From Maribacter aestuarii (GTDB lineage: Bacteria > Bacteroidota > Bacteroidia > Flavobacteriales > Flavobacteriaceae), in assembly GCF_027474845.2 (NCBI RefSeq), contig NZ_CP107031.2:1316501-1380500 (forward strand): 64,000 nucleotides of DNA. The letters are read 5' to 3'. Both the position numbers and the translations under genes were made by a program. Within the stretch, counting starts at the first letter, position 1; each line of letters starts with the position of its first letter. The notes under the pieces were generated by a model that did not search any database, was not told the origin of the DNA, and saw only the letters and a list, made by a program, of their open reading frames with translations. This document shows, in pieces, positions 1 to 64,000 of this stretch.

Positions 1-890
1 GAGCTAGCGGTTCTTCTGCAGGCTCAGGTTCTGCAACTTCTGCTGGATTAGTCCCGTTTGCATTAGGGACAGAAACTTTAGGTTCCATTACCTCTCCTAG
101 TTCCGTTAACGGTATCACAGGATTAAGACCTACGTATGGTAGGGTAAGTAGACATGGTGTTATGAGTCTTTCATGGTCCATGGATAAAGTAGGACCTATG
201 TGTCGAAACGCTGAGGACTGCGCTATTGTTTTCAGTATTATCCAAGGTAAGGACTCGTTGGATAGGACAACAAGTACCGTTCCTTTCAACTATAATCCAG
301 CTTTAGATTTTAAAACCTTTAAGGTGGCATATCTCAAGGATGACATCGAAAAAGATACCACTGAAGGAAAAGAAAATTTAGAAGAAGCCCTTAAAACTTT
401 AAAAAAATTGGGCATTGACCCTACACCAGTAAGTTTACCAACTGAGATGCCCTATGATGGGTTCGATATTATTTTAAGGTCGGAATCCGGTGCCTTTTTT
501 GACGAGTTGGTACTTTCCGGAAAGGTGGACAGCATGGTAGAGCAAGATAAAAAATCAAGGGCTAATTCATTAAGACAATCACGCTTTATACCTGCGGTCG
601 AATATTTACAGGCCAACAGGCACCGGCAGGTTTTAATAGAGCAAATGCACCAAATCCTAAAGGATTACGATATACTGATATCGCCTTCTTTTGGCAACAA
701 ACAACTCCTGATTACCAATTTAACAGGGCATCCTGTAATTGCCGTACCTACTGGTCTGGATGAGGAAAACCATCCGACGAGTGTTACGTTCGTAGGCAAT
801 CTTTATGATGAGGAAAAGATTTTGTTGTTTGCAAAGGGTTTCCAAGACGCAACGGAATTTGATGAAATGCATCCCAAAGGTTTTGACTGA
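1..890 (+). CDS. amidase-signature family hydrolase (3' part, 5' end outside window)
   Basis: The reading frame is open from base 3 to the TGA at 888-890, so the gene starts before the window; the first in-frame ATG (162) lies inside the domain and is not the start. The visible N-terminus carries the amidase-signature core: GSSAGSGSAT supplies the cis-Ser of the Ser-cisSer-Lys triad and GTETLGSI the nucleophilic Ser. It is followed by the family's usual SPSSVNGITGLRPTYGRVS stretch. The catalytic Lys would lie upstream. Such enzymes hydrolyse amide bonds (GatA-like or general amidases). The relaxed signature (TLGSIT rather than TGGSIR) points to a general amidase rather than GatA; the substrate cannot be told. 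It ends convergently, about 46 bp from the ABC gene on the other strand. Confidence 0.85.
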   Translation, partial: ASGSSAGSGSATSAGLVPFALGTETLGSITSPSSVNGITGLRPTYGRVSRHGVMSLSWSMDKVGPMCRNAEDCAIVFSIIQGKDSLDRTTSTVPFNYNPALDFKTFKVAYLKDDIEKDTTEGKENLEEALKTLKKLGIDPTPVSLPTEMPYDGFDIILRSESGAFFDELVLSGKVDSMVEQDKKSRANSLRQSRFIPAVEYLQANRHRQVLIEQMHQILKDYDILISPSFGNKQLLITNLTGHPVIAVPTGLDEENHPTSVTFVGNLYDEEKILLFAKGFQDATEFDEMHPKGFD

Positions 891-893
891 ACA

Positions 894-916
894 CTTTGAC
901 TTCGCTCTAAGCGACT
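894..916. repeat. degenerate dispersed repeat with weak hairpin
   Basis: GACTTCGCTCTAAGCGACTT resembles the GACTTCGCTCAGC repeat seen elsewhere in the window. TCGCT (902-906) pairs with AGCGA (910-914) around a 3-base loop. It lies between two convergent genes and could be a weak bidirectional stop, but there is no strong T-tract. Confidence 0.35.
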
Positions 917-936
917 TTAAAGATTTGTACCATCAA

Positions 937-1602
937 TTAAACCTTGCGACCATCCAATAGATTTATAACTCGCGAGCCATAGGCCGCATTCTTTTCGGAA
1001 TGGGTTACTTGAATTATGGTAACGCCATCTTCTTGATTCAATTTTTTGAAAAGCTCCATAATCTCCTCGCTCTGTTGCGAGTTCAGGTTTCCTGTAGGTT
1101 CATCGGCCAGAATAAGTTTTGGGTTAGCAATAAGCGCACGCGCCACACCCACTAATTGTTGCTGTCCGCCACTCAGTTGTGCCGGGAACAAATCCTTTTT
1201 ACCAACAATATTAAAACGGTCCAACATATCTGCCACCATGGCCTTGCGCTCCGCACCTTTATACTTTTTATAGAGCAAGGGCATTTCCAGGTTTTCCTGT
1301 ACGGTAAGTTCATCCAAAAGGTGATAGGACTGAAAAACAAAACCAATATACTCCTTGTACAGATTAGCACGATGTTTCTCCTTGAGGGTATGTACGGATT
1401 CATGTAGAAAGTGATATTCCCCTTCGTCAAACCCGTCCAACATTCCAATAACATTTAGTAATGTAGATTTGCCGGAACCTGATGGACCCATGACGGATAT
1501 AAACTCTCCTTCGGAAACTTCGAGATTAATATCTTTTAAAAGGAAAATGCGCTGCCCTCCAGAATTAACCCATTTGAAAATATTGTTTAGTTGTAGCAAC
1601 AT
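937..1602 (-). CDS. ABC transporter ATP-binding protein, LolD/MacB type, with altered motifs
   Basis: A 221-aa stand-alone nucleotide-binding domain expected to energise the adjacent FtsX-type permeases. Walker A is GPSGSGKST (about residues 39-47), Walker B is [11 protein letters not shown], and the H-loop His is in VTHSEKN. The signature reads [15 protein letters not shown] where LSGGQQQRVAIARAL is usual, so the Arg after QQQ is Leu. The D-loop reads GNLNS instead of GNLDS. LSGGQ itself is intact, so ATP hydrolysis may be retained but tuned. It is the last gene of the transcript that starts at the 6468-6483 promoter and follows the 1629-4040 permease by 26 bp. The second ATPase in the array (19120-19815) has canonical motifs. 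Confidence 0.9.
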
Positions 1603-1628
1603 AGTTTCGTTTTATTGTTAATATGGAG

Positions 1629-4040
1629 TTATTCGGTTCGTAAACTTTTTACTGGACTCTTTCTCGCGGCGTTAAGGGCCACAAGACCAACGAGAAAAGC
1701 AGTGCCAAGAAATACCAATAGGCCAACTATTAAAAAGATGTATTGCTCTATATCTATTCGATAAGCAAATCCTGATAACCATCTCCTACTACCGTAATAG
1801 GCGATAGGCCATCCGACTAAAAATGCTACCCCAATAAAGAATATGTACTCCTTTATTGTGGTTTTAATGATATGCACGTCTGAGGCACCCAGAACTTTCC
1901 GAATACCAATTTCTTTTCTTCTAGCCAAAACTAGAAAAACAGTGATTCCAATGATGCCCATGGATGCTAGGATAACCGCCAAAATATTTAAATAAAACAC
2001 AAGATTTACAGCTTGTTCTTCCTGTTCGTAAAGTCCGGCAAGATTCTCGCTTAAAAAGTTCATTTCCAAGGGAAAACTCTCATTTATTTCCCCATAAACC
2101 GTCTTGATCTTATCCATTACAACAGCAGCCTTATCTGGCTCAAATGCAATAATACTTGTACCACCCATCCTTACATTTGGTGAAAGCATAATAAAGTAAG
2201 GGGTTACCTCCTCCTTTAGGGAAAATAAATTGATATCCTCAAAGATACCTCCAATGGTAAATGGGAAACCTACCTGGCCATCCTCGGAAACATATTCCGG
2301 CTCGGTAATGACTACGGTTCCAATTAGTTCTTGGGGAGCAACGTTCTTCACTTTTGCAAATTTTTCCGCTGCCGTTCTATTGATGATAGTAGTTCTAGTT
2401 GTTTCATTTTCGAAATCTATCGTCGATTTAATTCCGTAGGCCTTTAGTGCTTCATAGTCGAGGTAAAGTTGGTTGGCATCGTCAAAGACAGCATCCACAT
2501 CCTGTAATTTATACGTTCCCTGATTAAAGGTTTCTATCCCAAGCGTTGATCCGTTACCCACGTTTTTTATCTCAGGTATTTGACGCAATTTTTCTTGAAA
2601 AGCGTTCAGTTTTTCTTCTGAGGTATAAGCATACAATATCCCCTCCTTATTAAATCCTAAGTCTTTACCCTCAATAAAGTTCATTTGACTGTTGACGAAG
2701 TAGGAAATGGATATAATGATTATAAGAATAGCGAATTGACTAATCACTAAATATTTTCGGACAGAGAAATGCTCAAACCGATTATCCTTCAAATTCTCCT
2801 TAAAAAGCGTCAGTGCATTTTTGGATGACAAAACTACGGACGGGGCAATGCTTGAAAGCGTACCAAACAGAATGGCCAGCCCCAACAAAAGAAATATGGC
2901 AATGGGGTCATCCAATACACTTACGTTGAGATCTACATTCATCAAGTTATTGAAAGCAGGCATCACCAGGAAAATTAGCAGAGAAAGGAAAGGAATCGCC
3001 AATAGGGCCAAAAGAATACCTTCCACAAAAAATTGTAAGGCGACCGACTTATTTTTAGCACCCATCGCTTTTTTTATGCCAATGGATTTTCCTTGCTTTG
3101 ATTTTATGGCCAAGGTAAAATTGGCATAATTGAAAAGAGTGATTATACCGATAAATAGGGCAAACCCACCTATTAAAATTAGAAACGTATAATTTCCGGG
3201 GGTCTTCATCTCATAAAGGATGTTCGACTTTAGGTGAATATCTTCTATAGGTTGTAAAAAATGTTCTTTGTAAAGTGGATCAGATGTTACGTTGGGATTG
3301 ATATTGGACATAGCTGCATTAATCTGCCCTTCAATATCCTTATAGGAACTGTTTTCTGCAAGACCCAAGTAAATACGACTACCCCAATACGGAATTCGGG
3401 TATCGCTGATAGCAACAGAAAAATCAAAATGGGAGTTTTGTGGAACATCTTCTATTACAGCCGAAACTTGATAGCTATTATCCCCAATTTGCACTACTTC
3501 CCCGATCAAAGATTCAAAATTACCCTTATGTTGGTCATAAAACTTATTTGCGTTGGATTCCGTTAAAATCAGACGGTTATAATTTGTACCAAAGTCGGAT
3601 AAGCTACCGGCCAAGGGTTTCCAAGTAAAAACAGAAACAAAATCTTGTGCGGTATTGGTGGTCAGAAAGTTTTTTTCTTGGACCCGTTTACCGTTCCATT
3701 CCATAAACTCCAAATTCTCTGAAGTGATGAACTGAGCGGCAGTTTCTACCCCTGGAATATCTTTTAATCCCGAAATTAGGACTTGTTGTTCTGCGGCGGT
3801 TGCTTCGTTCCAAGTTTTAAAACCAATGACACTATAATCTTGTGAGCGGTACGTACGAGCCAAACGATATACGTTTTCCGAATTTTCATGGAACTCATCA
3901 TAACTATACTCCCATTTAATATAACTGAAAGCCACGAATGCCACGAACAATCCAATTACTAGACTCAATAGATTGAAAGTCGTGAAAAATCGATTTCTTA
4001 TAAATCCCCTAAAGGCTATTTTTAAACTTGTGCTTAACAT
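1629..4040 (-). CDS. FtsX/MacB-type ABC permease, divergent member
   Basis: An 803-aa permease with the duplicated fold shared by the whole array: an N-terminal membrane segment (about 18-42), a large periplasmic domain, three membrane segments, then the same plan again in the C-terminal half. Each half has a cytoplasmic coupling motif: a poor one in the first half (KSIGIKKAMGAKN, about 310-322) and a good one in the second (RRKEIGIRKVLGAS). The tail is SPVKSLRTE. The NFMNLSTAR-type motif of the other members is here NYANFTLAI, making this the most divergent of the seven. It lies 9 bp after the 4050-6434 permease and just before the altered ATPase; the three probably form one transporter. Substrate unknown. 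Confidence 0.88.
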   Translation of the reverse strand: MLSTSLKIAFRGFIRNRFFTTFNLLSLVIGLFVAFVAFSYIKWEYSYDEFHENSENVYRLARTYRSQDYSVIGFKTWNEATAAEQQVLISGLKDIPGVETAAQFITSENLEFMEWNGKRVQEKNFLTTNTAQDFVSVFTWKPLAGSLSDFGTNYNRLILTESNANKFYDQHKGNFESLIGEVVQIGDNSYQVSAVIEDVPQNSHFDFSVAISDTRIPYWGSRIYLGLAENSSYKDIEGQINAAMSNINPNVTSDPLYKEHFLQPIEDIHLKSNILYEMKTPGNYTFLILIGGFALFIGIITLFNYANFTLAIKSKQGKSIGIKKAMGAKNKSVALQFFVEGILLALLAIPFLSLLIFLVMPAFNNLMNVDLNVSVLDDPIAIFLLLGLAILFGTLSSIAPSVVLSSKNALTLFKENLKDNRFEHFSVRKYLVISQFAILIIIISISYFVNSQMNFIEGKDLGFNKEGILYAYTSEEKLNAFQEKLRQIPEIKNVGNGSTLGIETFNQGTYKLQDVDAVFDDANQLYLDYEALKAYGIKSTIDFENETTRTTIINRTAAEKFAKVKNVAPQELIGTVVITEPEYVSEDGQVGFPFTIGGIFEDINLFSLKEEVTPYFIMLSPNVRMGGTSIIAFEPDKAAVVMDKIKTVYGEINESFPLEMNFLSENLAGLYEQEEQAVNLVFYLNILAVILASMGIIGITVFLVLARRKEIGIRKVLGASDVHIIKTTIKEYIFFIGVAFLVGWPIAYYGSRRWLSGFAYRIDIEQYIFLIVGLLVFLGTAFLVGLVALNAARKSPVKSLRTE

Positions 4041-4049
4041 ATTTTACTT

Positions 4050-6434
4050 TTATTCTGTTCTTAAACTTTTTATCGGGTTGGCCACCGCTGATTTTACTGC
4101 TTGTATCCCAAGGGTAAACGCGGTGATGAGCAAGGCAATGCACCCTGCAACAACAAACATCCACCATTCAATGCTAATGCTGTAAGCAAAAGTGCCCAAC
4201 CAAGCATTCATCATATACCAGGCAATAGGGAAGGCGATCAAGGTAGCAATGCTTACAAGAATGATGTAATCTTTAGAGAGTAGTACCACGATTTTGGCAA
4301 CACTTGCGCCCAACACTTTTCGAATACCAATTTCTTTGACCTTGCGTTTTGCCAAAAAGGAAATCAACCCAAACATGCCCAAACACGAAATAAAGATAGT
4401 CAGGATGGCTGTAATGTTGACCGATTTCAAAATACCCTCTATGAGTTGGTATTGTGCACTTACCTTATCGGTCAACCGGGATTGATCATACTCTCGTCTA
4501 GATGAAATATCATTGAAAGCCAAGGCAATCATATTTTCGATTTGCTTTTCTTGTCCCTCAACTACTTTGACGGTCAAGAACCGATGCCTTTCAAGTGCTT
4601 TTTTGTCCCTGTAGATATGCACCAAAGGTTCTACGGCATTCTGCAAATCTTGATAGTGAAAGTCTTTAACCACTCCGACAATGGGGTAACCCAGGTCATT
4701 GTCTGTCTTGAATTTTAAACGTTTACCTTCAATGCTCGACCAACCAAATGCCTTTAGGGCCGCTTCGTTAATGATTACTGCCTGTTCTTCGCCAGCATCC
4801 ATATCCCGGTTAAAATCCCGTCCCTTTATAACAGGCACTTGGAGCGTCTTAAAATAGCCATCATCTGCATAAGACCTTCTAATGCGCACATCTTTATCAT
4901 TAGCAGCATCGTAAAAGTTGGTATAGTTGAAATAATAATCGGAAGGTATCGCTTGACTGGTTGCAACACCTTTTACATAGGGGTTGGCTTCTAATGCATT
5001 CAATAGGGCATTGAACTTTGCTTTGGCGGCATCCAAATCTTTATAGTCCAAATCAATATTACCAACCAAAATATTATTTCGCTCAAACCCTAAATCGGCA
5101 TTTTTCATAAACCCAATTTGTTGGTTCAAAATGACTGCGATACTGATAAAAAGAATGGCGATGGTAAACTGTAAAATGATAAAGGAATTACGCAACAGAA
5201 AGTTGCTCTTCATTTGTTCAATTTTTCCTTTGATTCCTGTGGTTACCGGTACTTTGATAAAGCGTAACGTTGGAAAAATACCCACAATCAAAGTAGCCAA
5301 AAACCCTATGGCAATAATGCCCACAACCACGGGATAGTCTTTAGAAATATCGAATGAGATGCGGCCAAATTCTGGGCCAAAGGTGTCGTTTAATCTCGGA
5401 AGATTGACCGCTAAAAATAAAATTCCGGAAATGAGGATGGAAACAAAAACCAAGATACCGTTTTCGATACAAAACTGTATGACCACATTCTTTTTGCTAC
5501 TGCCCAAGACTTTGCGGACGGCAATGTCTTTTGTTCGTTTAAACATGGTAGAAGTGTTAAGATTGAGCAGGTTCACCAAAATAATCAACAATACAAATAA
5601 AGATGCCGCAATAGAACCACTGATTATGGTATCTACTACAGGAATTATATCGGTACGCATTTCGGAATAAGGCATCACGTCCATGCCAGCAATAAGAGCA
5701 GGGTCTGTATAGTTTTCCTGTACCAATTGTTCAATACGATCTTTCAGCGCGGTGATATCGGTCTCAGGTCTTAGTTTTAAATAAGCTGGGGAAAAACTAT
5801 TGCTCCAGTCCGTTTGAGCAATGAACGTTGGATTGTTCTTTAACAGGGTATTGGGTAATAATACGCCCAACCGAAACGAAGAATACGGACTTATAGGTTC
5901 AAAAACCCCGGTTACGGTCAGGCTCAAGGTATCGGCACCAATCAAGGTTTTACCAACCGGATTCTCATCACCATAAATTTGCTGGCTTACTTTATCAGTA
6001 AGGATAATGGAATATTTTTCTTTCAAGGCCATTTCTTGGTTTCCGTATTTCAGCGGAAGACCGAAAACCTCAAAGAATTCAGGGTCGGCATAATCGGTAC
6101 GGTGTTGAAATTCTTCGTTGCCATTCTCCAACCAAATATTGCCCCAACCGTGCAGGTGGGTCCCAGCTAAAACCTCAGGTGAGATACTAACAACCTTTTC
6201 AATAAGCGGATAAGGTACTTCTCGGTAGCTATTGCCATCTTTTAACTGGGTTTTCAGATAAAAAATAGTTTCTTGATCAGGAATATGTTCATCTGCCGTA
6301 TAATAAGCATAGACCGAAAAAAATAAGGTCAATACGCTTGAGACCCCAATGCTCAAGCCCACAAGATTCAAAAGGGACAATGTTTTGTTTTTCCAGAGGT
6401 TCCGTAATGATATTTTTATGTGGTTCTTAAGCAT
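4050..6434 (-). CDS. FtsX/MacB-type ABC permease
   Basis: Start set at the ATG at 6434 (MLKNHIKISLRNLWKNK), which has an AAAGGAA ribosome-binding site 6-12 bases upstream; an upstream in-frame TTG at 6455 would add seven residues and lies at the predicted transcription start. The product is about 794 aa: TM1 near 15-40, periplasmic domain, three TMs, then a second such module. Coupling motifs are FKRTKDIAVRKVLGSS in the first half and KVKEIGIRKVLGAS in the second; the tail is NPIKSLRTE. It is the first gene behind the sigma-54-like promoter at 6468-6483 and the tandem-dyad enhancer at 6536-6574. The NLLNLNTSTMFKR motif replaces NFMNLSTARSEKR, so it groups loosely with the 1629-4040 permease. 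Confidence 0.9.
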   Translation of the reverse strand: MLKNHIKISLRNLWKNKTLSLLNLVGLSIGVSSVLTLFFSVYAYYTADEHIPDQETIFYLKTQLKDGNSYREVPYPLIEKVVSISPEVLAGTHLHGWGNIWLENGNEEFQHRTDYADPEFFEVFGLPLKYGNQEMALKEKYSIILTDKVSQQIYGDENPVGKTLIGADTLSLTVTGVFEPISPYSSFRLGVLLPNTLLKNNPTFIAQTDWSNSFSPAYLKLRPETDITALKDRIEQLVQENYTDPALIAGMDVMPYSEMRTDIIPVVDTIISGSIAASLFVLLIILVNLLNLNTSTMFKRTKDIAVRKVLGSSKKNVVIQFCIENGILVFVSILISGILFLAVNLPRLNDTFGPEFGRISFDISKDYPVVVGIIAIGFLATLIVGIFPTLRFIKVPVTTGIKGKIEQMKSNFLLRNSFIILQFTIAILFISIAVILNQQIGFMKNADLGFERNNILVGNIDLDYKDLDAAKAKFNALLNALEANPYVKGVATSQAIPSDYYFNYTNFYDAANDKDVRIRRSYADDGYFKTLQVPVIKGRDFNRDMDAGEEQAVIINEAALKAFGWSSIEGKRLKFKTDNDLGYPIVGVVKDFHYQDLQNAVEPLVHIYRDKKALERHRFLTVKVVEGQEKQIENMIALAFNDISSRREYDQSRLTDKVSAQYQLIEGILKSVNITAILTIFISCLGMFGLISFLAKRKVKEIGIRKVLGASVAKIVVLLSKDYIILVSIATLIAFPIAWYMMNAWLGTFAYSISIEWWMFVVAGCIALLITAFTLGIQAVKSAVANPIKSLRTE

Positions 6435-6467
6435 AGTGTTCCTTTTTATATTCAATTAGAATTATGC

Positions 6468-6483
6468 TTCGACTTTCGTGCCA
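6468..6483 (-). promoter_or_regulatory. sigma-54-type (-24/-12) promoter A
   Basis: On the minus strand TGGCACGAAAGTCGAA gives a perfect -24 block (TGGCACG) and, at correct spacing, TCGA in the -12 position (consensus TTGC; only the T and the G fit). The predicted start is near 6457, leaving a leader of about 23 nt to the ATG at 6434. The enhancer dyads begin 53 bp upstream of the first T. Confidence 0.7.
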
Positions 6484-6535
6484 AAACATAAACAAATGAA
6501 TATCAGTGTATTAAATCAGTTGATTTCTTTAATAC

Positions 6536-6574
6536 TGTAAAATATTTTGACAAAACCTGTATAAAACATTTACA
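6536..6574. promoter_or_regulatory. tandem-dyad enhancer A (candidate activator site)
   Basis: Two 17-bp dyads, TGTAAAATATTTTGACA (6536-6552) and TGTATAAAACATTTACA (6558-6574), are separated by 5 bp, so their centres are 22 bp apart, two helical turns. The same architecture recurs at 11592-11630 and 22626-22664. All six dyads fit TGTnnAAwwnwTnnACA. The placement, about 100 bp upstream of the predicted start, is typical of NtrC-family enhancer sites. The neighbouring activator (22783-24150) is the obvious candidate to bind it. Confidence 0.75.
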
Positions 6575-6593
6575 TTACGCTGGTAGTAAACTT

Positions 6594-8993
6594 CTACTCG
6601 GTGCGTAAACTTTTAACCGGATTCTGCTTTGCAGCACGAATAGCCTGGAAACTTACCGTAAGTACCGTTACGCCCATAGCTCCAATGACCGCCAAGGCAA
6701 AGATCCACCACTCCAGAATTACGCGATAAGGATAGTCTTGAAGCCAGCCGTTCATCACATAGTAAGCAATGGGTATGGCGATAAAGCATGAGATGGTAAC
6801 CAATTTTAAAAAGTCTTTGGAAAGCATATTCCACACGTTGAAGACCGATGCGCCCAGCACCTTTCGCACTCCAATTTCCTTGGTACGCTGTTCGGCGACG
6901 AAGGAAGTAAGCCCAAAGAGTCCTAAACAACTGATTAGAATGGCTAAGGCCGTAAATATTCCGGATAAGGTTCCAATTCTTTGTTCCGCCGCAAACTTCC
7001 GGGCATATTGATCATCTACAAAGTCATACTGAAAGGGAATTGCCGGAAAGTTTTCTTTGAACACCCTTTCTATTATCGCAATACTCTGGTTTGCACTCTG
7101 TTTCGGGTTCAACCTTAAATTATAATAACTAAAATTATTATGGCGATCATAAACGTACCAAGCCTGTTTAACGGGCTCATAAGGCGATTGTGCAATCATG
7201 TCCTCCACAACCCCGATAATCTTCATGGGAGGCCCTGGATCTTCTTCATCCGAATCACGGATTATTGTACCGACAGGATTTTCGAGACCCATATACGCCA
7301 CAGCTGTTTTATTGATTAATATGCCCAAGGAGTCAGAGGCCATTTCTCTTGAAAAATCCCTACCCTGAACAACTTTTAGGTCTAATGTGCTGGCATATTC
7401 CGGGGACACTTCGGTCCAGGCAAAGTCTTCTTGGAAACCTTCTGGTTTTCCTTCCCAAGTATAACCGCTCCGATTGGACCATATCTGTGTTGTTGGACTA
7501 CTAGAGGTGGCCATAGCAATTGCTGCCCCAGAACTTATAAACTGCTCTCGCATTACATCTGTCTTTCCTTCAAAATCGGCGGACCATGTCGGTATTTGAA
7601 TCAAACCCTCCCTATCATAGCCAATGGGACGATTTTTTGCATGGTTGATTTGCTGCATAACGATTACCGTACCTATAATGAAAGCTACGGAAACCGTAAA
7701 TTGTAGGACGACCAATACCTTTCTAGGCAGACCAGCGTATTTGCCAGATTTGAACGTACCCTTGAGCACATCTACAGGTTTAAAGGAGGAAAGATAGAGC
7801 GCTGGATAACTACCGGCCAATAACGCTGTAAAAAGTATAAATACCACCGAGAGGATCCAAAAACTTGTATTGCTCCAAGGGAAAGCAATTTCTTTCAGCG
7901 CCAATTCGTTAAAGCCTTTTAAACTGAGTAATACAATTCCTATGGCCACCACATAGGCAAACAGTACTACCAAAAAAGATTCGCTTAAAAATTGATAGAT
8001 TAATTGCCCCTTTTGTGATCCTATGGATTTTCGAATACCTACCTCTTTAGCCCTTTTCTCCGACCGTGCCGTACTTAGGTTCATGAAATTGATACAGGCC
8101 AAAAGCAGCACAAAGGCACCGATGATACCAAAAAGCCAGACGTATTTTATTCGCCCACCAACTTGTTTGCCATCCACAAAATTATTGCGCAAATACCAAT
8201 CTTCCATGGGCAATAGAAATATTTGCGGATTAAACTCGGCCGTATCTTCGTTAAGGTCTTTCTTAACGTTTCTAATGGTTTCAGAAACATCGGCCACATC
8301 TACATTTTCCTTAAGCTGGACAAACATTTGAAACGAATTGTTGCCCCAGTTGTCCAACGAATTTTTTATCCATTCGCGGTTAGCTACATAGTTGTCCCAC
8401 GGAATAATGTAATCGGTGTCATTGAAGGTATTATTGAAGGGGATGTCTTGATAAACAGCGGAAACGTTTAAATCATATTGGTTACTAATTTTTACTACTT
8501 TACCTATTGGGTCTTCATCTCCAAAAAGTGCTTCGGCCGTGGATGCGGAAAGCATTATGGAATTAATTTCCCGTAAACCGTCTTTTTCTCCTTTAACGAT
8601 TTCTAAATTCAGCAGTTCCGGAGCCATGGGCTGCATATAATTGCCAGGCCGTGATATGCTGTTTTCTTTGTATTTTATATAGCTGTCCTGAGTCCAAGAG
8701 GCCATCATAAGGTACTTAAAATTATCCCTATATCCATTGCGCAGCGCTGGCTCCAAGGGCAGCGGAATTGCGGGACCGGTCCCTGTACGACCATTGAACG
8801 TCTGTGATTGGAAGACCTGTGCAATTTTATCTTTGTTGTGGAAGTAACTATTATGGGAAAGCTCATCGTGCATCCAAAGCCCGATAATTAGCGTGACGGC
8901 CATTCCAAGGGCTAATCCGCCAATATTTATCAAGGAATATCCCTTATTTTTTAAAAGGTTCCTCCAGGCGATTTTCAAATAGTTTCTAAACAT
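6594..8993 (-). CDS. FtsX/MacB-type ABC permease
   Basis: A 799-aa permease. TM1 is about residues 20-42, the first periplasmic domain about 45-285, and the second TM begins near 285. The motif INFMNLSTARSEKRAKEVG (about 301-319) leads into the first coupling helix. The second coupling motif TKEIGVRKVLGAS is near residue 704 and the tail is NPVKSLRTE. The DWYLRNNFVDGKQVGG segment closely matches DWHLRSHFEGGKKVGG in the 16653-19004 permease, so these two are probably closest paralogues. It sits 48 bp downstream of the frameshifted permease and seems to share its promoter (11524-11539). The gap upstream carries a dispersed repeat at 9011-9033. Confidence 0.9.
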   Translation of the reverse strand: MFRNYLKIAWRNLLKNKGYSLINIGGLALGMAVTLIIGLWMHDELSHNSYFHNKDKIAQVFQSQTFNGRTGTGPAIPLPLEPALRNGYRDNFKYLMMASWTQDSYIKYKENSISRPGNYMQPMAPELLNLEIVKGEKDGLREINSIMLSASTAEALFGDEDPIGKVVKISNQYDLNVSAVYQDIPFNNTFNDTDYIIPWDNYVANREWIKNSLDNWGNNSFQMFVQLKENVDVADVSETIRNVKKDLNEDTAEFNPQIFLLPMEDWYLRNNFVDGKQVGGRIKYVWLFGIIGAFVLLLACINFMNLSTARSEKRAKEVGIRKSIGSQKGQLIYQFLSESFLVVLFAYVVAIGIVLLSLKGFNELALKEIAFPWSNTSFWILSVVFILFTALLAGSYPALYLSSFKPVDVLKGTFKSGKYAGLPRKVLVVLQFTVSVAFIIGTVIVMQQINHAKNRPIGYDREGLIQIPTWSADFEGKTDVMREQFISSGAAIAMATSSSPTTQIWSNRSGYTWEGKPEGFQEDFAWTEVSPEYASTLDLKVVQGRDFSREMASDSLGILINKTAVAYMGLENPVGTIIRDSDEEDPGPPMKIIGVVEDMIAQSPYEPVKQAWYVYDRHNNFSYYNLRLNPKQSANQSIAIIERVFKENFPAIPFQYDFVDDQYARKFAAEQRIGTLSGIFTALAILISCLGLFGLTSFVAEQRTKEIGVRKVLGASVFNVWNMLSKDFLKLVTISCFIAIPIAYYVMNGWLQDYPYRVILEWWIFALAVIGAMGVTVLTVSFQAIRAAKQNPVKSLRTE

Positions 8994-9010
8994 GGGTTAA
9001 AATTTTTGAT

Positions 9011-9033
9011 GCTTCGACTTCGCTCAGCACAGG
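9011..9033. repeat. dispersed intergenic repeat (GACTTCGCTCAGC type)
   Basis: GCTTCGACTTCGCTCAGCACAGG lies in the 48-bp gap between two permease genes. Read on the minus strand in one frame it encodes PVLSEVEA, a recognisable by-product of this repeat, which explains a spurious open frame there. Degenerate relatives lie at 894-916 and 14159-14178. Confidence 0.6.
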
Positions 9034-9041
9034 TTGATGAT

Positions 9042-11475
9042 TTATTCCGTTCTTAAGCTCTTTACAGGGTTTACTATAGCGGCTTTTATACTCTGATAAC
9101 TTACGGTGATTACGGCAACGGCAATCCCTAAAGAAGCCGCAAGCACAAATACCCACCAACCTATTTCTATCCGATATGAAAAATCCTCCAGCCATTTGTT
9201 CATGGCATACCAGCCAATGGGGAGCGAGATGACTATCGAGACAACGACCAACTTGAGAAAATCTACCGTAAGCCTGTACGAAATCTGACTTACGGTAGCC
9301 CCCAATACCTTTCTTACCCCGATTTCTTTTGTGCGTTTTTGAGCATTAAAGGCAGCTAATCCAAATAATCCCAAACAAGCAATAAAAATGGAAAGAACGG
9401 TAAATATGACAAATATCATGCTCAGCCGCTGTTCGGCTTCATACGTAGTATTGAAGGAGTCGTCCATGAACCGATAATTAAACGGTTGCCCTGGGGCAAA
9501 AACATCCCAAACATTCTCGATATCGGCAAGGGTCCTTGTATAATCACCTGTGTTTATTTTTGCCGCCAAAATCCCAGGGGTTTCTCTCCAAAAAAGACCC
9601 AAGGCACTTATGTTTTCCCTTAGGGATTCATAGTGGAAATCTTTTATAACCCCGATAACTTTATGGAACTGTGGTCTTTCTAAATCTATATCTTGAGAGA
9701 TTTGGGTTCCTATAGCCTCTTCGGCGTTCATTCCCAAAACTTTTAAAGTTGCCTCATTAATGATTACCGCCATGGAATCTGTGGCAAATTGTTTATTGAA
9801 ATTACGGCCAGCGATCAGTTCCATATCCAATGTGGTAATATAATCCGGGTCCACGCTCCAAGCCTGCATCTGAATAGCATTTTCTTGGGTCATAGCCCCT
9901 TCCCTAAAATAGGAACTGTTAGACCTTGAGGATGGTGTGGGCAGATAAAAGCTTATCGTAGCGTTTTTAACATCCGCTATCTTTAACACCTCTTCTTTGA
10001 ACGACGATAAATTATCCCCTACCGCAAAAACATCATCTACCAGTACGATTTGACTTTTTGAAAAACCCAAGTCCTTACTCTGTATAAAGTTTAATTGCTG
10101 GAAAACGACCATGGTACTTACGATTAAAAAAATAGATATGGTAAATTGAAAAACAACTAAGGCGTTCCTTATTTTTCCACCTCCTACATTACTTTGCGCC
10201 CCACCTTTAAGAGTTTTTACGGGCCTGAATCTTGACATAAAAAATGCAGGATAACTACCAGAAAATAATGCCAATAAAACAGTGGCTACCATCAATAGAC
10301 CCCAAAATAGCGGATTGAAAAAAGGAATGGACACTGATTTTGCCGATAGCTCATTAAAAAATGGCAGTACCAGAATGGTTATAATAAGTGCAACGGCCAA
10401 AGAAATGAACGAGATCAGACCCGACTCCGTTAAGAACTGCCTGATTAATTCCCTTGTATTAGAACCCAAAGTCTTACGTACGCCAACTTCTTTAGCGCGC
10501 TTTAATGAATAGGCCGTAGAAAGATTCATGAAATTAACACATGCCAGCACTATGAGAAAAAGGCCTATAAAGGAAAGTATGTAAATATTTTGAATACTGC
10601 TGTTCGCACTCATTTCAGCATCCCTATCTGAATACAGATGGATGTCCGTCAATGGCATTGTATGGTATCTTAAATAATTACCGGCTTCTATAAAGGACTT
10701 TTTGGTAATTCCCGGAAAGTGTTGTTGAGCCCATGGTAACATATAGGTATCCAACATTCCGGTCAACGGTTCTTGAAAATCCGCAACATCGGCAGATGGG
10801 ATGAGTTTAACAAATGTGAAATAATTATTGCTTCCCCAATTGACCAATTGGGCATCTGCATAACCAGACATGGCCATAAAGACGGTATGATCCCTCAGAA
10901 AAGAGTTTTTTGGTAAATCATCAATTACTCCTGTAACCGTATAAGTGTCACTATTATTTAACAACATGATCTGCCCAAGAGCGTTTTCAACCCCAAAATG
11001 CTTTTCTGCCGCAGTTTTGGTCAACACCATCGTATTTGGTTGCACCAACGCTTTATTTGCATCGCCTACCAATAAATCGATTCCGAAGAAATCAAACAAC
11101 GTAGAATCCGCAAACGCAACCCTTAGTTCTTTTGTATTGGTTTCTGTTCCCGTTTTTCTGAGCAGTAAACTCCCTCTATCCCGAAACCGCACAGTGGATT
11201 CTACTTGTGAAAAGTCCTGTTGCATGGTGGCCGCCATAGGAGCGGAAGCCTCCGCAGAATCTCATTTCGGCTCCACCAAATTTAATGTCCGTATCTATCC
11301 GATAAATACGCTCGGCATCGGCGAACATTTTATCATAATTCAGCTCATCGTGAATATAAAGTGAAATCAATATTCCCCCGGCCATACCAATGGCCAGTCC
11401 AAAGGTATTTAGGAAAGTAAAAAAGGGTTGCTTTTTGAGACTTCTCCAAGCTATTTTAAGGTGATTTTTAAACAT
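9042..11475 (-). pseudogene. FtsX/MacB-type ABC permease, split by a one-base frameshift
   Basis: The N-terminal part (MFKNHLKIAWRSLKK..., from 11475) reads well to RIDTDIKFGGAEMRF and then runs out of frame. From about 11255 the shifted frame continues with AEASAPMAATMQQDF and stays open to the stop at 9042. Removing one base in the minus-strand run TTCTGCGG (11252-11259) restores a 810-aa protein, the normal family length. The rest is typical: CVNFMNLSTAYSLKRAKEVG, second coupling motif TKEIGVRKVLGAT and tail NPVKSLRTE. An internal ATG at 11237 could only give a form lacking TM1. It is the first gene behind promoter 11524-11539 and enhancer 11592-11630. The break is either a recent inactivation or a sequence error; no slippery heptamer suggests programmed shifting. 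Confidence 0.88.
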
Positions 11476-11523
11476 GATTATTATGATTTTGATTGATGAT
11501 GGCCCTTAACACCTATTTCTAAG

Positions 11524-11539
11524 GACTAATTTTATGCCA
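11524..11539 (-). promoter_or_regulatory. sigma-54-type promoter B (weaker match)
   Basis: The minus strand reads TGGCATAAAATTAGTC: TGGCA in the -24 block and TAG in the -12 block, with the conserved G at the right spacing. Predicted start near 11513; the ATG is at 11475. The first T is exactly 53 bp from the dyad pair at 11592, the same distance as in copy A, which supports the call despite the imperfect -12 block. Confidence 0.6.
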
Positions 11540-11591
11540 TTTATTTATAATATTGATTTTCAAATAGTTACATAATGTAAAGGTTCTAAGC

Positions 11592-11630
11592 TGTAAAATT
11601 TTTAGACAAACGATGTACAATATATTTACA
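11592..11630. promoter_or_regulatory. tandem-dyad enhancer B
   Basis: TGTAAAATTTTTAGACA (11592-11608) and TGTACAATATATTTACA (11614-11630) with a 5-bp spacer repeat the layout of copies A and C. It lies in the 217-bp gap downstream of the 11693-14122 permease and upstream of the frameshifted permease. Confidence 0.75.
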
Positions 11631-11692
11631 AGGACTATTTTAATTTTCAATTGTTACATAACTGATAGTTCAGCGTTCTAACTTAATAGGAA

Positions 11693-14122
11693 CTACTCTG
11701 TCCGAAGACTTTTTACCGGATTGGCAAGTGCCGATTTTACCGATTGAAAACTCACGGTAAGGACCGTAATCAGTAAAGCAAAACCTCCTGCCAAGGCAAA
11801 AACCCACCATTGAATGTCAATGCGATAGGTATAATCTTCTAACCACCTTTGCATAAAGTAATAAGCGATAGGTGATGCAATGAGAAATGCAACGCCCACC
11901 AGTTTAATAAAATCCTTCGTTAAAAGCTGCACAACGGAATTGATACTGGCTCCCAAAACTTTTCGAATCCCTATTTCCTTTTTCTTCTGTTCCGCTACGT
12001 AGGAGACCAAGCCAAAAAGACCCAAGCAACTTATTAGAATTGCCAGAATGGTGAAAACCACTGAGATTTGACCCAATCGTTTTTCTTCGTCATACAGTTT
12101 TACAACCTCTTTATCCACAAACCGATAATCAAAGGGAACATTATTTACCGTGGCCTTCCATTGTCGTTCCAAACCTGATAATAGCTGTTGGTAGTCTGCT
12201 GTCTGCGTCTTAATGAACAACCAGTTAGGCTCATCCTCTTTATAAAGAAATAAAGGTGCTATCTCATTTTTTAAGGATGCAAAATGATAGTCTTTTGCAA
12301 CACCTATAATACGCATTTCATAAGTCTCATCTCCAAAACTCTGTACAAGTCTTGAACTTAAAGCTTCTTCTTCCTTAATATCGAAAACCCGTAATGTCGC
12401 CTCATTTACAATAATTTGATCTGTGGTATCCGCCGGAGTAAAATCCCTTCCTTTCAGCAACGGAATGTTCATTGTTTCAAAATATCCTTCACTTATTCCC
12501 TGACGTTTCACGATTGTAACATTTTCGCGACTCCCTCCAGGTAAATACAGACCATTGTCATTTAGGATGACCTCTGACGGCGCATAATTACCGCTGGACA
12601 CATTGACAACCCCGGGTACGTTCAAAAAGGATGACTTTAGGGATTCGAACTTATTGGAAGCCTCAGCTGTACCTATTCGAAGTGCCAATAGATTTTCCTT
12701 TTGAAAACCTAAATCCTTGTTTTGAGCAAACCGGAATTGCTGTGTTACAATAATTACCGTAGCTACAAGACTAATGGAGACCACAAATTGAAATACCACC
12801 AAAACCTTTCTAAAAGTACCATTACCCGACTGTAAAATTGTAGAGCTTTTTAAGGCTTTAATCGGTTTAATCGAGGAAAGGATTATGGCTGGGTAAATAC
12901 CCGAAACCAGACCTGTAATGGTACCTAAACCAAATAATATGAAAATGATACGCCAATTAAATAAATCCTGTAGCACTAAACTTGCATTCGTGAGTTCATT
13001 GACTACTGGAAGTAGAAGAATGGTAATGGGAATGCTTATCAGCATCGCAAAAAGTGATAAAAGTAAAGACTCCCCTAGAAATTGCCTTATCAGGATGTTT
13101 TTTCCTGCGCCCACTACCTTACGCACTCCTATTTCCTTGGCCCTTTTACTTGCCCTCGCCGTACTAAGATTAATGAAGTTTATACAAGCGACAAGTTGAA
13201 TAAAAAATGCCAATGTAAGTAAGAAATAAAGATATTTGATATTGGAAACTTCATGAATTTGATTTTCCCGTCCTTCTGAATATAAATGGATATCCGAAAC
13301 TTTCTGCAACACCAGAACCTTATTGTCCATTCCCGCATCCTTGAGATCTTTGGCCCCTCTTTCTTGTATAAAGGTTGGCAACTTACGCTGTAATCCTTGG
13401 GCATTGCTATTGGGTTGCAGCTTTATATAACTATACACAAAATTGTTCGTTGCAAAGCTTGCAAAGTTTTGAACAAAAGTTCCCATACCGGGAGTGCTCA
13501 TGCTTACAATATAATTTGGGTCCAAGTGAGATTTTTCAAAAGACTCATCAAAAACCCCCTTTACCGTTAAGGTTTGTGCGTCCGCCCCGCTTCCCCATGT
13601 TACATTTTTGCCCAAAGCCTTCTGACGGCCAAATAGTTTATTTGCCAAAGATGAAGAAAGTACCAAGGCATTGGGTTCGTTCAATGCAGTCTCCGGTCTA
13701 CCTTCTAAAAATTTATAATTAAATATCTTGAAAAAAGTAGAATCCGCCATATAGACTCGAGGCTCATAGTAAGCATCCTCACTGTTGGCCGCCCCTATTA
13801 AATTGCTAGTAAAAACATCCGTTAAAACTACACGCGTTGCTTCCTGGACTTCCGGAAAATCTTCTTTTAATGCAAAAGCTGTGGGAGGTGATGCAGCGGC
13901 GGTATTCCAACTTGCTTTACCATCTCTTTCTATAATTGTTTCCACTCTATAGATAGTATCTGCATTTTCATGTTGCGTATCATAACCGAATTGAGCAAAG
14001 ACGTACAGGACAATGGCAAGACAACTTACCGTGCCTATAGTAAGACCTAGCAAATTTATAATGGTCTGCTGTTTATTCTTGAGAAGGTTTCTCCAAGCGA
14101 TTTTTATATATTGTTTTATCAT
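11693..14122 (-). CDS. FtsX/MacB-type ABC permease
   Basis: At 809 aa this is the longest intact permease of the array. It starts MIKQYIKIAWRNLLKNK, with TM1 near 22-45, and carries CINFINLSTARASKRAKEIG leading into the coupling helix GVRKVVGAG, then a second module with KKKEIGIRKVLGAS and the tail NPVKSLRTE. The periplasmic segment ending in DIHLYSEGRENQ links it with the 9042-11475 and 14197-16596 permeases. It is the last gene of the transcript that begins with TolC at 22520; a 217-bp regulatory gap follows. Periplasmic domains of this family contact substrate or adaptor; which of these it does is not visible. Confidence 0.9.
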   Translation of the reverse strand: MIKQYIKIAWRNLLKNKQQTIINLLGLTIGTVSCLAIVLYVFAQFGYDTQHENADTIYRVETIIERDGKASWNTAAASPPTAFALKEDFPEVQEATRVVLTDVFTSNLIGAANSEDAYYEPRVYMADSTFFKIFNYKFLEGRPETALNEPNALVLSSSLANKLFGRQKALGKNVTWGSGADAQTLTVKGVFDESFEKSHLDPNYIVSMSTPGMGTFVQNFASFATNNFVYSYIKLQPNSNAQGLQRKLPTFIQERGAKDLKDAGMDNKVLVLQKVSDIHLYSEGRENQIHEVSNIKYLYFLLTLAFFIQLVACINFINLSTARASKRAKEIGVRKVVGAGKNILIRQFLGESLLLSLFAMLISIPITILLLPVVNELTNASLVLQDLFNWRIIFILFGLGTITGLVSGIYPAIILSSIKPIKALKSSTILQSGNGTFRKVLVVFQFVVSISLVATVIIVTQQFRFAQNKDLGFQKENLLALRIGTAEASNKFESLKSSFLNVPGVVNVSSGNYAPSEVILNDNGLYLPGGSRENVTIVKRQGISEGYFETMNIPLLKGRDFTPADTTDQIIVNEATLRVFDIKEEEALSSRLVQSFGDETYEMRIIGVAKDYHFASLKNEIAPLFLYKEDEPNWLFIKTQTADYQQLLSGLERQWKATVNNVPFDYRFVDKEVVKLYDEEKRLGQISVVFTILAILISCLGLFGLVSYVAEQKKKEIGIRKVLGASINSVVQLLTKDFIKLVGVAFLIASPIAYYFMQRWLEDYTYRIDIQWWVFALAGGFALLITVLTVSFQSVKSALANPVKSLRTE

Positions 14123-14158
14123 GATTGATTGTTTTTTGATTGATACTTCAACTGTAAT

Positions 14159-14178
14159 TTCGACTTCGCTGAGTGACT
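14159..14178. repeat. degenerate dispersed repeat between permease genes
   Basis: TTCGACTTCGCTGAGTGACT resembles the 9011-9033 repeat and lies in the 74-bp gap between two permease genes. Confidence 0.4.
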
Positions 14179-14196
14179 ACACTCAATACAAGTTAT

Positions 14197-16596
14197 TTAT
14201 TCTGACCGTAAGCTTTTTACCGGATTTGTTCTTGCCGCCTTTACCGCGTGAAAACTTACAGTAGCTACTGCTATGGCCAAAGCAATACCTCCAGACATTG
14301 CAAAGACCCACCAACTTATATCAATTTGATACGCATAATCACTTAACCACTTGTTCATGGCATACCAAGAAAAGGGGGTGGCAATGAAAATGGCGATTAG
14401 TACAAGTTTCATAAAATCCTTGGATAAAAGCATTACGATGCTCGTAACCTCCGCTCCTAAAACTTTACGTACACCTATCTCCTTGGTCCTTTGTACGGCA
14501 CTATAGGTAGCCAATCCTAGCAACCCTAAACAAGCGATTAAAATGGCAAGGAACGAAAAGATAGTAAAGAGGTTTTTAAACTTGAAATCGGCTTCATACT
14601 GTTCATTGAAAGATTCATCCAGGAAGCTATAAAGGAACGGGCGATGAGGCGCAAGTTCTACCCATTTTTGCTCAACATTGGTAATCGCTTGCTTTAAATC
14701 GGATGATTTGATCTTTAAGGAAAGGTATTTGCCATACTGTGAATAACGTAGCGCTAACGGGGCTACTGTTTGATGCAGGGACAAGTAATTAAAATCTTTT
14801 ACCACTCCCACAATGGTTCCTTCCCGTCCCCATTGTTCAAAGCGTTTTCCTATAATATCCGATGCATTCGCGTATCCAAAACTCCTTGCAGCTGATTCAT
14901 TAACGACCATTGCCTGGGTAGAGTCCGTTGCAAATTCCCTAGAGTAAGGTCTACCCGCAACCACCTCTATTTCGTAATGCGGTATAAAGTCGAAATCAAT
15001 CTCATATAGAAAAGGTTCAAAATTTTCCATTTGACCTTCATTTGTTTCTACGCTGGTTCCCGCGGCGGGAAAATGACTTCCAGGTACCGTTCGTGAACCA
15101 GCAACTGAAACCACCTCTGGCAGCGTCATGAATTCGCTTTTAATGGTCTCCATATTGTCCAGTACCTCGCCGTCCCAGTTAAAATCAATAACCAATTGCT
15201 GCTCCCGGTCAAAGCCCAAATTTTTATCCAACATAAAGCCTAATTGAAAGTATACGATTACCGTGCTTGCAATCAACGCTATGGAAAGACTGAATTGAAA
15301 TATGACCAATCCCTTTCGAAGTCTGTTCCCGTTCTGGGAACTTCTAAAGACACCTTTTAATACGCTTGAAGGCCTGAAACTTGATAGCACAAAGGCAGGG
15401 TAACTCCCTGATAACAAACCTAAAACCAATGCCGTGCCGACATAGGTAAAGACTGTGAAGCTATTGAAAAGTTCCCCTGTCAAAAATGGCTTTCCTGTGA
15501 TTTCGCGCATTGCGGGAAGGCAAAGCATGACAAGTCCTAATCCCAATAGCGATGCCAAAAGAACCATAATCATGGACTCTCCCAGAAATTGATATATCAA
15601 TCCCTTCTTATTGGCTCCTATCACCTTTCGAATACCCACTTCCTTGGCCCTTTCCAAAGATCGGGCTGTAGCCAAGTTCATAAAATTGATACTTGCTATG
15701 ATTAAAATAAACAGGCCAATAATCGAAAAAATATAAATGTTGGAGAGACTTCCAGTTATACCAGGTTGCCTTGCCGCTTTCGATTGTAGATACGCTGAAC
15801 TTAGGGGCTCAAAAGAAAGGTCATAGTAATATTCTGCATCTTCCGCTGGGCGGTTCCTTTTAAGGAATGCTGGCATTTTTGCCTGAAAAGCGGCTTGATC
15901 AAAATTCTCGTCGACCAAAAAGTAGGTATAAAAATCTACGTAGCCCCAAGAGTCAAAAATATTTGGCCTAGTCTGGTAAAACGAACTCATAGACATAAGC
16001 ACATCAAAAGAAAAGTGTGAATTGGAAGGCACATCTTTCATTACCCCGGTAACCGTGTAAATACCATCATTTGCTCTTCCGCCTACACCATCAATAGTTT
16101 TACCCATGGGATCCTCATCTCCGAAATATTTCTTGGCGGTACTTTCTGTCAAAACAATGGAATAAGGAGCTTCCAAGGCAGTTTTAGGGTTGCCGGATAG
16201 CAGAGGCCATGTGAATACATCAAACGCACTGGGGTCCATATAAAAGCAATTGCTTTCCTGGAAAGAACGATTATTGTATTCCAACAAAATATCAGACCGA
16301 CCAGAGAATTGTACTTTCTCTAATACTTCTGGAAAATCCGCTTTTAAGGCTGGCCCGACCGGTGCATTACCCCATATCCATCTATCTTCCAAATTATCGG
16401 GACTACCATGGTGCACCACCCTATAAATTCGATTTCCTTTTTCATGATAGCTATCATAGGAAAGTTCATTCTTAATGAACATTGCAATCAATAAAAAGCA
16501 GGTCATGCCTATGGCCAGACCACCAATATTAATTGCGGAATACCCTTTGTTTTTAAGAAGGTTTCGCCACGCGATCTTGATATAGTTTTTTAACAT
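14197..16596 (-). CDS. FtsX/MacB-type ABC permease
   Basis: A 799-aa permease with the double FtsX module. It begins MLKNYIKIAWRNLLKNKGYS. TM1 is about 21-43, and the second membrane block begins at SNIYIFSIIGLFILIIA (about 286-302), leading into INFMNLATARSLERAKEVG and the coupling helix IRKVIGANKKG. The C-terminal coupling motif is TKEIGVRKVLGAE and the tail NPVKSLRSE, the only one of the seven with Ser-Glu in place of Thr-Glu. It is preceded and followed by permeases with gaps of 56 and 74 bp, both holding short dispersed repeats. It should form a homo- or heterodimer with neighbouring permeases and use the 19120-19815 ATPase (inference). Confidence 0.9.
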   Translation of the reverse strand: MLKNYIKIAWRNLLKNKGYSAINIGGLAIGMTCFLLIAMFIKNELSYDSYHEKGNRIYRVVHHGSPDNLEDRWIWGNAPVGPALKADFPEVLEKVQFSGRSDILLEYNNRSFQESNCFYMDPSAFDVFTWPLLSGNPKTALEAPYSIVLTESTAKKYFGDEDPMGKTIDGVGGRANDGIYTVTGVMKDVPSNSHFSFDVLMSMSSFYQTRPNIFDSWGYVDFYTYFLVDENFDQAAFQAKMPAFLKRNRPAEDAEYYYDLSFEPLSSAYLQSKAARQPGITGSLSNIYIFSIIGLFILIIASINFMNLATARSLERAKEVGIRKVIGANKKGLIYQFLGESMIMVLLASLLGLGLVMLCLPAMREITGKPFLTGELFNSFTVFTYVGTALVLGLLSGSYPAFVLSSFRPSSVLKGVFRSSQNGNRLRKGLVIFQFSLSIALIASTVIVYFQLGFMLDKNLGFDREQQLVIDFNWDGEVLDNMETIKSEFMTLPEVVSVAGSRTVPGSHFPAAGTSVETNEGQMENFEPFLYEIDFDFIPHYEIEVVAGRPYSREFATDSTQAMVVNESAARSFGYANASDIIGKRFEQWGREGTIVGVVKDFNYLSLHQTVAPLALRYSQYGKYLSLKIKSSDLKQAITNVEQKWVELAPHRPFLYSFLDESFNEQYEADFKFKNLFTIFSFLAILIACLGLLGLATYSAVQRTKEIGVRKVLGAEVTSIVMLLSKDFMKLVLIAIFIATPFSWYAMNKWLSDYAYQIDISWWVFAMSGGIALAIAVATVSFHAVKAARTNPVKSLRSE

Positions 16597-16615
16597 GATT
16601 CTCGTTTTTCTTGTA

Positions 16616-16630
16616 CTGAAATTGATTCAG
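16616..16630. repeat. short inverted repeat CTGAA-N5-TTCAG
   Basis: CTGAAATTGATTCAG lies in the gap between two permease genes. The same 5-5-5 inverted repeat occurs at 19049-19067 and 26642-26656, so it is a dispersed element rather than a local operator. Confidence 0.5.
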
Positions 16631-16652
16631 CGTCCTAGTTGTATTTCCTAAT

Positions 16653-19004
16653 TCATTCCGTTCGTAAGCTTTTTACGGGGTTGGCATTGGCCGCTTTGAT
16701 AGCTTGAAAACTAACCGTTAATAGTGCTATAGTAATAGCAACAGCTCCGGCAATAACAAATACCAACCAATTAATTTCAATACGATAAGCAAAACTTTCC
16801 AACCAATTTTGCATGGCATACCATGCCAATGGAATAGCAATTAAAATGGAAATAAATACTAATTTCATGAAATCTTTTGAAAGTAGGTTCACAATGCCAG
16901 AAACGCTGGCTCCCAATACCTTTCTTACGCCAATTTCCTTTCTACGTTGCTCTGCTGTAAATATTGAGAGGCCAAATAGCCCTAGACATGAAATAATTAC
17001 GGCCAGCACGGCAAATATTTTTGAAAGGTTGCCCATAAGTTTTTCACTTCTGAACATGGCGTTAAAAGCGTCATCAACAAATTCGTATTCAAAAGGAAAT
17101 GCAGGGTTATATTTTTTCATCACTACCTCCATCGTAGCCAATATTTCGGTCATTGGTATGCCGGATTTACCTTTAACGTACATGTAATTTGCATAATCGG
17201 GATTATTAAAAAACAATACCGGTTCGGCACTACCGTACAGATTACCGAATAAGTAATTTTTAACCACACCGATAATGTTGTAGGTTTCGCCCCTAATAAT
17301 CGTCTTGTCAACCGCAGTTCCTTCACCCATCATTTTAGCTAGTGACTCAGAAACCAGAACATTTGTGCTATCGGCGGCAACATTATCACCAAAATTTCTG
17401 CCTTCAACTAATGTCATTCCGGCGGTTTCCAAAAAAGACGGAGTTATGTGTCTAAAGGAAATAAGTACATCTTCCGTGTCGGTGCCGCCCTTCCATTGAA
17501 AACCTGAACCATTATTACCACCGTAAAGGACTTGGGAATTGTTTAGGCCCACATTCTCAACCATTCCCGATGCAATCATATCTTGCCTGATGGGATTGAA
17601 ATTTTTGACCATATCCCCGTTAACATTCATCTTAATGAGGTTCTCTTTCTGGTATCCCAAATCACGCCCCTTAACATGTTGTACCTGTTGGTAAACAATA
17701 ATTGTACTGATAATAAAGATTATAGAAACTGCAAATTGCGTAACTACGAGTACTTTTCGTATTAGGCTTGCACTTCCTTCTTTAGCCTTTATACCTTTGA
17801 TAACTTCCACAGGTTTGAAGGAGGATAGATAGAAAGCAGGATACCAACCTGCTAAAAGTCCACAAATGATGGTAATACCCAAAAGGGAAAGTAGATGCAA
17901 AGGCGAGAAAAGCCCAAGCTCTATCTGCTTTTCTACAAGTAGGTTGAACTCTGGTAACAATAGCAATAATAATAAAACACTAACGATGGAAGCGAGAGTT
18001 GCCGTAATAAGGGCTTCAGCCATAAACAGTGAAACCAATCTTCTTTTACCCGAACCTAGCACTTTGCGTACTCCAACTTCTTTGGCTCGTTTTTCGCTTC
18101 TTGCCGTGGAAAGGTTCATGAAATTAATACAGGCAATAAATAAGATTATAAATGCGATAAGCGCAAATAACCTCACATAAACGATTTGACCGCCCACCTT
18201 TTTCCCACCTTCAAAATGGGATCTCAGGTGCCAGTCTTTCATTGGGTGCAGAAAAGCGTAAGTCTCTGGGTTTCCAGTTATAGAGGGAAGTATTTTTTGA
18301 ACTTTAGCATCAACTATCTTAAAATCAGCTCTTGGAGCCAGTTCTACAAAAGTGTCCGTAAACTTACTACCGTAATCTTGCATCCATTCTACACCGGCCG
18401 AGTAGCGTTCGAACGGAGCCAACCATTCAAATCCAAAACTTACGTTTGCGGGTAGGTCTTGAACAACTCCGGTAATAACATAATTATCGACATTATTTAC
18501 TCTCAGAACCTTATTCAAAACAGGAGTATTCTCGCCGAATAAATCCGATACAGTTTTTTGGGTCAGTACTATGGCATCAGGTCTTTCAAAAGCGGTTTTA
18601 GAACTTCCTTCTATGAATTGTAGACTAAAAATCTCAAAAAAATCAGCATCGGCAAATCTTCCCTGTCTGTTAATTCCATTATCGCCTTCCGTAAAGAGTA
18701 AGTTTTCCGAGGATGTTGCCACTGCCCTGACAATTTCAGGTATTTCCTCTTTTAGGTCTCGGGCCAATAGCATTGGTGTTGAATAAAAAGTACTCCATTC
18801 CCCTTCATATTTTTGATTTGTAGGCACGTAGTATATCAAATCTTGTTTTGGAAAAGTACTGTCAAAGTTCACTTCATCTTCAACCCAAAGAAATATCAAA
18901 CTAGCACAGGTAATTCCAATGGCCAGTCCAAAAATATTAAGAGCACTATAACCTTTGTTCTTCCAGAGACTTCTCCACGCTATTTTGATATAGTTGTTAA
19001 ACAT
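16653..19004 (-). CDS. FtsX/MacB-type ABC permease
   Basis: At 783 aa this is the shortest of the array's permeases. It starts MFNNYIKIAWRSLWKNKGYS with TM1 near 21-42. The motif INFMNLSTARSEKRAKEVG precedes the coupling helix VRKVLGSGKRR, and the second module has RRKEIGVRKVLGAS and the tail NPVKSLRTE. The segment DWHLRSHFEGGKKVGG makes it the nearest relative of the 6594-8993 permease. It is the first permease after the canonical ATPase (19120-19815), 115 bp downstream of it, so it is the best candidate for that ATPase's primary partner. The gap holds a dispersed inverted repeat. Confidence 0.9.
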   Translation of the reverse strand: MFNNYIKIAWRSLWKNKGYSALNIFGLAIGITCASLIFLWVEDEVNFDSTFPKQDLIYYVPTNQKYEGEWSTFYSTPMLLARDLKEEIPEIVRAVATSSENLLFTEGDNGINRQGRFADADFFEIFSLQFIEGSSKTAFERPDAIVLTQKTVSDLFGENTPVLNKVLRVNNVDNYVITGVVQDLPANVSFGFEWLAPFERYSAGVEWMQDYGSKFTDTFVELAPRADFKIVDAKVQKILPSITGNPETYAFLHPMKDWHLRSHFEGGKKVGGQIVYVRLFALIAFIILFIACINFMNLSTARSEKRAKEVGVRKVLGSGKRRLVSLFMAEALITATLASIVSVLLLLLLLPEFNLLVEKQIELGLFSPLHLLSLLGITIICGLLAGWYPAFYLSSFKPVEVIKGIKAKEGSASLIRKVLVVTQFAVSIIFIISTIIVYQQVQHVKGRDLGYQKENLIKMNVNGDMVKNFNPIRQDMIASGMVENVGLNNSQVLYGGNNGSGFQWKGGTDTEDVLISFRHITPSFLETAGMTLVEGRNFGDNVAADSTNVLVSESLAKMMGEGTAVDKTIIRGETYNIIGVVKNYLFGNLYGSAEPVLFFNNPDYANYMYVKGKSGIPMTEILATMEVVMKKYNPAFPFEYEFVDDAFNAMFRSEKLMGNLSKIFAVLAVIISCLGLFGLSIFTAEQRRKEIGVRKVLGASVSGIVNLLSKDFMKLVFISILIAIPLAWYAMQNWLESFAYRIEINWLVFVIAGAVAITIALLTVSFQAIKAANANPVKSLRTE

Positions 19005-19048
19005 GACTGTTCTAATTTTTTGGTCGATTAATTTGGTTGGCTATTTAA

Positions 19049-19067
19049 TGCTGAAACCAGTTCAGCA
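19049..19067. repeat. short inverted repeat TGCTGAA-N5-TTCAGCA
   Basis: A perfect 7-bp arm inverted repeat between the ATPase gene and the first permease, of the same family as 16616-16630 and 26642-26656. In RNA it can form a small hairpin within the transcript. Confidence 0.55.
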
Positions 19068-19119
19068 TCAATTGATGAATAAACTCCTACTGAGCAATTT
19101 GGCAACATGAATTGGCTGA

Positions 19120-19815
19120 TTAGACCATTGCCCCAATAGCCCTATTTTGGCTTTCCGTAACTACTTGACCGTCGAATAGGTTTACGACCCTATGTGCATA
19201 ATGTGAATCCCTGTCCGAGTGTGTTACCATTACTATAGTTGTTCCTTCCTGGTTCAATTCCGTCAACAGGTTCATTACTTCAATACCATTTTTGGAATCC
19301 AAATTTCCTGTAGGCTCATCCGCAAGAATCAATTTTGGATTGGTAACTACTGCCCTGGAAATAGCCACACGCTGTTGTTGCCCTCCGGATAGTTGCTGTG
19401 GAAAATGTTTTTCCCTATGGGCTATCTTCATGCGCTCCAATACCTTCATCACCTTTTCTTTTCGCTCGCTCTTACCCATTTTTAAATAGATAAGCGGAAG
19501 CTCAACATTCTCATAAACCGTAAGTTCATCTATAAGATTGAAGCTTTGGAATACAAATCCCAAGTTGCCCTTTCGTAATTGAGTACGCTGACTTTCCTTG
19601 AGTCCGCCCACTTCATTGCCCGCGAAGTTGTAGCTCCCCTCCGTTGGGTTGTCCAACATTCCAATGATGTTCAGCAGCGTAGATTTTCCACACCCAGAAG
19701 GACCCATGATAGCGACAAATTCACCATCTTCTACTTTTAGGTTTACATTGTTCAAGGCCAAGGTTTCTACCTCCTCTGTCTTGAAGCTCTTTTTTAAATT
19801 TTTAATCGTTATCAT
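19120..19815 (-). CDS. ABC transporter ATP-binding protein, LolD/MacB type
   Basis: Start placed at the ATG at 19815 (MITIKNLKKSF), giving 231 aa; an upstream TTG at 19839 would add eight residues across a repeat remnant. Motifs are canonical: Walker A GPSGCGKST, signature LSGGQQQRVAISRAV, Walker [14 protein letters not shown] and H-loop VTHSDRD. The family powers MacB, LolCDE and BceAB-like extruders without transporting through the membrane. It lies between the adaptor gene and the first permease of the TolC transcript and is the only canonical ATPase for at least five permeases, so it may be shared. The C-terminal end (TESQNRAIGAMV) extends slightly past the usual fold. Confidence 0.92.
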   Translation of the reverse strand: MITIKNLKKSFKTEEVETLALNNVNLKVEDGEFVAIMGPSGCGKSTLLNIIGMLDNPTEGSYNFAGNEVGGLKESQRTQLRKGNLGFVFQSFNLIDELTVYENVELPLIYLKMGKSERKEKVMKVLERMKIAHREKHFPQQLSGGQQQRVAISRAVVTNPKLILADEPTGNLDSKNGIEVMNLLTELNQEGTTIVMVTHSDRDSHYAHRVVNLFDGQVVTESQNRAIGAMV

Positions 19816-19830
19816 TTGTTCACTTATTAG

Positions 19831-19852
19831 ACCTACCAACCGGCAGGCGGGT
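19831..19852. repeat. GC-rich dispersed repeat remnant
   Basis: CTACCAACCGGCAGGCGGGT resembles a degenerate palindrome centred on CCGG and stands out from its AT-rich surroundings. It lies between adaptor and ATPase genes and overlaps the rejected upstream TTG of the ATPase. Confidence 0.4.
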
Positions 19853-19905
19853 TATAGTTGCTTTATTAAAGACCTTTTGGACTTGTTGTCCGTTGCATTT
19901 ATAAT

Positions 19906-21156
19906 TTATTTTAATACTATTCTTTCTGCTTCTCCGAAGCTGTCATAGTTACTTGTGATCACTTCCTCTCCCGCTTCCAGACCTTCCAGTACTTCATAAT
20001 ACCTAGAATTCTGTTTGCCTACACGGATATTACGCTTTAAAGCCTCATCCGATCCGGGTGCTACCACAAATATCCATTGACCCCCGGTACTCTGGAAAAA
20101 GCTTCCTTTAGGTAAAAGCAATGCATTACTGGATTCACCTAATTGCAACTTAATGTTATAGCTCTGCCCTGCTCGTATGGTTTCCGGTTTACTGTCGGTA
20201 AATACCAAATCAACACGAAACCTACCATTACGCACTTCAGGATATACCTTTCGCACCCTTAAAGGGAAATCATTCCCATTTCTTTCAAAGCTCGCCGTCA
20301 AATCCCGTTTAACGCGATCTATGTAGTGCTCGTCTATCTCTGCCTCAATTTTATAATCCGTAAGCACATTTAATTGGCCAATACGCTGTCCTTGTGAAAT
20401 ATTCTGTCCGATTTCAGCATCCAGAAACCCTAATTGACCATCCGCAGGAGCACGCACGTTCAGGTGGTCCAAACGTTGATATACCATTCCCAGGGTTTTT
20501 TGCATCCGATTTAAATCGGCCTCCAAAACTGGCAAAGATGTTTTTCTTAATTCATCATCGTTCTCTGTCTGTACCTTTACAATTTCATATTGTTTTTTTG
20601 AAAGCTCATAGTTTTCCTTTGACAACTGATATTCTTCTTTCGATATCAACTCCTCCTCATAAAGCGCCTTATTCTGCTCATAATTTCTTTTTAACCGTTG
20701 CAAATCCGTACTGGCCGTCGCTAATGACCTCCTACCTTCCACCTGTCTGGAGTCAAAAGTTAGTTTGGTGGAACGTAAGTCATTCTGCTTTAAGGCCAGA
20801 TTACTCTCGCTAGCTAGAATTTGCTCGTACAGGTTCATATTTTCCAATTTTAGGATAATGTCCCCTTCCTTTACCATGGCACCTTCCTCTATTAATTTTT
20901 CGGTGACACGTCCGCCCTCGTAGGCATCCATATAGATAGTAGTTATCGGGGCTACTGTACCATTTATAGTGATGTAATCATCAAATTTGCCTTGGGTTAC
21001 GGTCGCAATAGAAAGTTTATCCTTCTCGGTCCTATACGTGGAGACCGAACTTGCAAAAAGAAGCTGATAGCCAACGAACAAGACCAACAGGCCTAAAGCT
21101 ATATACCCATAATGTTTGGGGCGTAATCCTTTTTTCTTTTCTAATTTTATATCCAT
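19906..21156 (-). CDS. periplasmic adaptor (membrane fusion protein), MacA/HlyD type
   Basis: A 416-aa adaptor linking an inner-membrane ABC extruder to a TolC-like channel. It has an N-terminal membrane anchor (GYIALGLLVLFVGYQLLFA, about 17-35), a lipoyl half (VTEKLIEEGAMVKEGDIIL), a long alpha-helical hairpin rich in Gln, Lys and Glu (about 105-215), and a second lipoyl half (LNVRAPADGQLGFL). A beta-barrel and membrane-proximal domain follow, ending in EGLEAGEEVITSNYDSFGEA. It starts 8 bp after the TolC stop and precedes the ATPase by 90 bp, so it is within one operon. It is the only adaptor for the seven permeases here. Confidence 0.93.
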   Translation of the reverse strand: MDIKLEKKKGLRPKHYGYIALGLLVLFVGYQLLFASSVSTYRTEKDKLSIATVTQGKFDDYITINGTVAPITTIYMDAYEGGRVTEKLIEEGAMVKEGDIILKLENMNLYEQILASESNLALKQNDLRSTKLTFDSRQVEGRRSLATASTDLQRLKRNYEQNKALYEEELISKEEYQLSKENYELSKKQYEIVKVQTENDDELRKTSLPVLEADLNRMQKTLGMVYQRLDHLNVRAPADGQLGFLDAEIGQNISQGQRIGQLNVLTDYKIEAEIDEHYIDRVKRDLTASFERNGNDFPLRVRKVYPEVRNGRFRVDLVFTDSKPETIRAGQSYNIKLQLGESSNALLLPKGSFFQSTGGQWIFVVAPGSDEALKRNIRVGKQNSRYYEVLEGLEAGEEVITSNYDSFGEAERIVLK

Positions 21157-21164
21157 CTTTCTAG

Positions 21165-22520
21165 TTAATCGTTTTTGTTAATATTAAATACCGGAAGCCC
21201 TCTGTAAAAGTCCAAAGTACTTTTATTTATTTCCGACCTCAACCTCACTTGTAAATTTTCATTCTGGGCGCTGGCGAACAGATTTTTTGCAGTAAACAAT
21301 TCAATGCCGTTAATCAATCCTTTTTCATAGCGCCTCTGCGCAATAGTAAAAGCCATTCTTTGCGCTTCCATATTCTGAACACTTTGCTCCGACTGCACCA
21401 ACAATGAGTTGTGCTCCTGTACTAATTGTTGAATCGTTTGAAATAGCACCTGTTCTTGTACCTCTAGATTATTCTGTTGTCTAAGCTTTTCTATTTTAGC
21501 CTGTTTCACCCTTGAGCGCGCCGACCACCCATTACTAATAGGGACATTTAAACTCAAACCATAAAATCTGGAGGTATTGTCCCTAAATTGTTCGCGAAAG
21601 GGCAAAGTATTTCCTAGAGAATCCCGAAAAGTTTCAAAATAGCCCGTACCGATACCTGCAAATAGGGATAGTGAAGGATAAAGATCTCCCCTTGCCACGC
21701 CCACTTGCTTTTTTGCCGCTTGGGCCCTTAGTTCTTGTGCCTTTATTAAAGGCAAGAATTCTCGTGCTTTTGAATAGACAGTGTCCGAACGCATCTTTGA
21801 TGCTGTTTCTGTTTGTGCTACTTGCCCAATGTCAGGTACAATTTCTATCTCGGAAGTATCTTCCAGGTTCATTTCTTGAATCAAGGTTAACTTCGCCGCC
21901 GCCAACTGATTCTCACTTTGGGTGAGGTTTAATTCATCGGCCAATAATGCGGATTTTGCCTCGTATAGGTCAGCACCGGCCATTAAACCTAATTCTATCT
22001 GTTTCTCGACCAACTTCAAATTAGTTTCGGAGACCGTTAATTGCTCACTCGCAATGGCCACTAAACCTTCAAAGAACCGGATGTTGTTAAACGCTTGCAT
22101 AACGCGAAACGCCAAAAGGTATTTTTGCTGTAGCAACTCTTCCTTCGCCGCCTTATATAGAAATTTAGATGCCTTTATAGAATTGATTTTTTGAAAACCT
22201 TGAAATAAATCAATATTAGACTGCAATGAATAATTATTTGAGAAAAAGTCTTGAACCACGAACGTTCCCGTATTAGGATCTTCAGCTCTACCGGAATTTA
22301 CATTGTAATTCGAATTGGCATTGAGTACTGGTAACAAGTTACGCACAGATTGTCTATAGGTTTCCCGGCCCGACTGCTCCGTAAAGTTAAAATCGTTTAG
22401 CTGAAGGTTGTGTTCCAAAGCATAGGCCACACATTCGTCTAAAGTCCATTTATCTTGAGCGGTCAACGTTAAGCCGAACACAACTGTAAATAGTAGGGAT
22501 ATTTTGAATTTAGTAATCAT
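21165..22520 (-). CDS. TolC-family outer-membrane efflux protein
   Basis: Start placed at the ATG at 22520, which gives a proper signal peptide (MITKFKISLLFTVVFGLTLTAQ) and a 451-aa product; the longer frame to 22601 would begin upstream of the predicted transcription start. Two OEP repeats are visible, each with long amphipathic helices: about residues 30-215 starting WTLDECVAYALEHN, and about 230-440. Family members form trimeric beta-barrel/alpha-tunnel ducts. It is the first gene of the array's longest transcript, 16 nt behind the predicted start of promoter C, and is followed after 8 bp by the adaptor. Confidence 0.93.
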   Translation of the reverse strand: MITKFKISLLFTVVFGLTLTAQDKWTLDECVAYALEHNLQLNDFNFTEQSGRETYRQSVRNLLPVLNANSNYNVNSGRAEDPNTGTFVVQDFFSNNYSLQSNIDLFQGFQKINSIKASKFLYKAAKEELLQQKYLLAFRVMQAFNNIRFFEGLVAIASEQLTVSETNLKLVEKQIELGLMAGADLYEAKSALLADELNLTQSENQLAAAKLTLIQEMNLEDTSEIEIVPDIGQVAQTETASKMRSDTVYSKAREFLPLIKAQELRAQAAKKQVGVARGDLYPSLSLFAGIGTGYFETFRDSLGNTLPFREQFRDNTSRFYGLSLNVPISNGWSARSRVKQAKIEKLRQQNNLEVQEQVLFQTIQQLVQEHNSLLVQSEQSVQNMEAQRMAFTIAQRRYEKGLINGIELFTAKNLFASAQNENLQVRLRSEINKSTLDFYRGLPVFNINKND

Positions 22521-22546
22521 ATTCTTTATTGGTGTGCCAAACAAAT

Positions 22547-22562
22547 AACTATATGTATGCCA
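22547..22562 (-). promoter_or_regulatory. sigma-54-type promoter C (weaker match)
   Basis: The minus strand reads TGGCATACATATAGTT: TGGCA in the -24 block and TAG in the -12 block, almost the same form as promoter B (TGGCAT-N5-TAGT). Predicted start near 22536; ATG at 22520. The dyads begin 64 bp upstream of the first T, 11 bp (one helical turn) more than in copies A and B, so they stay on the same helix face. Confidence 0.6.
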
Positions 22563-22625
22563 AGAATCTATTTTATTGGTTATCAGAATATTAAATAACA
22601 ATATTTTACGTCATTCATAAATTAC

Positions 22626-22664
22626 TGTAAAATAGTTGTACAGAGATTGTCAAAATATTTGACA
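22626..22664. promoter_or_regulatory. tandem-dyad enhancer C in the divergent control region
   Basis: TGTAAAATAGTTGTACA (22626-22642) and TGTCAAAATATTTGACA (22648-22664), 5 bp apart. The second is embedded in a perfect 8-3-8 inverted repeat, TTGTCAAA-ATA-TTTGACAA. It sits between the TolC operon (minus) and the activator gene (plus) and could serve the first as an enhancer and the second as an autoregulatory site. Confidence 0.75.
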
Positions 22665-22723
22665 ACTTTATTTTATTCTGAATTAAAAATTCTAGCTTTA
22701 AACTACTTAATAGAATCAAAACT

Positions 22724-22786
22724 ATGTTCAAAGCAATTTTACGGGTTTTATTTAAGGACCGCGAAATAAAAGAATCGTTACAATGA
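22724..22786 (+). CDS. 20-aa leader ORF overlapping the activator start (hypothetical)
   Basis: An ATG at 22724 opens a 20-residue frame (MFKAILRVLFKDREIKESLQ) whose TGA overlaps the activator's ATG as ATGA (22783-22786). The activator has no Shine-Dalgarno-like sequence of its own, so translational coupling is plausible. The peptide is short, basic at the start and amphipathic. Nothing else shows that it is translated; conservation in relatives would decide. Confidence 0.4.
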   Translation: MFKAILRVLFKDREIKESLQ

Positions 22787-24150
22787 CCGATGCAAAAATT
22801 CTGGTAATCGATGACAATAAAAGTGTACTAAGCGCTTTGGAAATCCTGTTACAGTTTGAATATAAAACTGTACAAACCTTATCGAACCCCAATCAAATTT
22901 CTTCCTTTCCAAATTTGTCTGAGATAGACATTATTCTTTTGGATATGAATTTCTCGGCAGGCGTAAATACCGGAAACGAGGGTTTGTATTGGCTGAGGGA
23001 GATTAAAAAGAAAGCACCACATATTTCGGTTATCATGATGACCGCCTACGGGGCAATTGACCTGGCCGTAGAAGCATTGAAAGAAGGAGCATCCGATTTC
23101 ATTTTAAAACCATGGAACAATGAGCGACTGTTGACTACCGTGAAATCTGCCTATGAACTCAGGAAAAGCCAGAAAGAAGTACACCTCCTTAAACAGAAGG
23201 AAAGTAACCTAAAAAAGGTCATTAACCAGAACAAAAACTATATCGTAGGGAATTCTAAGGCATTGAACGCGGTAATGAATTTGGTACAAAAAGTTGCGAA
23301 AACTGATGTAAACGTTTTGGTGACGGGCGAGAACGGCACCGGAAAGGAATTAATTGCTAGGGAATTACACAAACTATCACGTCGCAATAATGAAGTCTTC
23401 ATCTCCGTGGATATGGGTTCCATCTCCGAAAACCTTTTTGAAAGTGAGTTGTTCGGTCATGTAAAGGGTTCGTTTACGGATGCCAAAGAGGACCGCATTG
23501 GAAAGTTTGAGGCTGCCAACGGGGGTACCTTATTTTTGGACGAAATCGGCAATTTATCACTCCAGACCCAAGCGAAACTTTTGTCGGCCATACAGAATAG
23601 GGTCATCGTAAGAGTTGGCTCCAATAAGCCCATTCCCGTAAATATCCGGTTAATTTGTGCCACCAACTGTAATTTGGACCAAATGGTAGCGGACGGTCTT
23701 TTTAGGGAAGATTTATTATACCGTATCAACACCATACGTGTAGAGGTTCCTCCCTTACGGGAACGGGATGGTGATATTTTGGTTTTGGCGGACTTTTACT
23801 TGAACAAGTTCATTAATAAATATGGTAAACAAGGGTTAAGAATCAACCAAGCGGCACAGGAGAAATTAATGGCCTACAAATGGCCAGGTAATATTAGGGA
23901 GCTTCTGCATACCATGGAACGTGCTGTAATTCTATCGGAAGGAAATGTTTTAAAACCGACCGACTTCCTATTAGATTTGAAAAACGCGGTTTCTTTTGAA
24001 AGCGGACCTAGCACTTTGGAAGAGATGGAATTATTGATGATAGAAAATGCCCTTAACCAAAATGACGGGAATTACAGTGCAGCGGCCGATCAGTTGGGTA
24101 TTTCCCGACAAACACTTTATAATAAACTAAAGAAAAAGCCCTCAAAATGA
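22783..24150 (+). CDS. sigma-54-dependent response regulator, NtrC family
   Basis: A 455-aa activator. The receiver domain has an acidic pocket DD at 10-11, phospho-acceptor Asp near 54 in LLDMNF, Thr in MMTAYG and Lys in ILKPWN. A linker leads to an AAA+ domain with Walker A GENGTGKE and Walker B GTLFLDEIGNL. The sigma-54 contact loop reads GSFTDA rather than GAFTGA. A Fis-type helix-turn-helix ends the protein (YSAAADQLGISRQTLYNKL). It should open sigma-54 promoters after phosphorylation. The next gene is its likely kinase. The tandem dyads at three promoters of the divergent array are its probable targets. The start overlaps a 20-aa leader ORF. Confidence 0.95.
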   Translation: MTDAKILVIDDNKSVLSALEILLQFEYKTVQTLSNPNQISSFPNLSEIDIILLDMNFSAGVNTGNEGLYWLREIKKKAPHISVIMMTAYGAIDLAVEALKEGASDFILKPWNNERLLTTVKSAYELRKSQKEVHLLKQKESNLKKVINQNKNYIVGNSKALNAVMNLVQKVAKTDVNVLVTGENGTGKELIARELHKLSRRNNEVFISVDMGSISENLFESELFGHVKGSFTDAKEDRIGKFEAANGGTLFLDEIGNLSLQTQAKLLSAIQNRVIVRVGSNKPIPVNIRLICATNCNLDQMVADGLFREDLLYRINTIRVEVPPLRERDGDILVLADFYLNKFINKYGKQGLRINQAAQEKLMAYKWPGNIRELLHTMERAVILSEGNVLKPTDFLLDLKNAVSFESGPSTLEEMELLMIENALNQNDGNYSAAADQLGISRQTLYNKLKKKPSK

Positions 24151-24232
24151 TAAGTAATCTAATTCTACAAGAAATAAAACCATCAACTTTTAAACTTGTC
24201 TGAACCTTGAACTTTGAACCTGAAACACTAGT

Positions 24233-25579
24233 ATGGTAAGCCGCAATATTTATTTACAGTTGGTGTTCCGCATCATATTTGTAGCTGTAACAGTGGTCAT
24301 TTCCACCTACTTTTTCTTTAAGGGCCAATATATAATTGGGAGTATGGGGGTGTTCATATTGGTAGGCCAAATTGTTGCCCTTATTAACTATGTCAATCAA
24401 ACCAACCGAAAAATAGCCTATTTTTTTGACGCCATTAAGAATGAAGATTTTACGCTGCGTTTTCCGGAAAAATTAAGTGTGAAGTCTCTGGAGGAACTGA
24501 ACCATAGCCTCAACATGCTGAACAGTATGATTCAGGACATTCATTTGAAAAAACAGGCTCAGGAGCAATACTACCAAGAAATACTAAGGCAAGCGGACAT
24601 TGGTATATTTACGATCAATCAAAAAGGTCATATCCTCTATGCCAATCCAACGGTTCAGAATTTATTTAATTACAGGCCCTTAAATCACGTTAAGCAACTC
24701 AACCAGGTAGACAACAAGCTCTATGAGCTATTCAAAGATTTGGAACCTTTTGATAATATTATTTTCCAATTGGGAAATGAACGTGGCAAAAGGGCCCTAA
24801 GCCTAAAGTGCACCCCTATTACCATTGAAGGGCAGGTCTTATTGCTCGTCGTAGTCCATGATATCCACAAAGAATTGGACGAAAAGGAAACGGATTCTTG
24901 GGTAAAATTAATCCGTGTACTCACCCACGAAATTATGAATACGATAACCCCTATTACTTCCATTTCAGAATCCATTCTGAAATATTTCAGAAAGGGAAAT
25001 CAACTTGCCTCGTCCAGCGATTTCACTCCGGACCAAATTAAAAATACGGCCAAAGGATTAGAGGTGATTAAAAATCAGGGCAACGACCTGATGAGTTTTG
25101 TACAGTCGTACAGGACCTTCCTCAGTGTTCCCGAACCGGACAAAGAACTTATTCCTGCTACAAGGTTGTTGGAGAAAATAAAATTGCTTGTAGAGGAGCA
25201 GAAAACCGATAAGGTGGTGGAAATCGATGTTTTGGTACATCCGGAGAATTTAGAAATTTTTGCCGATGAAAAGCAGATTACACAAGTATTGCTCAATCTT
25301 GGAAAAAATGCACAACAGTCACTTCAATATTCCGATGAAGGAAGAATTCAATTCAGGGCGGGAATCAATGAGCTGAATAAAAAATATATTCAGGTTGTTG
25401 ATGATGGGCCGGGAATAACCCCTGAACTTATCGACGAAATTTTTGTGCCTTTTTTTACTACTAAAAATACGGGGACAGGTATTGGACTTAGTCTCTCCAA
25501 ACAGATTATGCGTCTTCATGGAGGTAGCATTAGTGTTGCCTCCAATGAGAACACCGTCTTTACGCTAATCTTTGATTAA
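24233..25579 (+). CDS. NtrB-like sensor histidine kinase with a tight TM hairpin
   Basis: A 448-aa kinase. Two membrane segments (about 8-28 and 33-53) are joined by only about five residues (FKGQY), so there is no periplasmic sensor domain. A HAMP-like linker (YFFDAIKNEDFTLRF) and a PAS-like domain (about 115-210) follow, then the H-box VLTHEIMNTITPI with the phospho-His, the N-box NLGKNAQQS, and the G-boxes DDGPGI and GTGIGLSLSKQI. It lies 82 bp after the activator gene and most likely phosphorylates it. The intramembrane-sensing layout resembles kinases that read the state of partner ABC permeases (BceS type), and here it stands next to an FtsX-permease array. Confidence 0.93.
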   Translation: MVSRNIYLQLVFRIIFVAVTVVISTYFFFKGQYIIGSMGVFILVGQIVALINYVNQTNRKIAYFFDAIKNEDFTLRFPEKLSVKSLEELNHSLNMLNSMIQDIHLKKQAQEQYYQEILRQADIGIFTINQKGHILYANPTVQNLFNYRPLNHVKQLNQVDNKLYELFKDLEPFDNIIFQLGNERGKRALSLKCTPITIEGQVLLLVVVHDIHKELDEKETDSWVKLIRVLTHEIMNTITPITSISESILKYFRKGNQLASSSDFTPDQIKNTAKGLEVIKNQGNDLMSFVQSYRTFLSVPEPDKELIPATRLLEKIKLLVEEQKTDKVVEIDVLVHPENLEIFADEKQITQVLLNLGKNAQQSLQYSDEGRIQFRAGINELNKKYIQVVDDGPGITPELIDEIFVPFFTTKNTGTGIGLSLSKQIMRLHGGSISVASNENTVFTLIFD

Positions 25580-25643
25580 TCTAGATTTTGCTTAAATGAA
25601 ATAGAATTATGAAGCTTTGGTTTCTTACAGTCCTATCTCGAAG

Positions 25644-25991
25644 CTATAACTCATCTTCAGCTCTCAATTCCTTCCAAGGGTCCCAAAAGTGCTTCTCCAG
25701 GTTTATTATTTGATTGTCGACTACTTCTATTCCTTCGCTTTCCAATAATTGCTGCATAAGGTTAGTTCCATCAAAATGATGCTTACCAGTCAACAAGCCT
25801 GCTTTATTGACCACTCTATGGGCAGGAACATCTTCCATATTACCTGACCCGTTCATGGCCCATCCGACCATTCTGGCACTTCTAGCCGCACCCAGATACT
25901 TTGCGATGGCACCATATGAAGTGACGCGGCCGAAAGGAATTTGCCTGACCACATCATAGACTTTTTGAAAGAAGTTGTCGTTCTGCGCCAT
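25644..25991 (-). CDS. alkyltransferase-like protein (ATL; MGMT-fold DNA-binding domain)
   Basis: A 115-aa protein with the C-terminal fold of O6-alkylguanine-DNA alkyltransferase: IPFGRVTSYGAIAKYLG (helix-turn-helix and finger region) and ARMVGWAMN. The active-site PCHRV is replaced by PAHRV, so it cannot accept the alkyl group. Known ATL proteins bind alkylated guanine and hand it to nucleotide-excision repair. It starts 1 bp after the LysE-type gene stop, suggesting one transcript. The C-terminus (NLEKHFWDPWKEL) is typical of short bacterial ATLs. Confidence 0.92.
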   Translation of the reverse strand: MAQNDNFFQKVYDVVRQIPFGRVTSYGAIAKYLGAARSARMVGWAMNGSGNMEDVPAHRVVNKAGLLTGKHHFDGTNLMQQLLESEGIEVVDNQIINLEKHFWDPWKELRAEDEL

Positions 25992-25992
25992 C

Positions 25993-26622
25993 TTATCTGT
26001 TATAAACTCGAATAACGGTTATTATTAACAACAAAAACATTAAACCCGACAGAATATAATTGGCGTTCTTACCAAATTTATTGGTTTTATGTTCCAATTT
26101 GTTAAAGTAGAAAACATACAAATACAATACGGAAAAAGTACCAAGACCTGCAGCTAAAACAAAAATGACGATATCCCAAACCATGAACTTGATCCAGCCG
26201 GACGCATTCCACATAATATTAAGGCCACTATAGTAGGGTATTGTTAAAAGATTAACGCCTGCTAGAAACATTCCTTTAAAATAGCTGTTTCTTTTACTGA
26301 TTTTTATCGCTTTGATTTTCTTCTTCTTATCCCTTTTCGCAAGTACAAAAAAATAGACTGCCAAGGCGGCAAAAACAAAAACGGCAATCTTTAAAAGCAC
26401 CGCAACAACATCTGGATTTCTATCTAAAAACTTGGAAATAAAAACGGCCACAGTCGCCTGAAGCATTATCATCGTTGAAACGCCTAAACTAAAGATGATA
26501 CCATTTAATTTATCCTTCTCTACACTTGTTTTCGCAGCATTCATATTCAACAACCCTGGTGGTACCGTGGCCATGAAAGCCGCCGAAAAAGTTGCGAAGA
26601 ATAGAATTAGCAAGTGCGTCAT
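25993..26622 (-). CDS. LysE/RhtB-type amino-acid exporter family protein
   Basis: A 209-aa membrane protein with about six hydrophobic segments (roughly 3-23, 40-63, 75-95, 115-135, 145-170, 188-206). The first segment carries PPGLLNMNAAKTS, matching the PGP...-type N-terminal signature of LysE exporters, followed by a charged cytoplasmic loop of many Lys residues (about 98-112). Family members export amino acids or related small molecules; the substrate cannot be told. It lies upstream of the ATL gene and downstream of trmB on the same strand. Confidence 0.8.
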   Translation of the reverse strand: MTHLLILFFATFSAAFMATVPPGLLNMNAAKTSVEKDKLNGIIFSLGVSTMIMLQATVAVFISKFLDRNPDVVAVLLKIAVFVFAALAVYFFVLAKRDKKKKIKAIKISKRNSYFKGMFLAGVNLLTIPYYSGLNIMWNASGWIKFMVWDIVIFVLAAGLGTFSVLYLYVFYFNKLEHKTNKFGKNANYILSGLMFLLLIITVIRVYNR

Positions 26623-26641
26623 TTGGTCAATTGGTCTTAAA

Positions 26642-26656
26642 CTGAAACTAGTTCAG
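26642..26656. repeat. short inverted repeat CTGAA-N5-TTCAG
   Basis: CTGAAACTAGTTCAG lies between the LysE-type gene and trmB and overlaps the last codons of trmB. It is the third member of the family at 16616 and 19049. Confidence 0.5.
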
Positions 26657-27316
26657 CCTAAATTGGATGTAGGTTATTGGTTTGCCTTTTTCAAGATACT
26701 GATTTTCATAGAAAGTCTGTATTTCCAATACCTCTTTTGGACTACCTTCATTTTTATAAACATCGTGGTTGGCATAGATTATCTCATATCCCAATCCGTG
26801 CAAAAGACCCAAGGTGTAACCGTGCATAAATTCACTATCTGTCTTAAGGTGAATAGTGCCATTTGGCATAAGGATTTTTCTGTATTTCTCTAAAAACGAA
26901 AGATTGGTCATCCTATGCTTCGTTCGCTTGTATTTGATTTGGGGGTCTGGAAATGTTATCCAAATTTCGGAAACTTCATTCTTTGAGAAAAGTCGATCTG
27001 TGAGTTCAATCTGTGTTCTTAAAAAAGCGACATTCTGCAAATTTTCTTCCATGGCGGTTTTTGCTCCTCTCCAAAAGCGTGCTCCTTTTATATCTATTCC
27101 TATAAAATTTTTATTGGGATTTCGTTTGGCTAGACCAACGGTATACTCCCCCTTACCACACCCTAACTCTAGTACAATTGGATTATCGTTCCCAAAATGC
27201 TCGTTCCATTTTCCCTTGAGTTCAAAACCCTCTTGAATTTCCTCCCTAGTTGGTTGTATAACATTCTGGAATGTCTTGTTTTCTTCGAATCTTTTAAGCT
27301 TGTTTTTACTTCCCAC
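26648..27316 (-). CDS. trmB: tRNA (guanine-N7-)-methyltransferase TrmB
   Basis: Start set at the GTG at 27316, giving VGSKNKLKRFEENKTFQNV, which matches the usual MGSKNKLKRF start of flavobacterial TrmB; a TTG at 27340 would add eight residues with no support. About 222 aa. It has the SAM-binding motif LELGCGKGEYTVGLA, an acidic tip in IGIDIKG, and the tRNA-binding/catalytic block WITFPDPQIKYKRTKHRM. It methylates G46 in the variable loop of tRNAs using SAM. The 3' end overlaps a dispersed inverted repeat. Confidence 0.93.
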   Translation of the reverse strand: MGSKNKLKRFEENKTFQNVIQPTREEIQEGFELKGKWNEHFGNDNPIVLELGCGKGEYTVGLAKRNPNKNFIGIDIKGARFWRGAKTAMEENLQNVAFLRTQIELTDRLFSKNEVSEIWITFPDPQIKYKRTKHRMTNLSFLEKYRKILMPNGTIHLKTDSEFMHGYTLGLLHGLGYEIIYANHDVYKNEGSPKEVLEIQTFYENQYLEKGKPITYIQFRLN

Positions 27317-27377
27317 GGTCAACTTTATAAGTGCCAACAAAACTACTAAAATTCAATATTGAAGGTGGTATATATGG

Positions 27378-28433
27378 CTAGGCTATTTTAGATTTACTTT
27401 TTTCCAGGGTAAATGAAAATTCAGACCCAACATCTTCTACACTTTCTACATATATTTTTTCACCATGCGCCTCTATAATGTGTTTTACGATGGCTAGCCC
27501 AAGGCCGGAACCTCCCTCTCTCCTGCTTCCACTCTGATCAACCCTATAAAAGCGCTCAAAAAGTCTTGGAATATGTTGTTTTGGAATTCCTTCACCATTA
27601 TCCGTGACCCTGATAATTACCTTATTCTTAACCAAATTCTCCACACTAACTTCCGTTGTGCCATCCTCATTACCGTATTTTATTGAGTTTACGAGAAGGT
27701 TCGTCAGCACTTGCTGAATTTTTTCCTTGTCGGCAAAAACAAGAATAGGCTCGTCGTAATTGGTGTCAAAAGTTAGGATAATGTTCTTTTTCGCGGCTTT
27801 CATCTCCAAAAGTTCAAAAACACTTTCTATAAGTTCAATAATATCAAAAGTTGTCTTTTCCAAACTGAGGTCACCAACTTCAAGTTTGGTTATTAAATCC
27901 AAGTCCTTGACAATATAAATGAGCCGATCCACCGCTTTATTGGCCCTAGTTATATATTTCTTCCGAACACTTTTATCATCAATGGCCCCATCTAAAAGTG
28001 TCTCTAAATAACCTTGCACTGTAAACAATGGCGTTTTTAATTCATGGGAAACATTCCCTAGAAAATCCTTTCGATATTCTTCCCTTATTTTTAAGGTGTC
28101 GATTTCAATTTTTTTATCCTGCGCAAATTTTTCTATTTCAGCCGTTAGCGTTCGCATATCCGTAGTAATGGGGCCCGTAGACAGCGAAGAGGATTCTAAT
28201 AGCGCCACATCATCATAGATTTTTTTAATCCTCTTGTAGATAAATTTTTCGATACGTACTTGAAGAATTACAAATGAAGAAAGGAAAGTAAAAAGAACGA
28301 TGGCAAGTAATAAATACCACCCCAATAAATCAAAGAACCAGAGTAGTGAGGTCAGAAATACAAAAATTATTATTGAAATGTACCCTGCTGATTTAAAGGC
28401 AAACTTATATGATTTTTTGGAACGAACGGCCAT
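27378..28433 (-). CDS. PhoR-like sensor histidine kinase
   Basis: A 351-aa kinase with two adjacent membrane segments (about 16-36 and 40-60) and almost no periplasmic loop, then a coiled linker. Catalytic motifs: H-box FLGNVSHELKTPLFTVQGY (His near 129), N-box LTNLLVNSIKYG, G1 DNGEGIP, F-box LFERFYRVD, G2 GGSGLGLAIVKHII. The lack of a periplasmic sensor fits PhoR, which reads phosphate through the Pst/PhoU machinery, though no pst or pho transport genes are in view. The ATG overlaps the regulator's stop codon (TGATG). Confidence 0.88.
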   Translation of the reverse strand: MAVRSKKSYKFAFKSAGYISIIIFVFLTSLLWFFDLLGWYLLLAIVLFTFLSSFVILQVRIEKFIYKRIKKIYDDVALLESSSLSTGPITTDMRTLTAEIEKFAQDKKIEIDTLKIREEYRKDFLGNVSHELKTPLFTVQGYLETLLDGAIDDKSVRKKYITRANKAVDRLIYIVKDLDLITKLEVGDLSLEKTTFDIIELIESVFELLEMKAAKKNIILTFDTNYDEPILVFADKEKIQQVLTNLLVNSIKYGNEDGTTEVSVENLVKNKVIIRVTDNGEGIPKQHIPRLFERFYRVDQSGSRREGGSGLGLAIVKHIIEAHGEKIYVESVEDVGSEFSFTLEKSKSKIA

Positions 28434-29119
28434 CAGAGCACAAACTTATAACCTACTCCTTTAACCGTTTTGAAATGATCTTCACCAATCTTTTCCCGAA
28501 GTTTTCTAATATGCACGTCAATAGTTCTACCTCCTACTACTACTTCGTTACCCCAAACCTTATCTAGAATGACTTCTCTTTTGAAAACTTTACTTGGTTT
28601 TGAGGTAAGCAATGCCAAAAGCTCAAACTCTTTTCTTGGTAATATTATTTCCTTTCCGCTTTTAACAATCTTATATTCCTCCCTATTAATAATAATATCT
28701 CCAACCTGCATAATGTCTTCCTGGGAATTTTCACCTTGCTTAATCCTTCTTAAAAGGGCATTTACCTTACTAACAAGCACCTTTGGTTTTATCGGTTTTG
28801 TAATATAATCGTCCGCTCCAGCGTCAAAACCTGCCACTTGGGAATAATCCTCTCCCCTGGCTGTTAAAAAAGTAATTACGGTATTCTCCAGCCCAGGTGT
28901 TTTCCGCATAAGTTCACAAGCTTCTATCCCATCCATCTCTGGCATCATAACATCCAAGATGACAAGATGGGGAAGTTTCTTTTTAGCTTTTGCCACGCCA
29001 TCCGCACCGTTTTTGGCGGTATATACATCATAACCTTCGGCTGAAAGATTATAGCTTACTATTTCTAAAATATCCGGCTCATCATCTACTAAAAGTATTT
29101 TGATGTCTTTCTTTTTCAT
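28433..29119 (-). CDS. PhoB/OmpR-family response regulator
   Basis: A 228-aa regulator with a receiver domain (DDE near residues 12-14, phospho-Asp in LVILDVMMPEMDG near 56, Thr in FLTARGED, Lys in YITKPIKP) and a C-terminal winged helix (EFELLALLTSKPSKVF, GRTIDVHIRKLREKIG, TVKGVGYKF). It overlaps the kinase start by one base. It is divergently arranged with a TonB-dependent receptor gene; the 183-bp gap contains TTAAC-type direct repeats with 11-bp period that could be its binding sites. A TATTTTTG -7 box lies at 29144-29151. Confidence 0.9.
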   Translation of the reverse strand: MKKKDIKILLVDDEPDILEIVSYNLSAEGYDVYTAKNGADGVAKAKKKLPHLVILDVMMPEMDGIEACELMRKTPGLENTVITFLTARGEDYSQVAGFDAGADDYITKPIKPKVLVSKVNALLRRIKQGENSQEDIMQVGDIIINREEYKIVKSGKEIILPRKEFELLALLTSKPSKVFKREVILDKVWGNEVVVGGRTIDVHIRKLREKIGEDHFKTVKGVGYKFVL

Positions 29120-29143
29120 GGTTTTTTCGTGAGGTTATTTTAT

Positions 29144-29151
29144 CAAAAATA
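29144..29151 (-). promoter_or_regulatory. Bacteroidota -7 box for the PhoB-like gene
   Basis: TATTTTTG on the minus strand fits TAnnTTTG, 25-32 bases upstream of the ATG at 29119. No clear -33 TTTG was found. Confidence 0.45.
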
Positions 29152-29177
29152 CTCATTATACCATTATTAGGCAGTCG

Positions 29178-29248
29178 CTTAACATTCATTTAATATGGTA
29201 ACCTTTAGCTAACACTAATAAAATAAATGTTTAACGTACAGATAACTT
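29178..29248 (+). promoter_or_regulatory. Pho-box-like direct repeats (candidate)
   Basis: Two pairs of 8-bp direct repeats with an 11-bp period lie between the PhoB-like gene and the receptor gene: CTTAACAT-tca-TTTAATAT (29178-29196) and TTTAACGT-aca-GATAACTT (29230-29248). TTAAC-type repeats with 3-bp spacers are how PhoB-family regulators bind in several phyla. Being AT-rich, the match could be chance. Confidence 0.4.
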
Positions 29249-29302
29249 CATTTTCACACCTTCCTAAGATCTTTGCCACGGATTTTAGAAGAACTACATC
29301 TA

Positions 29303-32125
29303 ATGAAAAAAATAGTACTAGTTATCTTGTTTTTATGCAGTTATTACGGGGTTGCTCAGGACACAGGAAGTATAGTAGGGAAGCTTATTGATAAAGAAGT
29401 TAATGATGAACCGTTGGCATTTGCTAACGTTTTGATTAAGGGAACCACAAAAGGAACTACCTCTGATTTTGATGGACTCTACGAAATTGCCAACCTAGAA
29501 CCAGGAATATATACCGTAGTTTATAGTTATTTGGGTTATGAAACCGTAGAAATACCTTCCATTGAAGTAGTGTCAGGAAAGGTTTCAACGGTCAACGTTC
29601 CAATGAGAGCCTCCGCCGGGGTTTCCTTGGACGAGGTTGTGGTTACAGTTTCCGCAAGAAAAGATTCTGAAGTAGCACTGCTATTGCAACAAAAAAATGC
29701 AACGGTAATGCAAGAGGCCATTAGTGCAGAGGCGTTGACTTTAAAAGGAATTGATGATGCGGCCGCAGCCGTTTCACAAATTTCAGGTATCTCAAAACAG
29801 GAGGGTTCGAGTAATGTTTATGTCCGTGGTTTGGGAGACCGGTACCAGAACACCACCATGAATGGCTTATCCTTACCCTCCAATGATGTAAATAAAAAGA
29901 ATATAGACTTAAATCTATTTTCCTCAAGTATTATTGAAAACGTTTCTGTGAGCAAAGCTTACAACTCCTCTTTTTATGGCGATTTTGCTGCTGGAAACGT
30001 AAATATAGATTCAAAGGAATATACTGGTGATGGTTATTTGGAGATAGCTTTGGGAAGCGGTGTCAACTCCAATGCCGCAGGTCAAGATTTTTTACAAAGT
30101 GAAGGAACAAGTTTTTTTGGATTTTATAACAGATACGACAACAACCCTTTTGCAGTAATCCTATCGCACGGAATTGATCCCGAAAGCATGGCTACTCCCA
30201 TTAATATTAATGGGGCCATTGAAGGTGGTTACTCCGTAAATTTAAATGAAGAATCTAGACTTAGTTTCTTTGGAACAGCAAGTTTTAAAAATGGATACGA
30301 GTTTCTTGAGGGGCCTGCCAGAGATTTCACCAACGTATTGAAATTCGATTTTCCTAATACGGAGGAGTATGCGTATAAAACGACTACAACGGCACTTGGC
30401 AATATAGTTTACAAAATAAATAACGAGCATAAATTAAAATACAGTTCCCTGTTCATTAACAGCGCAACGGATGCCGTTAGTTTTTTTGGTACCCAAGGAG
30501 AAGGATTTAACCGTGATGGGATTACTTCTGACGACGGATTCTTTATCTCCAATATACAGTTTAACCAAGATATGATTTTTGTAAATCAGCTTACTGGACA
30601 ACATCGATTTGATGAAAAATGGATATTGGACTGGGGTACAGGATATAACAAAGTCTTCTCGGATGAGCCGGATAGAAAGCGTATTACGCTAGAAAATTAT
30701 CAGTTTGCCTTGGATAATGATCCGAATACGAACCCTGTATTTTTCACTAATACAGCTTTTGAAAATCAACGCTTTTTTCAAAGTATAGCGGATGATGAGC
30801 TTAATAGCTTTATCAATTTGACCAATACCATTTCTGACAAACTAACTTTAAAGTTTGGGTACAACGGTAGATCTAAAGAAAGGAACTTTTCTAGTATAAG
30901 ATATGGTTATCGTGTTTTTGATCGGACCACTCCAGTGACGGACGTCAACAATTTTGATTCCTTTTTCACCATAGAAAATAGCAGCCTAATACCAACGGAA
31001 GATGCTCTTTATGAAATAAGGAATCTAAACCCTATCAATAATGATATTGGCGCGGTTAACAGACCTGGTCTACCGGACAACAGTTATCAAGGTAATTTAG
31101 ATATTCATGCAGGATTCCTAACGGCGGAATGGAGCCTTAACGAAAAACTGCTTATCGTTCCAGGTATTAGGGCAGAATCTGTAAGCCAGAATATTCAATA
31201 CGAGGTAATAAACCTTCCTCCTTCGGATCCCGGATTTAGAGATGTCTATGAAAACATTTTCCTGCCTAGCTTGAATATTCGTTACAAATTAACTGAAAAT
31301 TCCAACCTAAGATTCGGTTTTAGTAACACGGTTTCCTTTCCTGAGTTTAAGGAAGTAGCCCCTTTTGTTTATGAAGGCGTAACCCAACGTTTTGGCGGTA
31401 ATCCGGATTTATTCGGAGGCAAGAACGGCGAGGGTGTCAACTATTCAGACATCTATAATTTCGATATTAAATACGAGTGGTTTATGGAACGTGGTGAGCT
31501 TATTTCGGTAGCTGCTTTCAGTAAACTCATACAAGATCCTGTAAACCGAGTTATTGCGGCAGATGCAACAGGAACACAACGTCTTTTCCGTACCGGTGAT
31601 CAAGCAGAGGTTTTAGGCATCGAGGTGGAAATGAGAAAGAATCTAATTACTGATGAAGATGAAAAAACTACGCTCTCATTAGGTTTAAATGCCGCATACA
31701 CCTACACCAATCAAGATTTAAAAAATATAGAGGCCGGGGATGAAAATACCTTTGGAACTACTTTTGATCGAGATTCCGATGCATTACAAGGGGCATCGCC
31801 CTTTATAATTAATACGGATTTAAATTATAGTCCATCTTTTGAAAATTACAACCCTAAGGCAACTTTAGTATTCTCTTACTTTTCTGATAGGATATCCGCT
31901 CTAGGAGCAGGTTCATTAGGAAATATAGTAGAAAAAGCGGTTCCAACCCTAAACTTCATCTGGAAAAACCCTATCGGGGAACACTTTGAAGCTAATCTTA
32001 GTGCTACGAATTTGTTAAATCCGGATATCTCATTGATAAGGGAAAATACCGGGAATGGTGACATAGCCATTAGGGAATATAATCTCGGAATCAATATAGG
32101 ACTAACACTTAAATATAAATTTTAA
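29303..32125 (+). CDS. TonB-dependent outer-membrane receptor with CarboxypepD-reg-like domain
   Basis: Start set at the ATG at 29303, which opens a clean signal peptide (MKKIVLVILFLCSYYGVAQ); an upstream TTG at 29273 would spoil it. About 940 aa. After the signal come a carboxypeptidase-regulatory-like domain (about 20-105; GTTKGTTSDFDGLYEI), a plug (about 110-245; VYVRGLGDRYQNTTMNG) and a 22-strand-type barrel ending LTLKYKF. It imports a ligand too large or scarce for porins using TonB energy. It is divergent from a PhoB/PhoR-like pair and followed after 28 bp by a beta-helix-like lipoprotein. Phosphate-related uptake is suggested only by context. Confidence 0.92.
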   Translation: MKKIVLVILFLCSYYGVAQDTGSIVGKLIDKEVNDEPLAFANVLIKGTTKGTTSDFDGLYEIANLEPGIYTVVYSYLGYETVEIPSIEVVSGKVSTVNVPMRASAGVSLDEVVVTVSARKDSEVALLLQQKNATVMQEAISAEALTLKGIDDAAAAVSQISGISKQEGSSNVYVRGLGDRYQNTTMNGLSLPSNDVNKKNIDLNLFSSSIIENVSVSKAYNSSFYGDFAAGNVNIDSKEYTGDGYLEIALGSGVNSNAAGQDFLQSEGTSFFGFYNRYDNNPFAVILSHGIDPESMATPININGAIEGGYSVNLNEESRLSFFGTASFKNGYEFLEGPARDFTNVLKFDFPNTEEYAYKTTTTALGNIVYKINNEHKLKYSSLFINSATDAVSFFGTQGEGFNRDGITSDDGFFISNIQFNQDMIFVNQLTGQHRFDEKWILDWGTGYNKVFSDEPDRKRITLENYQFALDNDPNTNPVFFTNTAFENQRFFQSIADDELNSFINLTNTISDKLTLKFGYNGRSKERNFSSIRYGYRVFDRTTPVTDVNNFDSFFTIENSSLIPTEDALYEIRNLNPINNDIGAVNRPGLPDNSYQGNLDIHAGFLTAEWSLNEKLLIVPGIRAESVSQNIQYEVINLPPSDPGFRDVYENIFLPSLNIRYKLTENSNLRFGFSNTVSFPEFKEVAPFVYEGVTQRFGGNPDLFGGKNGEGVNYSDIYNFDIKYEWFMERGELISVAAFSKLIQDPVNRVIAADATGTQRLFRTGDQAEVLGIEVEMRKNLITDEDEKTTLSLGLNAAYTYTNQDLKNIEAGDENTFGTTFDRDSDALQGASPFIINTDLNYSPSFENYNPKATLVFSYFSDRISALGAGSLGNIVEKAVPTLNFIWKNPIGEHFEANLSATNLLNPDISLIRENTGNGDIAIREYNLGINIGLTLKYKF

Positions 32126-32153
32126 AAATTCCATAATTATTAAACTGAAAACA

Positions 32154-33356
32154 ATGAAGAATAAACTTTTAGTATTTGGTATTGCAGCATCACTGTTTGT
32201 TTCCTGCGAGCGCGATGACACAGCGGATATTATCATAACCGATAATAGCGTGACGACCATCAACAACACAACCGGAGAAGAAGGTGGAAACGAAGAGGAA
32301 ACCGTAATCTTAACTCCAGCATCTGGTTCTATTACCGAGAATCTTACTTTAGAAGCAAGTAAAGAATATATTATAAACGGTGCCACAATTGTAGCCTCCG
32401 GCACTGTACTTACCATAGAACCTGGAACTATTATTAAAGCAGAGGCGGGACCAAACGTTTATTTAGCTGTGGAACAAGGCGCCCAAATTATTGCAAACGG
32501 TACTTCTTCCAATCCCATTATATTTACCTCCAATTCCACTACACCGGCCGCCGGAGACTGGGGTGGTATTATCCTTTTAGGTAGAGCTCCTGTAAACTCA
32601 GTTACCGGAACATCAACAGCGACTTCAGAAATTGGGAATTTACCTTATGGAGGAAATATTGCGGATGATAACTCTGGCGTTTTGCGTTATGTACGTATAC
32701 AATATTCTGGTGGTGCCGCAGATGGTCAGTCAGAAAACAATGGCTTTTCTTTCTACGGGGTAGGAAACGGAACTACAATAGAATATATTCAAGCTTTTGA
32801 GGGTGCAGATGACGGGGTCGAATTTTTTGGAGGAACTGTAAATGCTAGCTTCATAGTCGTAGTCGATGCAGAAGACGATTCTATAGACTGGACTGAAGGT
32901 TATAGCGGAACCATAACAGATGCATACGTTTTGCAAGGAAATGGAATAGGCGACGAGGCTTTTGAGTGTGATGGATTTAATACAGATTTCACCAATGCCT
33001 CCGGAGCTTTTTCCAACCCTACCGTAACCAATGTAACTATTGAGAGTGAAAGTGGTGCTAATGACAGCACAAGAGGATTTTTATTAAGAGCAGGTACGCA
33101 AGGTACTTTTTCCAACGTACTGATCGTGGGTAAAAACACAGGTATTTCTGTTGATGATGACGAGGCCTCTACGCCAACATCTAATGGTATTTCAGACGGC
33201 ACCTTGAGTTTTACGGATGTTACTTTTACAGATGTTACTACGAATACTTCCATTGATGGCAGCGCAACCGAGGCCGATTTGATAAGCGGAATAGGAAACG
33301 GTACGGGAACGAACGTTTCTTCATGGGGTGCGGGTTGGACCGTAGGTATTAACTAA
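32154..33356 (+). CDS. repeat-rich (beta-helix-like) lipoprotein, receptor partner
   Basis: A 400-aa protein with a type II signal (LLVFGIAASLFVSC, lipid-bearing Cys at 18), then an acidic, Thr-rich linker. The body (about 60-400) is rich in short strands, Gly, Asn and Ser, with repeating units such as TIVASGTVLTIEPGTIIKA, EGADDGVEFFGGTVNASF and DEAFECDGFNTDFTN, as expected of a right-handed beta-helix. It follows the TonB-dependent receptor by 28 bp and ends at a strong terminator, so the two form an operon. By analogy with surface lipoproteins beside such receptors it may capture ligand or process it; no catalytic motif was recognised. Confidence 0.75.
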   Translation: MKNKLLVFGIAASLFVSCERDDTADIIITDNSVTTINNTTGEEGGNEEETVILTPASGSITENLTLEASKEYIINGATIVASGTVLTIEPGTIIKAEAGPNVYLAVEQGAQIIANGTSSNPIIFTSNSTTPAAGDWGGIILLGRAPVNSVTGTSTATSEIGNLPYGGNIADDNSGVLRYVRIQYSGGAADGQSENNGFSFYGVGNGTTIEYIQAFEGADDGVEFFGGTVNASFIVVVDAEDDSIDWTEGYSGTITDAYVLQGNGIGDEAFECDGFNTDFTNASGAFSNPTVTNVTIESESGANDSTRGFLLRAGTQGTFSNVLIVGKNTGISVDDDEASTPTSNGISDGTLSFTDVTFTDVTTNTSIDGSATEADLISGIGNGTGTNVSSWGAGWTVGIN

Positions 33357-33378
33357 AAAATCGTTTGAATTTTAATTA

Positions 33379-33404
33379 AAAGCCCGCAAATTGCGGGCTT
33401 TTTT
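33379..33404 (+). terminator. rho-independent terminator after the lipoprotein gene
   Basis: AGCCCGC (33381-33387) and GCGGGCT (33393-33399) form a strong stem around AAATT, followed by TTTTTT. It lies 22 bp after the stop at 33356 and separates the receptor operon from the next gene. Confidence 0.9.
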
Positions 33405-33443
33405 ACATTTCATCGAAAAATTGAAAGAAACCCACCTATACCA

Positions 33444-33475
33444 TTGACTTTCAGGAAGTATAATTCCTATATTTG
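33444..33475 (+). promoter_or_regulatory. Bacteroidota sigma-A promoter of the first T9SS mini-protein
   Basis: TTG at 33444-33446 and TATATTTG at 33468-33475, 21 bp apart, fit the -33 TTTG / -7 TAnnTTTG pattern. The ATG is at 33503. Confidence 0.65.
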
Positions 33476-33502
33476 TGGCATAGCATTTGTAACCGGCTAT
33501 AT

Positions 33503-33811
33503 ATGAAGCAATTTTACGCGATTCTTTTCTTTCTTTTTATTTCCTTCAGCTACGGACAAAGTACCGCTGGCAATGGGGATATAGATGGTTTTCGCATGTA
33601 TCCCAATCCGGTTACCAATGGTAAAGTTTACATCACTACCGCTCAGAACAGTCCAAAGGAAATTATGATCTACGATGTTTTAGGCACACTAGTCCTTAAG
33701 ACCACCATCCTAGGAAAAGAATTGAGCGTTACCGATCTTGATGCCGGAGTTTACGTTTTACGTGTCTTTGAAAAGGATAAAATGGCGACGCGTAAACTAA
33801 TCGTTAAGTAA
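33503..33811 (+). CDS. T9SS sorting-domain-only mini-protein
   Basis: Start at the ATG at 33503, giving a signal peptide (MKQFYAILFFLFISFSYGQ) and a 102-aa product. After about ten residues the whole mature chain is a type A T9SS C-terminal sorting domain: FRMYPNPVTNGKVYI, IMIYDVLGTLVL, LDAGVYVLRVF and the basic end TRKLIVK. No cargo domain is present. Normally this domain routes a cargo across the outer membrane and is removed. A protein consisting only of it may be a decoy, a structural element or a remnant. A paralogue follows at 33990. Confidence 0.82.
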   Translation: MKQFYAILFFLFISFSYGQSTAGNGDIDGFRMYPNPVTNGKVYITTAQNSPKEIMIYDVLGTLVLKTTILGKELSVTDLDAGVYVLRVFEKDKMATRKLIVK

Positions 33812-33956
33812 CCCTACCCACGCTTTTTACTACAATTTCTACTTTTCACTTATCGATAATCTGCCAATAATATCGGTGAATTACCACGCCTATCTTGTTG
33901 ACCTACAAATTATTAGATTTCACAACATTTTTATGAACTGCCCATAGCATATAAGT

Positions 33957-33964
33957 ACCTTTAC
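33957..33964 (+). promoter_or_regulatory. -7-like box of the second T9SS mini-protein
   Basis: TACCTTTA differs from TAnnTTTG at the last base and lies 26 bp upstream of the ATG at 33990. Confidence 0.35.
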
Positions 33965-33989
33965 TATGTTGATCCCAAATCAATACAAA

Positions 33990-34313
33990 ATGAAGAAAAT
34001 CTACTTAATGCTATTTATGGCTTTTTCTATTGGTATCTATGCCCAAGATACCATTGATTTCAGAACGCTGAAGAATGATGAAATCACAGGATTTAAGCTC
34101 TACCCGAACCCCGCCACCGCGGACATGGTCTATGTAACCACCGATAAGAACGACACCAAGGAAATTCGCGTTTATGACGTTTTCGGAGAATTGGTTTTGT
34201 CCGATAGGATTTCTTCTAAACTACTGAACATTTCTAGGTTGTCACCCGGAGTTTATGTGGTTCAGGTTACCGAAAATAGTAAATCTATTAATAGGAAGTT
34301 GGTGGTGAAATAA
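33990..34313 (+). CDS. T9SS sorting-domain-only mini-protein (second copy)
   Basis: Start at the ATG at 33990 (MKKIYLMLFMAFSIGIYAQ signal peptide), 107 aa. The mature chain is again just a type A sorting domain: FKLYPNPATADMVYV, EIRVYDVFGELVL, LSPGVYVVQVTE and NRKLVVK. It is clearly a paralogue of the 33503 gene, 178 bp upstream, but with a different, more acidic N-terminus (DTIDFRTLKNDEI). The two genes have separate promoters. No gasdermin-, adhesin- or enzyme-like cargo is near. Confidence 0.82.
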   Translation: MKKIYLMLFMAFSIGIYAQDTIDFRTLKNDEITGFKLYPNPATADMVYVTTDKNDTKEIRVYDVFGELVLSDRISSKLLNISRLSPGVYVVQVTENSKSINRKLVVK

Positions 34314-34371
34314 ACTATATTAATTCCTGCGGATTAACTACCATTAAAATCCTCTTTTCTCAAGGGTTCAG

Positions 34372-34379
34372 TACCTTTG
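34372..34379 (+). promoter_or_regulatory. Bacteroidota -7 box upstream of the LuxE-like gene
   Basis: TACCTTTG matches TAnnTTTG exactly, 20-27 bp upstream of the ATG at 34399, with GGGGAG at 34389-34394 as ribosome-binding site. Confidence 0.55.
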
Positions 34380-34398
34380 CAGCAACTTGGGGAGTAGG

Positions 34399-35376
34399 AT
34401 GGATTATCAACGAATTTTCAATATCAAAACGGATGCGGAATTTTTATCCGTGACGCTTGATATTTTTGGGCATCAATACAGAACGAATAGTATTTATAAG
34501 GAATTTTGCGATTATTTTGGAGCTAATCCCAATAATGTACTTTCCTTAGAAACTTTACCTTTTATACCCATTCAATTTTTCAAGTCAAGAGAAATTTTAA
34601 GCGATTCAGATGAGCCAGAAATGGTTTTTACGAGCAGTGGCACAACTGGTGCTACTACAAGTTCACATTTCATCACAGATGTATCTATTTATCGGAAGAG
34701 TTATAATATGGCCTTCGAGCATTTCTATGGAAATCCCGCAAACTACTGTATCCTTGCGCTTTTACCTTCATACCTAGAGCGAGAAGGGTCTTCCCTGATT
34801 TATATGGTAAACGACCTGATTGGAAAATCCAACCATCCCAAAAGTGGATTTTTTCTCAATGATTTCGATAAATTGAGATTTGAATTGAAACAACTGGAAG
34901 CTTCAGGAACCAAAACGTTATTAATCGGTGTTTCTTTTGCATTGTTGGATTTCGCCGAAGAATTTCAGTTTGATTTAAAAAACACAATCATCATGGAAAC
35001 GGGAGGCATGAAAGGCCGCCGAAAAGAAATGATCAGAGCGGAACTTCACCATCAATTAAAAAAAGGGTTTGGAGTAGAAGCCATACATTCCGAATATGGA
35101 ATGACCGAGTTACTTTCACAGGCTTATTCTTTTGGTAACGGTATTTTCAATTGTCCGCACTGGATGAAAATAATGATCAGGGATACAGAAGATGCCCTAA
35201 CAATGAATCCCACGGGTAAAACAGGGGGTATCAATGTTATTGACTTGGCAAACATTAATTCCTGTTCATTTATTGCTACACAAGATTTAGGCAAGGTGTT
35301 TGAAAACGGGAGTTTTGAAGTTCTGGGCCGGTTTGACCATTCCGATATTAGGGGCTGTAATTTGATGGCGCTTTAA
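34399..35376 (+). CDS. LuxE-like acyl-protein synthetase / ANL-family adenylating enzyme
   Basis: Start at the ATG at 34399, preceded by GGGGAG; 325 aa. The phosphate-binding loop FTSSGTTGATTSSHF near residue 80 is the ANL/LuxE signature, and EYGMTELLSQAYS (about 236-248) is the second adenylate-binding motif. The chain then ends in the region of ATQDLGKVFENGSFEVLGRFDHSDIRG without the large C-terminal lid of acyl-CoA synthetases, as in LuxE. LuxE activates fatty acids as acyl-AMP and transfers them to its own Cys. No luxC or luxD is nearby, so it is not a bioluminescence gene. It overlaps the convergent lipoprotein gene by four bases. Confidence 0.8.
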   Translation: MDYQRIFNIKTDAEFLSVTLDIFGHQYRTNSIYKEFCDYFGANPNNVLSLETLPFIPIQFFKSREILSDSDEPEMVFTSSGTTGATTSSHFITDVSIYRKSYNMAFEHFYGNPANYCILALLPSYLEREGSSLIYMVNDLIGKSNHPKSGFFLNDFDKLRFELKQLEASGTKTLLIGVSFALLDFAEEFQFDLKNTIIMETGGMKGRRKEMIRAELHHQLKKGFGVEAIHSEYGMTELLSQAYSFGNGIFNCPHWMKIMIRDTEDALTMNPTGKTGGINVIDLANINSCSFIATQDLGKVFENGSFEVLGRFDHSDIRGCNLMAL

Positions 35377-35819
35377 TCCAAGACCAACGAATAGTCCAAG
35401 CCAGGGCCATCACACGCATTCCAAGTATTGGACAAAGCACGAGAGGATCTATACACCAACGTCTCCGTATCACCTCGGATACAACTACCAATCAGTTCTT
35501 TTCCGTTTTCAAATTCCAATTCCAAATAATCGGCCTCGTCATTATCATATTCCATTACCTGAAAAGTGCCTTTAGCCTCTATACCCTTCCCTTCCACAGT
35601 CCTAGATTTTAAAAAAGTACCGTCTGGATTAAAAATATAATACTCTTGCCACGCCATTGCTGCACCGGTTGTTTCGGAATTTGGAAAGCTTCCCGTCATT
35701 CGTACCAATTCCCATTTTTGAGTGGTGTATTGCAAACTGATATCATCCTCCGTGTAATCCTCAACACTGCATGAAAAGAAAACAATTGATAGTACTAGGG
35801 TAAACAGACCGTTTTTCAT
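35373..35819 (-). CDS. small lipocalin-like lipoprotein
   Basis: A 148-aa protein with a lipoprotein signal (MKNGLFTLVLSIVFFSCS, Cys at 17). The mature part has the pattern of lipocalin-like domains: KWELVRMTGSF near the start, then alternating strands (YYIFNPDGTFLKS, KGTFQVMEY, YLELEFENG) and two later Cys residues that could pair. Function unknown. It overlaps the LuxE-like gene tail to tail by four bases and lies near another lipoprotein of similar design (35903-36301). Confidence 0.75.
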   Translation of the reverse strand: MKNGLFTLVLSIVFFSCSVEDYTEDDISLQYTTQKWELVRMTGSFPNSETTGAAMAWQEYYIFNPDGTFLKSRTVEGKGIEAKGTFQVMEYDNDEADYLELEFENGKELIGSCIRGDTETLVYRSSRALSNTWNACDGPGLDYSLVLD

Positions 35820-35902
35820 TAGAGCAATTTACAGTGTGGAAAATGTTTTTAGAGTCATCAATAATTCCAGCATTTATGATTACTTCACATAATCTTCTGG
35901 AA

Positions 35903-36301
35903 TTACTGTTCCCTTTCTAAAGTATATGTTATTTCGTCGTCCGCTATATTAGGCTCATCCATAAAAATGAGATTTAGTATTTCTTTATTTATTTCAAAGC
36001 GATAGTTACGGCCATCCTCAAATTTTATTCGATTGTCCTCACCGTTGTAAGAGTAAGTGCCCGACGGTTTAAAATATTCGTACTTCCCACGGTTATCTAC
36101 GGTAACCTTGTTCTCTTCCGTATCAAATAAAAGCAGGGTTTCCGTAAAATCATTGTCCTCGGGGAAGCCACAAAAACAGCTAACATTGGTCAAAACCCAA
36201 GAACCCTCTAAAGAAGCATCTTCCAAGTCTTTTCCATCCTCATCCTTTGAACAAGAAAATAAGAGAAGCAAAACCGAAAATAGCAGATAGAATTTTGCCA
36301 T
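35903..36301 (-). CDS. small lipocalin-like lipoprotein
   Basis: A 132-aa protein with signal peptide and lipobox (LLLLFSCSKDEDG, Cys at 17), an acidic linker, then a short beta-rich domain beginning SLEGSWVLTNVSCFCGF, with KYEYFKPSGTYSYNGEDN and YRFEINKEILNLIF. The GSWVLT start and strand pattern resemble lipocalin-like domains common in Flavobacteriaceae. A Cys-Phe-Cys pair stands near residue 42. It is not obviously homologous in sequence to the neighbouring 35373-35819 protein. Function unknown. Confidence 0.75.
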   Translation of the reverse strand: MAKFYLLFSVLLLLFSCSKDEDGKDLEDASLEGSWVLTNVSCFCGFPEDNDFTETLLLFDTEENKVTVDNRGKYEYFKPSGTYSYNGEDNRIKFEDGRNYRFEINKEILNLIFMDEPNIADDEITYTLEREQ

Positions 36302-36365
36302 AACCTTTTAACTATACTTATTGAAAAGATGCAGGACTTCTGGATTAGTTGCGTTAAAGTGGGAT

Positions 36366-37661
36366 TTAATTGAATACCAGCACAAAATAATTCTTTTTAC
36401 CTTTTTGCAACAGCACAAATTTTTCGTTGATCAAATCTGCCGTGGTTATCAGGTAATCTTCTTTTACTTTTTCCTTGTTCACGGAAATTGAGTTTTGTTT
36501 TAGTTCTCTCCGTGCCTCACCATTTGAAACTAAAAAACCAGTTTTTGCTGCCAAGGCCCCAATCATATCCAATCCATTTTCCAATTCTTCTTTGGAAACT
36601 TCAGCCTGAGGAACTCCGTCAAAAACCTCCAAAAACGTTTTTTCGTTCAATTTCTTTAAATCTTGGGACGTGGATTTCCCAAACAAAATGTTACTGGCTT
36701 GTACGGCATTTTCCAAATCTTCTTGTGAGTGTACCATTACAGTAATTTCATCGGCCAATCGTTTTTGGAGTATTCTTAAATGTGGGGCTTCCGAATGCTG
36801 TTGTATCAATTCCTCGATTTCACTCTTTGAAATGAAAGTGAATATTTTTATATATTTCTCCGCATCGTCATCCGAAGTATTTAACCAATATTGGTAAAAT
36901 TTATAGGGAGAAGTTCTTTCAGCGTCCAACCAGACATTACCGCTCTCCGTTTTTCCAAATTTGGTGCCATCGGCTTTTGTGATTAAAGGACATGTAATTG
37001 CATAGCCTTTCCCACCGCCAATTCTACGTATGAGTTCCGTTCCGGTGGTTATATTTCCCCACTGATCGCTACCTCCCATTTGAAGCGTACAGTTATAGGT
37101 TTTATACAGATGCAAAAAATCATAACCCTGAACCAATTGATACGTGAATTCCGTAAAGGACATTCCCTCTTTTGCCTCAGCGGAAAGTCTTTTTTTGACA
37201 GAATCCTTAGACATCATATAGTTGACCGTAATGTGCTTCCCCACATCCCTGATAAAATCCAAGAACGAAAAGTCTTTCATCCAGTCATAGTTGTTCACCA
37301 AAACTGCGGCATTTTCTTTATCGCTCTCAAAGTCCAAAAAACGGGAGAGCTGCTCTTTTAGCGCTTGTTGGTTGTGCCTTAAAGTTGCCTCATCCAATAA
37401 GTTCCGTTCCGATGATTTTCCAGAAGGGTCACCGATCATACCCGTTGCACCCCCAATTAATGCGTAAGGTTTATGCCCAGCCAATTGAAAATGCCGTAAC
37501 ATCATAACACCCACTAGATGACCTATATGTAAGGAATCTGCCGTTGGATCAATTCCTACATAAGAGGATTGCATTCCTTCCATCAAATGCTCCTCCGTTC
37601 CAGGCATTGCATCATGTAACATTCCTCTCCATTCCAATTCCTTTACAAAATTTGAAGTCAT
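36366..37661 (-). CDS. tyrS: tyrosyl-tRNA synthetase
   Basis: A 431-aa class I synthetase that charges tRNA-Tyr. It has the HIGH motif in [14 protein letters not shown] (about 44-50), the tyrosine pocket [13 protein letters not shown] and [11 protein letters not shown], and KFGKTESG as the KMSKS-equivalent. A C-terminal S4-like RNA-binding domain (about 365-431) ends the protein. A TATATTTG -7 box lies at 37690-37697 and the start is preceded by AAGAAAGGAAC. It is divergent from the epimerase gene. Confidence 0.96.
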
Positions 37662-37689
37662 CCTGTTCCTTTCTTATGGTTATTGATTG

Positions 37690-37697
37690 CAAATATA
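37690..37697 (-). promoter_or_regulatory. Bacteroidota -7 box of tyrS
   Basis: TATATTTG on the minus strand fits TAnnTTTG and gives a leader of about 23 nt to the ATG at 37661. Confidence 0.55.
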
Positions 37698-37756
37698 AAA
37701 GGAAATATTCCGCCCATACGCCTTAATTGAAAAGGAATTTATCCACGGGTATTCCC

Positions 37757-37764
37757 TAACTTTG
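37757..37764 (+). promoter_or_regulatory. -7 box abutting the epimerase start (possible leaderless mRNA)
   Basis: TAACTTTG fits TAnnTTTG and ends only 4 bp before the ATG at 37769. With a start normally about 5-7 bp after this box, transcription would begin at or within the start codon. Confidence 0.45.
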
Positions 37765-37768
37765 AGTT

Positions 37769-38776
37769 ATGGTTTTGGTTACCGGAGGTACTGGATTGGT
37801 TGGTTCGCATTTATTGTTGGAATTGGTTTTAAAAGGTACCAAGGTGAGGGCTATTTACAGGTCTGCGGATAAACTGGAAAACGTAAAAAAAGTTTTCACC
37901 TACTACGTTGAAAATCCTTTAGACATCTTTAATGAGATTGAATGGATTCAAGGCGATATTCTGGATATTCCAAAATTAGAGCTTGCTTTTCAAGGTGTAA
38001 AACGCGTTTATCACGCTGCGGCATTTATTTCCTTTGACCCCAGGGATTTTAAAAAACTGAAACGAATTAACACGGAGGGCACTACGAACATTGTCAATCT
38101 TTGTGTTCATCATAAAATTGAGAAACTCTGTTACGTAAGTACGATTGGCACTATCAGCAGAGGTGCGAAAGGGGCGGTGTTGACGGAAGAGAATGAGTGG
38201 AGCGATGAATATGCCAATGTATATGCGCTCACCAAATATTCGGCCGAAATGGAGGTCTGGCGAGCTTCTCAAGAAAATGTCCCCGTTGTCATCATTAATC
38301 CCGGCGTTATTCTGGGACCTGGATTTTGGGAGGATGGCAGTGGTTCATTGTTTGGTTCCGTGAACAAGGGATATTCCTATTACCCACCTGGAGAAACAGG
38401 CTTTGTGTCCGTTTCTGATGTGGTTCAAATTATGATTAGCTTAATGGAATCGGACATTAGGACCGAACGGTTTATAATCGTGGGCGAAAATCTATCTTTC
38501 AAGGAAATTATGACCAAAATTGCGCTTGAGCTTGGAAAGAAACCTCCTCGCAAAAAGCTCAAAATATGGCAGCTTCAAATTGGCAGGTATGTCGATGCTT
38601 TTGCAAGTATAATTAAAGGACGGAAAAGAAAGATTACCAAAAATTCCATTTACAGCCTTAAACACCCAAAGGTCTATAGCAGTACCAAAGTTAAAAATGC
38701 CCTGAATTTTCAATTTGAACCTTTGGAGAAAACCATTAAGCTGTGTAGCCGACATTTTTTGGCGAAGGAATCTTAA
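37769..38776 (+). CDS. NAD-dependent epimerase/dehydratase (extended SDR)
   Basis: A 335-aa Rossmann enzyme with dinucleotide-binding TGGTGLVGSHLLLE at residues 5-18, an HAAAFISFDP substrate loop and the catalytic Tyr-Lys in YALTKYSAEMEVW, with STIGTIS upstream supplying Ser/Thr. These are hallmarks of extended SDRs acting on nucleotide sugars, dihydroflavonol-like or sterol-like substrates; the substrate is not clear. The C-terminus is rich in Lys and Arg (KGRKRKITKNS). The ATG is almost on top of the -7 box, so there may be no leader. It converges on the DUF4296 gene, overlapping by four bases. Confidence 0.85.
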   Translation: MVLVTGGTGLVGSHLLLELVLKGTKVRAIYRSADKLENVKKVFTYYVENPLDIFNEIEWIQGDILDIPKLELAFQGVKRVYHAAAFISFDPRDFKKLKRINTEGTTNIVNLCVHHKIEKLCYVSTIGTISRGAKGAVLTEENEWSDEYANVYALTKYSAEMEVWRASQENVPVVIINPGVILGPGFWEDGSGSLFGSVNKGYSYYPPGETGFVSVSDVVQIMISLMESDIRTERFIIVGENLSFKEIMTKIALELGKKPPRKKLKIWQLQIGRYVDAFASIIKGRKRKITKNSIYSLKHPKVYSSTKVKNALNFQFEPLEKTIKLCSRHFLAKES

Positions 38777-39195
38777 TTTTTTGGAAGGTTTAAACTATCC
38801 TTTAACTTATCAAACCTATATTCCTTGTCTATCAATTTTAGACTATCATTAATTTTCTTTATCTCTTCTACACGTTTCTTCTGGGCTTCTAATAAGCTTT
38901 CCACTTCTTTATATATGGCTTCGTATTCTTGTGGCAAAGAGGCATAATATCGGTCGCTCTCTACAAATTGAATACTATCCACATCAAATTTTTCAAAAAC
39001 ATAAGTTGTAGGTTCAATACCGTTATCCTTCAGAATACCCAAATTGGTACTTTTGGCCGCATTTAAAATGGTCATTTCCTTAAGAATCTCTACCATTTTA
39101 TCTCTAGGAATTAGGTTATCGGGCTTTTTTATCAGTTTTTCCGCACAAGAAAACAGAAACATTAATACAACGAAAAAGATGGTGGATTTTTTCAT
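38773..39195 (-). CDS. DUF4296 lipoprotein
   Basis: A 140-aa protein with a lipoprotein signal (IFFVVLMFLFSCAEK, Cys at 17) and the DUF4296 pattern: IPRDKMVEILKEMTILNAAK, YVFEKFDVDSIQF and a predicted helical C-terminus rich in charged residues (EAQKKRVEEIKKINDSL). In Flavobacteriaceae such genes typically follow dihydroorotase, as here; the start overlaps the pyrC stop by four bases. Function unknown; probably inner leaflet of the outer membrane or periplasmic face. Confidence 0.85.
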   Translation of the reverse strand: MKKSTIFFVVLMFLFSCAEKLIKKPDNLIPRDKMVEILKEMTILNAAKSTNLGILKDNGIEPTTYVFEKFDVDSIQFVESDRYYASLPQEYEAIYKEVESLLEAQKKRVEEIKKINDSLKLIDKEYRFDKLKDSLNLPKN

Positions 39196-40532
39196 TTTCT
39201 GTTAAAAGTGAGTCTTTTAGCGTTTCTATTTTCGGAAAAGACCCCGTTCTCGTAAGCCAAATGTCCATTTATTATGGTATGCGTTACCCTTGCTTTAAAG
39301 GTTGTGCCCTCAAAAGGCGACCAACCGCATTTGTAAACTATGTTATCCTTGGAAACTTTCCATTGGGAATTGAGGTCAACCGCGACCAAATCTGCATAAT
39401 AACCCTCTTTAACAAAGCCTCTTTTATCAATCTGGAACAATTTAGCAGGATTATGGCACATTTTTTCCACCAGTTTCTCCAAGGTTATTTTTCCTTCCAA
39501 ATGTTTCTCTAACATTGCTGGTAGAGCATGCTGCACTAAAGGTCCTCCGCTTGGAGCCTTAGTATACACGTTATCCTTTTCTGACAATAAGTGGGGTGCA
39601 TGATCGGTTGCAATTACATCCAGTCTATCGTCCAGTAGGGCATCCCAAAGCATATCCCGGTCTTTAGCGGTCTTCACGGCGGGGTTCCATTTAATTAAAG
39701 TTCCCTTTTCTTTGTAATCGCTGTCCGAAAACCAAAGGTGATGGATACATACCTCAGCAGTAATCTTTTTTTGTTCCAATGGAATATCGTTTCTGAACAA
39801 TTCCGTTTCTTTTCCCGTGGATAAATGAAAAACATGGAGTCTGGCCCCAGTCTTTTTTGCAAGTTCTACGGCTCTCGACGATGAAAGGTAGCAGGCCTCC
39901 TCGCTCCGAATCTTCGAATGATACTCAATTGGAATGGCATCACCATATTTTTCCTTGTAAATTTCCAGATTTTTCCGAATTGTGGTTTCATCCTCACAAT
40001 GTGTGGAAATAACCATCTCGGTATTACGGAAAATATTCTCAATTACCTCCTCGTCATCCACCAACATATTTCCTGTGGATGATCCTAAAAATAACTTTAT
40101 TCCCGAACAGGCGTTTTTATCCAGTCTTTTTATTTCTTCCAAGTTATCGTTGGTACCCCCTAATAAAAAGGAATAATTGGCAAAAGAGCTTTCCTTAGCC
40201 AAAGCAAATTTTGCTTCCAACTTTTCAATAGTAATAGTTTGAGGGTCAGTGTTGGGTTGTTCCATAAATGTGGTTATGCCCCCACCAATTGCAGCCCTGC
40301 TTTCGGTGGCAATAGTTCCCTTATGAGTAAGGCCCGGTTCTCTAAAATGCACCTGGTCGTCTATGATTCCCGGCAGGATATGTTTCCCATTCAAATCGAT
40401 TACCTGGGCATTGACATCAGAAAGGTCAAGACCTATTTTAGCTATTCTTTCGCCATCGATAAGAATATCGCGCTCCTGGATAATCCCTTCGTTAACGATT
40501 TTACCATTTTTGAATAGTGTTTTGCCCATCAT
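39192..40532 (-). CDS. pyrC: dihydroorotase
   Basis: Start set at the ATG at 40532, whose A overlaps the preceding stop (TAATG); an ATG at 40529 is equally possible, whereas the longer frame to 40586 lies inside the upstream gene. About 446 aa of the amidohydrolase superfamily, forming dihydroorotate from carbamoyl aspartate in pyrimidine synthesis. Motifs: DDQVHFREPG near 60, GIKLFLGSS with the carboxylated Lys, metal His in STHCEDE and FHLSTGKE, Asp in ATDHAPH. The first metal ligand usually written D-x-H-x-H reads D-x-Q-x-H. Upstream is a GT2 gene and downstream DUF4296, all on one strand. Confidence 0.92.
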   Translation of the reverse strand: MMGKTLFKNGKIVNEGIIQERDILIDGERIAKIGLDLSDVNAQVIDLNGKHILPGIIDDQVHFREPGLTHKGTIATESRAAIGGGITTFMEQPNTDPQTITIEKLEAKFALAKESSFANYSFLLGGTNDNLEEIKRLDKNACSGIKLFLGSSTGNMLVDDEEVIENIFRNTEMVISTHCEDETTIRKNLEIYKEKYGDAIPIEYHSKIRSEEACYLSSSRAVELAKKTGARLHVFHLSTGKETELFRNDIPLEQKKITAEVCIHHLWFSDSDYKEKGTLIKWNPAVKTAKDRDMLWDALLDDRLDVIATDHAPHLLSEKDNVYTKAPSGGPLVQHALPAMLEKHLEGKITLEKLVEKMCHNPAKLFQIDKRGFVKEGYYADLVAVDLNSQWKVSKDNIVYKCGWSPFEGTTFKARVTHTIINGHLAYENGVFSENRNAKRLTFNRK

Positions 40533-41260
40533 TAGAATTTTTTTCTTTGAAAAAGACTTCGAAGCTTCATTGCCAGTACACCCCAAATGGCCTCACTGAT
40601 TATAGAGGAACTCATTTTGCTCTTACCCTTTTCCCTATCCCTAAAAATTATGGAGACTTCCTCTATATTGTAATTTTTTAGATAGGCCCGGAACTTCATT
40701 TCAATTTGGAAGGCATACCCTACGAAACGGACAGAGTCCAAATCTATATTCTCCAATACCGCCCTACGATAGCAAACAAAGCCTGCCGTAGGGTCATGTA
40801 CGCGCATTCCGGTTACCATTTTTACATAAACCGAAGCTCCATAGGACAATAGCACTCTGTATAAAGGCCAGTTGACGACATTTACGCCTTTCTTGTATCT
40901 AGAACCGACGGCAACATCGGCGTTGTTTTCGCATGCTTTAAGAAGTCGCAACAAGTCCGAAGGATTATGGGAAAAATCCGCATCCATCTCAAAAATATAA
41001 TCGTACTTCTTATCTATTGCCCATTTAAATCCGTGAATGTATGCCGTCCCGAGACCGGATTTTTCCATCCGTGTTTCTAAAAAAAGTCGACCAGCAAACT
41101 CTTGCTGTAAGGCTTTGACACATGCTCCGGTCCCATCCGGTGAATTATCGTCAACAACCAATACATGAAAATCTCTTTGTAAATCGAAAACAGCACGAAT
41201 TATAGCTTCTATATTCTCTATCTCATTGTATGTCGGAATAATTACGATGCTGTTGGACAT
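40532..41260 (-). CDS. polyprenol monophosphomannose synthase-like glycosyltransferase (GT2)
   Basis: A 242-aa GT2 enzyme: IIPTYNEIENIEAIIRAV at the N-terminus, VVDDNSPDGTG as nucleotide-binding loop, and EMDADFSHNP as the DxD motif. The later VGSRYKKG and DPTAGFVCYRR blocks are typical of dolichyl-/polyprenyl-phosphate mannose synthases. It lacks C-terminal membrane segments, as in the soluble class. It would make polyprenyl-phosphate sugar donors, for example for GT39-type transferases such as the 41392 gene (inference). A TACTTTTG -7 box lies at 41280-41287, 20 bp upstream. Confidence 0.88.
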   Translation of the reverse strand: MSNSIVIIPTYNEIENIEAIIRAVFDLQRDFHVLVVDDNSPDGTGACVKALQQEFAGRLFLETRMEKSGLGTAYIHGFKWAIDKKYDYIFEMDADFSHNPSDLLRLLKACENNADVAVGSRYKKGVNVVNWPLYRVLLSYGASVYVKMVTGMRVHDPTAGFVCYRRAVLENIDLDSVRFVGYAFQIEMKFRAYLKNYNIEEVSIIFRDREKGKSKMSSSIISEAIWGVLAMKLRSLFQRKKF

Positions 41261-41279
41261 GAAACGTATTGAATTTCCA

Positions 41280-41287
41280 CAAAAGTA
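41280..41287 (-). promoter_or_regulatory. -7 box of the GT2-pyrC-DUF4296 operon
   Basis: TACTTTTG on the minus strand fits TAnnTTTG and stands about 20 bp before the ATG at 41260. Confidence 0.45.
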
Positions 41288-41344
41288 AGGTTTTAAAAAT
41301 GTTGGAGAAACGGGCTAGAGAGGTTTATGACATTTTTAAAACAA

Positions 41345-41372
41345 TTTGTAAAGTTCAGAATTTGTAATTTTG
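41345..41372 (+). promoter_or_regulatory. sigma-A promoter of the GT39 operon
   Basis: TTTG (41345-41348) and TAATTTTG (41365-41372) with 16 bp between fit -33/-7. The ATG is at 41392. Confidence 0.55.
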
Positions 41373-41391
41373 CCCGAAGCAATATTCACGA

Positions 41392-43065
41392 ATGTTCGAA
41401 AAAATTCCCGGAAAGTTCTTTTATTTTCTTTTTGGATTTTTAGTCCTTAACCTTGTGCAAAGCCATTTTACGGAACTCATTTTTGATGAGGCCTATTATT
41501 GGTATTACAGCCAGGATATGGCATGGGGATATTTTGACCACCCTCCTATGGTTGCTTTATTAGTGAAATTAAGTAGCTATTTGTTTAATTGGGAGCTGGG
41601 GGTACGTTTTGTAAGCTGTCTACTTTCGGCAGCTAACATTTTGGTGCTTTGGCTTTTAATCGATAACCCGAATAAGAACCGTTACATAACACATTTTTTT
41701 GTCCTCGTTTTTTCAATGACCCTTCTAAATGCCTATGGGTTTTTCACGCTTCCGGACACTCCATTGTTATTCTTTACCTCCTGCTTTTTACTTATCTATA
41801 AACACTTTATCAAAAAGCCAAGCGTCTTCCATTCAATCATTTTGGGTATTATTATGGCGGCATTGATGTATAGCAAATACCACGCTGTATTGGTTATTCT
41901 TTTCGTGCTATTATCTAACCTTTCACTAATAAAAAATAAACATGCTTGGCTGGCTGTCGGTGTGGCCTTGTTTTGCTACATACCTCATTTTTATTGGCTT
42001 TATGCCAATGATTTTGTCTCTATTAAGTATCACTTGTATGAAAGGCCCAATGGTGCATATAGTTTTGAAAAGTATACGCTAGGTTTTTTTGTAAACCTAA
42101 TCGCTATTTTCGGATTGCCCTTTCCTTTCATTTATCATGCACTTTTAAAAAGTAAGGCAACCGATCAGTTTAAAAAGGCCCTGCTCTTTTTAACCTACGG
42201 TGTAATACTTTTCTTTTTCATCTCCAGTTTCAACAGAAGGGTACAAACCCAATGGATCATTATTATTTGTATTCCCCTAATCATTATAGTTTTTAATTAC
42301 ATGCTACAACATAGAAGGAGTATGCTATGGATAGTTAGATTAGGACTAATCAATATTGCCGTAATCCTCTACTTACGTGTGGGTCTAGTGTACCAACCTT
42401 TATTGTTCAATGTATTTTATGAATCCCACGGGAATAAGGATTGGGTGAACAAAATCCAAGATGAGGTGGACGATATGCCCGTAGTTTTTGAAAATTCCTA
42501 TAGAAACGCACCCATGTATGCTTTCTATGCGCAAGGAAATACCACTTTTTCATTAAACAATGTCATGTACAGAAAGAACCAGTACTCTATAGATGATTCG
42601 GAAGAAAAAGTTAGGGGAAAGGATGTACTCTATGTTTCTAGATTTATTAAAGATGGCACTTTTCATTATACCAAGACGGATGGTGGACTATATCATGGCA
42701 AGTTTATAGATGATTTTAAATCCTATCGTAAACTGGAATGTATCGTTCCCGAAGAAAATATTTCCCTAGATACCGAGCGGAAATTAACCCTTAAGGTATA
42801 CAATCCCTATACATTTGACGTCCCCTTAAATAGTTTAAAATTTGGAATCGCCTATTTGGATGCCTATAAAATAACACAACAGACCATTCCGATTCAAGTA
42901 AAATCGATAAAGGAGGATACGGAGAATTTAATCGCAAAAGATACTACGGATTTCACATTTGCCCTACCTGCTCCAAAACAAGGGTATCCTTCTTACTTTA
43001 GGGTCGTGATTTCAGAAAACAATCTGTATTTTGGACTGAATGGTAAACCGATTGAATTAGAATGA
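41392..43065 (+). CDS. GT39-family (ArnT/PMT-like) membrane glycosyltransferase
   Basis: A 557-aa protein with about ten membrane helices in the first 340 residues and a soluble C-terminal domain. The first periplasmic loop has the acidic active-site motif FDEAYYWYYSQDMAWGYFDHPP (Asp-Glu near 31-32), as in ArnT and protein O-mannosyltransferases. These move a sugar from a polyprenyl phosphate onto lipid or protein on the periplasmic side. The divergently transcribed GT2 gene may supply the donor. It overlaps the DUF4271 gene by four bases (ATGA), so they are co-translated. Confidence 0.88.
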   Translation: MFEKIPGKFFYFLFGFLVLNLVQSHFTELIFDEAYYWYYSQDMAWGYFDHPPMVALLVKLSSYLFNWELGVRFVSCLLSAANILVLWLLIDNPNKNRYITHFFVLVFSMTLLNAYGFFTLPDTPLLFFTSCFLLIYKHFIKKPSVFHSIILGIIMAALMYSKYHAVLVILFVLLSNLSLIKNKHAWLAVGVALFCYIPHFYWLYANDFVSIKYHLYERPNGAYSFEKYTLGFFVNLIAIFGLPFPFIYHALLKSKATDQFKKALLFLTYGVILFFFISSFNRRVQTQWIIIICIPLIIIVFNYMLQHRRSMLWIVRLGLINIAVILYLRVGLVYQPLLFNVFYESHGNKDWVNKIQDEVDDMPVVFENSYRNAPMYAFYAQGNTTFSLNNVMYRKNQYSIDDSEEKVRGKDVLYVSRFIKDGTFHYTKTDGGLYHGKFIDDFKSYRKLECIVPEENISLDTERKLTLKVYNPYTFDVPLNSLKFGIAYLDAYKITQQTIPIQVKSIKEDTENLIAKDTTDFTFALPAPKQGYPSYFRVVISENNLYFGLNGKPIELE

Positions 43066-43718
43066 TGGACCCCGTATATAGAACCATAGAGGCCAATGAC
43101 TGGATTACCATCCTTATTTTTGGAAGCTTGCTTTTTGTCCTCTTGGCCAAAAGTCTGTTCTATTCCCGTTTCTTAAACTTCATTATCCTACCCTTTAATA
43201 ATAAGTACATTTTCATGTACAATAAGAAAGAGCGCCTATTTAATTGGTTTCAAATTCTGCTTACTATTTTTCAAATAATAAATACATCCCTTTTCATATT
43301 TCTATTCTGGCAAATTTTTAGAGGTGCCGATGGGGAAAGCTCCCCCTTTCTCTACCCTATTATCCTAACCGGATTTTTTCTCTTTATAATCCTAAAGATT
43401 GCCCTACAATTAGGAAACGGTTTTGTATTCGGGTCATATCGCACAATCAGCGATCTTGTTTTTAAAAAACTTTCCTATTTGAACTATGGCGGCCTTATAC
43501 TTTTTATTGCCAACATTCTCCTGACCTATATTTTTGTAGATAATAAGTCCGTTGCCTTGGTGGCGGTGTTTCTCTTCTTCATAATTAATTTAATTGGTTG
43601 GATTACAGTTATTAGAAATTCCCAAAAATTGATAACCAATTATTTTTTCTATTTTATTTTGTACCTTTGCACACTCGAAATTGCACCCTTAATACTAATG
43701 GGAAGCTTTCTTAAATAG
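43062..43718 (+). CDS. DUF4271 membrane protein
   Basis: A 218-aa protein with about seven hydrophobic segments and the DUF4271 pattern: AKSLFYSRFLNFIILPFNNKY near 30-50, the basic KKERLFNW, and FGSYRTISDLVFKKLSYLNYGGL. In flavobacteria it regularly stands directly upstream of hemD, as here. It overlaps the GT39 gene by four bases; the hemD start lies 9 bp after the stop. Function unknown. Confidence 0.87.
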   Translation: MMDPVYRTIEANDWITILIFGSLLFVLLAKSLFYSRFLNFIILPFNNKYIFMYNKKERLFNWFQILLTIFQIINTSLFIFLFWQIFRGADGESSPFLYPIILTGFFLFIILKIALQLGNGFVFGSYRTISDLVFKKLSYLNYGGLILFIANILLTYIFVDNKSVALVAVFLFFIINLIGWITVIRNSQKLITNYFFYFILYLCTLEIAPLILMGSFLK

Positions 43719-43726
43719 TGCGCCAT

Positions 43727-44470
43727 ATGAAAGTAAAGACGATTTTGGTCTCTCAGCCGGAACCAAAAATGGAAAATTCTCCCTACTCCAAGCTTATTGA
43801 CAAGGAAAAGGTAAAGGTCGATTTTAGACCCTTTATACATGTAGAAGGAGTTGATGCAAAAAGTGTTCGTCAGCAAAAAATTGACCCAAAAGATTATACT
43901 GCCATAATTCTTACAAGCCGCAACGCCGTTGATCATTTTTTCAGAATCTCAGAAGAGATGCGTTTTAAGGTGCCCGATAGCATGAAGTATTTCTGCCAAT
44001 CTGAGGCAGTGGCCTATTATCTCCAAAAATACGTGGTGTACAGAAAGCGTAAAATTTATGTGGGCCAAAGATTATTTTCTGATTTGATTCCTTTAATAAA
44101 GAAGTATAAAGACGAAAAATTCTTACTCCCGTCATCCGATGTACTTAAGCCCGAATATCCAGAAATACTTGATGACTTAAATATTTCTTGGAAAAGAGGT
44201 ATTTTTTATAAAACGGTCATCAGCGACCTATCGGATTTAAGAAATGTATACTACGATATCCTCGTATTTTTTAGCCCATCTGGAATTGAGTCTCTTTTAC
44301 AGAATTTTCCAGATTTTGAACAGAACGATACTCGCATCGCCGTTTTTGGAAACTCTACCGTAGAGGCCGCTACAGATGCTGGCCTACGAATAGACATTAA
44401 GGCTCCCACACCAGAGACGCCGTCCATGACCATGGCACTGCAAAAATATATAACCAGTGTAAATAAATAA
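43727..44470 (+). CDS. hemD: uroporphyrinogen-III synthase
   Basis: Start at the ATG at 43727 (MKVKTILVSQPEPK); a GTG at 43718 would overlap the previous stop. 247 aa. It has the two-domain pattern of HemD, with ILTSRNAVDHFF in the first half and VFFSPSGIESLL in the second, and a C-terminal APTPETPSMTMALQKYI. It closes and inverts ring D of hydroxymethylbilane in haem and sirohaem synthesis. It is the last gene of a run with GT39 and DUF4271 and ends at a bidirectional terminator. Confidence 0.88.
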   Translation: MKVKTILVSQPEPKMENSPYSKLIDKEKVKVDFRPFIHVEGVDAKSVRQQKIDPKDYTAIILTSRNAVDHFFRISEEMRFKVPDSMKYFCQSEAVAYYLQKYVVYRKRKIYVGQRLFSDLIPLIKKYKDEKFLLPSSDVLKPEYPEILDDLNISWKRGIFYKTVISDLSDLRNVYYDILVFFSPSGIESLLQNFPDFEQNDTRIAVFGNSTVEAATDAGLRIDIKAPTPETPSMTMALQKYITSVNK

Positions 44471-44487
44471 ATTACACGTTAGTCTAT

Positions 44488-44519
44488 AAAAAAAGCCTCA
44501 CTAAAAGTGAGGCTTTTTT
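44488..44519. terminator. bidirectional terminator between hemD and pckA
   Basis: GCCTCACT (44495-44502) and AGTGAGGC (44506-44513) form an 8-bp stem with an AAA loop, flanked by A7 and T6, so it can stop transcription from both convergent genes. It ends 5 bp before the pckA stop codon. Confidence 0.92.
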
Positions 44520-44523
44520 GATT

Positions 44524-46140
44524 TTAAAATGCATACCGTTGTGGACCACCTCGTCGTATTTCTTCACTGGCATAACTTTCAAATTTCTTGAAGTTTTCCC
44601 TAAAGGCATTGGAAAGTTTAAATGCTGTCGTATAATATTTTTCGTCGTTGTTCCAAGTTGCCCTTGGACTTAGTACGCTTGTAGGAACCCCTGGGCATTC
44701 CCGAGGTTGTGCCACGCCAAAAACCGAATGAATATGATAATTGTCATAAGAATACAGTCCAAGCTTTCCACTTAATGCCGCACTGATCATGGCACGCGTA
44801 TATTTTAATTTCATGCGTGTTCCTATACCATAAGGACCTCCGGTCCAACCTGTATTCACCAACCAAACATCTACTCCGGACTCTTTCATCTTCTTACTTA
44901 ACATTTCTGCGTATTTCGTTGGATGTAAAGGCATAAATGGAGCACCGAAACAGGCCGAAAAAGAAGGTTGTGGTTCCACGACGCCAGCCTCTGTACCGGC
45001 AACCTTTGCCGTATAACCCGAGATGAAATGATAAGCCGCCTGACTGGGGGTCAACTTGGATATAGGTGGAAGCACCCCAAAGGCGTCGGCCGTTAAAAAG
45101 AAAATATTCTTTACATTTTCTCCAATGGATGGTTCCTGTATATTGTCGATGTGGTAAATGGGATAACTAACCCTCGTATTTTGCGTTATAGAAGTATCTG
45201 CAAAATCTACATTTCCGTTTTTGTCCAAAACTACATTCTCCAGAATAGCACCAGGTTTAATGGCCCTATATATTTCGGGCTCTTGCTCCTCTGACAAGTT
45301 GATGACCTTAGCATAACAACCTCCCTCAAAATTAAAAACAGTGTTTTGGCTGGTCCACCCATGCTCATCGTCACCAATAAGTTTTCTGTCCGGATCTGTG
45401 GAGAGCGTGGTTTTTCCAGTTCCCGATAGTCCAAAGAAAATTGCTGTATCTCCTTCTGGCCCTACATTGGCAGAACAATGCATGGGTAGCGTATTCTTAA
45501 AAACGGGAAGGATAAAATTTAAAGCCGAAAAGATTCCCTTTTTAATTTCTCCGGTATATCCTGTACCACCAATTAAGGCTATTTTTTTTGTAAAATTGAG
45601 AATGGCAAAATTATGCTGCCTGGTTCCGTCAATTTCGGCATCTGCCATGAATCCAGGTGCATTTATGACCGTCCATTCCGGCTCAAAATTATCCAGTTCC
45701 TCCTCAGTTGGTCTTAAGAACATATTGTAGGCGAACATATTGGACCAAGGATATTCATTGATGACCCGAATATTTAAACGGTACGCATTCTCCGCACAGG
45801 CATAGGCATCACGTACGTACAGTTCCTTTTCATTTAAATAAGTAATGACCTTTTTATGCAAGGCATCAAATTTCTCGGTATCAAACGGAATATTAATATT
45901 TCCCCACCATACTTTATCATCGGTAATACTGTCCTTAACGATAAAACGGTCCATAGGAGATCGTCCGGTGAATTCTCCGGTATTAACGGCCAAAGTACCA
46001 TTCGCCGTTTCTGTACCCATTTCTTCGTTCAACGTAATTTTTTGTAAATCTGTTGGGCTTAGTTGATAGTGAAAATTATGATGAGATATTCCGTAATCCT
46101 TTAACGAAATCGATTTCGTACTATTTGCAGATGAGGTCAT
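44524..46140 (-). CDS. pckA: phosphoenolpyruvate carboxykinase (ATP)
   Basis: Start at the ATG at 46140 (MTSSANSTKSISLKDYG); a TTG at 46161 lies within the -7 box and is not used. 538 aa. It has the P-loop GLSGTGKTTLS, the metal/phosphate loop LIGDDEHGW, the substrate block NTGEFTGRSPMDRFIV, and TGYTGEIKKGIFS. It converts oxaloacetate and ATP to PEP, CO2 and ADP in gluconeogenesis. A TAGCTTTG -7 box lies at 46159-46166. Confidence 0.97.
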   Translation of the reverse strand: MTSSANSTKSISLKDYGISHHNFHYQLSPTDLQKITLNEEMGTETANGTLAVNTGEFTGRSPMDRFIVKDSITDDKVWWGNINIPFDTEKFDALHKKVITYLNEKELYVRDAYACAENAYRLNIRVINEYPWSNMFAYNMFLRPTEEELDNFEPEWTVINAPGFMADAEIDGTRQHNFAILNFTKKIALIGGTGYTGEIKKGIFSALNFILPVFKNTLPMHCSANVGPEGDTAIFFGLSGTGKTTLSTDPDRKLIGDDEHGWTSQNTVFNFEGGCYAKVINLSEEQEPEIYRAIKPGAILENVVLDKNGNVDFADTSITQNTRVSYPIYHIDNIQEPSIGENVKNIFFLTADAFGVLPPISKLTPSQAAYHFISGYTAKVAGTEAGVVEPQPSFSACFGAPFMPLHPTKYAEMLSKKMKESGVDVWLVNTGWTGGPYGIGTRMKLKYTRAMISAALSGKLGLYSYDNYHIHSVFGVAQPRECPGVPTSVLSPRATWNNDEKYYTTAFKLSNAFRENFKKFESYASEEIRRGGPQRYAF

Positions 46141-46507
46141 AAAAGCTGTTTGTTTGTGCAAAGCTAAAAAATTCCCGTACTAAGCCTTAGATTTTTATGC
46201 CTTAATAGGAATAAAACTCGTCGAATTGTATTATCCGTACCCCTTATAAAAAACCTTTCAAGATTAATTCGGGCATTTTATTAAATTTTAGACTTAATTC
46301 AGTAAAATATTTAATTAATTATCAATTTCATAAAAAAGCGCCTCTATTTCCTTTATTTGATAATTTCCAAGGCAACAAACTTCTGTGAATTCTCTTACTA
46401 AATATGATTATCTAATTATTAAATCAGGCTCCAATTCATATTACGTCAATTTCGTCGGTAGAAATAAATGTAGAGTCAAAGCTCCACGCTCATAAGGAGA
46501 AATCAGA
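46141..46507. other. 367-bp gene-free stretch upstream of pckA
   Basis: A very AT-rich gap between the pckA start and the stop of the DASS transporter gene, both on the minus strand. It holds the pckA -7 box at 46159-46166. I see no open frame with a credible start and no clear hairpin or tandem operator; long A/T runs (TTAATTAATTATC near 46310) could be regulator targets. Confidence 0.6.
46159..46166 (-). promoter_or_regulatory. Bacteroidota -7 box of pckA
   Basis: TAGCTTTG on the minus strand matches TAnnTTTG exactly, with the ATG 19 bp downstream. No convincing -33 TTTG is seen. Confidence 0.6.
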
Positions 46508-47977
46508 TTATTTCTTAAGTATTTCCGGAAAACCTACGATGGCTATATTCCATAATTCAGGTAATACAAAGTATACAAAAAGTGATAGTATTAAAATAGA
46601 AGCAAGGTTCATAAAAAACCCTTTGCTTACCATGTCCGGTATGCGCAAGTATCCCGAACCGAACACTACCGCGTTGGGTGGTGTTGCTACAGGAAGCATG
46701 AACGCACACGAAGCCGCCACGGCAGCCCCTACCATTAGAACAAAGGGATGAACGTCTATGGTCAAAGCCATTGGGGCCAAGACGGGTAAAAGCATGGCAG
46801 TAGTGGCCAGGTTAGAGGTAATCTCCGTTAGAAAGTTGACCGCAGCTACCAGTACCAGAATCAATAAAAAAATAGGAAGCCCTGATAAAGAAGTCATTTG
46901 ATTCCCGATCCATACCGCCAGCCCGCTCTCCTCAAAACCTTTTGCCAAAGCCATACCACCACCGAACAGTAAAATAATTCCCCACGGCATTTGTACCGCC
47001 TCATCCCAATTAATGAGCCGTTCCCTTTTATTCCTGGAAGGAATCAGAAAAAGTACAATGGCAAAGAAAATTGCGATAATAGTATCATCCAATCCCGGTA
47101 ACAGCTTTTGTAAGAGAAAGGATCTTGTAATCCAGCAAAACGCCGTAAGCGCAAAAACAGCGGTAACCAGTTTTTCCTCGTAAGTTATTTTACCCAATGT
47201 ACTAAGGAGCCTTTTAATTTCCTTCTTACCCCCTGGAAATTCGTTCTGCGTAAAAGTAAAAGCATATCTCGTCAAGTACTTCCAACATATTAACAATAGT
47301 GTTATGGAAATGGGTAGACCAAAAATAAACCACTGCATAAATGTTATCTCATAACCGTAGGTATCCAAAACAATCCCTGCAAGAACTAGATTAGGAGGTG
47401 TACCGATGAGCGTAGCAACCCCGCCAATGGAAGCGCTATACGCTATGGCGAGCATTAATGCTTTACCAAAAATTAGGTTTTCATCCGCTACCGTATCCGG
47501 GTTGTCCTTTAATTGTTTGATTATGGCGATACCTATGGGGAGCATCATTACAGCGGTGGCCGTATTGGATATCCACATGGACAAAAAAGCAGTTGCCAAC
47601 ATAAATCCTAGAATAATTTTGCGAACATCCGAACCTATGAGATTAATGATATTCAAGGCAATGCGTTTATGCAGGTTCCATTTTTCTATAGCTATGGCGA
47701 TAATGAACCCGCCCATGTACAGGAAGATATACTTATGACCAAAAGAGGCGGATGTTGTGGATAGATCCAGACCACCCGACAAAGGAAACAACACTATGGG
47801 CAATAATGCGGTTACGGCAATGGGAATGGCTTCGGTAATCCACCATACAGCGATCCAGGCCGTTGTGGCCAAGACGGCGTTGGCTTCTTTGGAAAGACCT
47901 TCTGGATGGAAAAAAAACAAGATCAAGAAAAAAGCAATTGGTCCTAACACTAATCCAACTAATCTTGTTCTATTCAT
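46508..47977 (-). CDS. DASS (SLC13) sodium:dicarboxylate symporter
   Basis: A 489-aa membrane transporter with about 11-13 hydrophobic segments. SLC13 markers: WWITEAIPIAVTALLPIVLFP near 45-66, the first SNT motif in SMWISNTATAVMMLPIG, and a C-terminal counterpart in TEITSNLATTAMLLPVL. Family members take up succinate, malate, fumarate or citrate with sodium. It lies upstream of pckA on the same strand but is separated by 367 bp. It is followed by the DUF423 gene 22 bp upstream in the genome order, so the two may be co-transcribed. Confidence 0.92.
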   Translation of the reverse strand: MNRTRLVGLVLGPIAFFLILFFFHPEGLSKEANAVLATTAWIAVWWITEAIPIAVTALLPIVLFPLSGGLDLSTTSASFGHKYIFLYMGGFIIAIAIEKWNLHKRIALNIINLIGSDVRKIILGFMLATAFLSMWISNTATAVMMLPIGIAIIKQLKDNPDTVADENLIFGKALMLAIAYSASIGGVATLIGTPPNLVLAGIVLDTYGYEITFMQWFIFGLPISITLLLICWKYLTRYAFTFTQNEFPGGKKEIKRLLSTLGKITYEEKLVTAVFALTAFCWITRSFLLQKLLPGLDDTIIAIFFAIVLFLIPSRNKRERLINWDEAVQMPWGIILLFGGGMALAKGFEESGLAVWIGNQMTSLSGLPIFLLILVLVAAVNFLTEITSNLATTAMLLPVLAPMALTIDVHPFVLMVGAAVAASCAFMLPVATPPNAVVFGSGYLRIPDMVSKGFFMNLASILILSLFVYFVLPELWNIAIVGFPEILKK

Positions 47978-47999
47978 AGCATTTTATTTCTTGGACGAA

Positions 48000-48386
48000 T
48001 TATTGAACTTTTCTATATAATTGATACCCTAAGGTTCCCCAACCGGCTATTAAGAAAACACCTCCTATCGGTGTCAAAAACCCAATTTTGCCAAAGTCGA
48101 AATTCGTAAGTGAATTCAGTGCCAAAAGATATATCGAAAAAGAAAATAAAATAACTCCAGTAACAATTAAACTGTAAATCAACTTTTTTGTACCAAACTC
48201 TAATTGTGGTAAAAGCCCTAAAACAAAAAGGAAGAAAGCATGGTACATTTGATAGGTAACACCCGTTTCAAAAGTAGCAATGGCATACTCGTCCACTAGT
48301 TTCTCCAAACCATGAGCGCCAAAAGCACCTAAGATTATGGCCAGCAGACCGAAAATACATGCGGTTAAAAAAATTGTTCTGTTCAT
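48000..48386 (-). CDS. DUF423 (YgdD-like) membrane protein
   Basis: A 128-aa protein with four membrane segments. The DUF423 core is visible: IILGAFGAHGLEKL near 17-30, FETGVTYQMYHAFFLF near 40-55, SIYLLALNSL and TPIGGVFLIAGWGTL near the end. Function unknown. It lies directly upstream of the DASS transporter gene and is divergent from the saccharopine-dehydrogenase-like gene. Confidence 0.92.
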   Translation of the reverse strand: MNRTIFLTACIFGLLAIILGAFGAHGLEKLVDEYAIATFETGVTYQMYHAFFLFVLGLLPQLEFGTKKLIYSLIVTGVILFSFSIYLLALNSLTNFDFGKIGFLTPIGGVFLIAGWGTLGYQLYRKVQ

Positions 48387-48466
48387 AACTTAGTAACTGT
48401 CTTTTTTTATAAATGTAACAATTTGATACCTTAGCCCTTCGTTGTAAAGCAAAAGTAAGGAAACCT

Positions 48467-49840
48467 ATGTCACGAAAAATACTGGTTGTTGGAGCGGGGA
48501 AGTCTACCTCCTTTTTAATTGATTATTTTCTGGAAAAATCGGATGATGAGCAACTGCATTTAACAATTGGTGACATAAATCCGGCTGTCATCGCTGATCA
48601 TATTCAAAGCCATGAATCCTGTACCGTTCTACAACTGGACATATTTGATGACGCACAACGCAAAGAGGTAATCTCAGAAAGTGATATTGTGGTTTCCATG
48701 CTTCCTGCCCGCATGCATATAAAGGTAGCGGAAGATTGTATAGTTTTTGGAAAACATCTGGTTACGGCATCCTACGTGTCGGACGAAATTAAAGCCTTGG
48801 ATGCCCGAGCCAAAGAAAAGGGTTTGGTCTTCATCAATGAAATGGGTCTTGATCCGGGAATAGACCATATGAGTGCCATGCAAATCATAGACAATATACG
48901 GTCCAAAGGTGGAAAGATGCTTTTATTCGAATCGTTTACGGGCGGACTAGTGGCACCGGAGTCCGACAACAACCTATGGAACTACAAATTTACTTGGAAC
49001 CCCAGGAATGTAGTCGTTGCAGGGCAGGGGGGAACGGCTAAATTTCTTCAAGAAGGCACCTATAAGTATATTCCCTACAACCAACTATTTAGAAGGACCG
49101 AGTTTTTTGAAATAGAAGGGTACGGGAAATTTGAAGGCTACGCCAACAGGGATTCCCTCAATTATAGGGAGGCCTACGGTCTTCAAGATGTGCTTACCTT
49201 ATATCGCGGTACCATGAGAAGGGTTGGATTCTCCAAAGCTTGGAATATGTTCGTGCAACTAGGAATGACAGATGATAGCTATCAAGTTGAAAATTCGGAA
49301 GGCATGTCTTACAGGGAGTTTGTGAACTTATTTTTACCTTATTCCCCTACGGATTCCGTTGAACTAAAACTACGTCATTTATTAAAAATTGATCAAGACG
49401 ATATCCGGTGGGAAAAGCTACTGGAGCTGAACCTTTTTGACGGCGAAAAAACAGTTCCGTTAAAAAATGCCACCCCGGCCCAAATACTCCAGTATATATT
49501 AGAAGATAGCTGGACATTGCAAGATGACGATAAGGATATGATTGTCATGTATCACAAGTTTGGCTACGAAATACATGGAGCCAAGAAACAGATAGATGCA
49601 AATATGGTAGTTATAGGTGAAAACAGGACATACACTGCCATGGCTAAAACAGTGGGGCTTCCGGTTGCCATTGCCACCCTGCTCATCCTGAATAGAAAAA
49701 TTACTACCCCTGGGGTTCAAATTCCGATTACCCGCGAAGTTTACGAACCGATTTTGAAGGAACTAAAAGCCTATGGCATAATATTCAAGGAGCATGATGT
49801 TCCTTATCTGGGCTACGACCCTGAATCCGTAAAAAATTAA
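48467..49840 (+). CDS. saccharopine dehydrogenase-family protein (lysine catabolism-like)
   Basis: A 457-aa oxidoreductase: N-terminal Rossmann fold with VVGAGKSTSFLIDYFLE near 6-22, the family block VSMLPARMHIKVAEDC, ASYVSDEIKALDARAKEKGL, and EMGLDPGIDHMSAMQ. The C-terminal catalytic domain has GYGKFEGYANRDSL. This matches saccharopine reductase/lysine-6-dehydrogenase-type enzymes of the saccharopine pathway. It is followed by an Lrp-type regulator 95 bp downstream, common beside amino-acid catabolic genes. Whether it cleaves saccharopine or acts on another amino acid cannot be told. Confidence 0.87.
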   Translation: MSRKILVVGAGKSTSFLIDYFLEKSDDEQLHLTIGDINPAVIADHIQSHESCTVLQLDIFDDAQRKEVISESDIVVSMLPARMHIKVAEDCIVFGKHLVTASYVSDEIKALDARAKEKGLVFINEMGLDPGIDHMSAMQIIDNIRSKGGKMLLFESFTGGLVAPESDNNLWNYKFTWNPRNVVVAGQGGTAKFLQEGTYKYIPYNQLFRRTEFFEIEGYGKFEGYANRDSLNYREAYGLQDVLTLYRGTMRRVGFSKAWNMFVQLGMTDDSYQVENSEGMSYREFVNLFLPYSPTDSVELKLRHLLKIDQDDIRWEKLLELNLFDGEKTVPLKNATPAQILQYILEDSWTLQDDDKDMIVMYHKFGYEIHGAKKQIDANMVVIGENRTYTAMAKTVGLPVAIATLLILNRKITTPGVQIPITREVYEPILKELKAYGIIFKEHDVPYLGYDPESVKN

Positions 49841-49935
49841 GACTCTTTTCTATTCAAAATTTACGCTAAAGGCCGCCGTGGAAAGGTGGTATATTGATAC
49901 TGTATTCCCTATATTTATTAAAATAATAAGGCAAA

Positions 49936-50409
49936 ATGGGAAAATCCACTAATGAAAAGGTAAAGATTGACGGTATCGATAAGAAAATCCTAAGATTTCT
50001 GATGAAAGATGCCCGCAAACCTGTATTGGAAATTGCAAGGGGTATTGGAATTTCTGGAGCAGCAATTCATCAGCGACTTCGCAAACTAGAGGCTTCCGGT
50101 TTACTCTCCGGTTCCAAGTTTATCATTAATCCAAAAGTGATGGGGTACACCACTATGGCCTATATTGGCATCTATTTGGACAAGGCTATGAGCAATCCGC
50201 TCGCTGTTAAACAATTGGAAAAAATACCAGAAGTTTTAGAATGTCATTACACTACCGGAAACTGGTCCATACTTATCAAAGTATTATGTAGGGACAATGA
50301 GCATTTAATGCACGTACTCAATAAAGAAATTCAGCAAATTGAGGGGGTATCCCGAACAGAGACCTTTATCTCACTAGCGCAACAAATCGATAGACAAATC
50401 ACGATTTAA
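49936..50409 (+). CDS. Lrp/AsnC-family transcriptional regulator
   Basis: A 157-aa regulator with an N-terminal winged helix (IDKKILRFLMKDARKPVLEIARG, ISGAAIHQRLRKLEASGLL) and a C-terminal RAM effector domain (MAYIGIYLDKA, LECHYTTGNWSILIKVLC, VSRTETFISL). It usually senses an amino acid. Neighbours are a saccharopine-dehydrogenase-like gene upstream and, 1.4 kb away on the other strand, ald. A near-consensus TATATTTA box lies just upstream. It ends 6 bp from the convergent GNAT gene. Confidence 0.93.
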   Translation: MGKSTNEKVKIDGIDKKILRFLMKDARKPVLEIARGIGISGAAIHQRLRKLEASGLLSGSKFIINPKVMGYTTMAYIGIYLDKAMSNPLAVKQLEKIPEVLECHYTTGNWSILIKVLCRDNEHLMHVLNKEIQQIEGVSRTETFISLAQQIDRQITI

Positions 50410-50415
50410 TTGGTG

Positions 50416-50919
50416 CTACTTTAGAATATAAAAGTAGCTCTGGTCTATCCTTCTTTTTTTAATTTTTTCGATATACCGAAGACCAATTTTATCTAGTATT
50501 TTTTTAGACCCATGGTTATCTTCCGTCGTTATCCCAAAAATTGTTGGGAATTTTAAAACCTCAAAACCATAGGAAATAGTGGCTAACGCAGCTTCTGTTG
50601 TGTATCCTTTTCCTTCAAATTTTGGCAATATGGCGAAACCTATATCTGGATGCTCCAAATAGTCACGCTTTACAAATCCACAAATTCCCACCGGTTCCAT
50701 AAGCGGTTTTAGAAGCACTTTGTAAAGACCAAAGCCGTTTTTCCGATAACTATTTAAAAGACTGTCCTCTATATAGTTCTCGGCCTTTTTTATATCATCG
50801 ATTCCCCTGTCTCCAATATGTTGCAACCAATTGGCACTGTTCATCAATTCCATGAAAAAATGGGCATCATCTAAATTAGCTTCTGAAAGGGATAGTCTTT
50901 TGGTTTGTAGGATAATCAT
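50416..50919 (-). CDS. GNAT-family N-acetyltransferase (RimJ/RimL-like)
   Basis: Start placed at the ATG at 50919 (MIILQTKRLSLSE), the usual beginning for this type; an ATG at 50934 abuts a terminator T-tract and is less likely. 167 aa. GNAT elements: TKRLSLSEANLDDAHFF, GLYKVLLKPLMEPVGICGF, LEHPDIGFAILPKFEGKGYTTEA with the acetyl-CoA loop, and IFGITTEDNHGSKKILDKIG. The substrate may be a protein N-terminus or small molecule. The terminator upstream (50938-50966) isolates it from the peptidase gene. Confidence 0.88.
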   Translation of the reverse strand: MIILQTKRLSLSEANLDDAHFFMELMNSANWLQHIGDRGIDDIKKAENYIEDSLLNSYRKNGFGLYKVLLKPLMEPVGICGFVKRDYLEHPDIGFAILPKFEGKGYTTEAALATISYGFEVLKFPTIFGITTEDNHGSKKILDKIGLRYIEKIKKRRIDQSYFYILK

Positions 50920-50937
50920 GCCTTTATAATCCATATA

Positions 50938-50966
50938 AAAGCCCGTCAAGTTTGCTTAACGGGCTG
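50938..50966 (-). terminator. terminator of the zinc peptidase gene
   Basis: On the minus strand AGCCCGT and ACGGGCT (50959-50965 and 50940-50946) pair over a 12-nt loop, followed by TTTT. It ends the 50989-51684 transcript and lies only 19 bp before the chosen GNAT start. Confidence 0.82.
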
Positions 50967-50988
50967 AAGTTTAAAATTAAAATTTCAT

Positions 50989-51684
50989 TTAATCCCTACC
51001 TCCAAAAACTTGGAGTCCCCAGTATACTAGGGTGGCCAAAGAACCAATAGCAGCTACCAAATAAGTTCGGGCAGCCCATTTCAACGCATCTTCAGAACCC
51101 TTGTATTCCGATTGGGTAACCACGTTTTTCGATTTTAACCAAGCTAAAGCCCTGTTACTGGCATCGTATTCTACTGGTAGCGTTATAAAGCTAAACAATG
51201 TAGCCATTCCCATCATTACCAATCCAGCAATTGCTACCCAATAACCAAATCCAACTCCCGCGGCTGCTCCTAGAACCAACCCCCCAAAGACCACCCAGGT
51301 GGACATTCCGGAAGTTACACTTACTACGGGCACCAATTTGGACCGCATGGTCAACCAATCATATGCGGTAGCATGCTGTACAGCGTGGCCACATTCATGT
51401 GCCGCAACGGCTGCAGCCGCCGCGTTCCTTTGACTGTACACCCCTTCACTAAGGTTAACCGTCTTATTTTTTGGATTATAGTGATCTGTGAGCATACCAG
51501 CAGTAGAAATAACCTTCACATTTCGTATACCGTGATCTGCCAACATTTTTTCAGCAATTTCTGCACCACTCATACCGTTTTGCAGATGTACTTTTGAATA
51601 GTGCTTAAACTTGCTTTTTAAGCGACTACTCACTAACCAACTGACTAATGCGATTGCACCTATCAGTATATAATATCCCATCAT
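50989..51684 (-). CDS. membrane zinc metallopeptidase (YugP-like)
   Basis: A 231-aa protein with an N-terminal membrane anchor (YILIGAIALVSWLVS), the zinc motif HECGHAVQHA near 95-104 and the preceding DHYNPKNKTVNLSEGVYSQRNAAAAAVAAHE typical of the neutral zinc metallopeptidase family. Two to three further membrane segments follow (VTSGMSTWVVFGGLVLGAA, YWVAIAGLVMMGMATLFSF), with a late glutamate in LPVEYDASNRAL that can be the third ligand. Its substrate is unknown. A strong terminator follows. Confidence 0.9.
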   Translation of the reverse strand: MMGYYILIGAIALVSWLVSSRLKSKFKHYSKVHLQNGMSGAEIAEKMLADHGIRNVKVISTAGMLTDHYNPKNKTVNLSEGVYSQRNAAAAAVAAHECGHAVQHATAYDWLTMRSKLVPVVSVTSGMSTWVVFGGLVLGAAAGVGFGYWVAIAGLVMMGMATLFSFITLPVEYDASNRALAWLKSKNVVTQSEYKGSEDALKWAARTYLVAAIGSLATLVYWGLQVFGGRD

Positions 51685-51714
51685 AACTTTTAAAATTTTA
51701 TAGAATTAAAGATA

Positions 51715-51813
51715 CTAAACAATTTGTTTGAGTATTTCCCAATAAAAAGCAAAAACCCCGCCAAACCCAAAAATTACAATTAAGAGTATGCCGAGGTCTA
51801 TTATAACCGACAA
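51715..51813 (-). CDS. possible 32-aa membrane mini-protein downstream of ald
   Basis: From a TTG at 51813, nine bases after the ald stop, a 32-residue frame runs to a TAG at 51715. It reads SVIIDLGILLIVIFGFGG then VFAFYWEILKQIV: an acidic start, one hydrophobic segment and an amphipathic end, as in small single-pass membrane proteins. There is no ATG and no Shine-Dalgarno sequence; termination-reinitiation after ald would be needed. T-rich DNA yields hydrophobic frames by chance, so conservation is the key test. Confidence 0.4.
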   Translation of the reverse strand: MSVIIDLGILLIVIFGFGGVFAFYWEILKQIV

Positions 51814-51821
51814 AATGTACG

Positions 51822-52922
51822 CTAGGCAAGGACTTCTTCCCAGCCAAAAGCCTCTATAATCTCTTCGTAAACAACTTTTCCTTCAACGATGTTCAGACCT
51901 TTGTTCAAACTGGCATCCTTTTTACAGGCAGCTTCCCACCCAAGATTAGCTAATTTTAATACATAAGGAAACGTAACATTCGTTAAGGCCATTGTAGAAG
52001 TGTAGGGAACGGCACCCGGCATATTCGCTACGGAATAATGTACTACATCGTCAATGATATAAATGGGGTCCTCATGGGTTGTTGGTCTCGTGGTTTCTAC
52101 ACAACCTCCTTGATCTACGGCCACATCTACAATTACAGTACCCGGTCGCATTTCCTTAAGCATATCCCTTGTAATCAAATTTGGTGCTTTAGCGCCTTTC
52201 AACAGGACTCCACCAATAATTAAATCATGGGTCTTTATATGTTTTCTGATATTGAATTCGTTCGAAAACTCCGTTACCACATGCGGTGGCATCACATCGT
52301 TTACATAGCGTAATCGTTTCATATTAATATCCATAATGGTCACGTGTGCACCTAAACCGGCTGCCATTTTAGCAGCCTGGATACCCACGACCCCTGCGCC
52401 CAGCACCAAGACTCTTCCTGGCGCTACACCAGGCACCCCTCCCAAAAGCACCCCACGTCCCTTTACAGGTTTTTCCAAGTATTTAGCGCCCTGTTGTATG
52501 GCCATTCTACCGGCAACTTCGGACATTGGTGTTAATAATGGTAACGTTCCTTCCTCATCCTCAACCGTTTCGTACGCAATGCAAACGGCCTTCTGTTTGA
52601 TCATCGCTTTGGTCAGTTCCTCGCTTGAAGCAAAATGAAAATAGGTGAACAGGATTTGTCCTTCCTGAATTAATTCGTATTCCTCGGCTATGGGCTCCTT
52701 AACTTTTACAATCATTTCTGACATGGCGTACACTTGACCGATAGTATCTAAGATAATAGCCCCGGCCTGTTGATAATCCTTATTGAAAAATCCACTCCCA
52801 TCGCCTGCTTGAGATTGCACGTAAACGGTGTGATTGTTCTTTACCAATTCAAAAACCCCAGCAGGCGTCATCCCAACCCGGCTTTCGTTGTTCTTAATTT
52901 CTTTAGGAATACCAACAATCAT
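51822..52922 (-). CDS. ald: alanine dehydrogenase
   Basis: A 366-aa enzyme that interconverts L-alanine and pyruvate with NAD+. It starts MIVGIPKEIKNNESRVGMTP. The catalytic Lys is in MIVKVKEP (about 72-75) and the His in FTYFHFAS (about 96); the NAD loop is VLVLGAGVVGIQAAKMA (about 170-186), and DVAVDQGGCVETTRPTTH follows. A palindromic element (52944-52959) lies 22 bp upstream of the start. Length and motifs are normal for the family. Confidence 0.95.
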   Translation of the reverse strand: MIVGIPKEIKNNESRVGMTPAGVFELVKNNHTVYVQSQAGDGSGFFNKDYQQAGAIILDTIGQVYAMSEMIVKVKEPIAEEYELIQEGQILFTYFHFASSEELTKAMIKQKAVCIAYETVEDEEGTLPLLTPMSEVAGRMAIQQGAKYLEKPVKGRGVLLGGVPGVAPGRVLVLGAGVVGIQAAKMAAGLGAHVTIMDINMKRLRYVNDVMPPHVVTEFSNEFNIRKHIKTHDLIIGGVLLKGAKAPNLITRDMLKEMRPGTVIVDVAVDQGGCVETTRPTTHEDPIYIIDDVVHYSVANMPGAVPYTSTMALTNVTFPYVLKLANLGWEAACKKDASLNKGLNIVEGKVVYEEIIEAFGWEEVLA

Positions 52923-52943
52923 TGTTATAGAGTTTTATATTAA

Positions 52944-52959
52944 GTCACGAAGTTGTGAC
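52944..52959. promoter_or_regulatory. palindrome upstream of ald (candidate operator)
   Basis: GTCAC-N6-GTGAC (GTCACGAAGTTGTGAC) stands 22-37 bp before the ald ATG, where the core promoter should be. It could be bound by a dimeric regulator, for example the Lrp-type protein at 49936 (inference only). Confidence 0.4.
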
Positions 52960-53035
52960 AAATTAAACACTTATCAAACAAATAATCGTTAAAAGGCAGG
53001 GGTTAACGTTAAAAAATTCAGTTTTAAAAGCTATA

Positions 53036-53056
53036 CCCCCTAAAATTTAGGGGGGG
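53036..53056. terminator. C-run/G-run hairpin between SemiSWEET and ald
   Basis: CCCCCTAAA (53036-53044) pairs with TTTAGGGGG (53046-53054) in an otherwise AT-rich gap. It lies just after the SemiSWEET stop, so it may terminate that gene, but no adjoining T-tract follows on the minus strand. Confidence 0.4.
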
Positions 53057-53066
53057 TGGCTTCTAA

Positions 53067-53321
53067 TTATTTGTATTTTAATTTCATTATTAAAACGAAG
53101 AGTACTAGGACAGCAGTAATACAATTGGCCAATATGATAGGTAAACTCTCAATATAAAATCCGTAAACCGACCAGAGCAGCACCCCTGTCAAAAGTACCA
53201 AGTACATGAATAGAGAAATGTCTTTGGTAGATTTCTGTTTCCAGGTTTTGTATACTTGGGGGACGTAGGCCGCGGTCGTAAGTATGGCGGCTACTATGCC
53301 GAGGATGTCTATGTATGTCAT
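53067..53321 (-). CDS. SemiSWEET / PQ-loop small sugar transporter
   Basis: An 84-aa protein with three membrane helices (about 4-22, 38-57, 62-80) and the PQ-loop motif AAYVPQVYKTWKQKSTKDIS in the first. This is the single triple-helix bundle of SemiSWEETs, which dimerise to carry small sugars across the membrane. It is a single gene, followed by a hairpin at 53036-53056. Other PQ-loop functions cannot be excluded. Confidence 0.9.
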   Translation of the reverse strand: MTYIDILGIVAAILTTAAYVPQVYKTWKQKSTKDISLFMYLVLLTGVLLWSVYGFYIESLPIILANCITAVLVLFVLIMKLKYK

Positions 53322-53413
53322 GAATGGATATTAATTTGTTGGACACCAAACCTTTAGTCTCCTAAATATGTTGAAAGACACCTCACATAACCAATGCCGG
53401 GGGCAATTCTTAA

Positions 53414-56400
53414 TCAGCCTACAATATTCACGATTTTTCCCGGTACCACAATTACTTTCTTCGGGGTCCTTCCTTGTAACTGTTGGTGCGTCTTTTCATG
53501 TGACATCACCATAGATTCTATTTCCTCTTTGCTAAAATCTAAAGGCATTTCTATAGTGAACTTCATTTTTCCATTAAAGGAAATAGGGTACTCCTTAGTA
53601 CTCTCCACCACATATTTTTCCTCAAACTTTGGAAATGGTACCGTAGCGATCGACCCTTTATTGCCTAATTTTTCCCAAAGTTCCTCGGCAATATGCGGAG
53701 CATAAGGCGATACCAAAATAGCGAGTGGTTCCAAGATGGCTCGGCTCGTACATTTTTGGGCCGTTAACTCATTCACACAAATCATAAAAGTAGCCACAGA
53801 AGTATTAAAGCTGAAGTTCTCTATGTCGTCCTCAACCTTTTTTATGGTCTTATGCAAGGTCTTCAAAGAATCTTTAGAAGGTGCTACTTCGGCAACCTCA
53901 AAAGTACTATCCGCCCCGGTATGGTACAAACGCCACATCTTTTTCAAGAACGAATGTACTCCTGTAATCCCCGCGGTGTTCCAAGGTTTGGATTGTTCCA
54001 ATGGCCCTAAAAACATTTCATACAAACGAAGACTGTCCGCCCCATATTCCTGTACAATATCATCTGGGTTGACCACATTGTATTTGGATTTGGACATTTT
54101 TTCGATTTCACGACTTACCTTGAAACTCCCATCTGGCTCTTTTATGAACTCTGCATCGGCATATTCTGGACGCCATTTTTTAAAGGCTTCAATATCCAAT
54201 TCATCTGAAGAATTTATTGAGGAAACATCTGAATGGATTCTATCAATTCTTGAAGATTTATAACTTCCAAATTCAAATGATTTTGGAATTTTGGAACCTA
54301 GTATACTTTCAATTTGTAATTCCCAATTTGTATCAGTTGTTGCCTCTAATTTGTCTATTATACTTTCGGAAACAAATAATTCAGCTGTTTCAAATGCAGA
54401 GCTTTCAGGCACAAATTCGTCAGGATCACCTGAAAACCAATCCAAAGTAAATCTTCCTACAAAAGCACTGGTACCCGTAATCATCCCTTGATTGATTAGC
54501 TTTTTAGCAAATTCATCTTTGGGCACCAAACCCTTATCGAACATAAACTTTTGCCAAAAACGGCTGTACAATAAATGTCCCGTGGCGTGCTCGCTACCTC
54601 CAATATACAAGTCCACATCCTGCCAATAGTTTATGGCCTCTTGGGAGAAGATTTCTTCCTCATTGTGCGGGTCCATATACCGGTTAAAATATTGGGAACT
54701 GCCCGCCCAACCGGGCATGGTGTTCAATTCAAGGGCCCCTCCTAGTCTCCCCGAGGGGGAGGAACTCTTGAACGCCTCTTCAGAAACTACCTTACCTTCA
54801 TCACCATACTGTAGCCAATACCATTCCTTTGCGTTCCCCAGAGGTGGTTCGCCGGTCTCGGTAGGTAAGTATTTATCGACCTCAGGTAATTCTAATGGTA
54901 AGAATTTTTCATTTAACATCTGTGGCATCCCATCGGGATCGTAATACACCGGAAAGGGTTCTCCCCAATACCGTTGTCTGCTAAAAACGGCATCCCGCAG
55001 GCGATAGTTTATTTTGCCTTTGCCCTGCCCCAGTGTTTCTAAGGTTTGAATAGCGATTTTAGATGCTTTCTTATAGGGCAATCCGTTCAGAAAATCAGAG
55101 TTGGCAATGATAGTCTTCTCCTTATTGGCAAAAGCCTCTTCAGAAATATCCACACCCTGAAAAATATTCGGAATCGGGATATCGAAATGCTTTGCAAAAT
55201 CATAGTCACGCTGGTCACCGCAAGGAACGGACATTACCGCACCGGTGCCGTAACCTGCCAAGACATAATCCCCGATCCAAATGGGAATAGGTTCTTTTGT
55301 AAACGGATGTTCGGCGTGAGCTCCCGTAAATGCACCGGTAATGGTCTTAACATCTGCCATGCGATCTCGCTCGGACCGTTTTGCCGTGGCTTCTACATAG
55401 GCATCCACCTCAGCTTTCTGTTCGTCAGTTGTAATTTTTTGTACGAGCTCGTGTTCCGGTGCCAAGGTCATAAAGGAAACTCCAAATATAGTATCAGGCC
55501 GTGTAGTGAAAACCTCAATCTGATGTTTGGGCTCCCCACCTTCATTTGGAAAAACATTAAAAGTTACAGAAGCTCCTTCTGAGCGACCAATCCAATTGGT
55601 TTGGGAATCCTTAAGCGGTTGTGGCCAATCAATTTTTTCCAATCCGTCCAACAAACGTTGGGCATATGCGGTTATACGCATGCTCCACTGTGTCATTTTT
55701 TTACGAATGACCGGGTGTCCCCCACGTTCCGAAACACCGTTTACGATTTCATCGTTGGCCAACACCGTACCTAGAGCCGGACACCAATTAACTTCAGACT
55801 CCGCCAAATACGTCAATCGATATTGCAACAAAATCTCCTGCTTCCTCTTTGCCGAAAACTTGTTCCATTCGTCCGCAGAAAAATAGGTGATCTCATCATC
55901 ACAGACTGCATTTACCGTTCTATTGCCTTCTTTTTCAAAAATTGAAATCAGGCCTTTTATATCCTCTGCTTTGTCGGTATCCTTGTTGTACCATGCATTG
56001 AACAATTGGATGAAAATCCATTGCGTCCATTTATAGTACTTGGGGTCGGAAGTACGCACCTCCCTGCTCCAATCAAAAGAAAAACCAATTTGATCAAGCT
56101 GACGACGATATGTTTTTATGTTCTCTTCTGTAGTAATGGCAGGGTGTTGCCCCGTTTGAATGGCATATTGTTCCGCGGGCAGGCCAAAAGAATCGTATCC
56201 CTGTGGATGAAGTACATTAAACCCTTTATGACGCTTGTAACGCGCATAAATATCACTGGCTATATAACCCAACGGATGACCTACATGAAGACCCGCCCCA
56301 GAGGGATAAGGAAACATATCCAACACATAAAACTTTTCCTTATCCGAATTGTTCTCTGCTTTAAAGGTTTGGTTCTCGGCCCAGTACTTCTGCCACTTTT

Positions 56401-56428
56401 TCTCTATATGGTTGAAATTGTAGTTCAT
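53414..56428 (-). CDS. leuS: leucyl-tRNA synthetase with insertions
   Basis: A 1004-aa class Ia synthetase, longer than the roughly 930 aa usual for flavobacterial LeuRS. HIGH motif HVGHPLGY (about 47-54), editing domain with the Thr-rich FTTRPDTIFGVSFM, KMSKS motif in KMSKSKYNVVNPDD, and a C-terminal anticodon-binding region. Two stretches look inserted. SSSPSGRLGGA near residue 555 is repeat-derived (54734-54766). A Ser/Glu-rich segment of about 60 residues near 660-730 (about 54245-54455) lies between SAFVGRFT and HSDVSSINSSDELD. All catalytic motifs remain, and as the only leuS in view it should be functional. Confidence 0.94.
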   Translation of the reverse strand: MNYNFNHIEKKWQKYWAENQTFKAENNSDKEKFYVLDMFPYPSGAGLHVGHPLGYIASDIYARYKRHKGFNVLHPQGYDSFGLPAEQYAIQTGQHPAITTEENIKTYRRQLDQIGFSFDWSREVRTSDPKYYKWTQWIFIQLFNAWYNKDTDKAEDIKGLISIFEKEGNRTVNAVCDDEITYFSADEWNKFSAKRKQEILLQYRLTYLAESEVNWCPALGTVLANDEIVNGVSERGGHPVIRKKMTQWSMRITAYAQRLLDGLEKIDWPQPLKDSQTNWIGRSEGASVTFNVFPNEGGEPKHQIEVFTTRPDTIFGVSFMTLAPEHELVQKITTDEQKAEVDAYVEATAKRSERDRMADVKTITGAFTGAHAEHPFTKEPIPIWIGDYVLAGYGTGAVMSVPCGDQRDYDFAKHFDIPIPNIFQGVDISEEAFANKEKTIIANSDFLNGLPYKKASKIAIQTLETLGQGKGKINYRLRDAVFSRQRYWGEPFPVYYDPDGMPQMLNEKFLPLELPEVDKYLPTETGEPPLGNAKEWYWLQYGDEGKVVSEEAFKSSSPSGRLGGALELNTMPGWAGSSQYFNRYMDPHNEEEIFSQEAINYWQDVDLYIGGSEHATGHLLYSRFWQKFMFDKGLVPKDEFAKKLINQGMITGTSAFVGRFTLDWFSGDPDEFVPESSAFETAELFVSESIIDKLEATTDTNWELQIESILGSKIPKSFEFGSYKSSRIDRIHSDVSSINSSDELDIEAFKKWRPEYADAEFIKEPDGSFKVSREIEKMSKSKYNVVNPDDIVQEYGADSLRLYEMFLGPLEQSKPWNTAGITGVHSFLKKMWRLYHTGADSTFEVAEVAPSKDSLKTLHKTIKKVEDDIENFSFNTSVATFMICVNELTAQKCTSRAILEPLAILVSPYAPHIAEELWEKLGNKGSIATVPFPKFEEKYVVESTKEYPISFNGKMKFTIEMPLDFSKEEIESMVMSHEKTHQQLQGRTPKKVIVVPGKIVNIVG
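54734..54766 (-). repeat. repeat-derived insertion inside leuS
   Basis: The GC-rich block containing CTCCCCGAGGGGGAG forms a dyad and encodes SSSPSGRLGGA in frame, directly before LELNTMPGWAGSS of the LeuRS core. This peptide is the recognisable product of a dispersed palindromic repeat in Bacteroidota; the base composition differs sharply from the flanks. Confidence 0.6.
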
Positions 56429-56439
56429 ATTAATGTGTT

Positions 56440-56479
56440 AGACCTGTCAGGTTTTTAATGCAGTAAACCTGACAGGTCT
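56440..56479. repeat. perfect inverted repeat between leuS and ftsX
   Basis: AGACCTGTCAGGTTT (56440-56454) and AAACCTGACAGGTCT (56465-56479) are exact reverse complements around a 10-bp spacer. Each arm itself contains the palindrome ACCTG-T/A-CAGGT. It is of the REP type, in the divergent control region of leuS and ftsX. Confidence 0.8.
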
Positions 56480-56546
56480 GTCCCGTTAGCCACAAAAATA
56501 AGTTTATTCAATTTACTTTCCTATTTTTACATTTCTATTCACCCTC

Positions 56547-57425
56547 ATGAGCACTTCTTTTGAAAATTATCAAAGGCGAAAACTAATATCCTCCTACTTT
56601 TCAGTAGTACTAAGTATCGCATTAGTACTATTTCTACTGGGTATTTTGGGACTTTTGGTCCTCAACACCAAAAAAATGGCCGACCGCTCCAAGGAGCAGA
56701 TAACCATATCCATATTCCTAAAGGAAGACGCCAAAGAATTGGAGGTGGAACAATTACAAAAAACCCTGGCCATGTCCGATTATACGAAATCGGCTACGTA
56801 TGTATCTAAAGAGGAGGCGGCAGAGCAGCACAGCCAAGAAATAGGAGAGGATTTTGTGGATTACCTAGGGTATAACCCGTTAAAAAACTCCATCGATGTT
56901 AAACTGAATGCTGATTTCGTGACCGCTGAAAAAGTTACGGAAATTGCTGCAGAGCTTTCCGAAAAAAGCTATGTGGACGAAGTGAGTTATGACAAGGTGC
57001 TGGTAAGCATGGTGGCTAAAAGCGTGGAGAAAATAGGATTTTGGATACTGGTAGCCAGTGCCATATTTACATTTATAGCCGTTTTATTGATTAATAGTTC
57101 CATTCGCTTATCCATCTATTCCAAACGCTTTATTATCAAGACCATGCAAATGGTTGGTGCGACGAAGACCTTTATACGCAGACCTTTTATTTGGCAGAAT
57201 ATAAAATTGGGTATGATTGGAGCGCTATTGGCCCTTGTGGCCATAGGTGGCGTTATTTATTATGTGAATACTAGTTTTCAGGATTTAGGCCTGTTGGAAG
57301 ACCCCACAATACTAATCATACTTTTGATAGGCGTATTTGTCTTGGGTATTTTAATTTCACTGGTAAGCACCTATTTTGCCACCCAACGTTTTCTAAACCT
57401 TAGGACAGACGAATTATATTATTAA
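56547..57425 (+). CDS. ftsX: cell division protein FtsX
   Basis: A 292-aa permease-like protein of the FtsEX complex, which controls septal peptidoglycan hydrolases. TM1 is about 20-43 (SVVLSIALVLFLLGILGLLVL); the extracytoplasmic domain is about 50-165; then three membrane segments (about 170-192, 220-243, 262-285). The loop SKRFIIKTMQMVGATKTFIRRPF contacts FtsE. FtsE is not in this window, as is common in flavobacteria. Unlike the array permeases it is short and lacks the KSLRTE tail. It opens the run with DUF3098, uppP and truB. Confidence 0.93.
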   Translation: MSTSFENYQRRKLISSYFSVVLSIALVLFLLGILGLLVLNTKKMADRSKEQITISIFLKEDAKELEVEQLQKTLAMSDYTKSATYVSKEEAAEQHSQEIGEDFVDYLGYNPLKNSIDVKLNADFVTAEKVTEIAAELSEKSYVDEVSYDKVLVSMVAKSVEKIGFWILVASAIFTFIAVLLINSSIRLSIYSKRFIIKTMQMVGATKTFIRRPFIWQNIKLGMIGALLALVAIGGVIYYVNTSFQDLGLLEDPTILIILLIGVFVLGILISLVSTYFATQRFLNLRTDELYY

Positions 57426-57434
57426 ATTTGCGCC

Positions 57435-57698
57435 ATGAGTAAAAAAAATAGAGCTGACCAGACCCCTAAACAAGATTTTATTTTTCAGAAGAAAAATTAC
57501 CTTTTTATGTTCATCGGTATAGCTTTTATTGCCCTAGGTTTTATACTTATGAGTGGTGGCGGAAGTGATGACCCCAATGTATTTAATCCCGAAATCTATA
57601 ATTTTAGAAGAATAAGGTTAGCGCCAACTTTGGTGCTTATTGGCCTAGGTATCGAAATTTATGCGATTTTGTTGAATCCCTACAAAAAAAAGAACTAG
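57435..57698 (+). CDS. DUF3098 small membrane protein
   Basis: An 87-aa protein with two membrane helices (about 25-42 and 66-82) and the DUF3098 pattern: DFIFQKKNYLFMFIGIAFIA, LMSGGGSDDPNVFNPEIYNF, RRIRLAPTLVLIGLGIEIYAIL. It stands between ftsX and uppP, its usual place in Bacteroidota, starting 9 bp after ftsX and ending directly at the uppP start. Function unknown; likely part of envelope biogenesis. Confidence 0.92.
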   Translation: MSKKNRADQTPKQDFIFQKKNYLFMFIGIAFIALGFILMSGGGSDDPNVFNPEIYNFRRIRLAPTLVLIGLGIEIYAILLNPYKKKN

Positions 57699-58496
57699 TT
57701 GGACATTCTTGACGCCATTATTCTCGGTATCGTACAAGGATTGACCGAGTTTCTTCCTGTATCCTCTAGTGGCCATTTGGAATTGGGAAAAGCCATCCTA
57801 GGAGACACTTCGGTTCCAGAGGAAAGTCTGTTATTCACCGTTGTTCTCCATTTTGCCACGGCACTTAGCACGATTGTAGTATTCCGAAAAGACGTATGGG
57901 AAATTTTGAGGGGATTGTTCCAATTTGAATGGAACGAAGAAAGTCAGTTTTCCATAAAAATTATAATTTCTATGCTGCCTGCCGTTTTTGTAGGCTTATT
58001 TTTTGAAGAACAATTAGAGTCCTTTTTTGGCGGAAATGTTCGTTTCGTAGGTTTTATGCTTTTGATAACGGCAGTACTCCTTTATTTCGCGGATAGAGCA
58101 AAGGACACGGATAAGAAGGTAAGTTTTAAAAATGCTTTTATCGTCGGGGTTTCACAAGCAATTGCAATGCTACCTGGTATTTCTAGAAGCGGGGCTACTA
58201 TTTCCACTTCGGTATTATTGGGAGTTGACAAATCCAAGGCGGCACGTTTCTCGTTTTTAATGGTAGTACCACTAATCATTGGAAAAATAGCTAAGGACCT
58301 TATTGGTGGAGAACTAAACTTTAATGGAGAAAACAATATTGCAATGGGCGCAGGATTTCTGGCTGCCTTTATTGCCGGACTGGCCGCCTGTACTTGGATG
58401 ATTCAAATTGTGCGAAAGAGCAAGCTTTCCTATTTTGCCGTATACTGTTTAATCGTAGGGTTGATAGCTATTTTTTATGGTTATCTTGTTCCCTAA
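57699..58496 (+). CDS. uppP: undecaprenyl-diphosphatase
   Basis: A 265-aa membrane enzyme recycling undecaprenyl pyrophosphate for wall synthesis. It starts with a TTG immediately after the DUF3098 stop, giving MDILDAIILGIVQGLTEF, the normal family start; no ATG fits. The two active-site blocks are FLPVSSSGHLELG near 20-32 and LPGISRSGATIS near 153-164. About eight membrane segments. The lack of its own Shine-Dalgarno sequence suggests translation coupled to DUF3098. Confidence 0.95.
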   Translation: MDILDAIILGIVQGLTEFLPVSSSGHLELGKAILGDTSVPEESLLFTVVLHFATALSTIVVFRKDVWEILRGLFQFEWNEESQFSIKIIISMLPAVFVGLFFEEQLESFFGGNVRFVGFMLLITAVLLYFADRAKDTDKKVSFKNAFIVGVSQAIAMLPGISRSGATISTSVLLGVDKSKAARFSFLMVVPLIIGKIAKDLIGGELNFNGENNIAMGAGFLAAFIAGLAACTWMIQIVRKSKLSYFAVYCLIVGLIAIFYGYLVP

Positions 58497-58507
58497 ATCC
58501 TAAAGTA

Positions 58508-58645
58508 ATGAGTTTAATAATTGGTGTATGGCCGATATTAATCGCTCTTCTAGCTACCCTTGTCATTCCAGTACTAGTTTACGCTCTAGGATTTTTTGTA
58601 AGGAAAAATGTAGAGATTATAAAAGCACTTAACTTAAAAAAATGA
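58508..58645 (+). CDS. 45-aa small membrane protein between uppP and truB
   Basis: From the ATG at 58508, 11 bp after uppP, a 45-aa frame has one strong membrane segment (WPILIALLATLVIPVLVYALGFFV, split here by position 8-31) and a basic/hydrophobic tail KNVEIIKALNLKK. Position in the run, spacing and composition support a real gene. Function unknown; it may be linked to uppP or envelope processes. Confidence 0.65.
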   Translation: MSLIIGVWPILIALLATLVIPVLVYALGFFVRKNVEIIKALNLKK

Positions 58646-58660
58646 ACCAATAATCAAGGT

Positions 58661-59362
58661 TTGAAAACTAAAGAAGATTTTTTAGAAGGTCAAATACTAT
58701 TGATAGACAAACCTCTTGGTTGGTCCTCTTTCCAGGCGGTGAATAAGCTGAAATGGGCTATTCGTAAAAAATTCAATCTTAAAAAAATTAAAATTGGTCA
58801 TGCCGGCACATTAGACCCTCTTGCTACGGGCCTATTGCTTATTTGTACAGGAAAGTTCACCAAAAAAATTCCGGATTTCCAAGGTCAAGCTAAAGAATAC
58901 ACCGGAACGATAACACTAGGCGCCACAACACCCTCCTATGATCTAGAGACCGATGTTGACCGGATATTTAAATTTGATCATATTACGCAAGCCTTAATTG
59001 AAAAAATTCTACTAAATTTCATTGGAGAAATAGAACAAGCCCCTCCTATATTTTCAGCCTTAAAGAAGGACGGCAAACGCTTGTACGAATATGCAAGGGA
59101 AGGAAAAGCAGTAGCCATAAATAAACGAAAAGTACATATTAGCGAATTTGAGATTACACGTACGGAACTTCCTGAGCTCGACTTTAGAATTGTATGTAGT
59201 AAGGGTACCTATATTCGCTCCATAGCCCACGACTTTGGAATTGCTTTGGGGTCAGGAGGGCATTTATCGGCTCTTAAAAGAACCAAAATAGGCGATTTTA
59301 ACGTAGATATAGCCCAGGACCCTTCGGAGTTTTCGGAAATGTTACTTAATGAGTCTGGTTAA
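58661..59362 (+). CDS. truB: tRNA pseudouridine-55 synthase
   Basis: A 233-aa enzyme making pseudouridine 55 in the T-loop of tRNAs. The start is a TTG preceded by CAAGG, giving MKTKEDFLEGQILLIDKPLGW, the normal family start. The catalytic Asp is in GHAGTLDPLATGLL; further blocks are YTGTITLGATTPSYD and CSKGTYIRSIAHDFG. It is short for the family because it lacks a PUA-like C-terminal domain. It follows the 45-aa gene by 15 bp. Confidence 0.94.
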   Translation: MKTKEDFLEGQILLIDKPLGWSSFQAVNKLKWAIRKKFNLKKIKIGHAGTLDPLATGLLLICTGKFTKKIPDFQGQAKEYTGTITLGATTPSYDLETDVDRIFKFDHITQALIEKILLNFIGEIEQAPPIFSALKKDGKRLYEYAREGKAVAINKRKVHISEFEITRTELPELDFRIVCSKGTYIRSIAHDFGIALGSGGHLSALKRTKIGDFNVDIAQDPSEFSEMLLNESG

Positions 59363-59435
59363 ATGTCGTAAACTAAAATGATTTTCCTTTTATCGATTCT
59401 AAATACTTTTTTCTTAAAAAACAGGTTATAAGACC

Positions 59436-60164
59436 ATGAACCTCAATAGACAACAATTATCCTTAATCATTACCATTTTTTCAATGGGTATTGTCGTGTT
59501 GGTGCTCTATAATATCCATTTAGGCGGACAAGAGGAACAAGATGACTATGTTGTAGAAATGGTCATGGAAGAGGATTTGATAGAGGAACTTACCCCTGAG
59601 GAGGAAAAAATATTAGAAGAACTCTCCAAGGCCGATCCCATTCAGAGTCATATGGCCTATAATGAAACGGCCAAACCTAATTACGGCAATCCGGAGCCTC
59701 TAAAGACCTTAGAAGAAATTCTTGAGGAAAAGGCGGAAATGAGCGATGGAGACCCTTCGGAGGATTTAATCTCAGATTCCGAATATGCCGCTAAAATAAA
59801 GGAGCTTGCCAAAAAAAGGGAAGAACAAAAACAACTCTTGGGCGAAAAGGAAGCGGAAAAACAAGAATTTACCAATAATCTCGCAAAACGAAAGACGTCC
59901 ATATCGTATTCTCTGGTAAATAGAAATAGTTACCGATTGCCCCCTCCTATCTATACCTGTATTGAAGGTGGTAAAGTGGTTATTAACATAGAAGTTGATG
60001 CCCTGGGCAATGTAATCGATGCAGATTTCAATGAGAGAAGTTCCGGTACCTCTAATGGCTGTTTGGTGGATAATGCAATTGCTTATGCGTTAAAAGCAAA
60101 ATTTAGTGCGGGGGATAAATCTTCACAGAAAGGAACGATAACCTATTTATTTCAACGGAAGTAA
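59436..60164 (+). CDS. TonB-like energy transducer / C-terminal TonB-fold protein
   Basis: A 242-aa protein: N-terminal membrane segment (LSLIITIFSMGIVVLVLYNI, about 8-27), an acidic/charged coiled-coil region rich in Glu and Lys (about 35-155) in place of the usual Pro-rich linker, and a C-terminal domain (about 165-242) with TonB-fold features: GGKVVINIEVDALGNVIDADF, AIAYALKAKF and KGTITYLFQ. The position of a membrane anchor plus C-terminal domain suggests a TonB/TolA-like protein spanning the periplasm. It overlaps the convergent thioredoxin-like gene by 18 bp. Confidence 0.75.
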   Translation: MNLNRQQLSLIITIFSMGIVVLVLYNIHLGGQEEQDDYVVEMVMEEDLIEELTPEEEKILEELSKADPIQSHMAYNETAKPNYGNPEPLKTLEEILEEKAEMSDGDPSEDLISDSEYAAKIKELAKKREEQKQLLGEKEAEKQEFTNNLAKRKTSISYSLVNRNSYRLPPPIYTCIEGGKVVINIEVDALGNVIDADFNERSSGTSNGCLVDNAIAYALKAKFSAGDKSSQKGTITYLFQRK

Positions 60165-60782
60165 TTCCATTAGGTCGTTCAATATACTCTGCCCCTTATC
60201 CTTATTATACCAAACTTGTATGTCTTGCTTGAACTCATCAGTAAAAGAGCCATGCTCGGCTTTATAGTCCTCGGCCAATACTGTGGCGTTTTTTGACCTA
60301 GGTCCCCAATCCGCAATTACGTTGCCCGTTGTATTTTCAATAGCGATAAGCTTAGGAATGGACATTTTTCCGTTAGTCAAAAATTTATTCATCAACTCAA
60401 TATTTTCATCTCTTAATAGTATTTTCAACGTGATATTGGGAGATGAATTGGCAATTTTATTCATTACAGGCAAGGCTGGTGATGCATCACCGCACCAACT
60501 TTCGGTTAGAACCAACCAAGTTATAGAAATGTCGATATCCCTAATTTTTTGAGCAGCCTCTTCATGGATGATAAAGGTCTTATCCCACCTTTTCATACGT
60601 TTATCATTGAGTCGGGTATAATTTATTAAGGCTTCGGTCTCTGATGGACCGGATGTCTTTCCACTATATGCCATTGATGAAACTAGACTCCTATATTCCG
60701 AATAGGTCATTCCTTTGGATAAACTTTCCCTTATCAATTCTTCAGTTGTATTATGCATCTTATTTGAAATGGCTCTTTGCAT
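60147..60782 (-). CDS. thioredoxin-like protein with CGDA active site
   Basis: A 211-aa thioredoxin-fold protein with no signal peptide. The active-site loop reads LTESWCGDASPALPVMNKIA (Trp-Cys-Gly-Asp-Ala-Ser), so the second Cys of CxxC is missing and it cannot cycle as a normal dithiol. The later cis-Pro is in MSIPKLIAIE. The N-terminal 75 residues are a helical extension (ELIRESLSKGMTYSEYRSLV). An ATG at 60758 is an alternative start that would shorten it by eight residues. The overlap of 18 bp with the TonB-like gene is tail to tail. Confidence 0.85.
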   Translation of the reverse strand: MQRAISNKMHNTTEELIRESLSKGMTYSEYRSLVSSMAYSGKTSGPSETEALINYTRLNDKRMKRWDKTFIIHEEAAQKIRDIDISITWLVLTESWCGDASPALPVMNKIANSSPNITLKILLRDENIELMNKFLTNGKMSIPKLIAIENTTGNVIADWGPRSKNATVLAEDYKAEHGSFTDEFKQDIQVWYNKDKGQSILNDLMELLPLK

Positions 60783-60826
60783 TTTCTTATCATTAGAAAA
60801 CGTTAGTAGTTCATCAAACCAAAAAC

Positions 60827-61756
60827 TTACAGGGCCCTTTTCTTTATCATTCCCCCGCGGGTATCGTTTATTTTGCTCATAACGACAAAAGCTTTTGGGT
60901 CAATCTTCGTAATTTCAATGTTCAGCTTTCTAATTTCCAATCGTGTAATAACCGTAAAAAGGACGTCATATTCATTATGTATACCGTCTTTTCCAAAGCC
61001 CCCTTTTGCATCATAAATCGTCACCCCACGACCCAGTTTATTGATTATCATTAAACGAATATCTTCACTGGCTTTGGAAATTATAGTAACTCCCGTGTAC
61101 TCTTCGATTCCATCTACAATAAAATCCAGCGTTTTAGAAGCAGCGAGATAAGTTAACATACTATAGAGCGCAGTTTCAATAGACAACAGATAGGCCGCAG
61201 TCAGGAAAATAAGAATATTAATCAGAATTATAACATCGCCAATGGTTGCTCCCAATTTTCGACTCAAAAAAATTGCAAGTACCTCCGTGCCATCAAGAAC
61301 ACCACCTCCCCTTATGGATAAACCAATTCCCGCACCTAAGAAAAATCCCCCAAAAACAGCAACCAAAAGTTTGTCTTGGGTTATTTCGGGAAAATCCACC
61401 AATCCCAAAACCAGGGCCAGGCCTAGAATGGCCAATGTAGCTTTGATGGTAAACTGCTTCCCAATTACCTTATAACCAAGTATAAGAAATGGTAAATTTA
61501 TGAGAATAATAATCGTGGATAGTGGTAATGGACTTATGGTGGTAATAAGCAACGAGATTCCGGTTGCACCGCCATCAATAAAACTATTGGGCAATAGAAA
61601 ACTCTCCAGCCCAAATGCTGCCGCAAAAATACCAGACACGATAAAAAAGGTATCCTTTAGATAGGATTTTGCAGTAACCCTTAATTTTCTGGATTTTTTT
61701 AGATATGCACCCAAATGCCCCATCACATAAAACCCGCTATTTTTATGTCCTCCCAT
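60827..61756 (-). CDS. YitT-family membrane protein (DUF161/DUF2179)
   Basis: A 309-aa protein with five to six membrane segments in the first 210 residues (LKDTFFIVSGIFAAAFGLESF, ATGISLLITTISPLPLSTIII, LLVAVFGGFFLGAGIGLSIRGGGVLDGTEVLAIFLS and others) and a C-terminal cytoplasmic DUF2179 domain with YTGVTIISKASEDIR, LGRGVTIYDAKGGFGKDG, and KAFVVMSKINDTRGGMIKKR. Function of the family is unclear; transport or regulation by nucleotides has been suggested only from the fold. It stands alone between the thioredoxin-like gene and the second TolC gene. Confidence 0.9.
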   Translation of the reverse strand: MGGHKNSGFYVMGHLGAYLKKSRKLRVTAKSYLKDTFFIVSGIFAAAFGLESFLLPNSFIDGGATGISLLITTISPLPLSTIIILINLPFLILGYKVIGKQFTIKATLAILGLALVLGLVDFPEITQDKLLVAVFGGFFLGAGIGLSIRGGGVLDGTEVLAIFLSRKLGATIGDVIILINILIFLTAAYLLSIETALYSMLTYLAASKTLDFIVDGIEEYTGVTIISKASEDIRLMIINKLGRGVTIYDAKGGFGKDGIHNEYDVLFTVITRLEIRKLNIEITKIDPKAFVVMSKINDTRGGMIKKRAL

Positions 61757-61820
61757 TCCAATTTATTTTAAACTATGAAGATATTCCTATAAGCTGCATT
61801 GTTTTCTCATATCAAGAAAA

Positions 61821-63224
61821 CTATAAATTTTCAGGGTTTACCGCTAGACTATTAAATAGTTTCGCTTTGGCGGTATAAAACTTGTTCTGGACTTCGATGC
61901 GCTTCAATTGAGTCTCTATTAATTTGCTCTCCCTACTATTGATCAAGAACAACGAACTTTCGCCAAAACTGAATTTACGCTCCTCCGCCTCCAAAAGAGT
62001 GCTATAGCTGCTTACGATATCGTCAATAAGAACGTTCTGTGTCTCGAAAGACTCCAGTTCTCGGTAAAGGGCCAAGATTTTATTTTTTATCGCTATCTCT
62101 GCATTGTCCAAATCGAACTGTGCATCCTGGAGTTTGAATTTGGCGAGCTTCAAATCGCCGCGTTCCTTACGCAAAAACAAAGGGAATTGAAATTTTACTC
62201 CCCCTTTGTATTCTTGATATTGTAATGAATTGATAAGTTCTGGCTTTTCGGTAAGAAAATTATACTCCAAATCTATTTTCGGCAATAATTTGTTCGCCTT
62301 TAAGTTTCTCTCCACCCGCAAGCCGTCTATTTTATACCCAAGTGATAATAACTTCGGATGGTTTTCAATGGTAAAATCACCCAAAGGTCTTCCCAGAATT
62401 TCCAAAGTGATGTCTATTTCTTCACTAATATTAACATCGGGAATCACATTAGGCTGCAACTCCACAGGAACGTTATCGTTCATCCAAAGAAAATTGGAAA
62501 GTTCAAGTGAACGTTTCATAAGTTTCACTTTGGTCTGTTCTAAACTCAATGCCCGTGATTGCAAAGCAATTTTAGCCTCAACGGTATCGATGGCGGCGAT
62601 ATCACCCGCTTCTGCCCGACTTTTAATACCCTGAAATCGAATATCGGCGTTGACCAAAAAGTTCTGAAAAATAGATACTTCGTTAAACGCTTGCAACCAA
62701 TCAAAATAAGCCAAGGCAGCATCATAGAGAATTTGGTTAACCAATAGGTCCCGGTCCGCTTTGGTCTGTTCCCTGAACAGTTTTGCCTGTTTCAAAGTAG
62801 CCATACGGTCATTTATCCAAAGGCCTTGTGCCAAACTCATGGAAACCCCTGCACTATATAGACCTTGGGCGGTCCCCTCTTCGTCCCCGCTCAAAAACAC
62901 ACCTTGATCTTGCTCAAAATTACCTTTTAACTCAATTCCGTACCAAGTAGGTATCTTAAAGGTTCCGTTTAAACGCTCCCAATAATCGATTCCCTTAAAC
63001 TCCTTTCGGTCGTAATCCACCTCAATTTTTGGGTCAAAGGCACCACGCGCTTTCATCAAATTCGCCTGCCCCATGTTCAGGGTCAACTCGGCCTGCTTGG
63101 CAATCGGGTGGTATTTTTTGACGTAGCCCAAATACTCATTGAACCCCAGCACTAAGGAATCCTGAACTTGGCCTACTACAACGAGCGAAAACAAAAGCAG
63201 CATGTATGTAAGGTACCTTCGCAT
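61821..63224 (-). CDS. TolC-family outer-membrane protein (second export system)
   Basis: A 467-aa outer-membrane channel protein with a signal peptide (MRRYLTYMLLLFSLVVVGQ) and long amphipathic helices: FNEYLGYVKKYHPIAKQAELTLNM, LFREQTKADRDLLVNQILYDAALAYF, and IEVQNKFYTAKAKLFNSLAV at the end. It is only distantly related to the 21165-22520 protein. The upstream gene is a HlyD-type adaptor, 1 bp away, so it is the outer part of a second export system whose inner-membrane parts lie beyond 64000. Confidence 0.9.
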   Translation of the reverse strand: MRRYLTYMLLLFSLVVVGQVQDSLVLGFNEYLGYVKKYHPIAKQAELTLNMGQANLMKARGAFDPKIEVDYDRKEFKGIDYWERLNGTFKIPTWYGIELKGNFEQDQGVFLSGDEEGTAQGLYSAGVSMSLAQGLWINDRMATLKQAKLFREQTKADRDLLVNQILYDAALAYFDWLQAFNEVSIFQNFLVNADIRFQGIKSRAEAGDIAAIDTVEAKIALQSRALSLEQTKVKLMKRSLELSNFLWMNDNVPVELQPNVIPDVNISEEIDITLEILGRPLGDFTIENHPKLLSLGYKIDGLRVERNLKANKLLPKIDLEYNFLTEKPELINSLQYQEYKGGVKFQFPLFLRKERGDLKLAKFKLQDAQFDLDNAEIAIKNKILALYRELESFETQNVLIDDIVSSYSTLLEAEERKFSFGESSLFLINSRESKLIETQLKRIEVQNKFYTAKAKLFNSLAVNPENL

Positions 63225-63225
63225 G

Positions 63226-64000
63226 TTATTTTTTTACTGGTTTTCCCTGAGCACCTTCAGGCTGGTAATAATTAGGCGGGAAACCATTGAGCTGTCGCCA
63301 GAGTTCAAACCAAATGGGCACATCCTCCAAAAGTGCGATGGTGGTGGCACCCGAACCTGCCCTTAACTCATTGGGCCAAGGATGGTCATTCTCATCAGGC
63401 GCCAGCAAAATTCGATACTTGCCATTGTCACTTATAAATGTTTCTATAGCAACCACCTTACCCCCATAAGTACCATAGGAAACGTTGGGCCATCCGCTAA
63501 AAACAATAGCTGGCCATCCATCAAACTGAATTCGAACTTCTTCTCCCAAATGAATTAGGGGAAGATCAATGGGCTCTACGTAGGTCTCTACGGCCATCTC
63601 ATAATCCGAGGGCATAATTCCCACTAAACGATCTCCTTCTTTAAAAGTCTCACCAATCCCTGCCTGTATGGCTTTATTGATGTAACCATTTTGCGGCGCA
63701 CGGATATAGTACAGACTATTTCGCATTTCATAATTGGTATATTCATTCTCCAACTTAGTGACCTGTGCCTCAGAATCGAATTGACCGGATTGCGCGGTAA
63801 ACATATCACTCTGCGCTTTGCTAATTTTATCGGTATACTCCGCCTGCACCCTATTAATCTCGACTTCCGCATTAATAACCTCGTTCTTCGCGGCTAATAG
63901 TTTATTTTGCTGGGAAATTAGCTTTGCCTGGGTTTCTTGAAGTTTAAGTCTCTTTTCCTCTACATCCGTAACCGCTTTAAGTCCTTCACTCTCCAACTGT
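63226..64000 (-). CDS. HlyD-type membrane fusion protein (C-terminal part, 5' end outside window)
   Basis: The visible 258 residues are the C-terminal part of an adaptor: a coiled-coil hairpin (EKRLKLQETQAKLISQQNKLL, EVEINRVQAEYTDKISKAQS), the lipoyl half YYIRAPQNGYINKAIQAGIGETFKEGDRL, then a beta-barrel and membrane-proximal domain (VETYVEPIDLPLIHLGEEVRIQF). The start codon lies beyond position 64000. It ends 1 bp before the TolC-like gene. An ABC or RND partner is expected upstream. Confidence 0.92.
   Translation of the reverse strand, partial: QLESEGLKAVTDVEEKRLKLQETQAKLISQQNKLLAAKNEVINAEVEINRVQAEYTDKISKAQSDMFTAQSGQFDSEAQVTKLENEYTNYEMRNSLYYIRAPQNGYINKAIQAGIGETFKEGDRLVGIMPSDYEMAVETYVEPIDLPLIHLGEEVRIQFDGWPAIVFSGWPNVSYGTYGGKVVAIETFISDNGKYRILLAPDENDHPWPNELRAGSGATTIALLEDVPIWFELWRQLNGFPPNYYQPEGAQGKPVKK

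Follow-up and report, generated by a model that had tools for sequence, protein, structure and literature searches.

A putative sigma-54 enhancer regulon for duplicated FtsX-type permeases in Maribacter aestuarii and other Flavobacteriaceae

A permease array with three probable paired-dyad promoter elements

Three elements in a permease array of Maribacter aestuarii are, on sequence grounds, very probably sigma-54 promoters with a common enhancer that is read by the response regulator encoded at 22783-24150, and we read them as part of a new regulon in which sigma-54 enhancers serve orphan-like duplicated permeases. All coordinates refer to the window, i.e., the whole stretch of 64,000 nucleotides that was analyzed (contig NZ_CP107031.2, positions 1,316,501 to 1,380,500). 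The array holds a TolC-family protein, an HlyD adaptor, two ATPases and seven double FtsX-type permeases in three blocks:

21165..22601, minus strand: TolC-family outer-membrane factor (open frame; ATG at about 22521)
19906..21156, minus strand: HlyD/RND-type periplasmic adaptor (profile match)
19120..19839, minus strand: MacB/LolD-type ABC ATPase (profile match)
16653..19004, minus strand: double MacB_PCD-FtsX permease (domain matches)
14197..16596, minus strand: double MacB_PCD-FtsX permease (domain matches)
11693..14122, minus strand: double MacB_PCD-FtsX permease (domain matches)
9042..11237, minus strand: double permease with interrupted N-terminal part (in-frame stops upstream of 11237)
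6594..8993, minus strand: double MacB_PCD-FtsX permease (domain matches)
4050..6455, minus strand: double MacB_PCD-FtsX permease (open frame; ATG at about 6434)
1629..4040, minus strand: double-length MacB_PCD-FtsX permease (two FtsX stretches and one MacB_PCD stretch matched)
937..1602, minus strand: second ABC ATPase of the array (profile match)

Each block lies behind one pair of dyads and one promoter core. The pairs are:

6536..6552: pair 1, dyad 1, closest to the promoter of the 4050/1629/937 block
6558..6574: pair 1, dyad 2
11592..11608: pair 2, dyad 1
11614..11630: pair 2, dyad 2
22626..22642: pair 3, dyad 1
22648..22664: pair 3, dyad 2

The block behind the pair 3 core runs from 11693 to about 22521 (tolC, hlyD, the ATPase and three permeases), that behind the pair 2 core from 6594 to about 11475, and that behind the pair 1 core covers 937-6455 (4050/1629/937); as operons, these extents are putative and read from gene order alone. 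A pattern check placed all six dyads where the original prediction had put them, each fitting TGTnnAAwwnwTnnACA, with 5 bp between the members of a pair (22 bp centre to centre). The single-dyad pattern has nine matches in the window (0.36 expected) at six places, three of which fit on both strands. The pair pattern matches three times in the whole 3,864,851-base genome, always in the array, and the reversed control gives 0. A relaxed pair (≤3 mismatches) finds only the same three sites in the window (0.40 expected); the other array gaps are therefore free of it, in agreement with the earlier claim. Chance matching was ruled out by counts far above expectation and by reversed pair controls that were all zero. 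The dyads as a mark of MacB-type permeases generally were also ruled out: shorter MacB_PCD permeases lie at about 983, 2332, 2476-2482 and 2675 kb of the genome and an 876-residue one at 3004 kb, all outside the array, where there is no pair.

Co-occurrence of the pair with the regulator and with permease genes

Two genes lie divergently beside the tolC end of the array:

22783..24150, plus strand: NtrC-type response regulator with receiver, AAA+ and Fis-type HTH domains, the protein proposed to read the dyads
24233..25579, plus strand: histidine kinase with PAS and HATPase domains, proposed partner of the regulator

The regulator carries PF00072, PF00158 (226 bits) and PF02954 in one chain, all above cut-offs. 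The genome has a single, uninterrupted rpoN (PF04552, 176 bits) whose product has ARRTVAKYR, which we take to be the RpoN box, near its C-terminus. The L1 loop of the regulator is GSFTDA rather than GAFTGA, and GSFTDA or GAFTDA is found in all 16 type A regulators examined; GAFTDA and GSFTGA are listed among L1 variants expected to stay active (PMC4641369), and RpoN was not pulled down by a GAFTDA protein (PMC10714721). Three further sigma-54-type activators are encoded in the genome; they were considered as readers of the dyads and set aside, since the roughly 20 kb around each contains no pair.

The strict pair occurs in 35 of 299 Flavobacteriaceae genomes (reversed control, 0). The relaxed pair occurs in 36 of the 44 genomes with a regulator ortholog (≥62% identity) versus 2 of the 255 without one (Fisher P ≈ 3 × 10−36, uncorrected for phylogeny; raw counts overstate independence because many loci are from close relatives). 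Pairs were found conserved upstream both of orthologous arrays and of the regulator in the scan of relatives by which the original prediction was to be checked. Among 77 named loci with enough upstream sequence (80 minus L053, L071 and L086, whose sequence stops before the site), the pair adjoins the regulator in 72, and one base is changed in the other five. Eight of the 44 ortholog genomes have no relaxed pair; six of these were fetched at length, and one dyad lies near the regulator in five and none in L189. Two genomes, G142 and G226, have a pair without a close regulator: that of G142 looks like a chance match, and that of G226 precedes an MG2-domain protein; its core is degenerate, and no regulator in that genome exceeds 42% identity. 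In an order-wide scan, the strict pair was present in 6 of 296 genomes (some shared with the family set), all six of them Flavobacteriaceae.

In the 36 ortholog-bearing genomes with a relaxed pair there are 68 such pairs in all: 36 adjoin the regulator and 32 lie elsewhere (from the window, 18 loci and a further 12 loci). In 31 of the latter the next gene downstream is a double FtsX/MacB permease (30 pairs) or the array ATPase (one pair), the exception being L162 (9760), where the pair precedes a DUF2268/GldB-like gene. Some target pairs sit far from the array, and most permeases at such other genome places are lone, with no ATPase match within about 20 kb in 8 of 9 cases and a 32% match about 4.6 kb away in L168. 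Since the module stands before permeases elsewhere in the genomes of relatives, the regulon would act in trans.

Paralogous (type B) regulators, 43-49% identical and with a different recognition helix, adjoin different half-sites in a like geometry. A TGTTCR-N4-YGAACA pair, 22 bp centre to centre, was found in 19 of 299 genomes (control, 0), in every case within 100 bp of a paralogous regulator. A changed recognition helix with a changed operator at the same geometry is as expected if the regulator reads the dyads. It is very improbable that they are read by a DNA-binding protein other than the adjacent response regulator; TGT-N11-ACA is a generic dyad and G226 has a pair without a similar regulator, but against this stand the association of pair and regulator over 299 genomes, the adjacency in 72 of 77 loci and the parallel change of operator beside the paralogs. 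The claim that the activator controls the array is supported by pair conservation, regulator co-occurrence, core phase and paralog operator change, while its extension to “all eleven genes” is a reading of gene order only.

Putative promoter cores and their spacing from the pairs

The −24/−12-like cores and a second TGGCA box lie as follows:

6468..6483, minus strand: core TGGCACG-AAAG-TCG, before the block 937-6455
11524..11539, minus strand: core TGGCATA-AAAT-TAG, before the block from 6594 to about 11475
22547..22562, minus strand: core TGGCATA-CATA-TAG, before the block from 11693 to about 22521
22535..22539, minus strand: second TGGCA box, which coincides with the predicted start point 23 bp downstream of the tolC core

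On the minus strand the cores read TGGCACGAAAGTCG, TGGCATAAAATTAG and TGGCATACATATAG. Pair and core are separated by 52, 52 and 63 bases, which equal the 53, 53 and 64 given earlier when counted from first base to first base, and the 11-bp difference (one helical turn) is therefore real. The second TGGCA box is, like the IHF-like boxes described below, absent from the original description; TGGC stands at its place in 62 of 73 regulator-adjacent promoters versus 0 of 27 others.

A set of 110 distinct pairs was drawn from the window and from loci L044-L123 and L159-L191 (pattern TGT-N11-ACA twice, de-duplicated by context). In 100 of them a TGGCAYR-N4-TVG core is found at a distance of 51-53 or 62-65 bp, and only four core matches occur elsewhere within 0-139 bp on both flanks of the 110. 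The −24-like core thereby keeps its helical phase relative to the pair across relatives, in two classes one turn apart. Ten pairs have no core in register: CGGCA replaces TGGCA in L072 and L090; cores with one to three changes lie at about 62-63 bp in L160, L162 (9760), L166, L169 and L172; L165 has TGGCA but no T-n-G in register; L162 (18262), a second, looser pair outside the 32 target pairs, has TGGCATG without T-n-G; and no core was found at the pair of L171. The 12 late-added loci that complete the 32 target pairs are outside the 110, and some repeat counted loci. Seven of these 12 have their core at 52-54 bp, among them L256 at 54 bp and L258, whose core lacks T-n-G; four have it at 62-63 bp, and in L263 only TGGTT is present, at 64 bp, without a full core. 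With these loci included, the spacing classes are best stated as 51-54 and 62-65 bp.

The same two classes are found in 56 promoters that are at most 70% alike. That the conservation is mere inheritance of one duplicated promoter along with its permease, with no present function, is hardly credible: the permeases are indeed paralogous and many loci congeneric, yet the interval sequence has diverged outside the boxes (judged by eye), the classes persist in these 56 dissimilar promoters, and the spacing differences approximate whole helical turns.

As in sigma-54 promoters, TGGCAY stands at −24 in register in 100 of 110 distinct pairs, and the paired dyads lie in phase about 100 bp upstream of the predicted start, as in an enhancer. 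All 100 aligned promoters have Y at position 6 and R at position 7 of TGGCAYR, which the search did not require. At the −12 element, T and G are in register, the second T of TTGC is absent in 100 of 100 promoters (base −14 is A in 70, C in 15 and G in 15), and C at −12 is found in only 16 of 100. Strict TGGCAYRN4TTGCW has one site in the genome (reversed control, also 1), and canonical −12 sites are useless as a genome yardstick because this sole site sits inside an open coding frame. Among 24 type B loci examined, 20 have a core (none in L183, L230 and L234; a match in L220 was set aside as lying elsewhere); in the 14 with both an exact-format pair and a core, the distance is 61-64 bp at eight loci and 53 bp at the other six. 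At the −12 box, type B promoters include TTG and, once, the canonical TTGCT (L222).

The regulator might instead read the dyads and act without sigma-54, activating or repressing sigma-A promoters (consensus TAnnTTTG; PMC9723704), with TGGCA as some other element. The GSFTDA loop and the T-V-G at −12, both of which deviate from consensus, would fit this, as would the TTTGGCA that lies 23 bp downstream in the tolC promoters and shares bases with a possible sigma-A-like TTTG box. We nonetheless consider it improbable given the invariant Y and R in TGGCAYR, core-pair spacings in two classes one helical turn apart, the TTG and single TTGCT at the homologous place in type B promoters and the single uninterrupted rpoN.

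An IHF-like box between pair and core

Two of the three window promoters have an IHF-like consensus between pair and core:

6501..6513, plus strand: WATCARN4TTR, TATCAGTGTATTA, between pair 1 and its core
22581..22593, plus strand: IHF-like consensus, TATCAGAATATTA, between pair 3 and its core

The interval between pair 2 and its core has no exact match to the IHF consensus. Across relatives, 72 of 100 intervals between enhancer and −24 contain the consensus WATCARNNNNTTR, compared with a mean of 2.2 and a maximum of 7 in shuffles. The box is a palindrome, TAA-N5-TGA-N3-TCA-N5-TTA, each half of which equals the IHF consensus, and its centre is about 19 bp upstream of the −24 element, near −45 by count. 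Ten of 20 type B promoters also have the match, about one turn further upstream in one subtype.

Possibly, though we lean against it, the box is the site of a second specific regulator (e.g., a repressor) instead of an IHF-like bender, which would otherwise be compatible with a sigma-54 enhancer regulon. The symmetry of the box speaks for this, IHF sites in Escherichia coli being asymmetric, as does the fact that the two HU/IHF-family proteins of the genome both score under the IHF cut-offs. Against it, the box also occurs in type B promoters with their different enhancer, each half equals the quoted consensus WATCARxxxxTTR (PMC3897727), and the centre falls near −42 and −43, the positions of the IHF sites in the sigma-54 promoters of PMC3897727.

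Proposed mechanism and relation to known systems

In the sigma-54 enhancer regulon that we propose, the kinase (24233-25579) would, judging from domains and gene adjacency, phosphorylate the regulator (22783-24150), which would then bind both dyads, two helical turns apart. An IHF-like protein may bend the DNA at the palindromic box, and the looped activator would drive open-complex formation at TGGCAYR-N4-TVG. The three array blocks would be switched on together, and the regulon probably supplies one TolC-HlyD-ATPase machine with alternative permeases; the same switch before lone permease genes elsewhere suggests one pump in common. We give even weight for and against a broader reading, in which a plug-in exporter has one TolC-HlyD-ATPase core and many ATPase-less double-length permeases, arrayed or scattered. 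In that reading a homodimeric HU/IHF-family protein would bend the DNA at the symmetric double-IHF box, and the promoters would tolerate changes by whole turns in the distance from enhancer to bend.

NtrC and NifA combine paired dyads, an IHF bend and a −24/−12 promoter. The present system resembles NtrC-family (bEBP) systems in its AAA+ activator, palindromic site about 100 bp from the start, intervening IHF-like site, TGGCA at −24 and rpoN in the genome; it differs in the GSFTDA loop, the T-V-G at −12, the palindromic IHF-like box and half-sites and targets undescribed in the available portions of the literature. DVU2106 of the Desulfovibrio orp operons belongs to the same kind of system (PMC3897727). 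Sigma-54 promoters (motif SM4) have been mapped in Flavobacterium psychrophilum (PMC9723704), a member of the same family with −24/−12 promoters, envelope-related targets and three PF00158 proteins, but the selected targets there are chaperones, gliding and exported proteins, with no permease array or enhancer sites in the available text. Sigma-54 control of FtsX-like permeases (COG0577) has been predicted for Bacteroidia and two other classes (PMC12316311); that work likewise ties sigma-54 promoters to such permeases in the phylum through promoter matrices, but as a class-level enrichment, and its available text mentions neither an activator nor an enhancer pair, an IHF box or a regulon of orphan permeases. 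No description of the enhancer pair, the activator or the permease regulon was found in the literature searched, including the available portions of PMC12316311, PMC4641369, PMC10714721, PMC7057263, PMC3897727, PMC9723704 and PMC3162934.

The array permeases share with ADOP duplicated permeases (TIGR03434) a length of about 800 residues and two MacB_PCD-FtsX units. ADOP permeases typically have no neighbouring ATPase; those of the array are tied to a TolC-HlyD-ATPase operon through one promoter type, and two of the seven, tested against TIGR03434, scored 164.8 and 301.8 bits (cut-off, 622). Adaptor, ATPase and permease come from families related to those of MacAB-TolC and the darobactin exporter DarBCD, but the array has many permeases per adaptor and falls below the equivalog cut-offs (for DarBCD, ATPases 301 and 239 of 375 bits, adaptor 208 of 450, and two array permeases 80 and 108 of 700).

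The promoters offer natural variants on which sigma-54 looping could be studied: the two paralogous activator types have different half-sites, the IHF-like box takes one of two positions, and the spacing varies in steps of about a whole helical turn. To our knowledge, double-length FtsX-type permeases without a neighbouring ATPase are widespread and have no known function. The common regulon points to their likely partners, namely the ATPase, adaptor and TolC protein under the same promoter type, and the promoter signature can locate scattered members in the genomes of Flavobacteriaceae.

Dyad pairs and promoter cores of the permease array

The array contains seven double-length MacB_PCD-FtsX permeases, two ABC ATPases, an HlyD-type adaptor and TolC, and is adjoined by a response regulator (receiver, sigma-54 interaction and Fis-type HTH domains; L1 loop GSFTDA) and a PAS-HATPase kinase. 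The original prediction described three pairs of 17-bp TGT-N11-ACA dyads, each associated with a TGGCA promoter core, and these sequence observations were correct in fact, with the positions of all six dyads, the 5-bp spacing within each pair and the three cores on the minus strand exact:

4050..6455, minus strand, double permease (permease 4050)
6468..6483, minus strand, core; dyad pair at 6536..6574
9042..11237, minus strand, double permease (permease 9042)
11524..11539, minus strand, core; dyad pair at 11592..11630
22547..22562, minus strand, core; dyad pair at 22626..22664
22783..24150, response regulator
24233..25579, PAS-HATPase kinase

Core-to-pair distances given earlier as 53, 53 and 64 bp are, counted otherwise, 52, 52 and 63 intervening bases. 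A pattern search of the whole genome (3.86 Mb) found the pair three times, every one inside the array, and its reversed control gave no match in the same sequence; allowing three mismatches (relaxed pair) added no place in the window, in agreement with the claim that no other gap carries the element. The N-terminal part of permease 9042 is interrupted by in-frame stops upstream of 11237 (window ∼11237 to 11475, minus strand), and a TGA lies within its MacB_PCD match.

The genome, called Maribacter-like because the regulator has its best named relatives among Maribacter species, has a single rpoN (bearing ARRTVAKYR) and matches to the sigma-54 activator domain that comprise four strong ones, including the window regulator, and six weak ones. 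No TGT-N11-ACA pair was found in the ∼20 kb fetched around each of its three other sigma-54-type activators (L179, L180 and L181).

Co-occurrence of pair and regulator

Strict and relaxed pairs were found in 35 and 38 of 299 Flavobacteriaceae genomes, respectively, with no reversed-control match in any of the 299. The pair co-occurred with the regulator: where an ortholog was present (≥62% identity; 44 of 299 genomes), 36 of 44 genomes had a relaxed pair, compared with 2 of 255 genomes without one, these being counts over related loci and not over independent events. Two genomes had a pair and no ortholog. In G142 the site appears to be a chance match; in G226 the pair lies upstream of an MG2-domain protein gene and has a degenerate core. 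The dyad pair of the G226 locus (L172; G226:C25:62178-62216) is clear, with AGGCACA-N4-TGG 63 bp away, and the closest regulator match in that genome is only 42% identical. Among the eight ortholog genomes lacking a relaxed pair, six were fetched at length; five (L184 to L188) retain one dyad near the regulator plus a TGGCAYR core, and the sixth (L189) the core only. Upstream sequence was long enough to judge in 77 of 80 named loci, and the pair adjoined the regulator in 72 of these, the remaining 5 differing by one base. In an order-wide sample the strict pair occurred in 6 of 296 genomes, all Flavobacteriaceae.

Promoter geometry

TGGCW-N6-TnG was found 51 to 65 bp from the pair in 100 of 110 distinct pairs, 12 at 51 to 53 bp, 88 at 62 to 65 bp and none at 54 to 61 bp; elsewhere within 0 to 139 bp on both flanks of the 110 pairs it matched only four times. 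Both classes were kept among the 56 promoters remaining at ≤70% likeness, and 12 further target loci agreed with them except for one core at 54 bp (L256) and two incomplete cores. All 73 regulator-adjacent promoters were of the long class (72 precede tolC; no open frame was called for the other), and permease promoters were divided between long (13) and short (12). At the predicted start point, ∼23 bp downstream of the core, 62 of the 73 regulator-adjacent (tolC) promoters have a second TGGC(A), usually TTTGGCAYACCAATA (window 22535 to 22539, minus strand, and relatives), versus 0 of 27 others. By eye, a box resembling TAGTTTTA/TAGCTTTA was seen repeatedly between pair and regulator gene (e.g., window ∼22685 to 22700, L112 and L082), possibly a sigma-A −7 box serving the regulator gene itself.

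Core positions 6 and 7 were Y and R in all aligned promoters, though the search had left both free, the base at −14 was never T, and the −12 box of promoters of the close orthologs (type A) was T-V-G. Strict TGGCAYRN4TTGCW had only one site in the Maribacter genome, within an open coding frame, with the control scoring equally; given rpoN and four sigma-54-type activators, a non-consensus −12 element may be general among sigma-54 promoters of this genome.

The IHF consensus WATCARNNNNTTR lay between pair and core in 72 of 100 intervals (shuffle mean, 2.2), with exact matches in two of the three window promoters. Aligned on the core, this box is a palindrome, TAA-N5-TGA-N3-TCA-N5-TTA, centered 19 bp upstream of TGGCA. 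Its distance to the core is constant within a base in short (8 matches) and long promoters, and the extra helical turn therefore lies between enhancer and bend. The genome encodes two HU/IHF-family proteins scoring below IHF cut-offs; a homodimer would favor a symmetric site.

Paralogous regulators and their operators

In 51 more genomes of the family (95 with a match less 44), the sole regulator match has 43 to 49% identity (type B). The recognition helix reads TR(A/T/G)ALYRR in 24 type B loci versus (S/T)RQTLYNK in 16 type A regulators. Type B half-sites take two forms. In the first, two copies of TGTTCR-N4-YGAACA are separated by 6 bp, which also puts their centers 22 bp apart; the second is asymmetric, one side carrying CGAACA or CGGACA. 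Several of the 24 loci yielded no exact-format pair. Pairs of the first form occurred in 19 of 299 genomes (no control matches), every one within 100 bp of a type B regulator. The core is 61 to 64 bp from the pair in 8 loci of the first form and 53 bp from it in 6 loci of the asymmetric form. One type B promoter has TGGCACATGCATTGCT, a canonical −24/−12, and one promoter subtype has the palindrome about one turn further upstream. Both regulator types are present in G077 and G135, each next to its own operator.

A probable scattered permease regulon

The 36 genomes with ortholog and relaxed pair hold 68 relaxed pairs: 36 regulator-adjacent, one each, and 32 others (2 in the window, before permeases 4050 and 9042, and 18 plus 12 from other loci). 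The next gene downstream was a double permease (30) or array ATPase (1) in 31 of the 32; the exception (L162:9760) has a DUF2268/GldB-like gene downstream and, at the expected spacing, a degenerate core. Ten of the 18 non-window loci examined first are either distant from the regulator or on a different contig. In nine of these the pair precedes a permease that is the only one in the ∼20 kb fetched, and in the tenth (L169) it precedes a second array.

Sigma-54 promoters have been mapped in Flavobacterium psychrophilum, where their targets include envelope-stress, chaperone and gliding genes (PMC9723704). For Bacteroidia and two further classes, a 2025 matrix-based survey predicted that the FtsX-like permease COG0577 is under sigma-54 control, which its authors call the first evidence of this kind (PMC12316311); the link between sigma-54 and FtsX-like permeases has therefore already been published at class level. 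Our literature search found no report of the activator, enhancer pair, palindromic box or scattered permease regulon. Judged from sequence, the prediction that the activator at 22783 to 24150 controls the array through the dyads and sigma-54-type promoters is very probably right. Its weaker sides are the T-V-G −12 box, the lone strict site in coding sequence, the GSFTDA loop of the activator and the eight ortholog genomes without a relaxed pair. The regulatory logic is of a known kind; what is new is the variant −12 box, the symmetric IHF-like box, the whole-turn spacing classes and, above all, the scattered set of double permeases.
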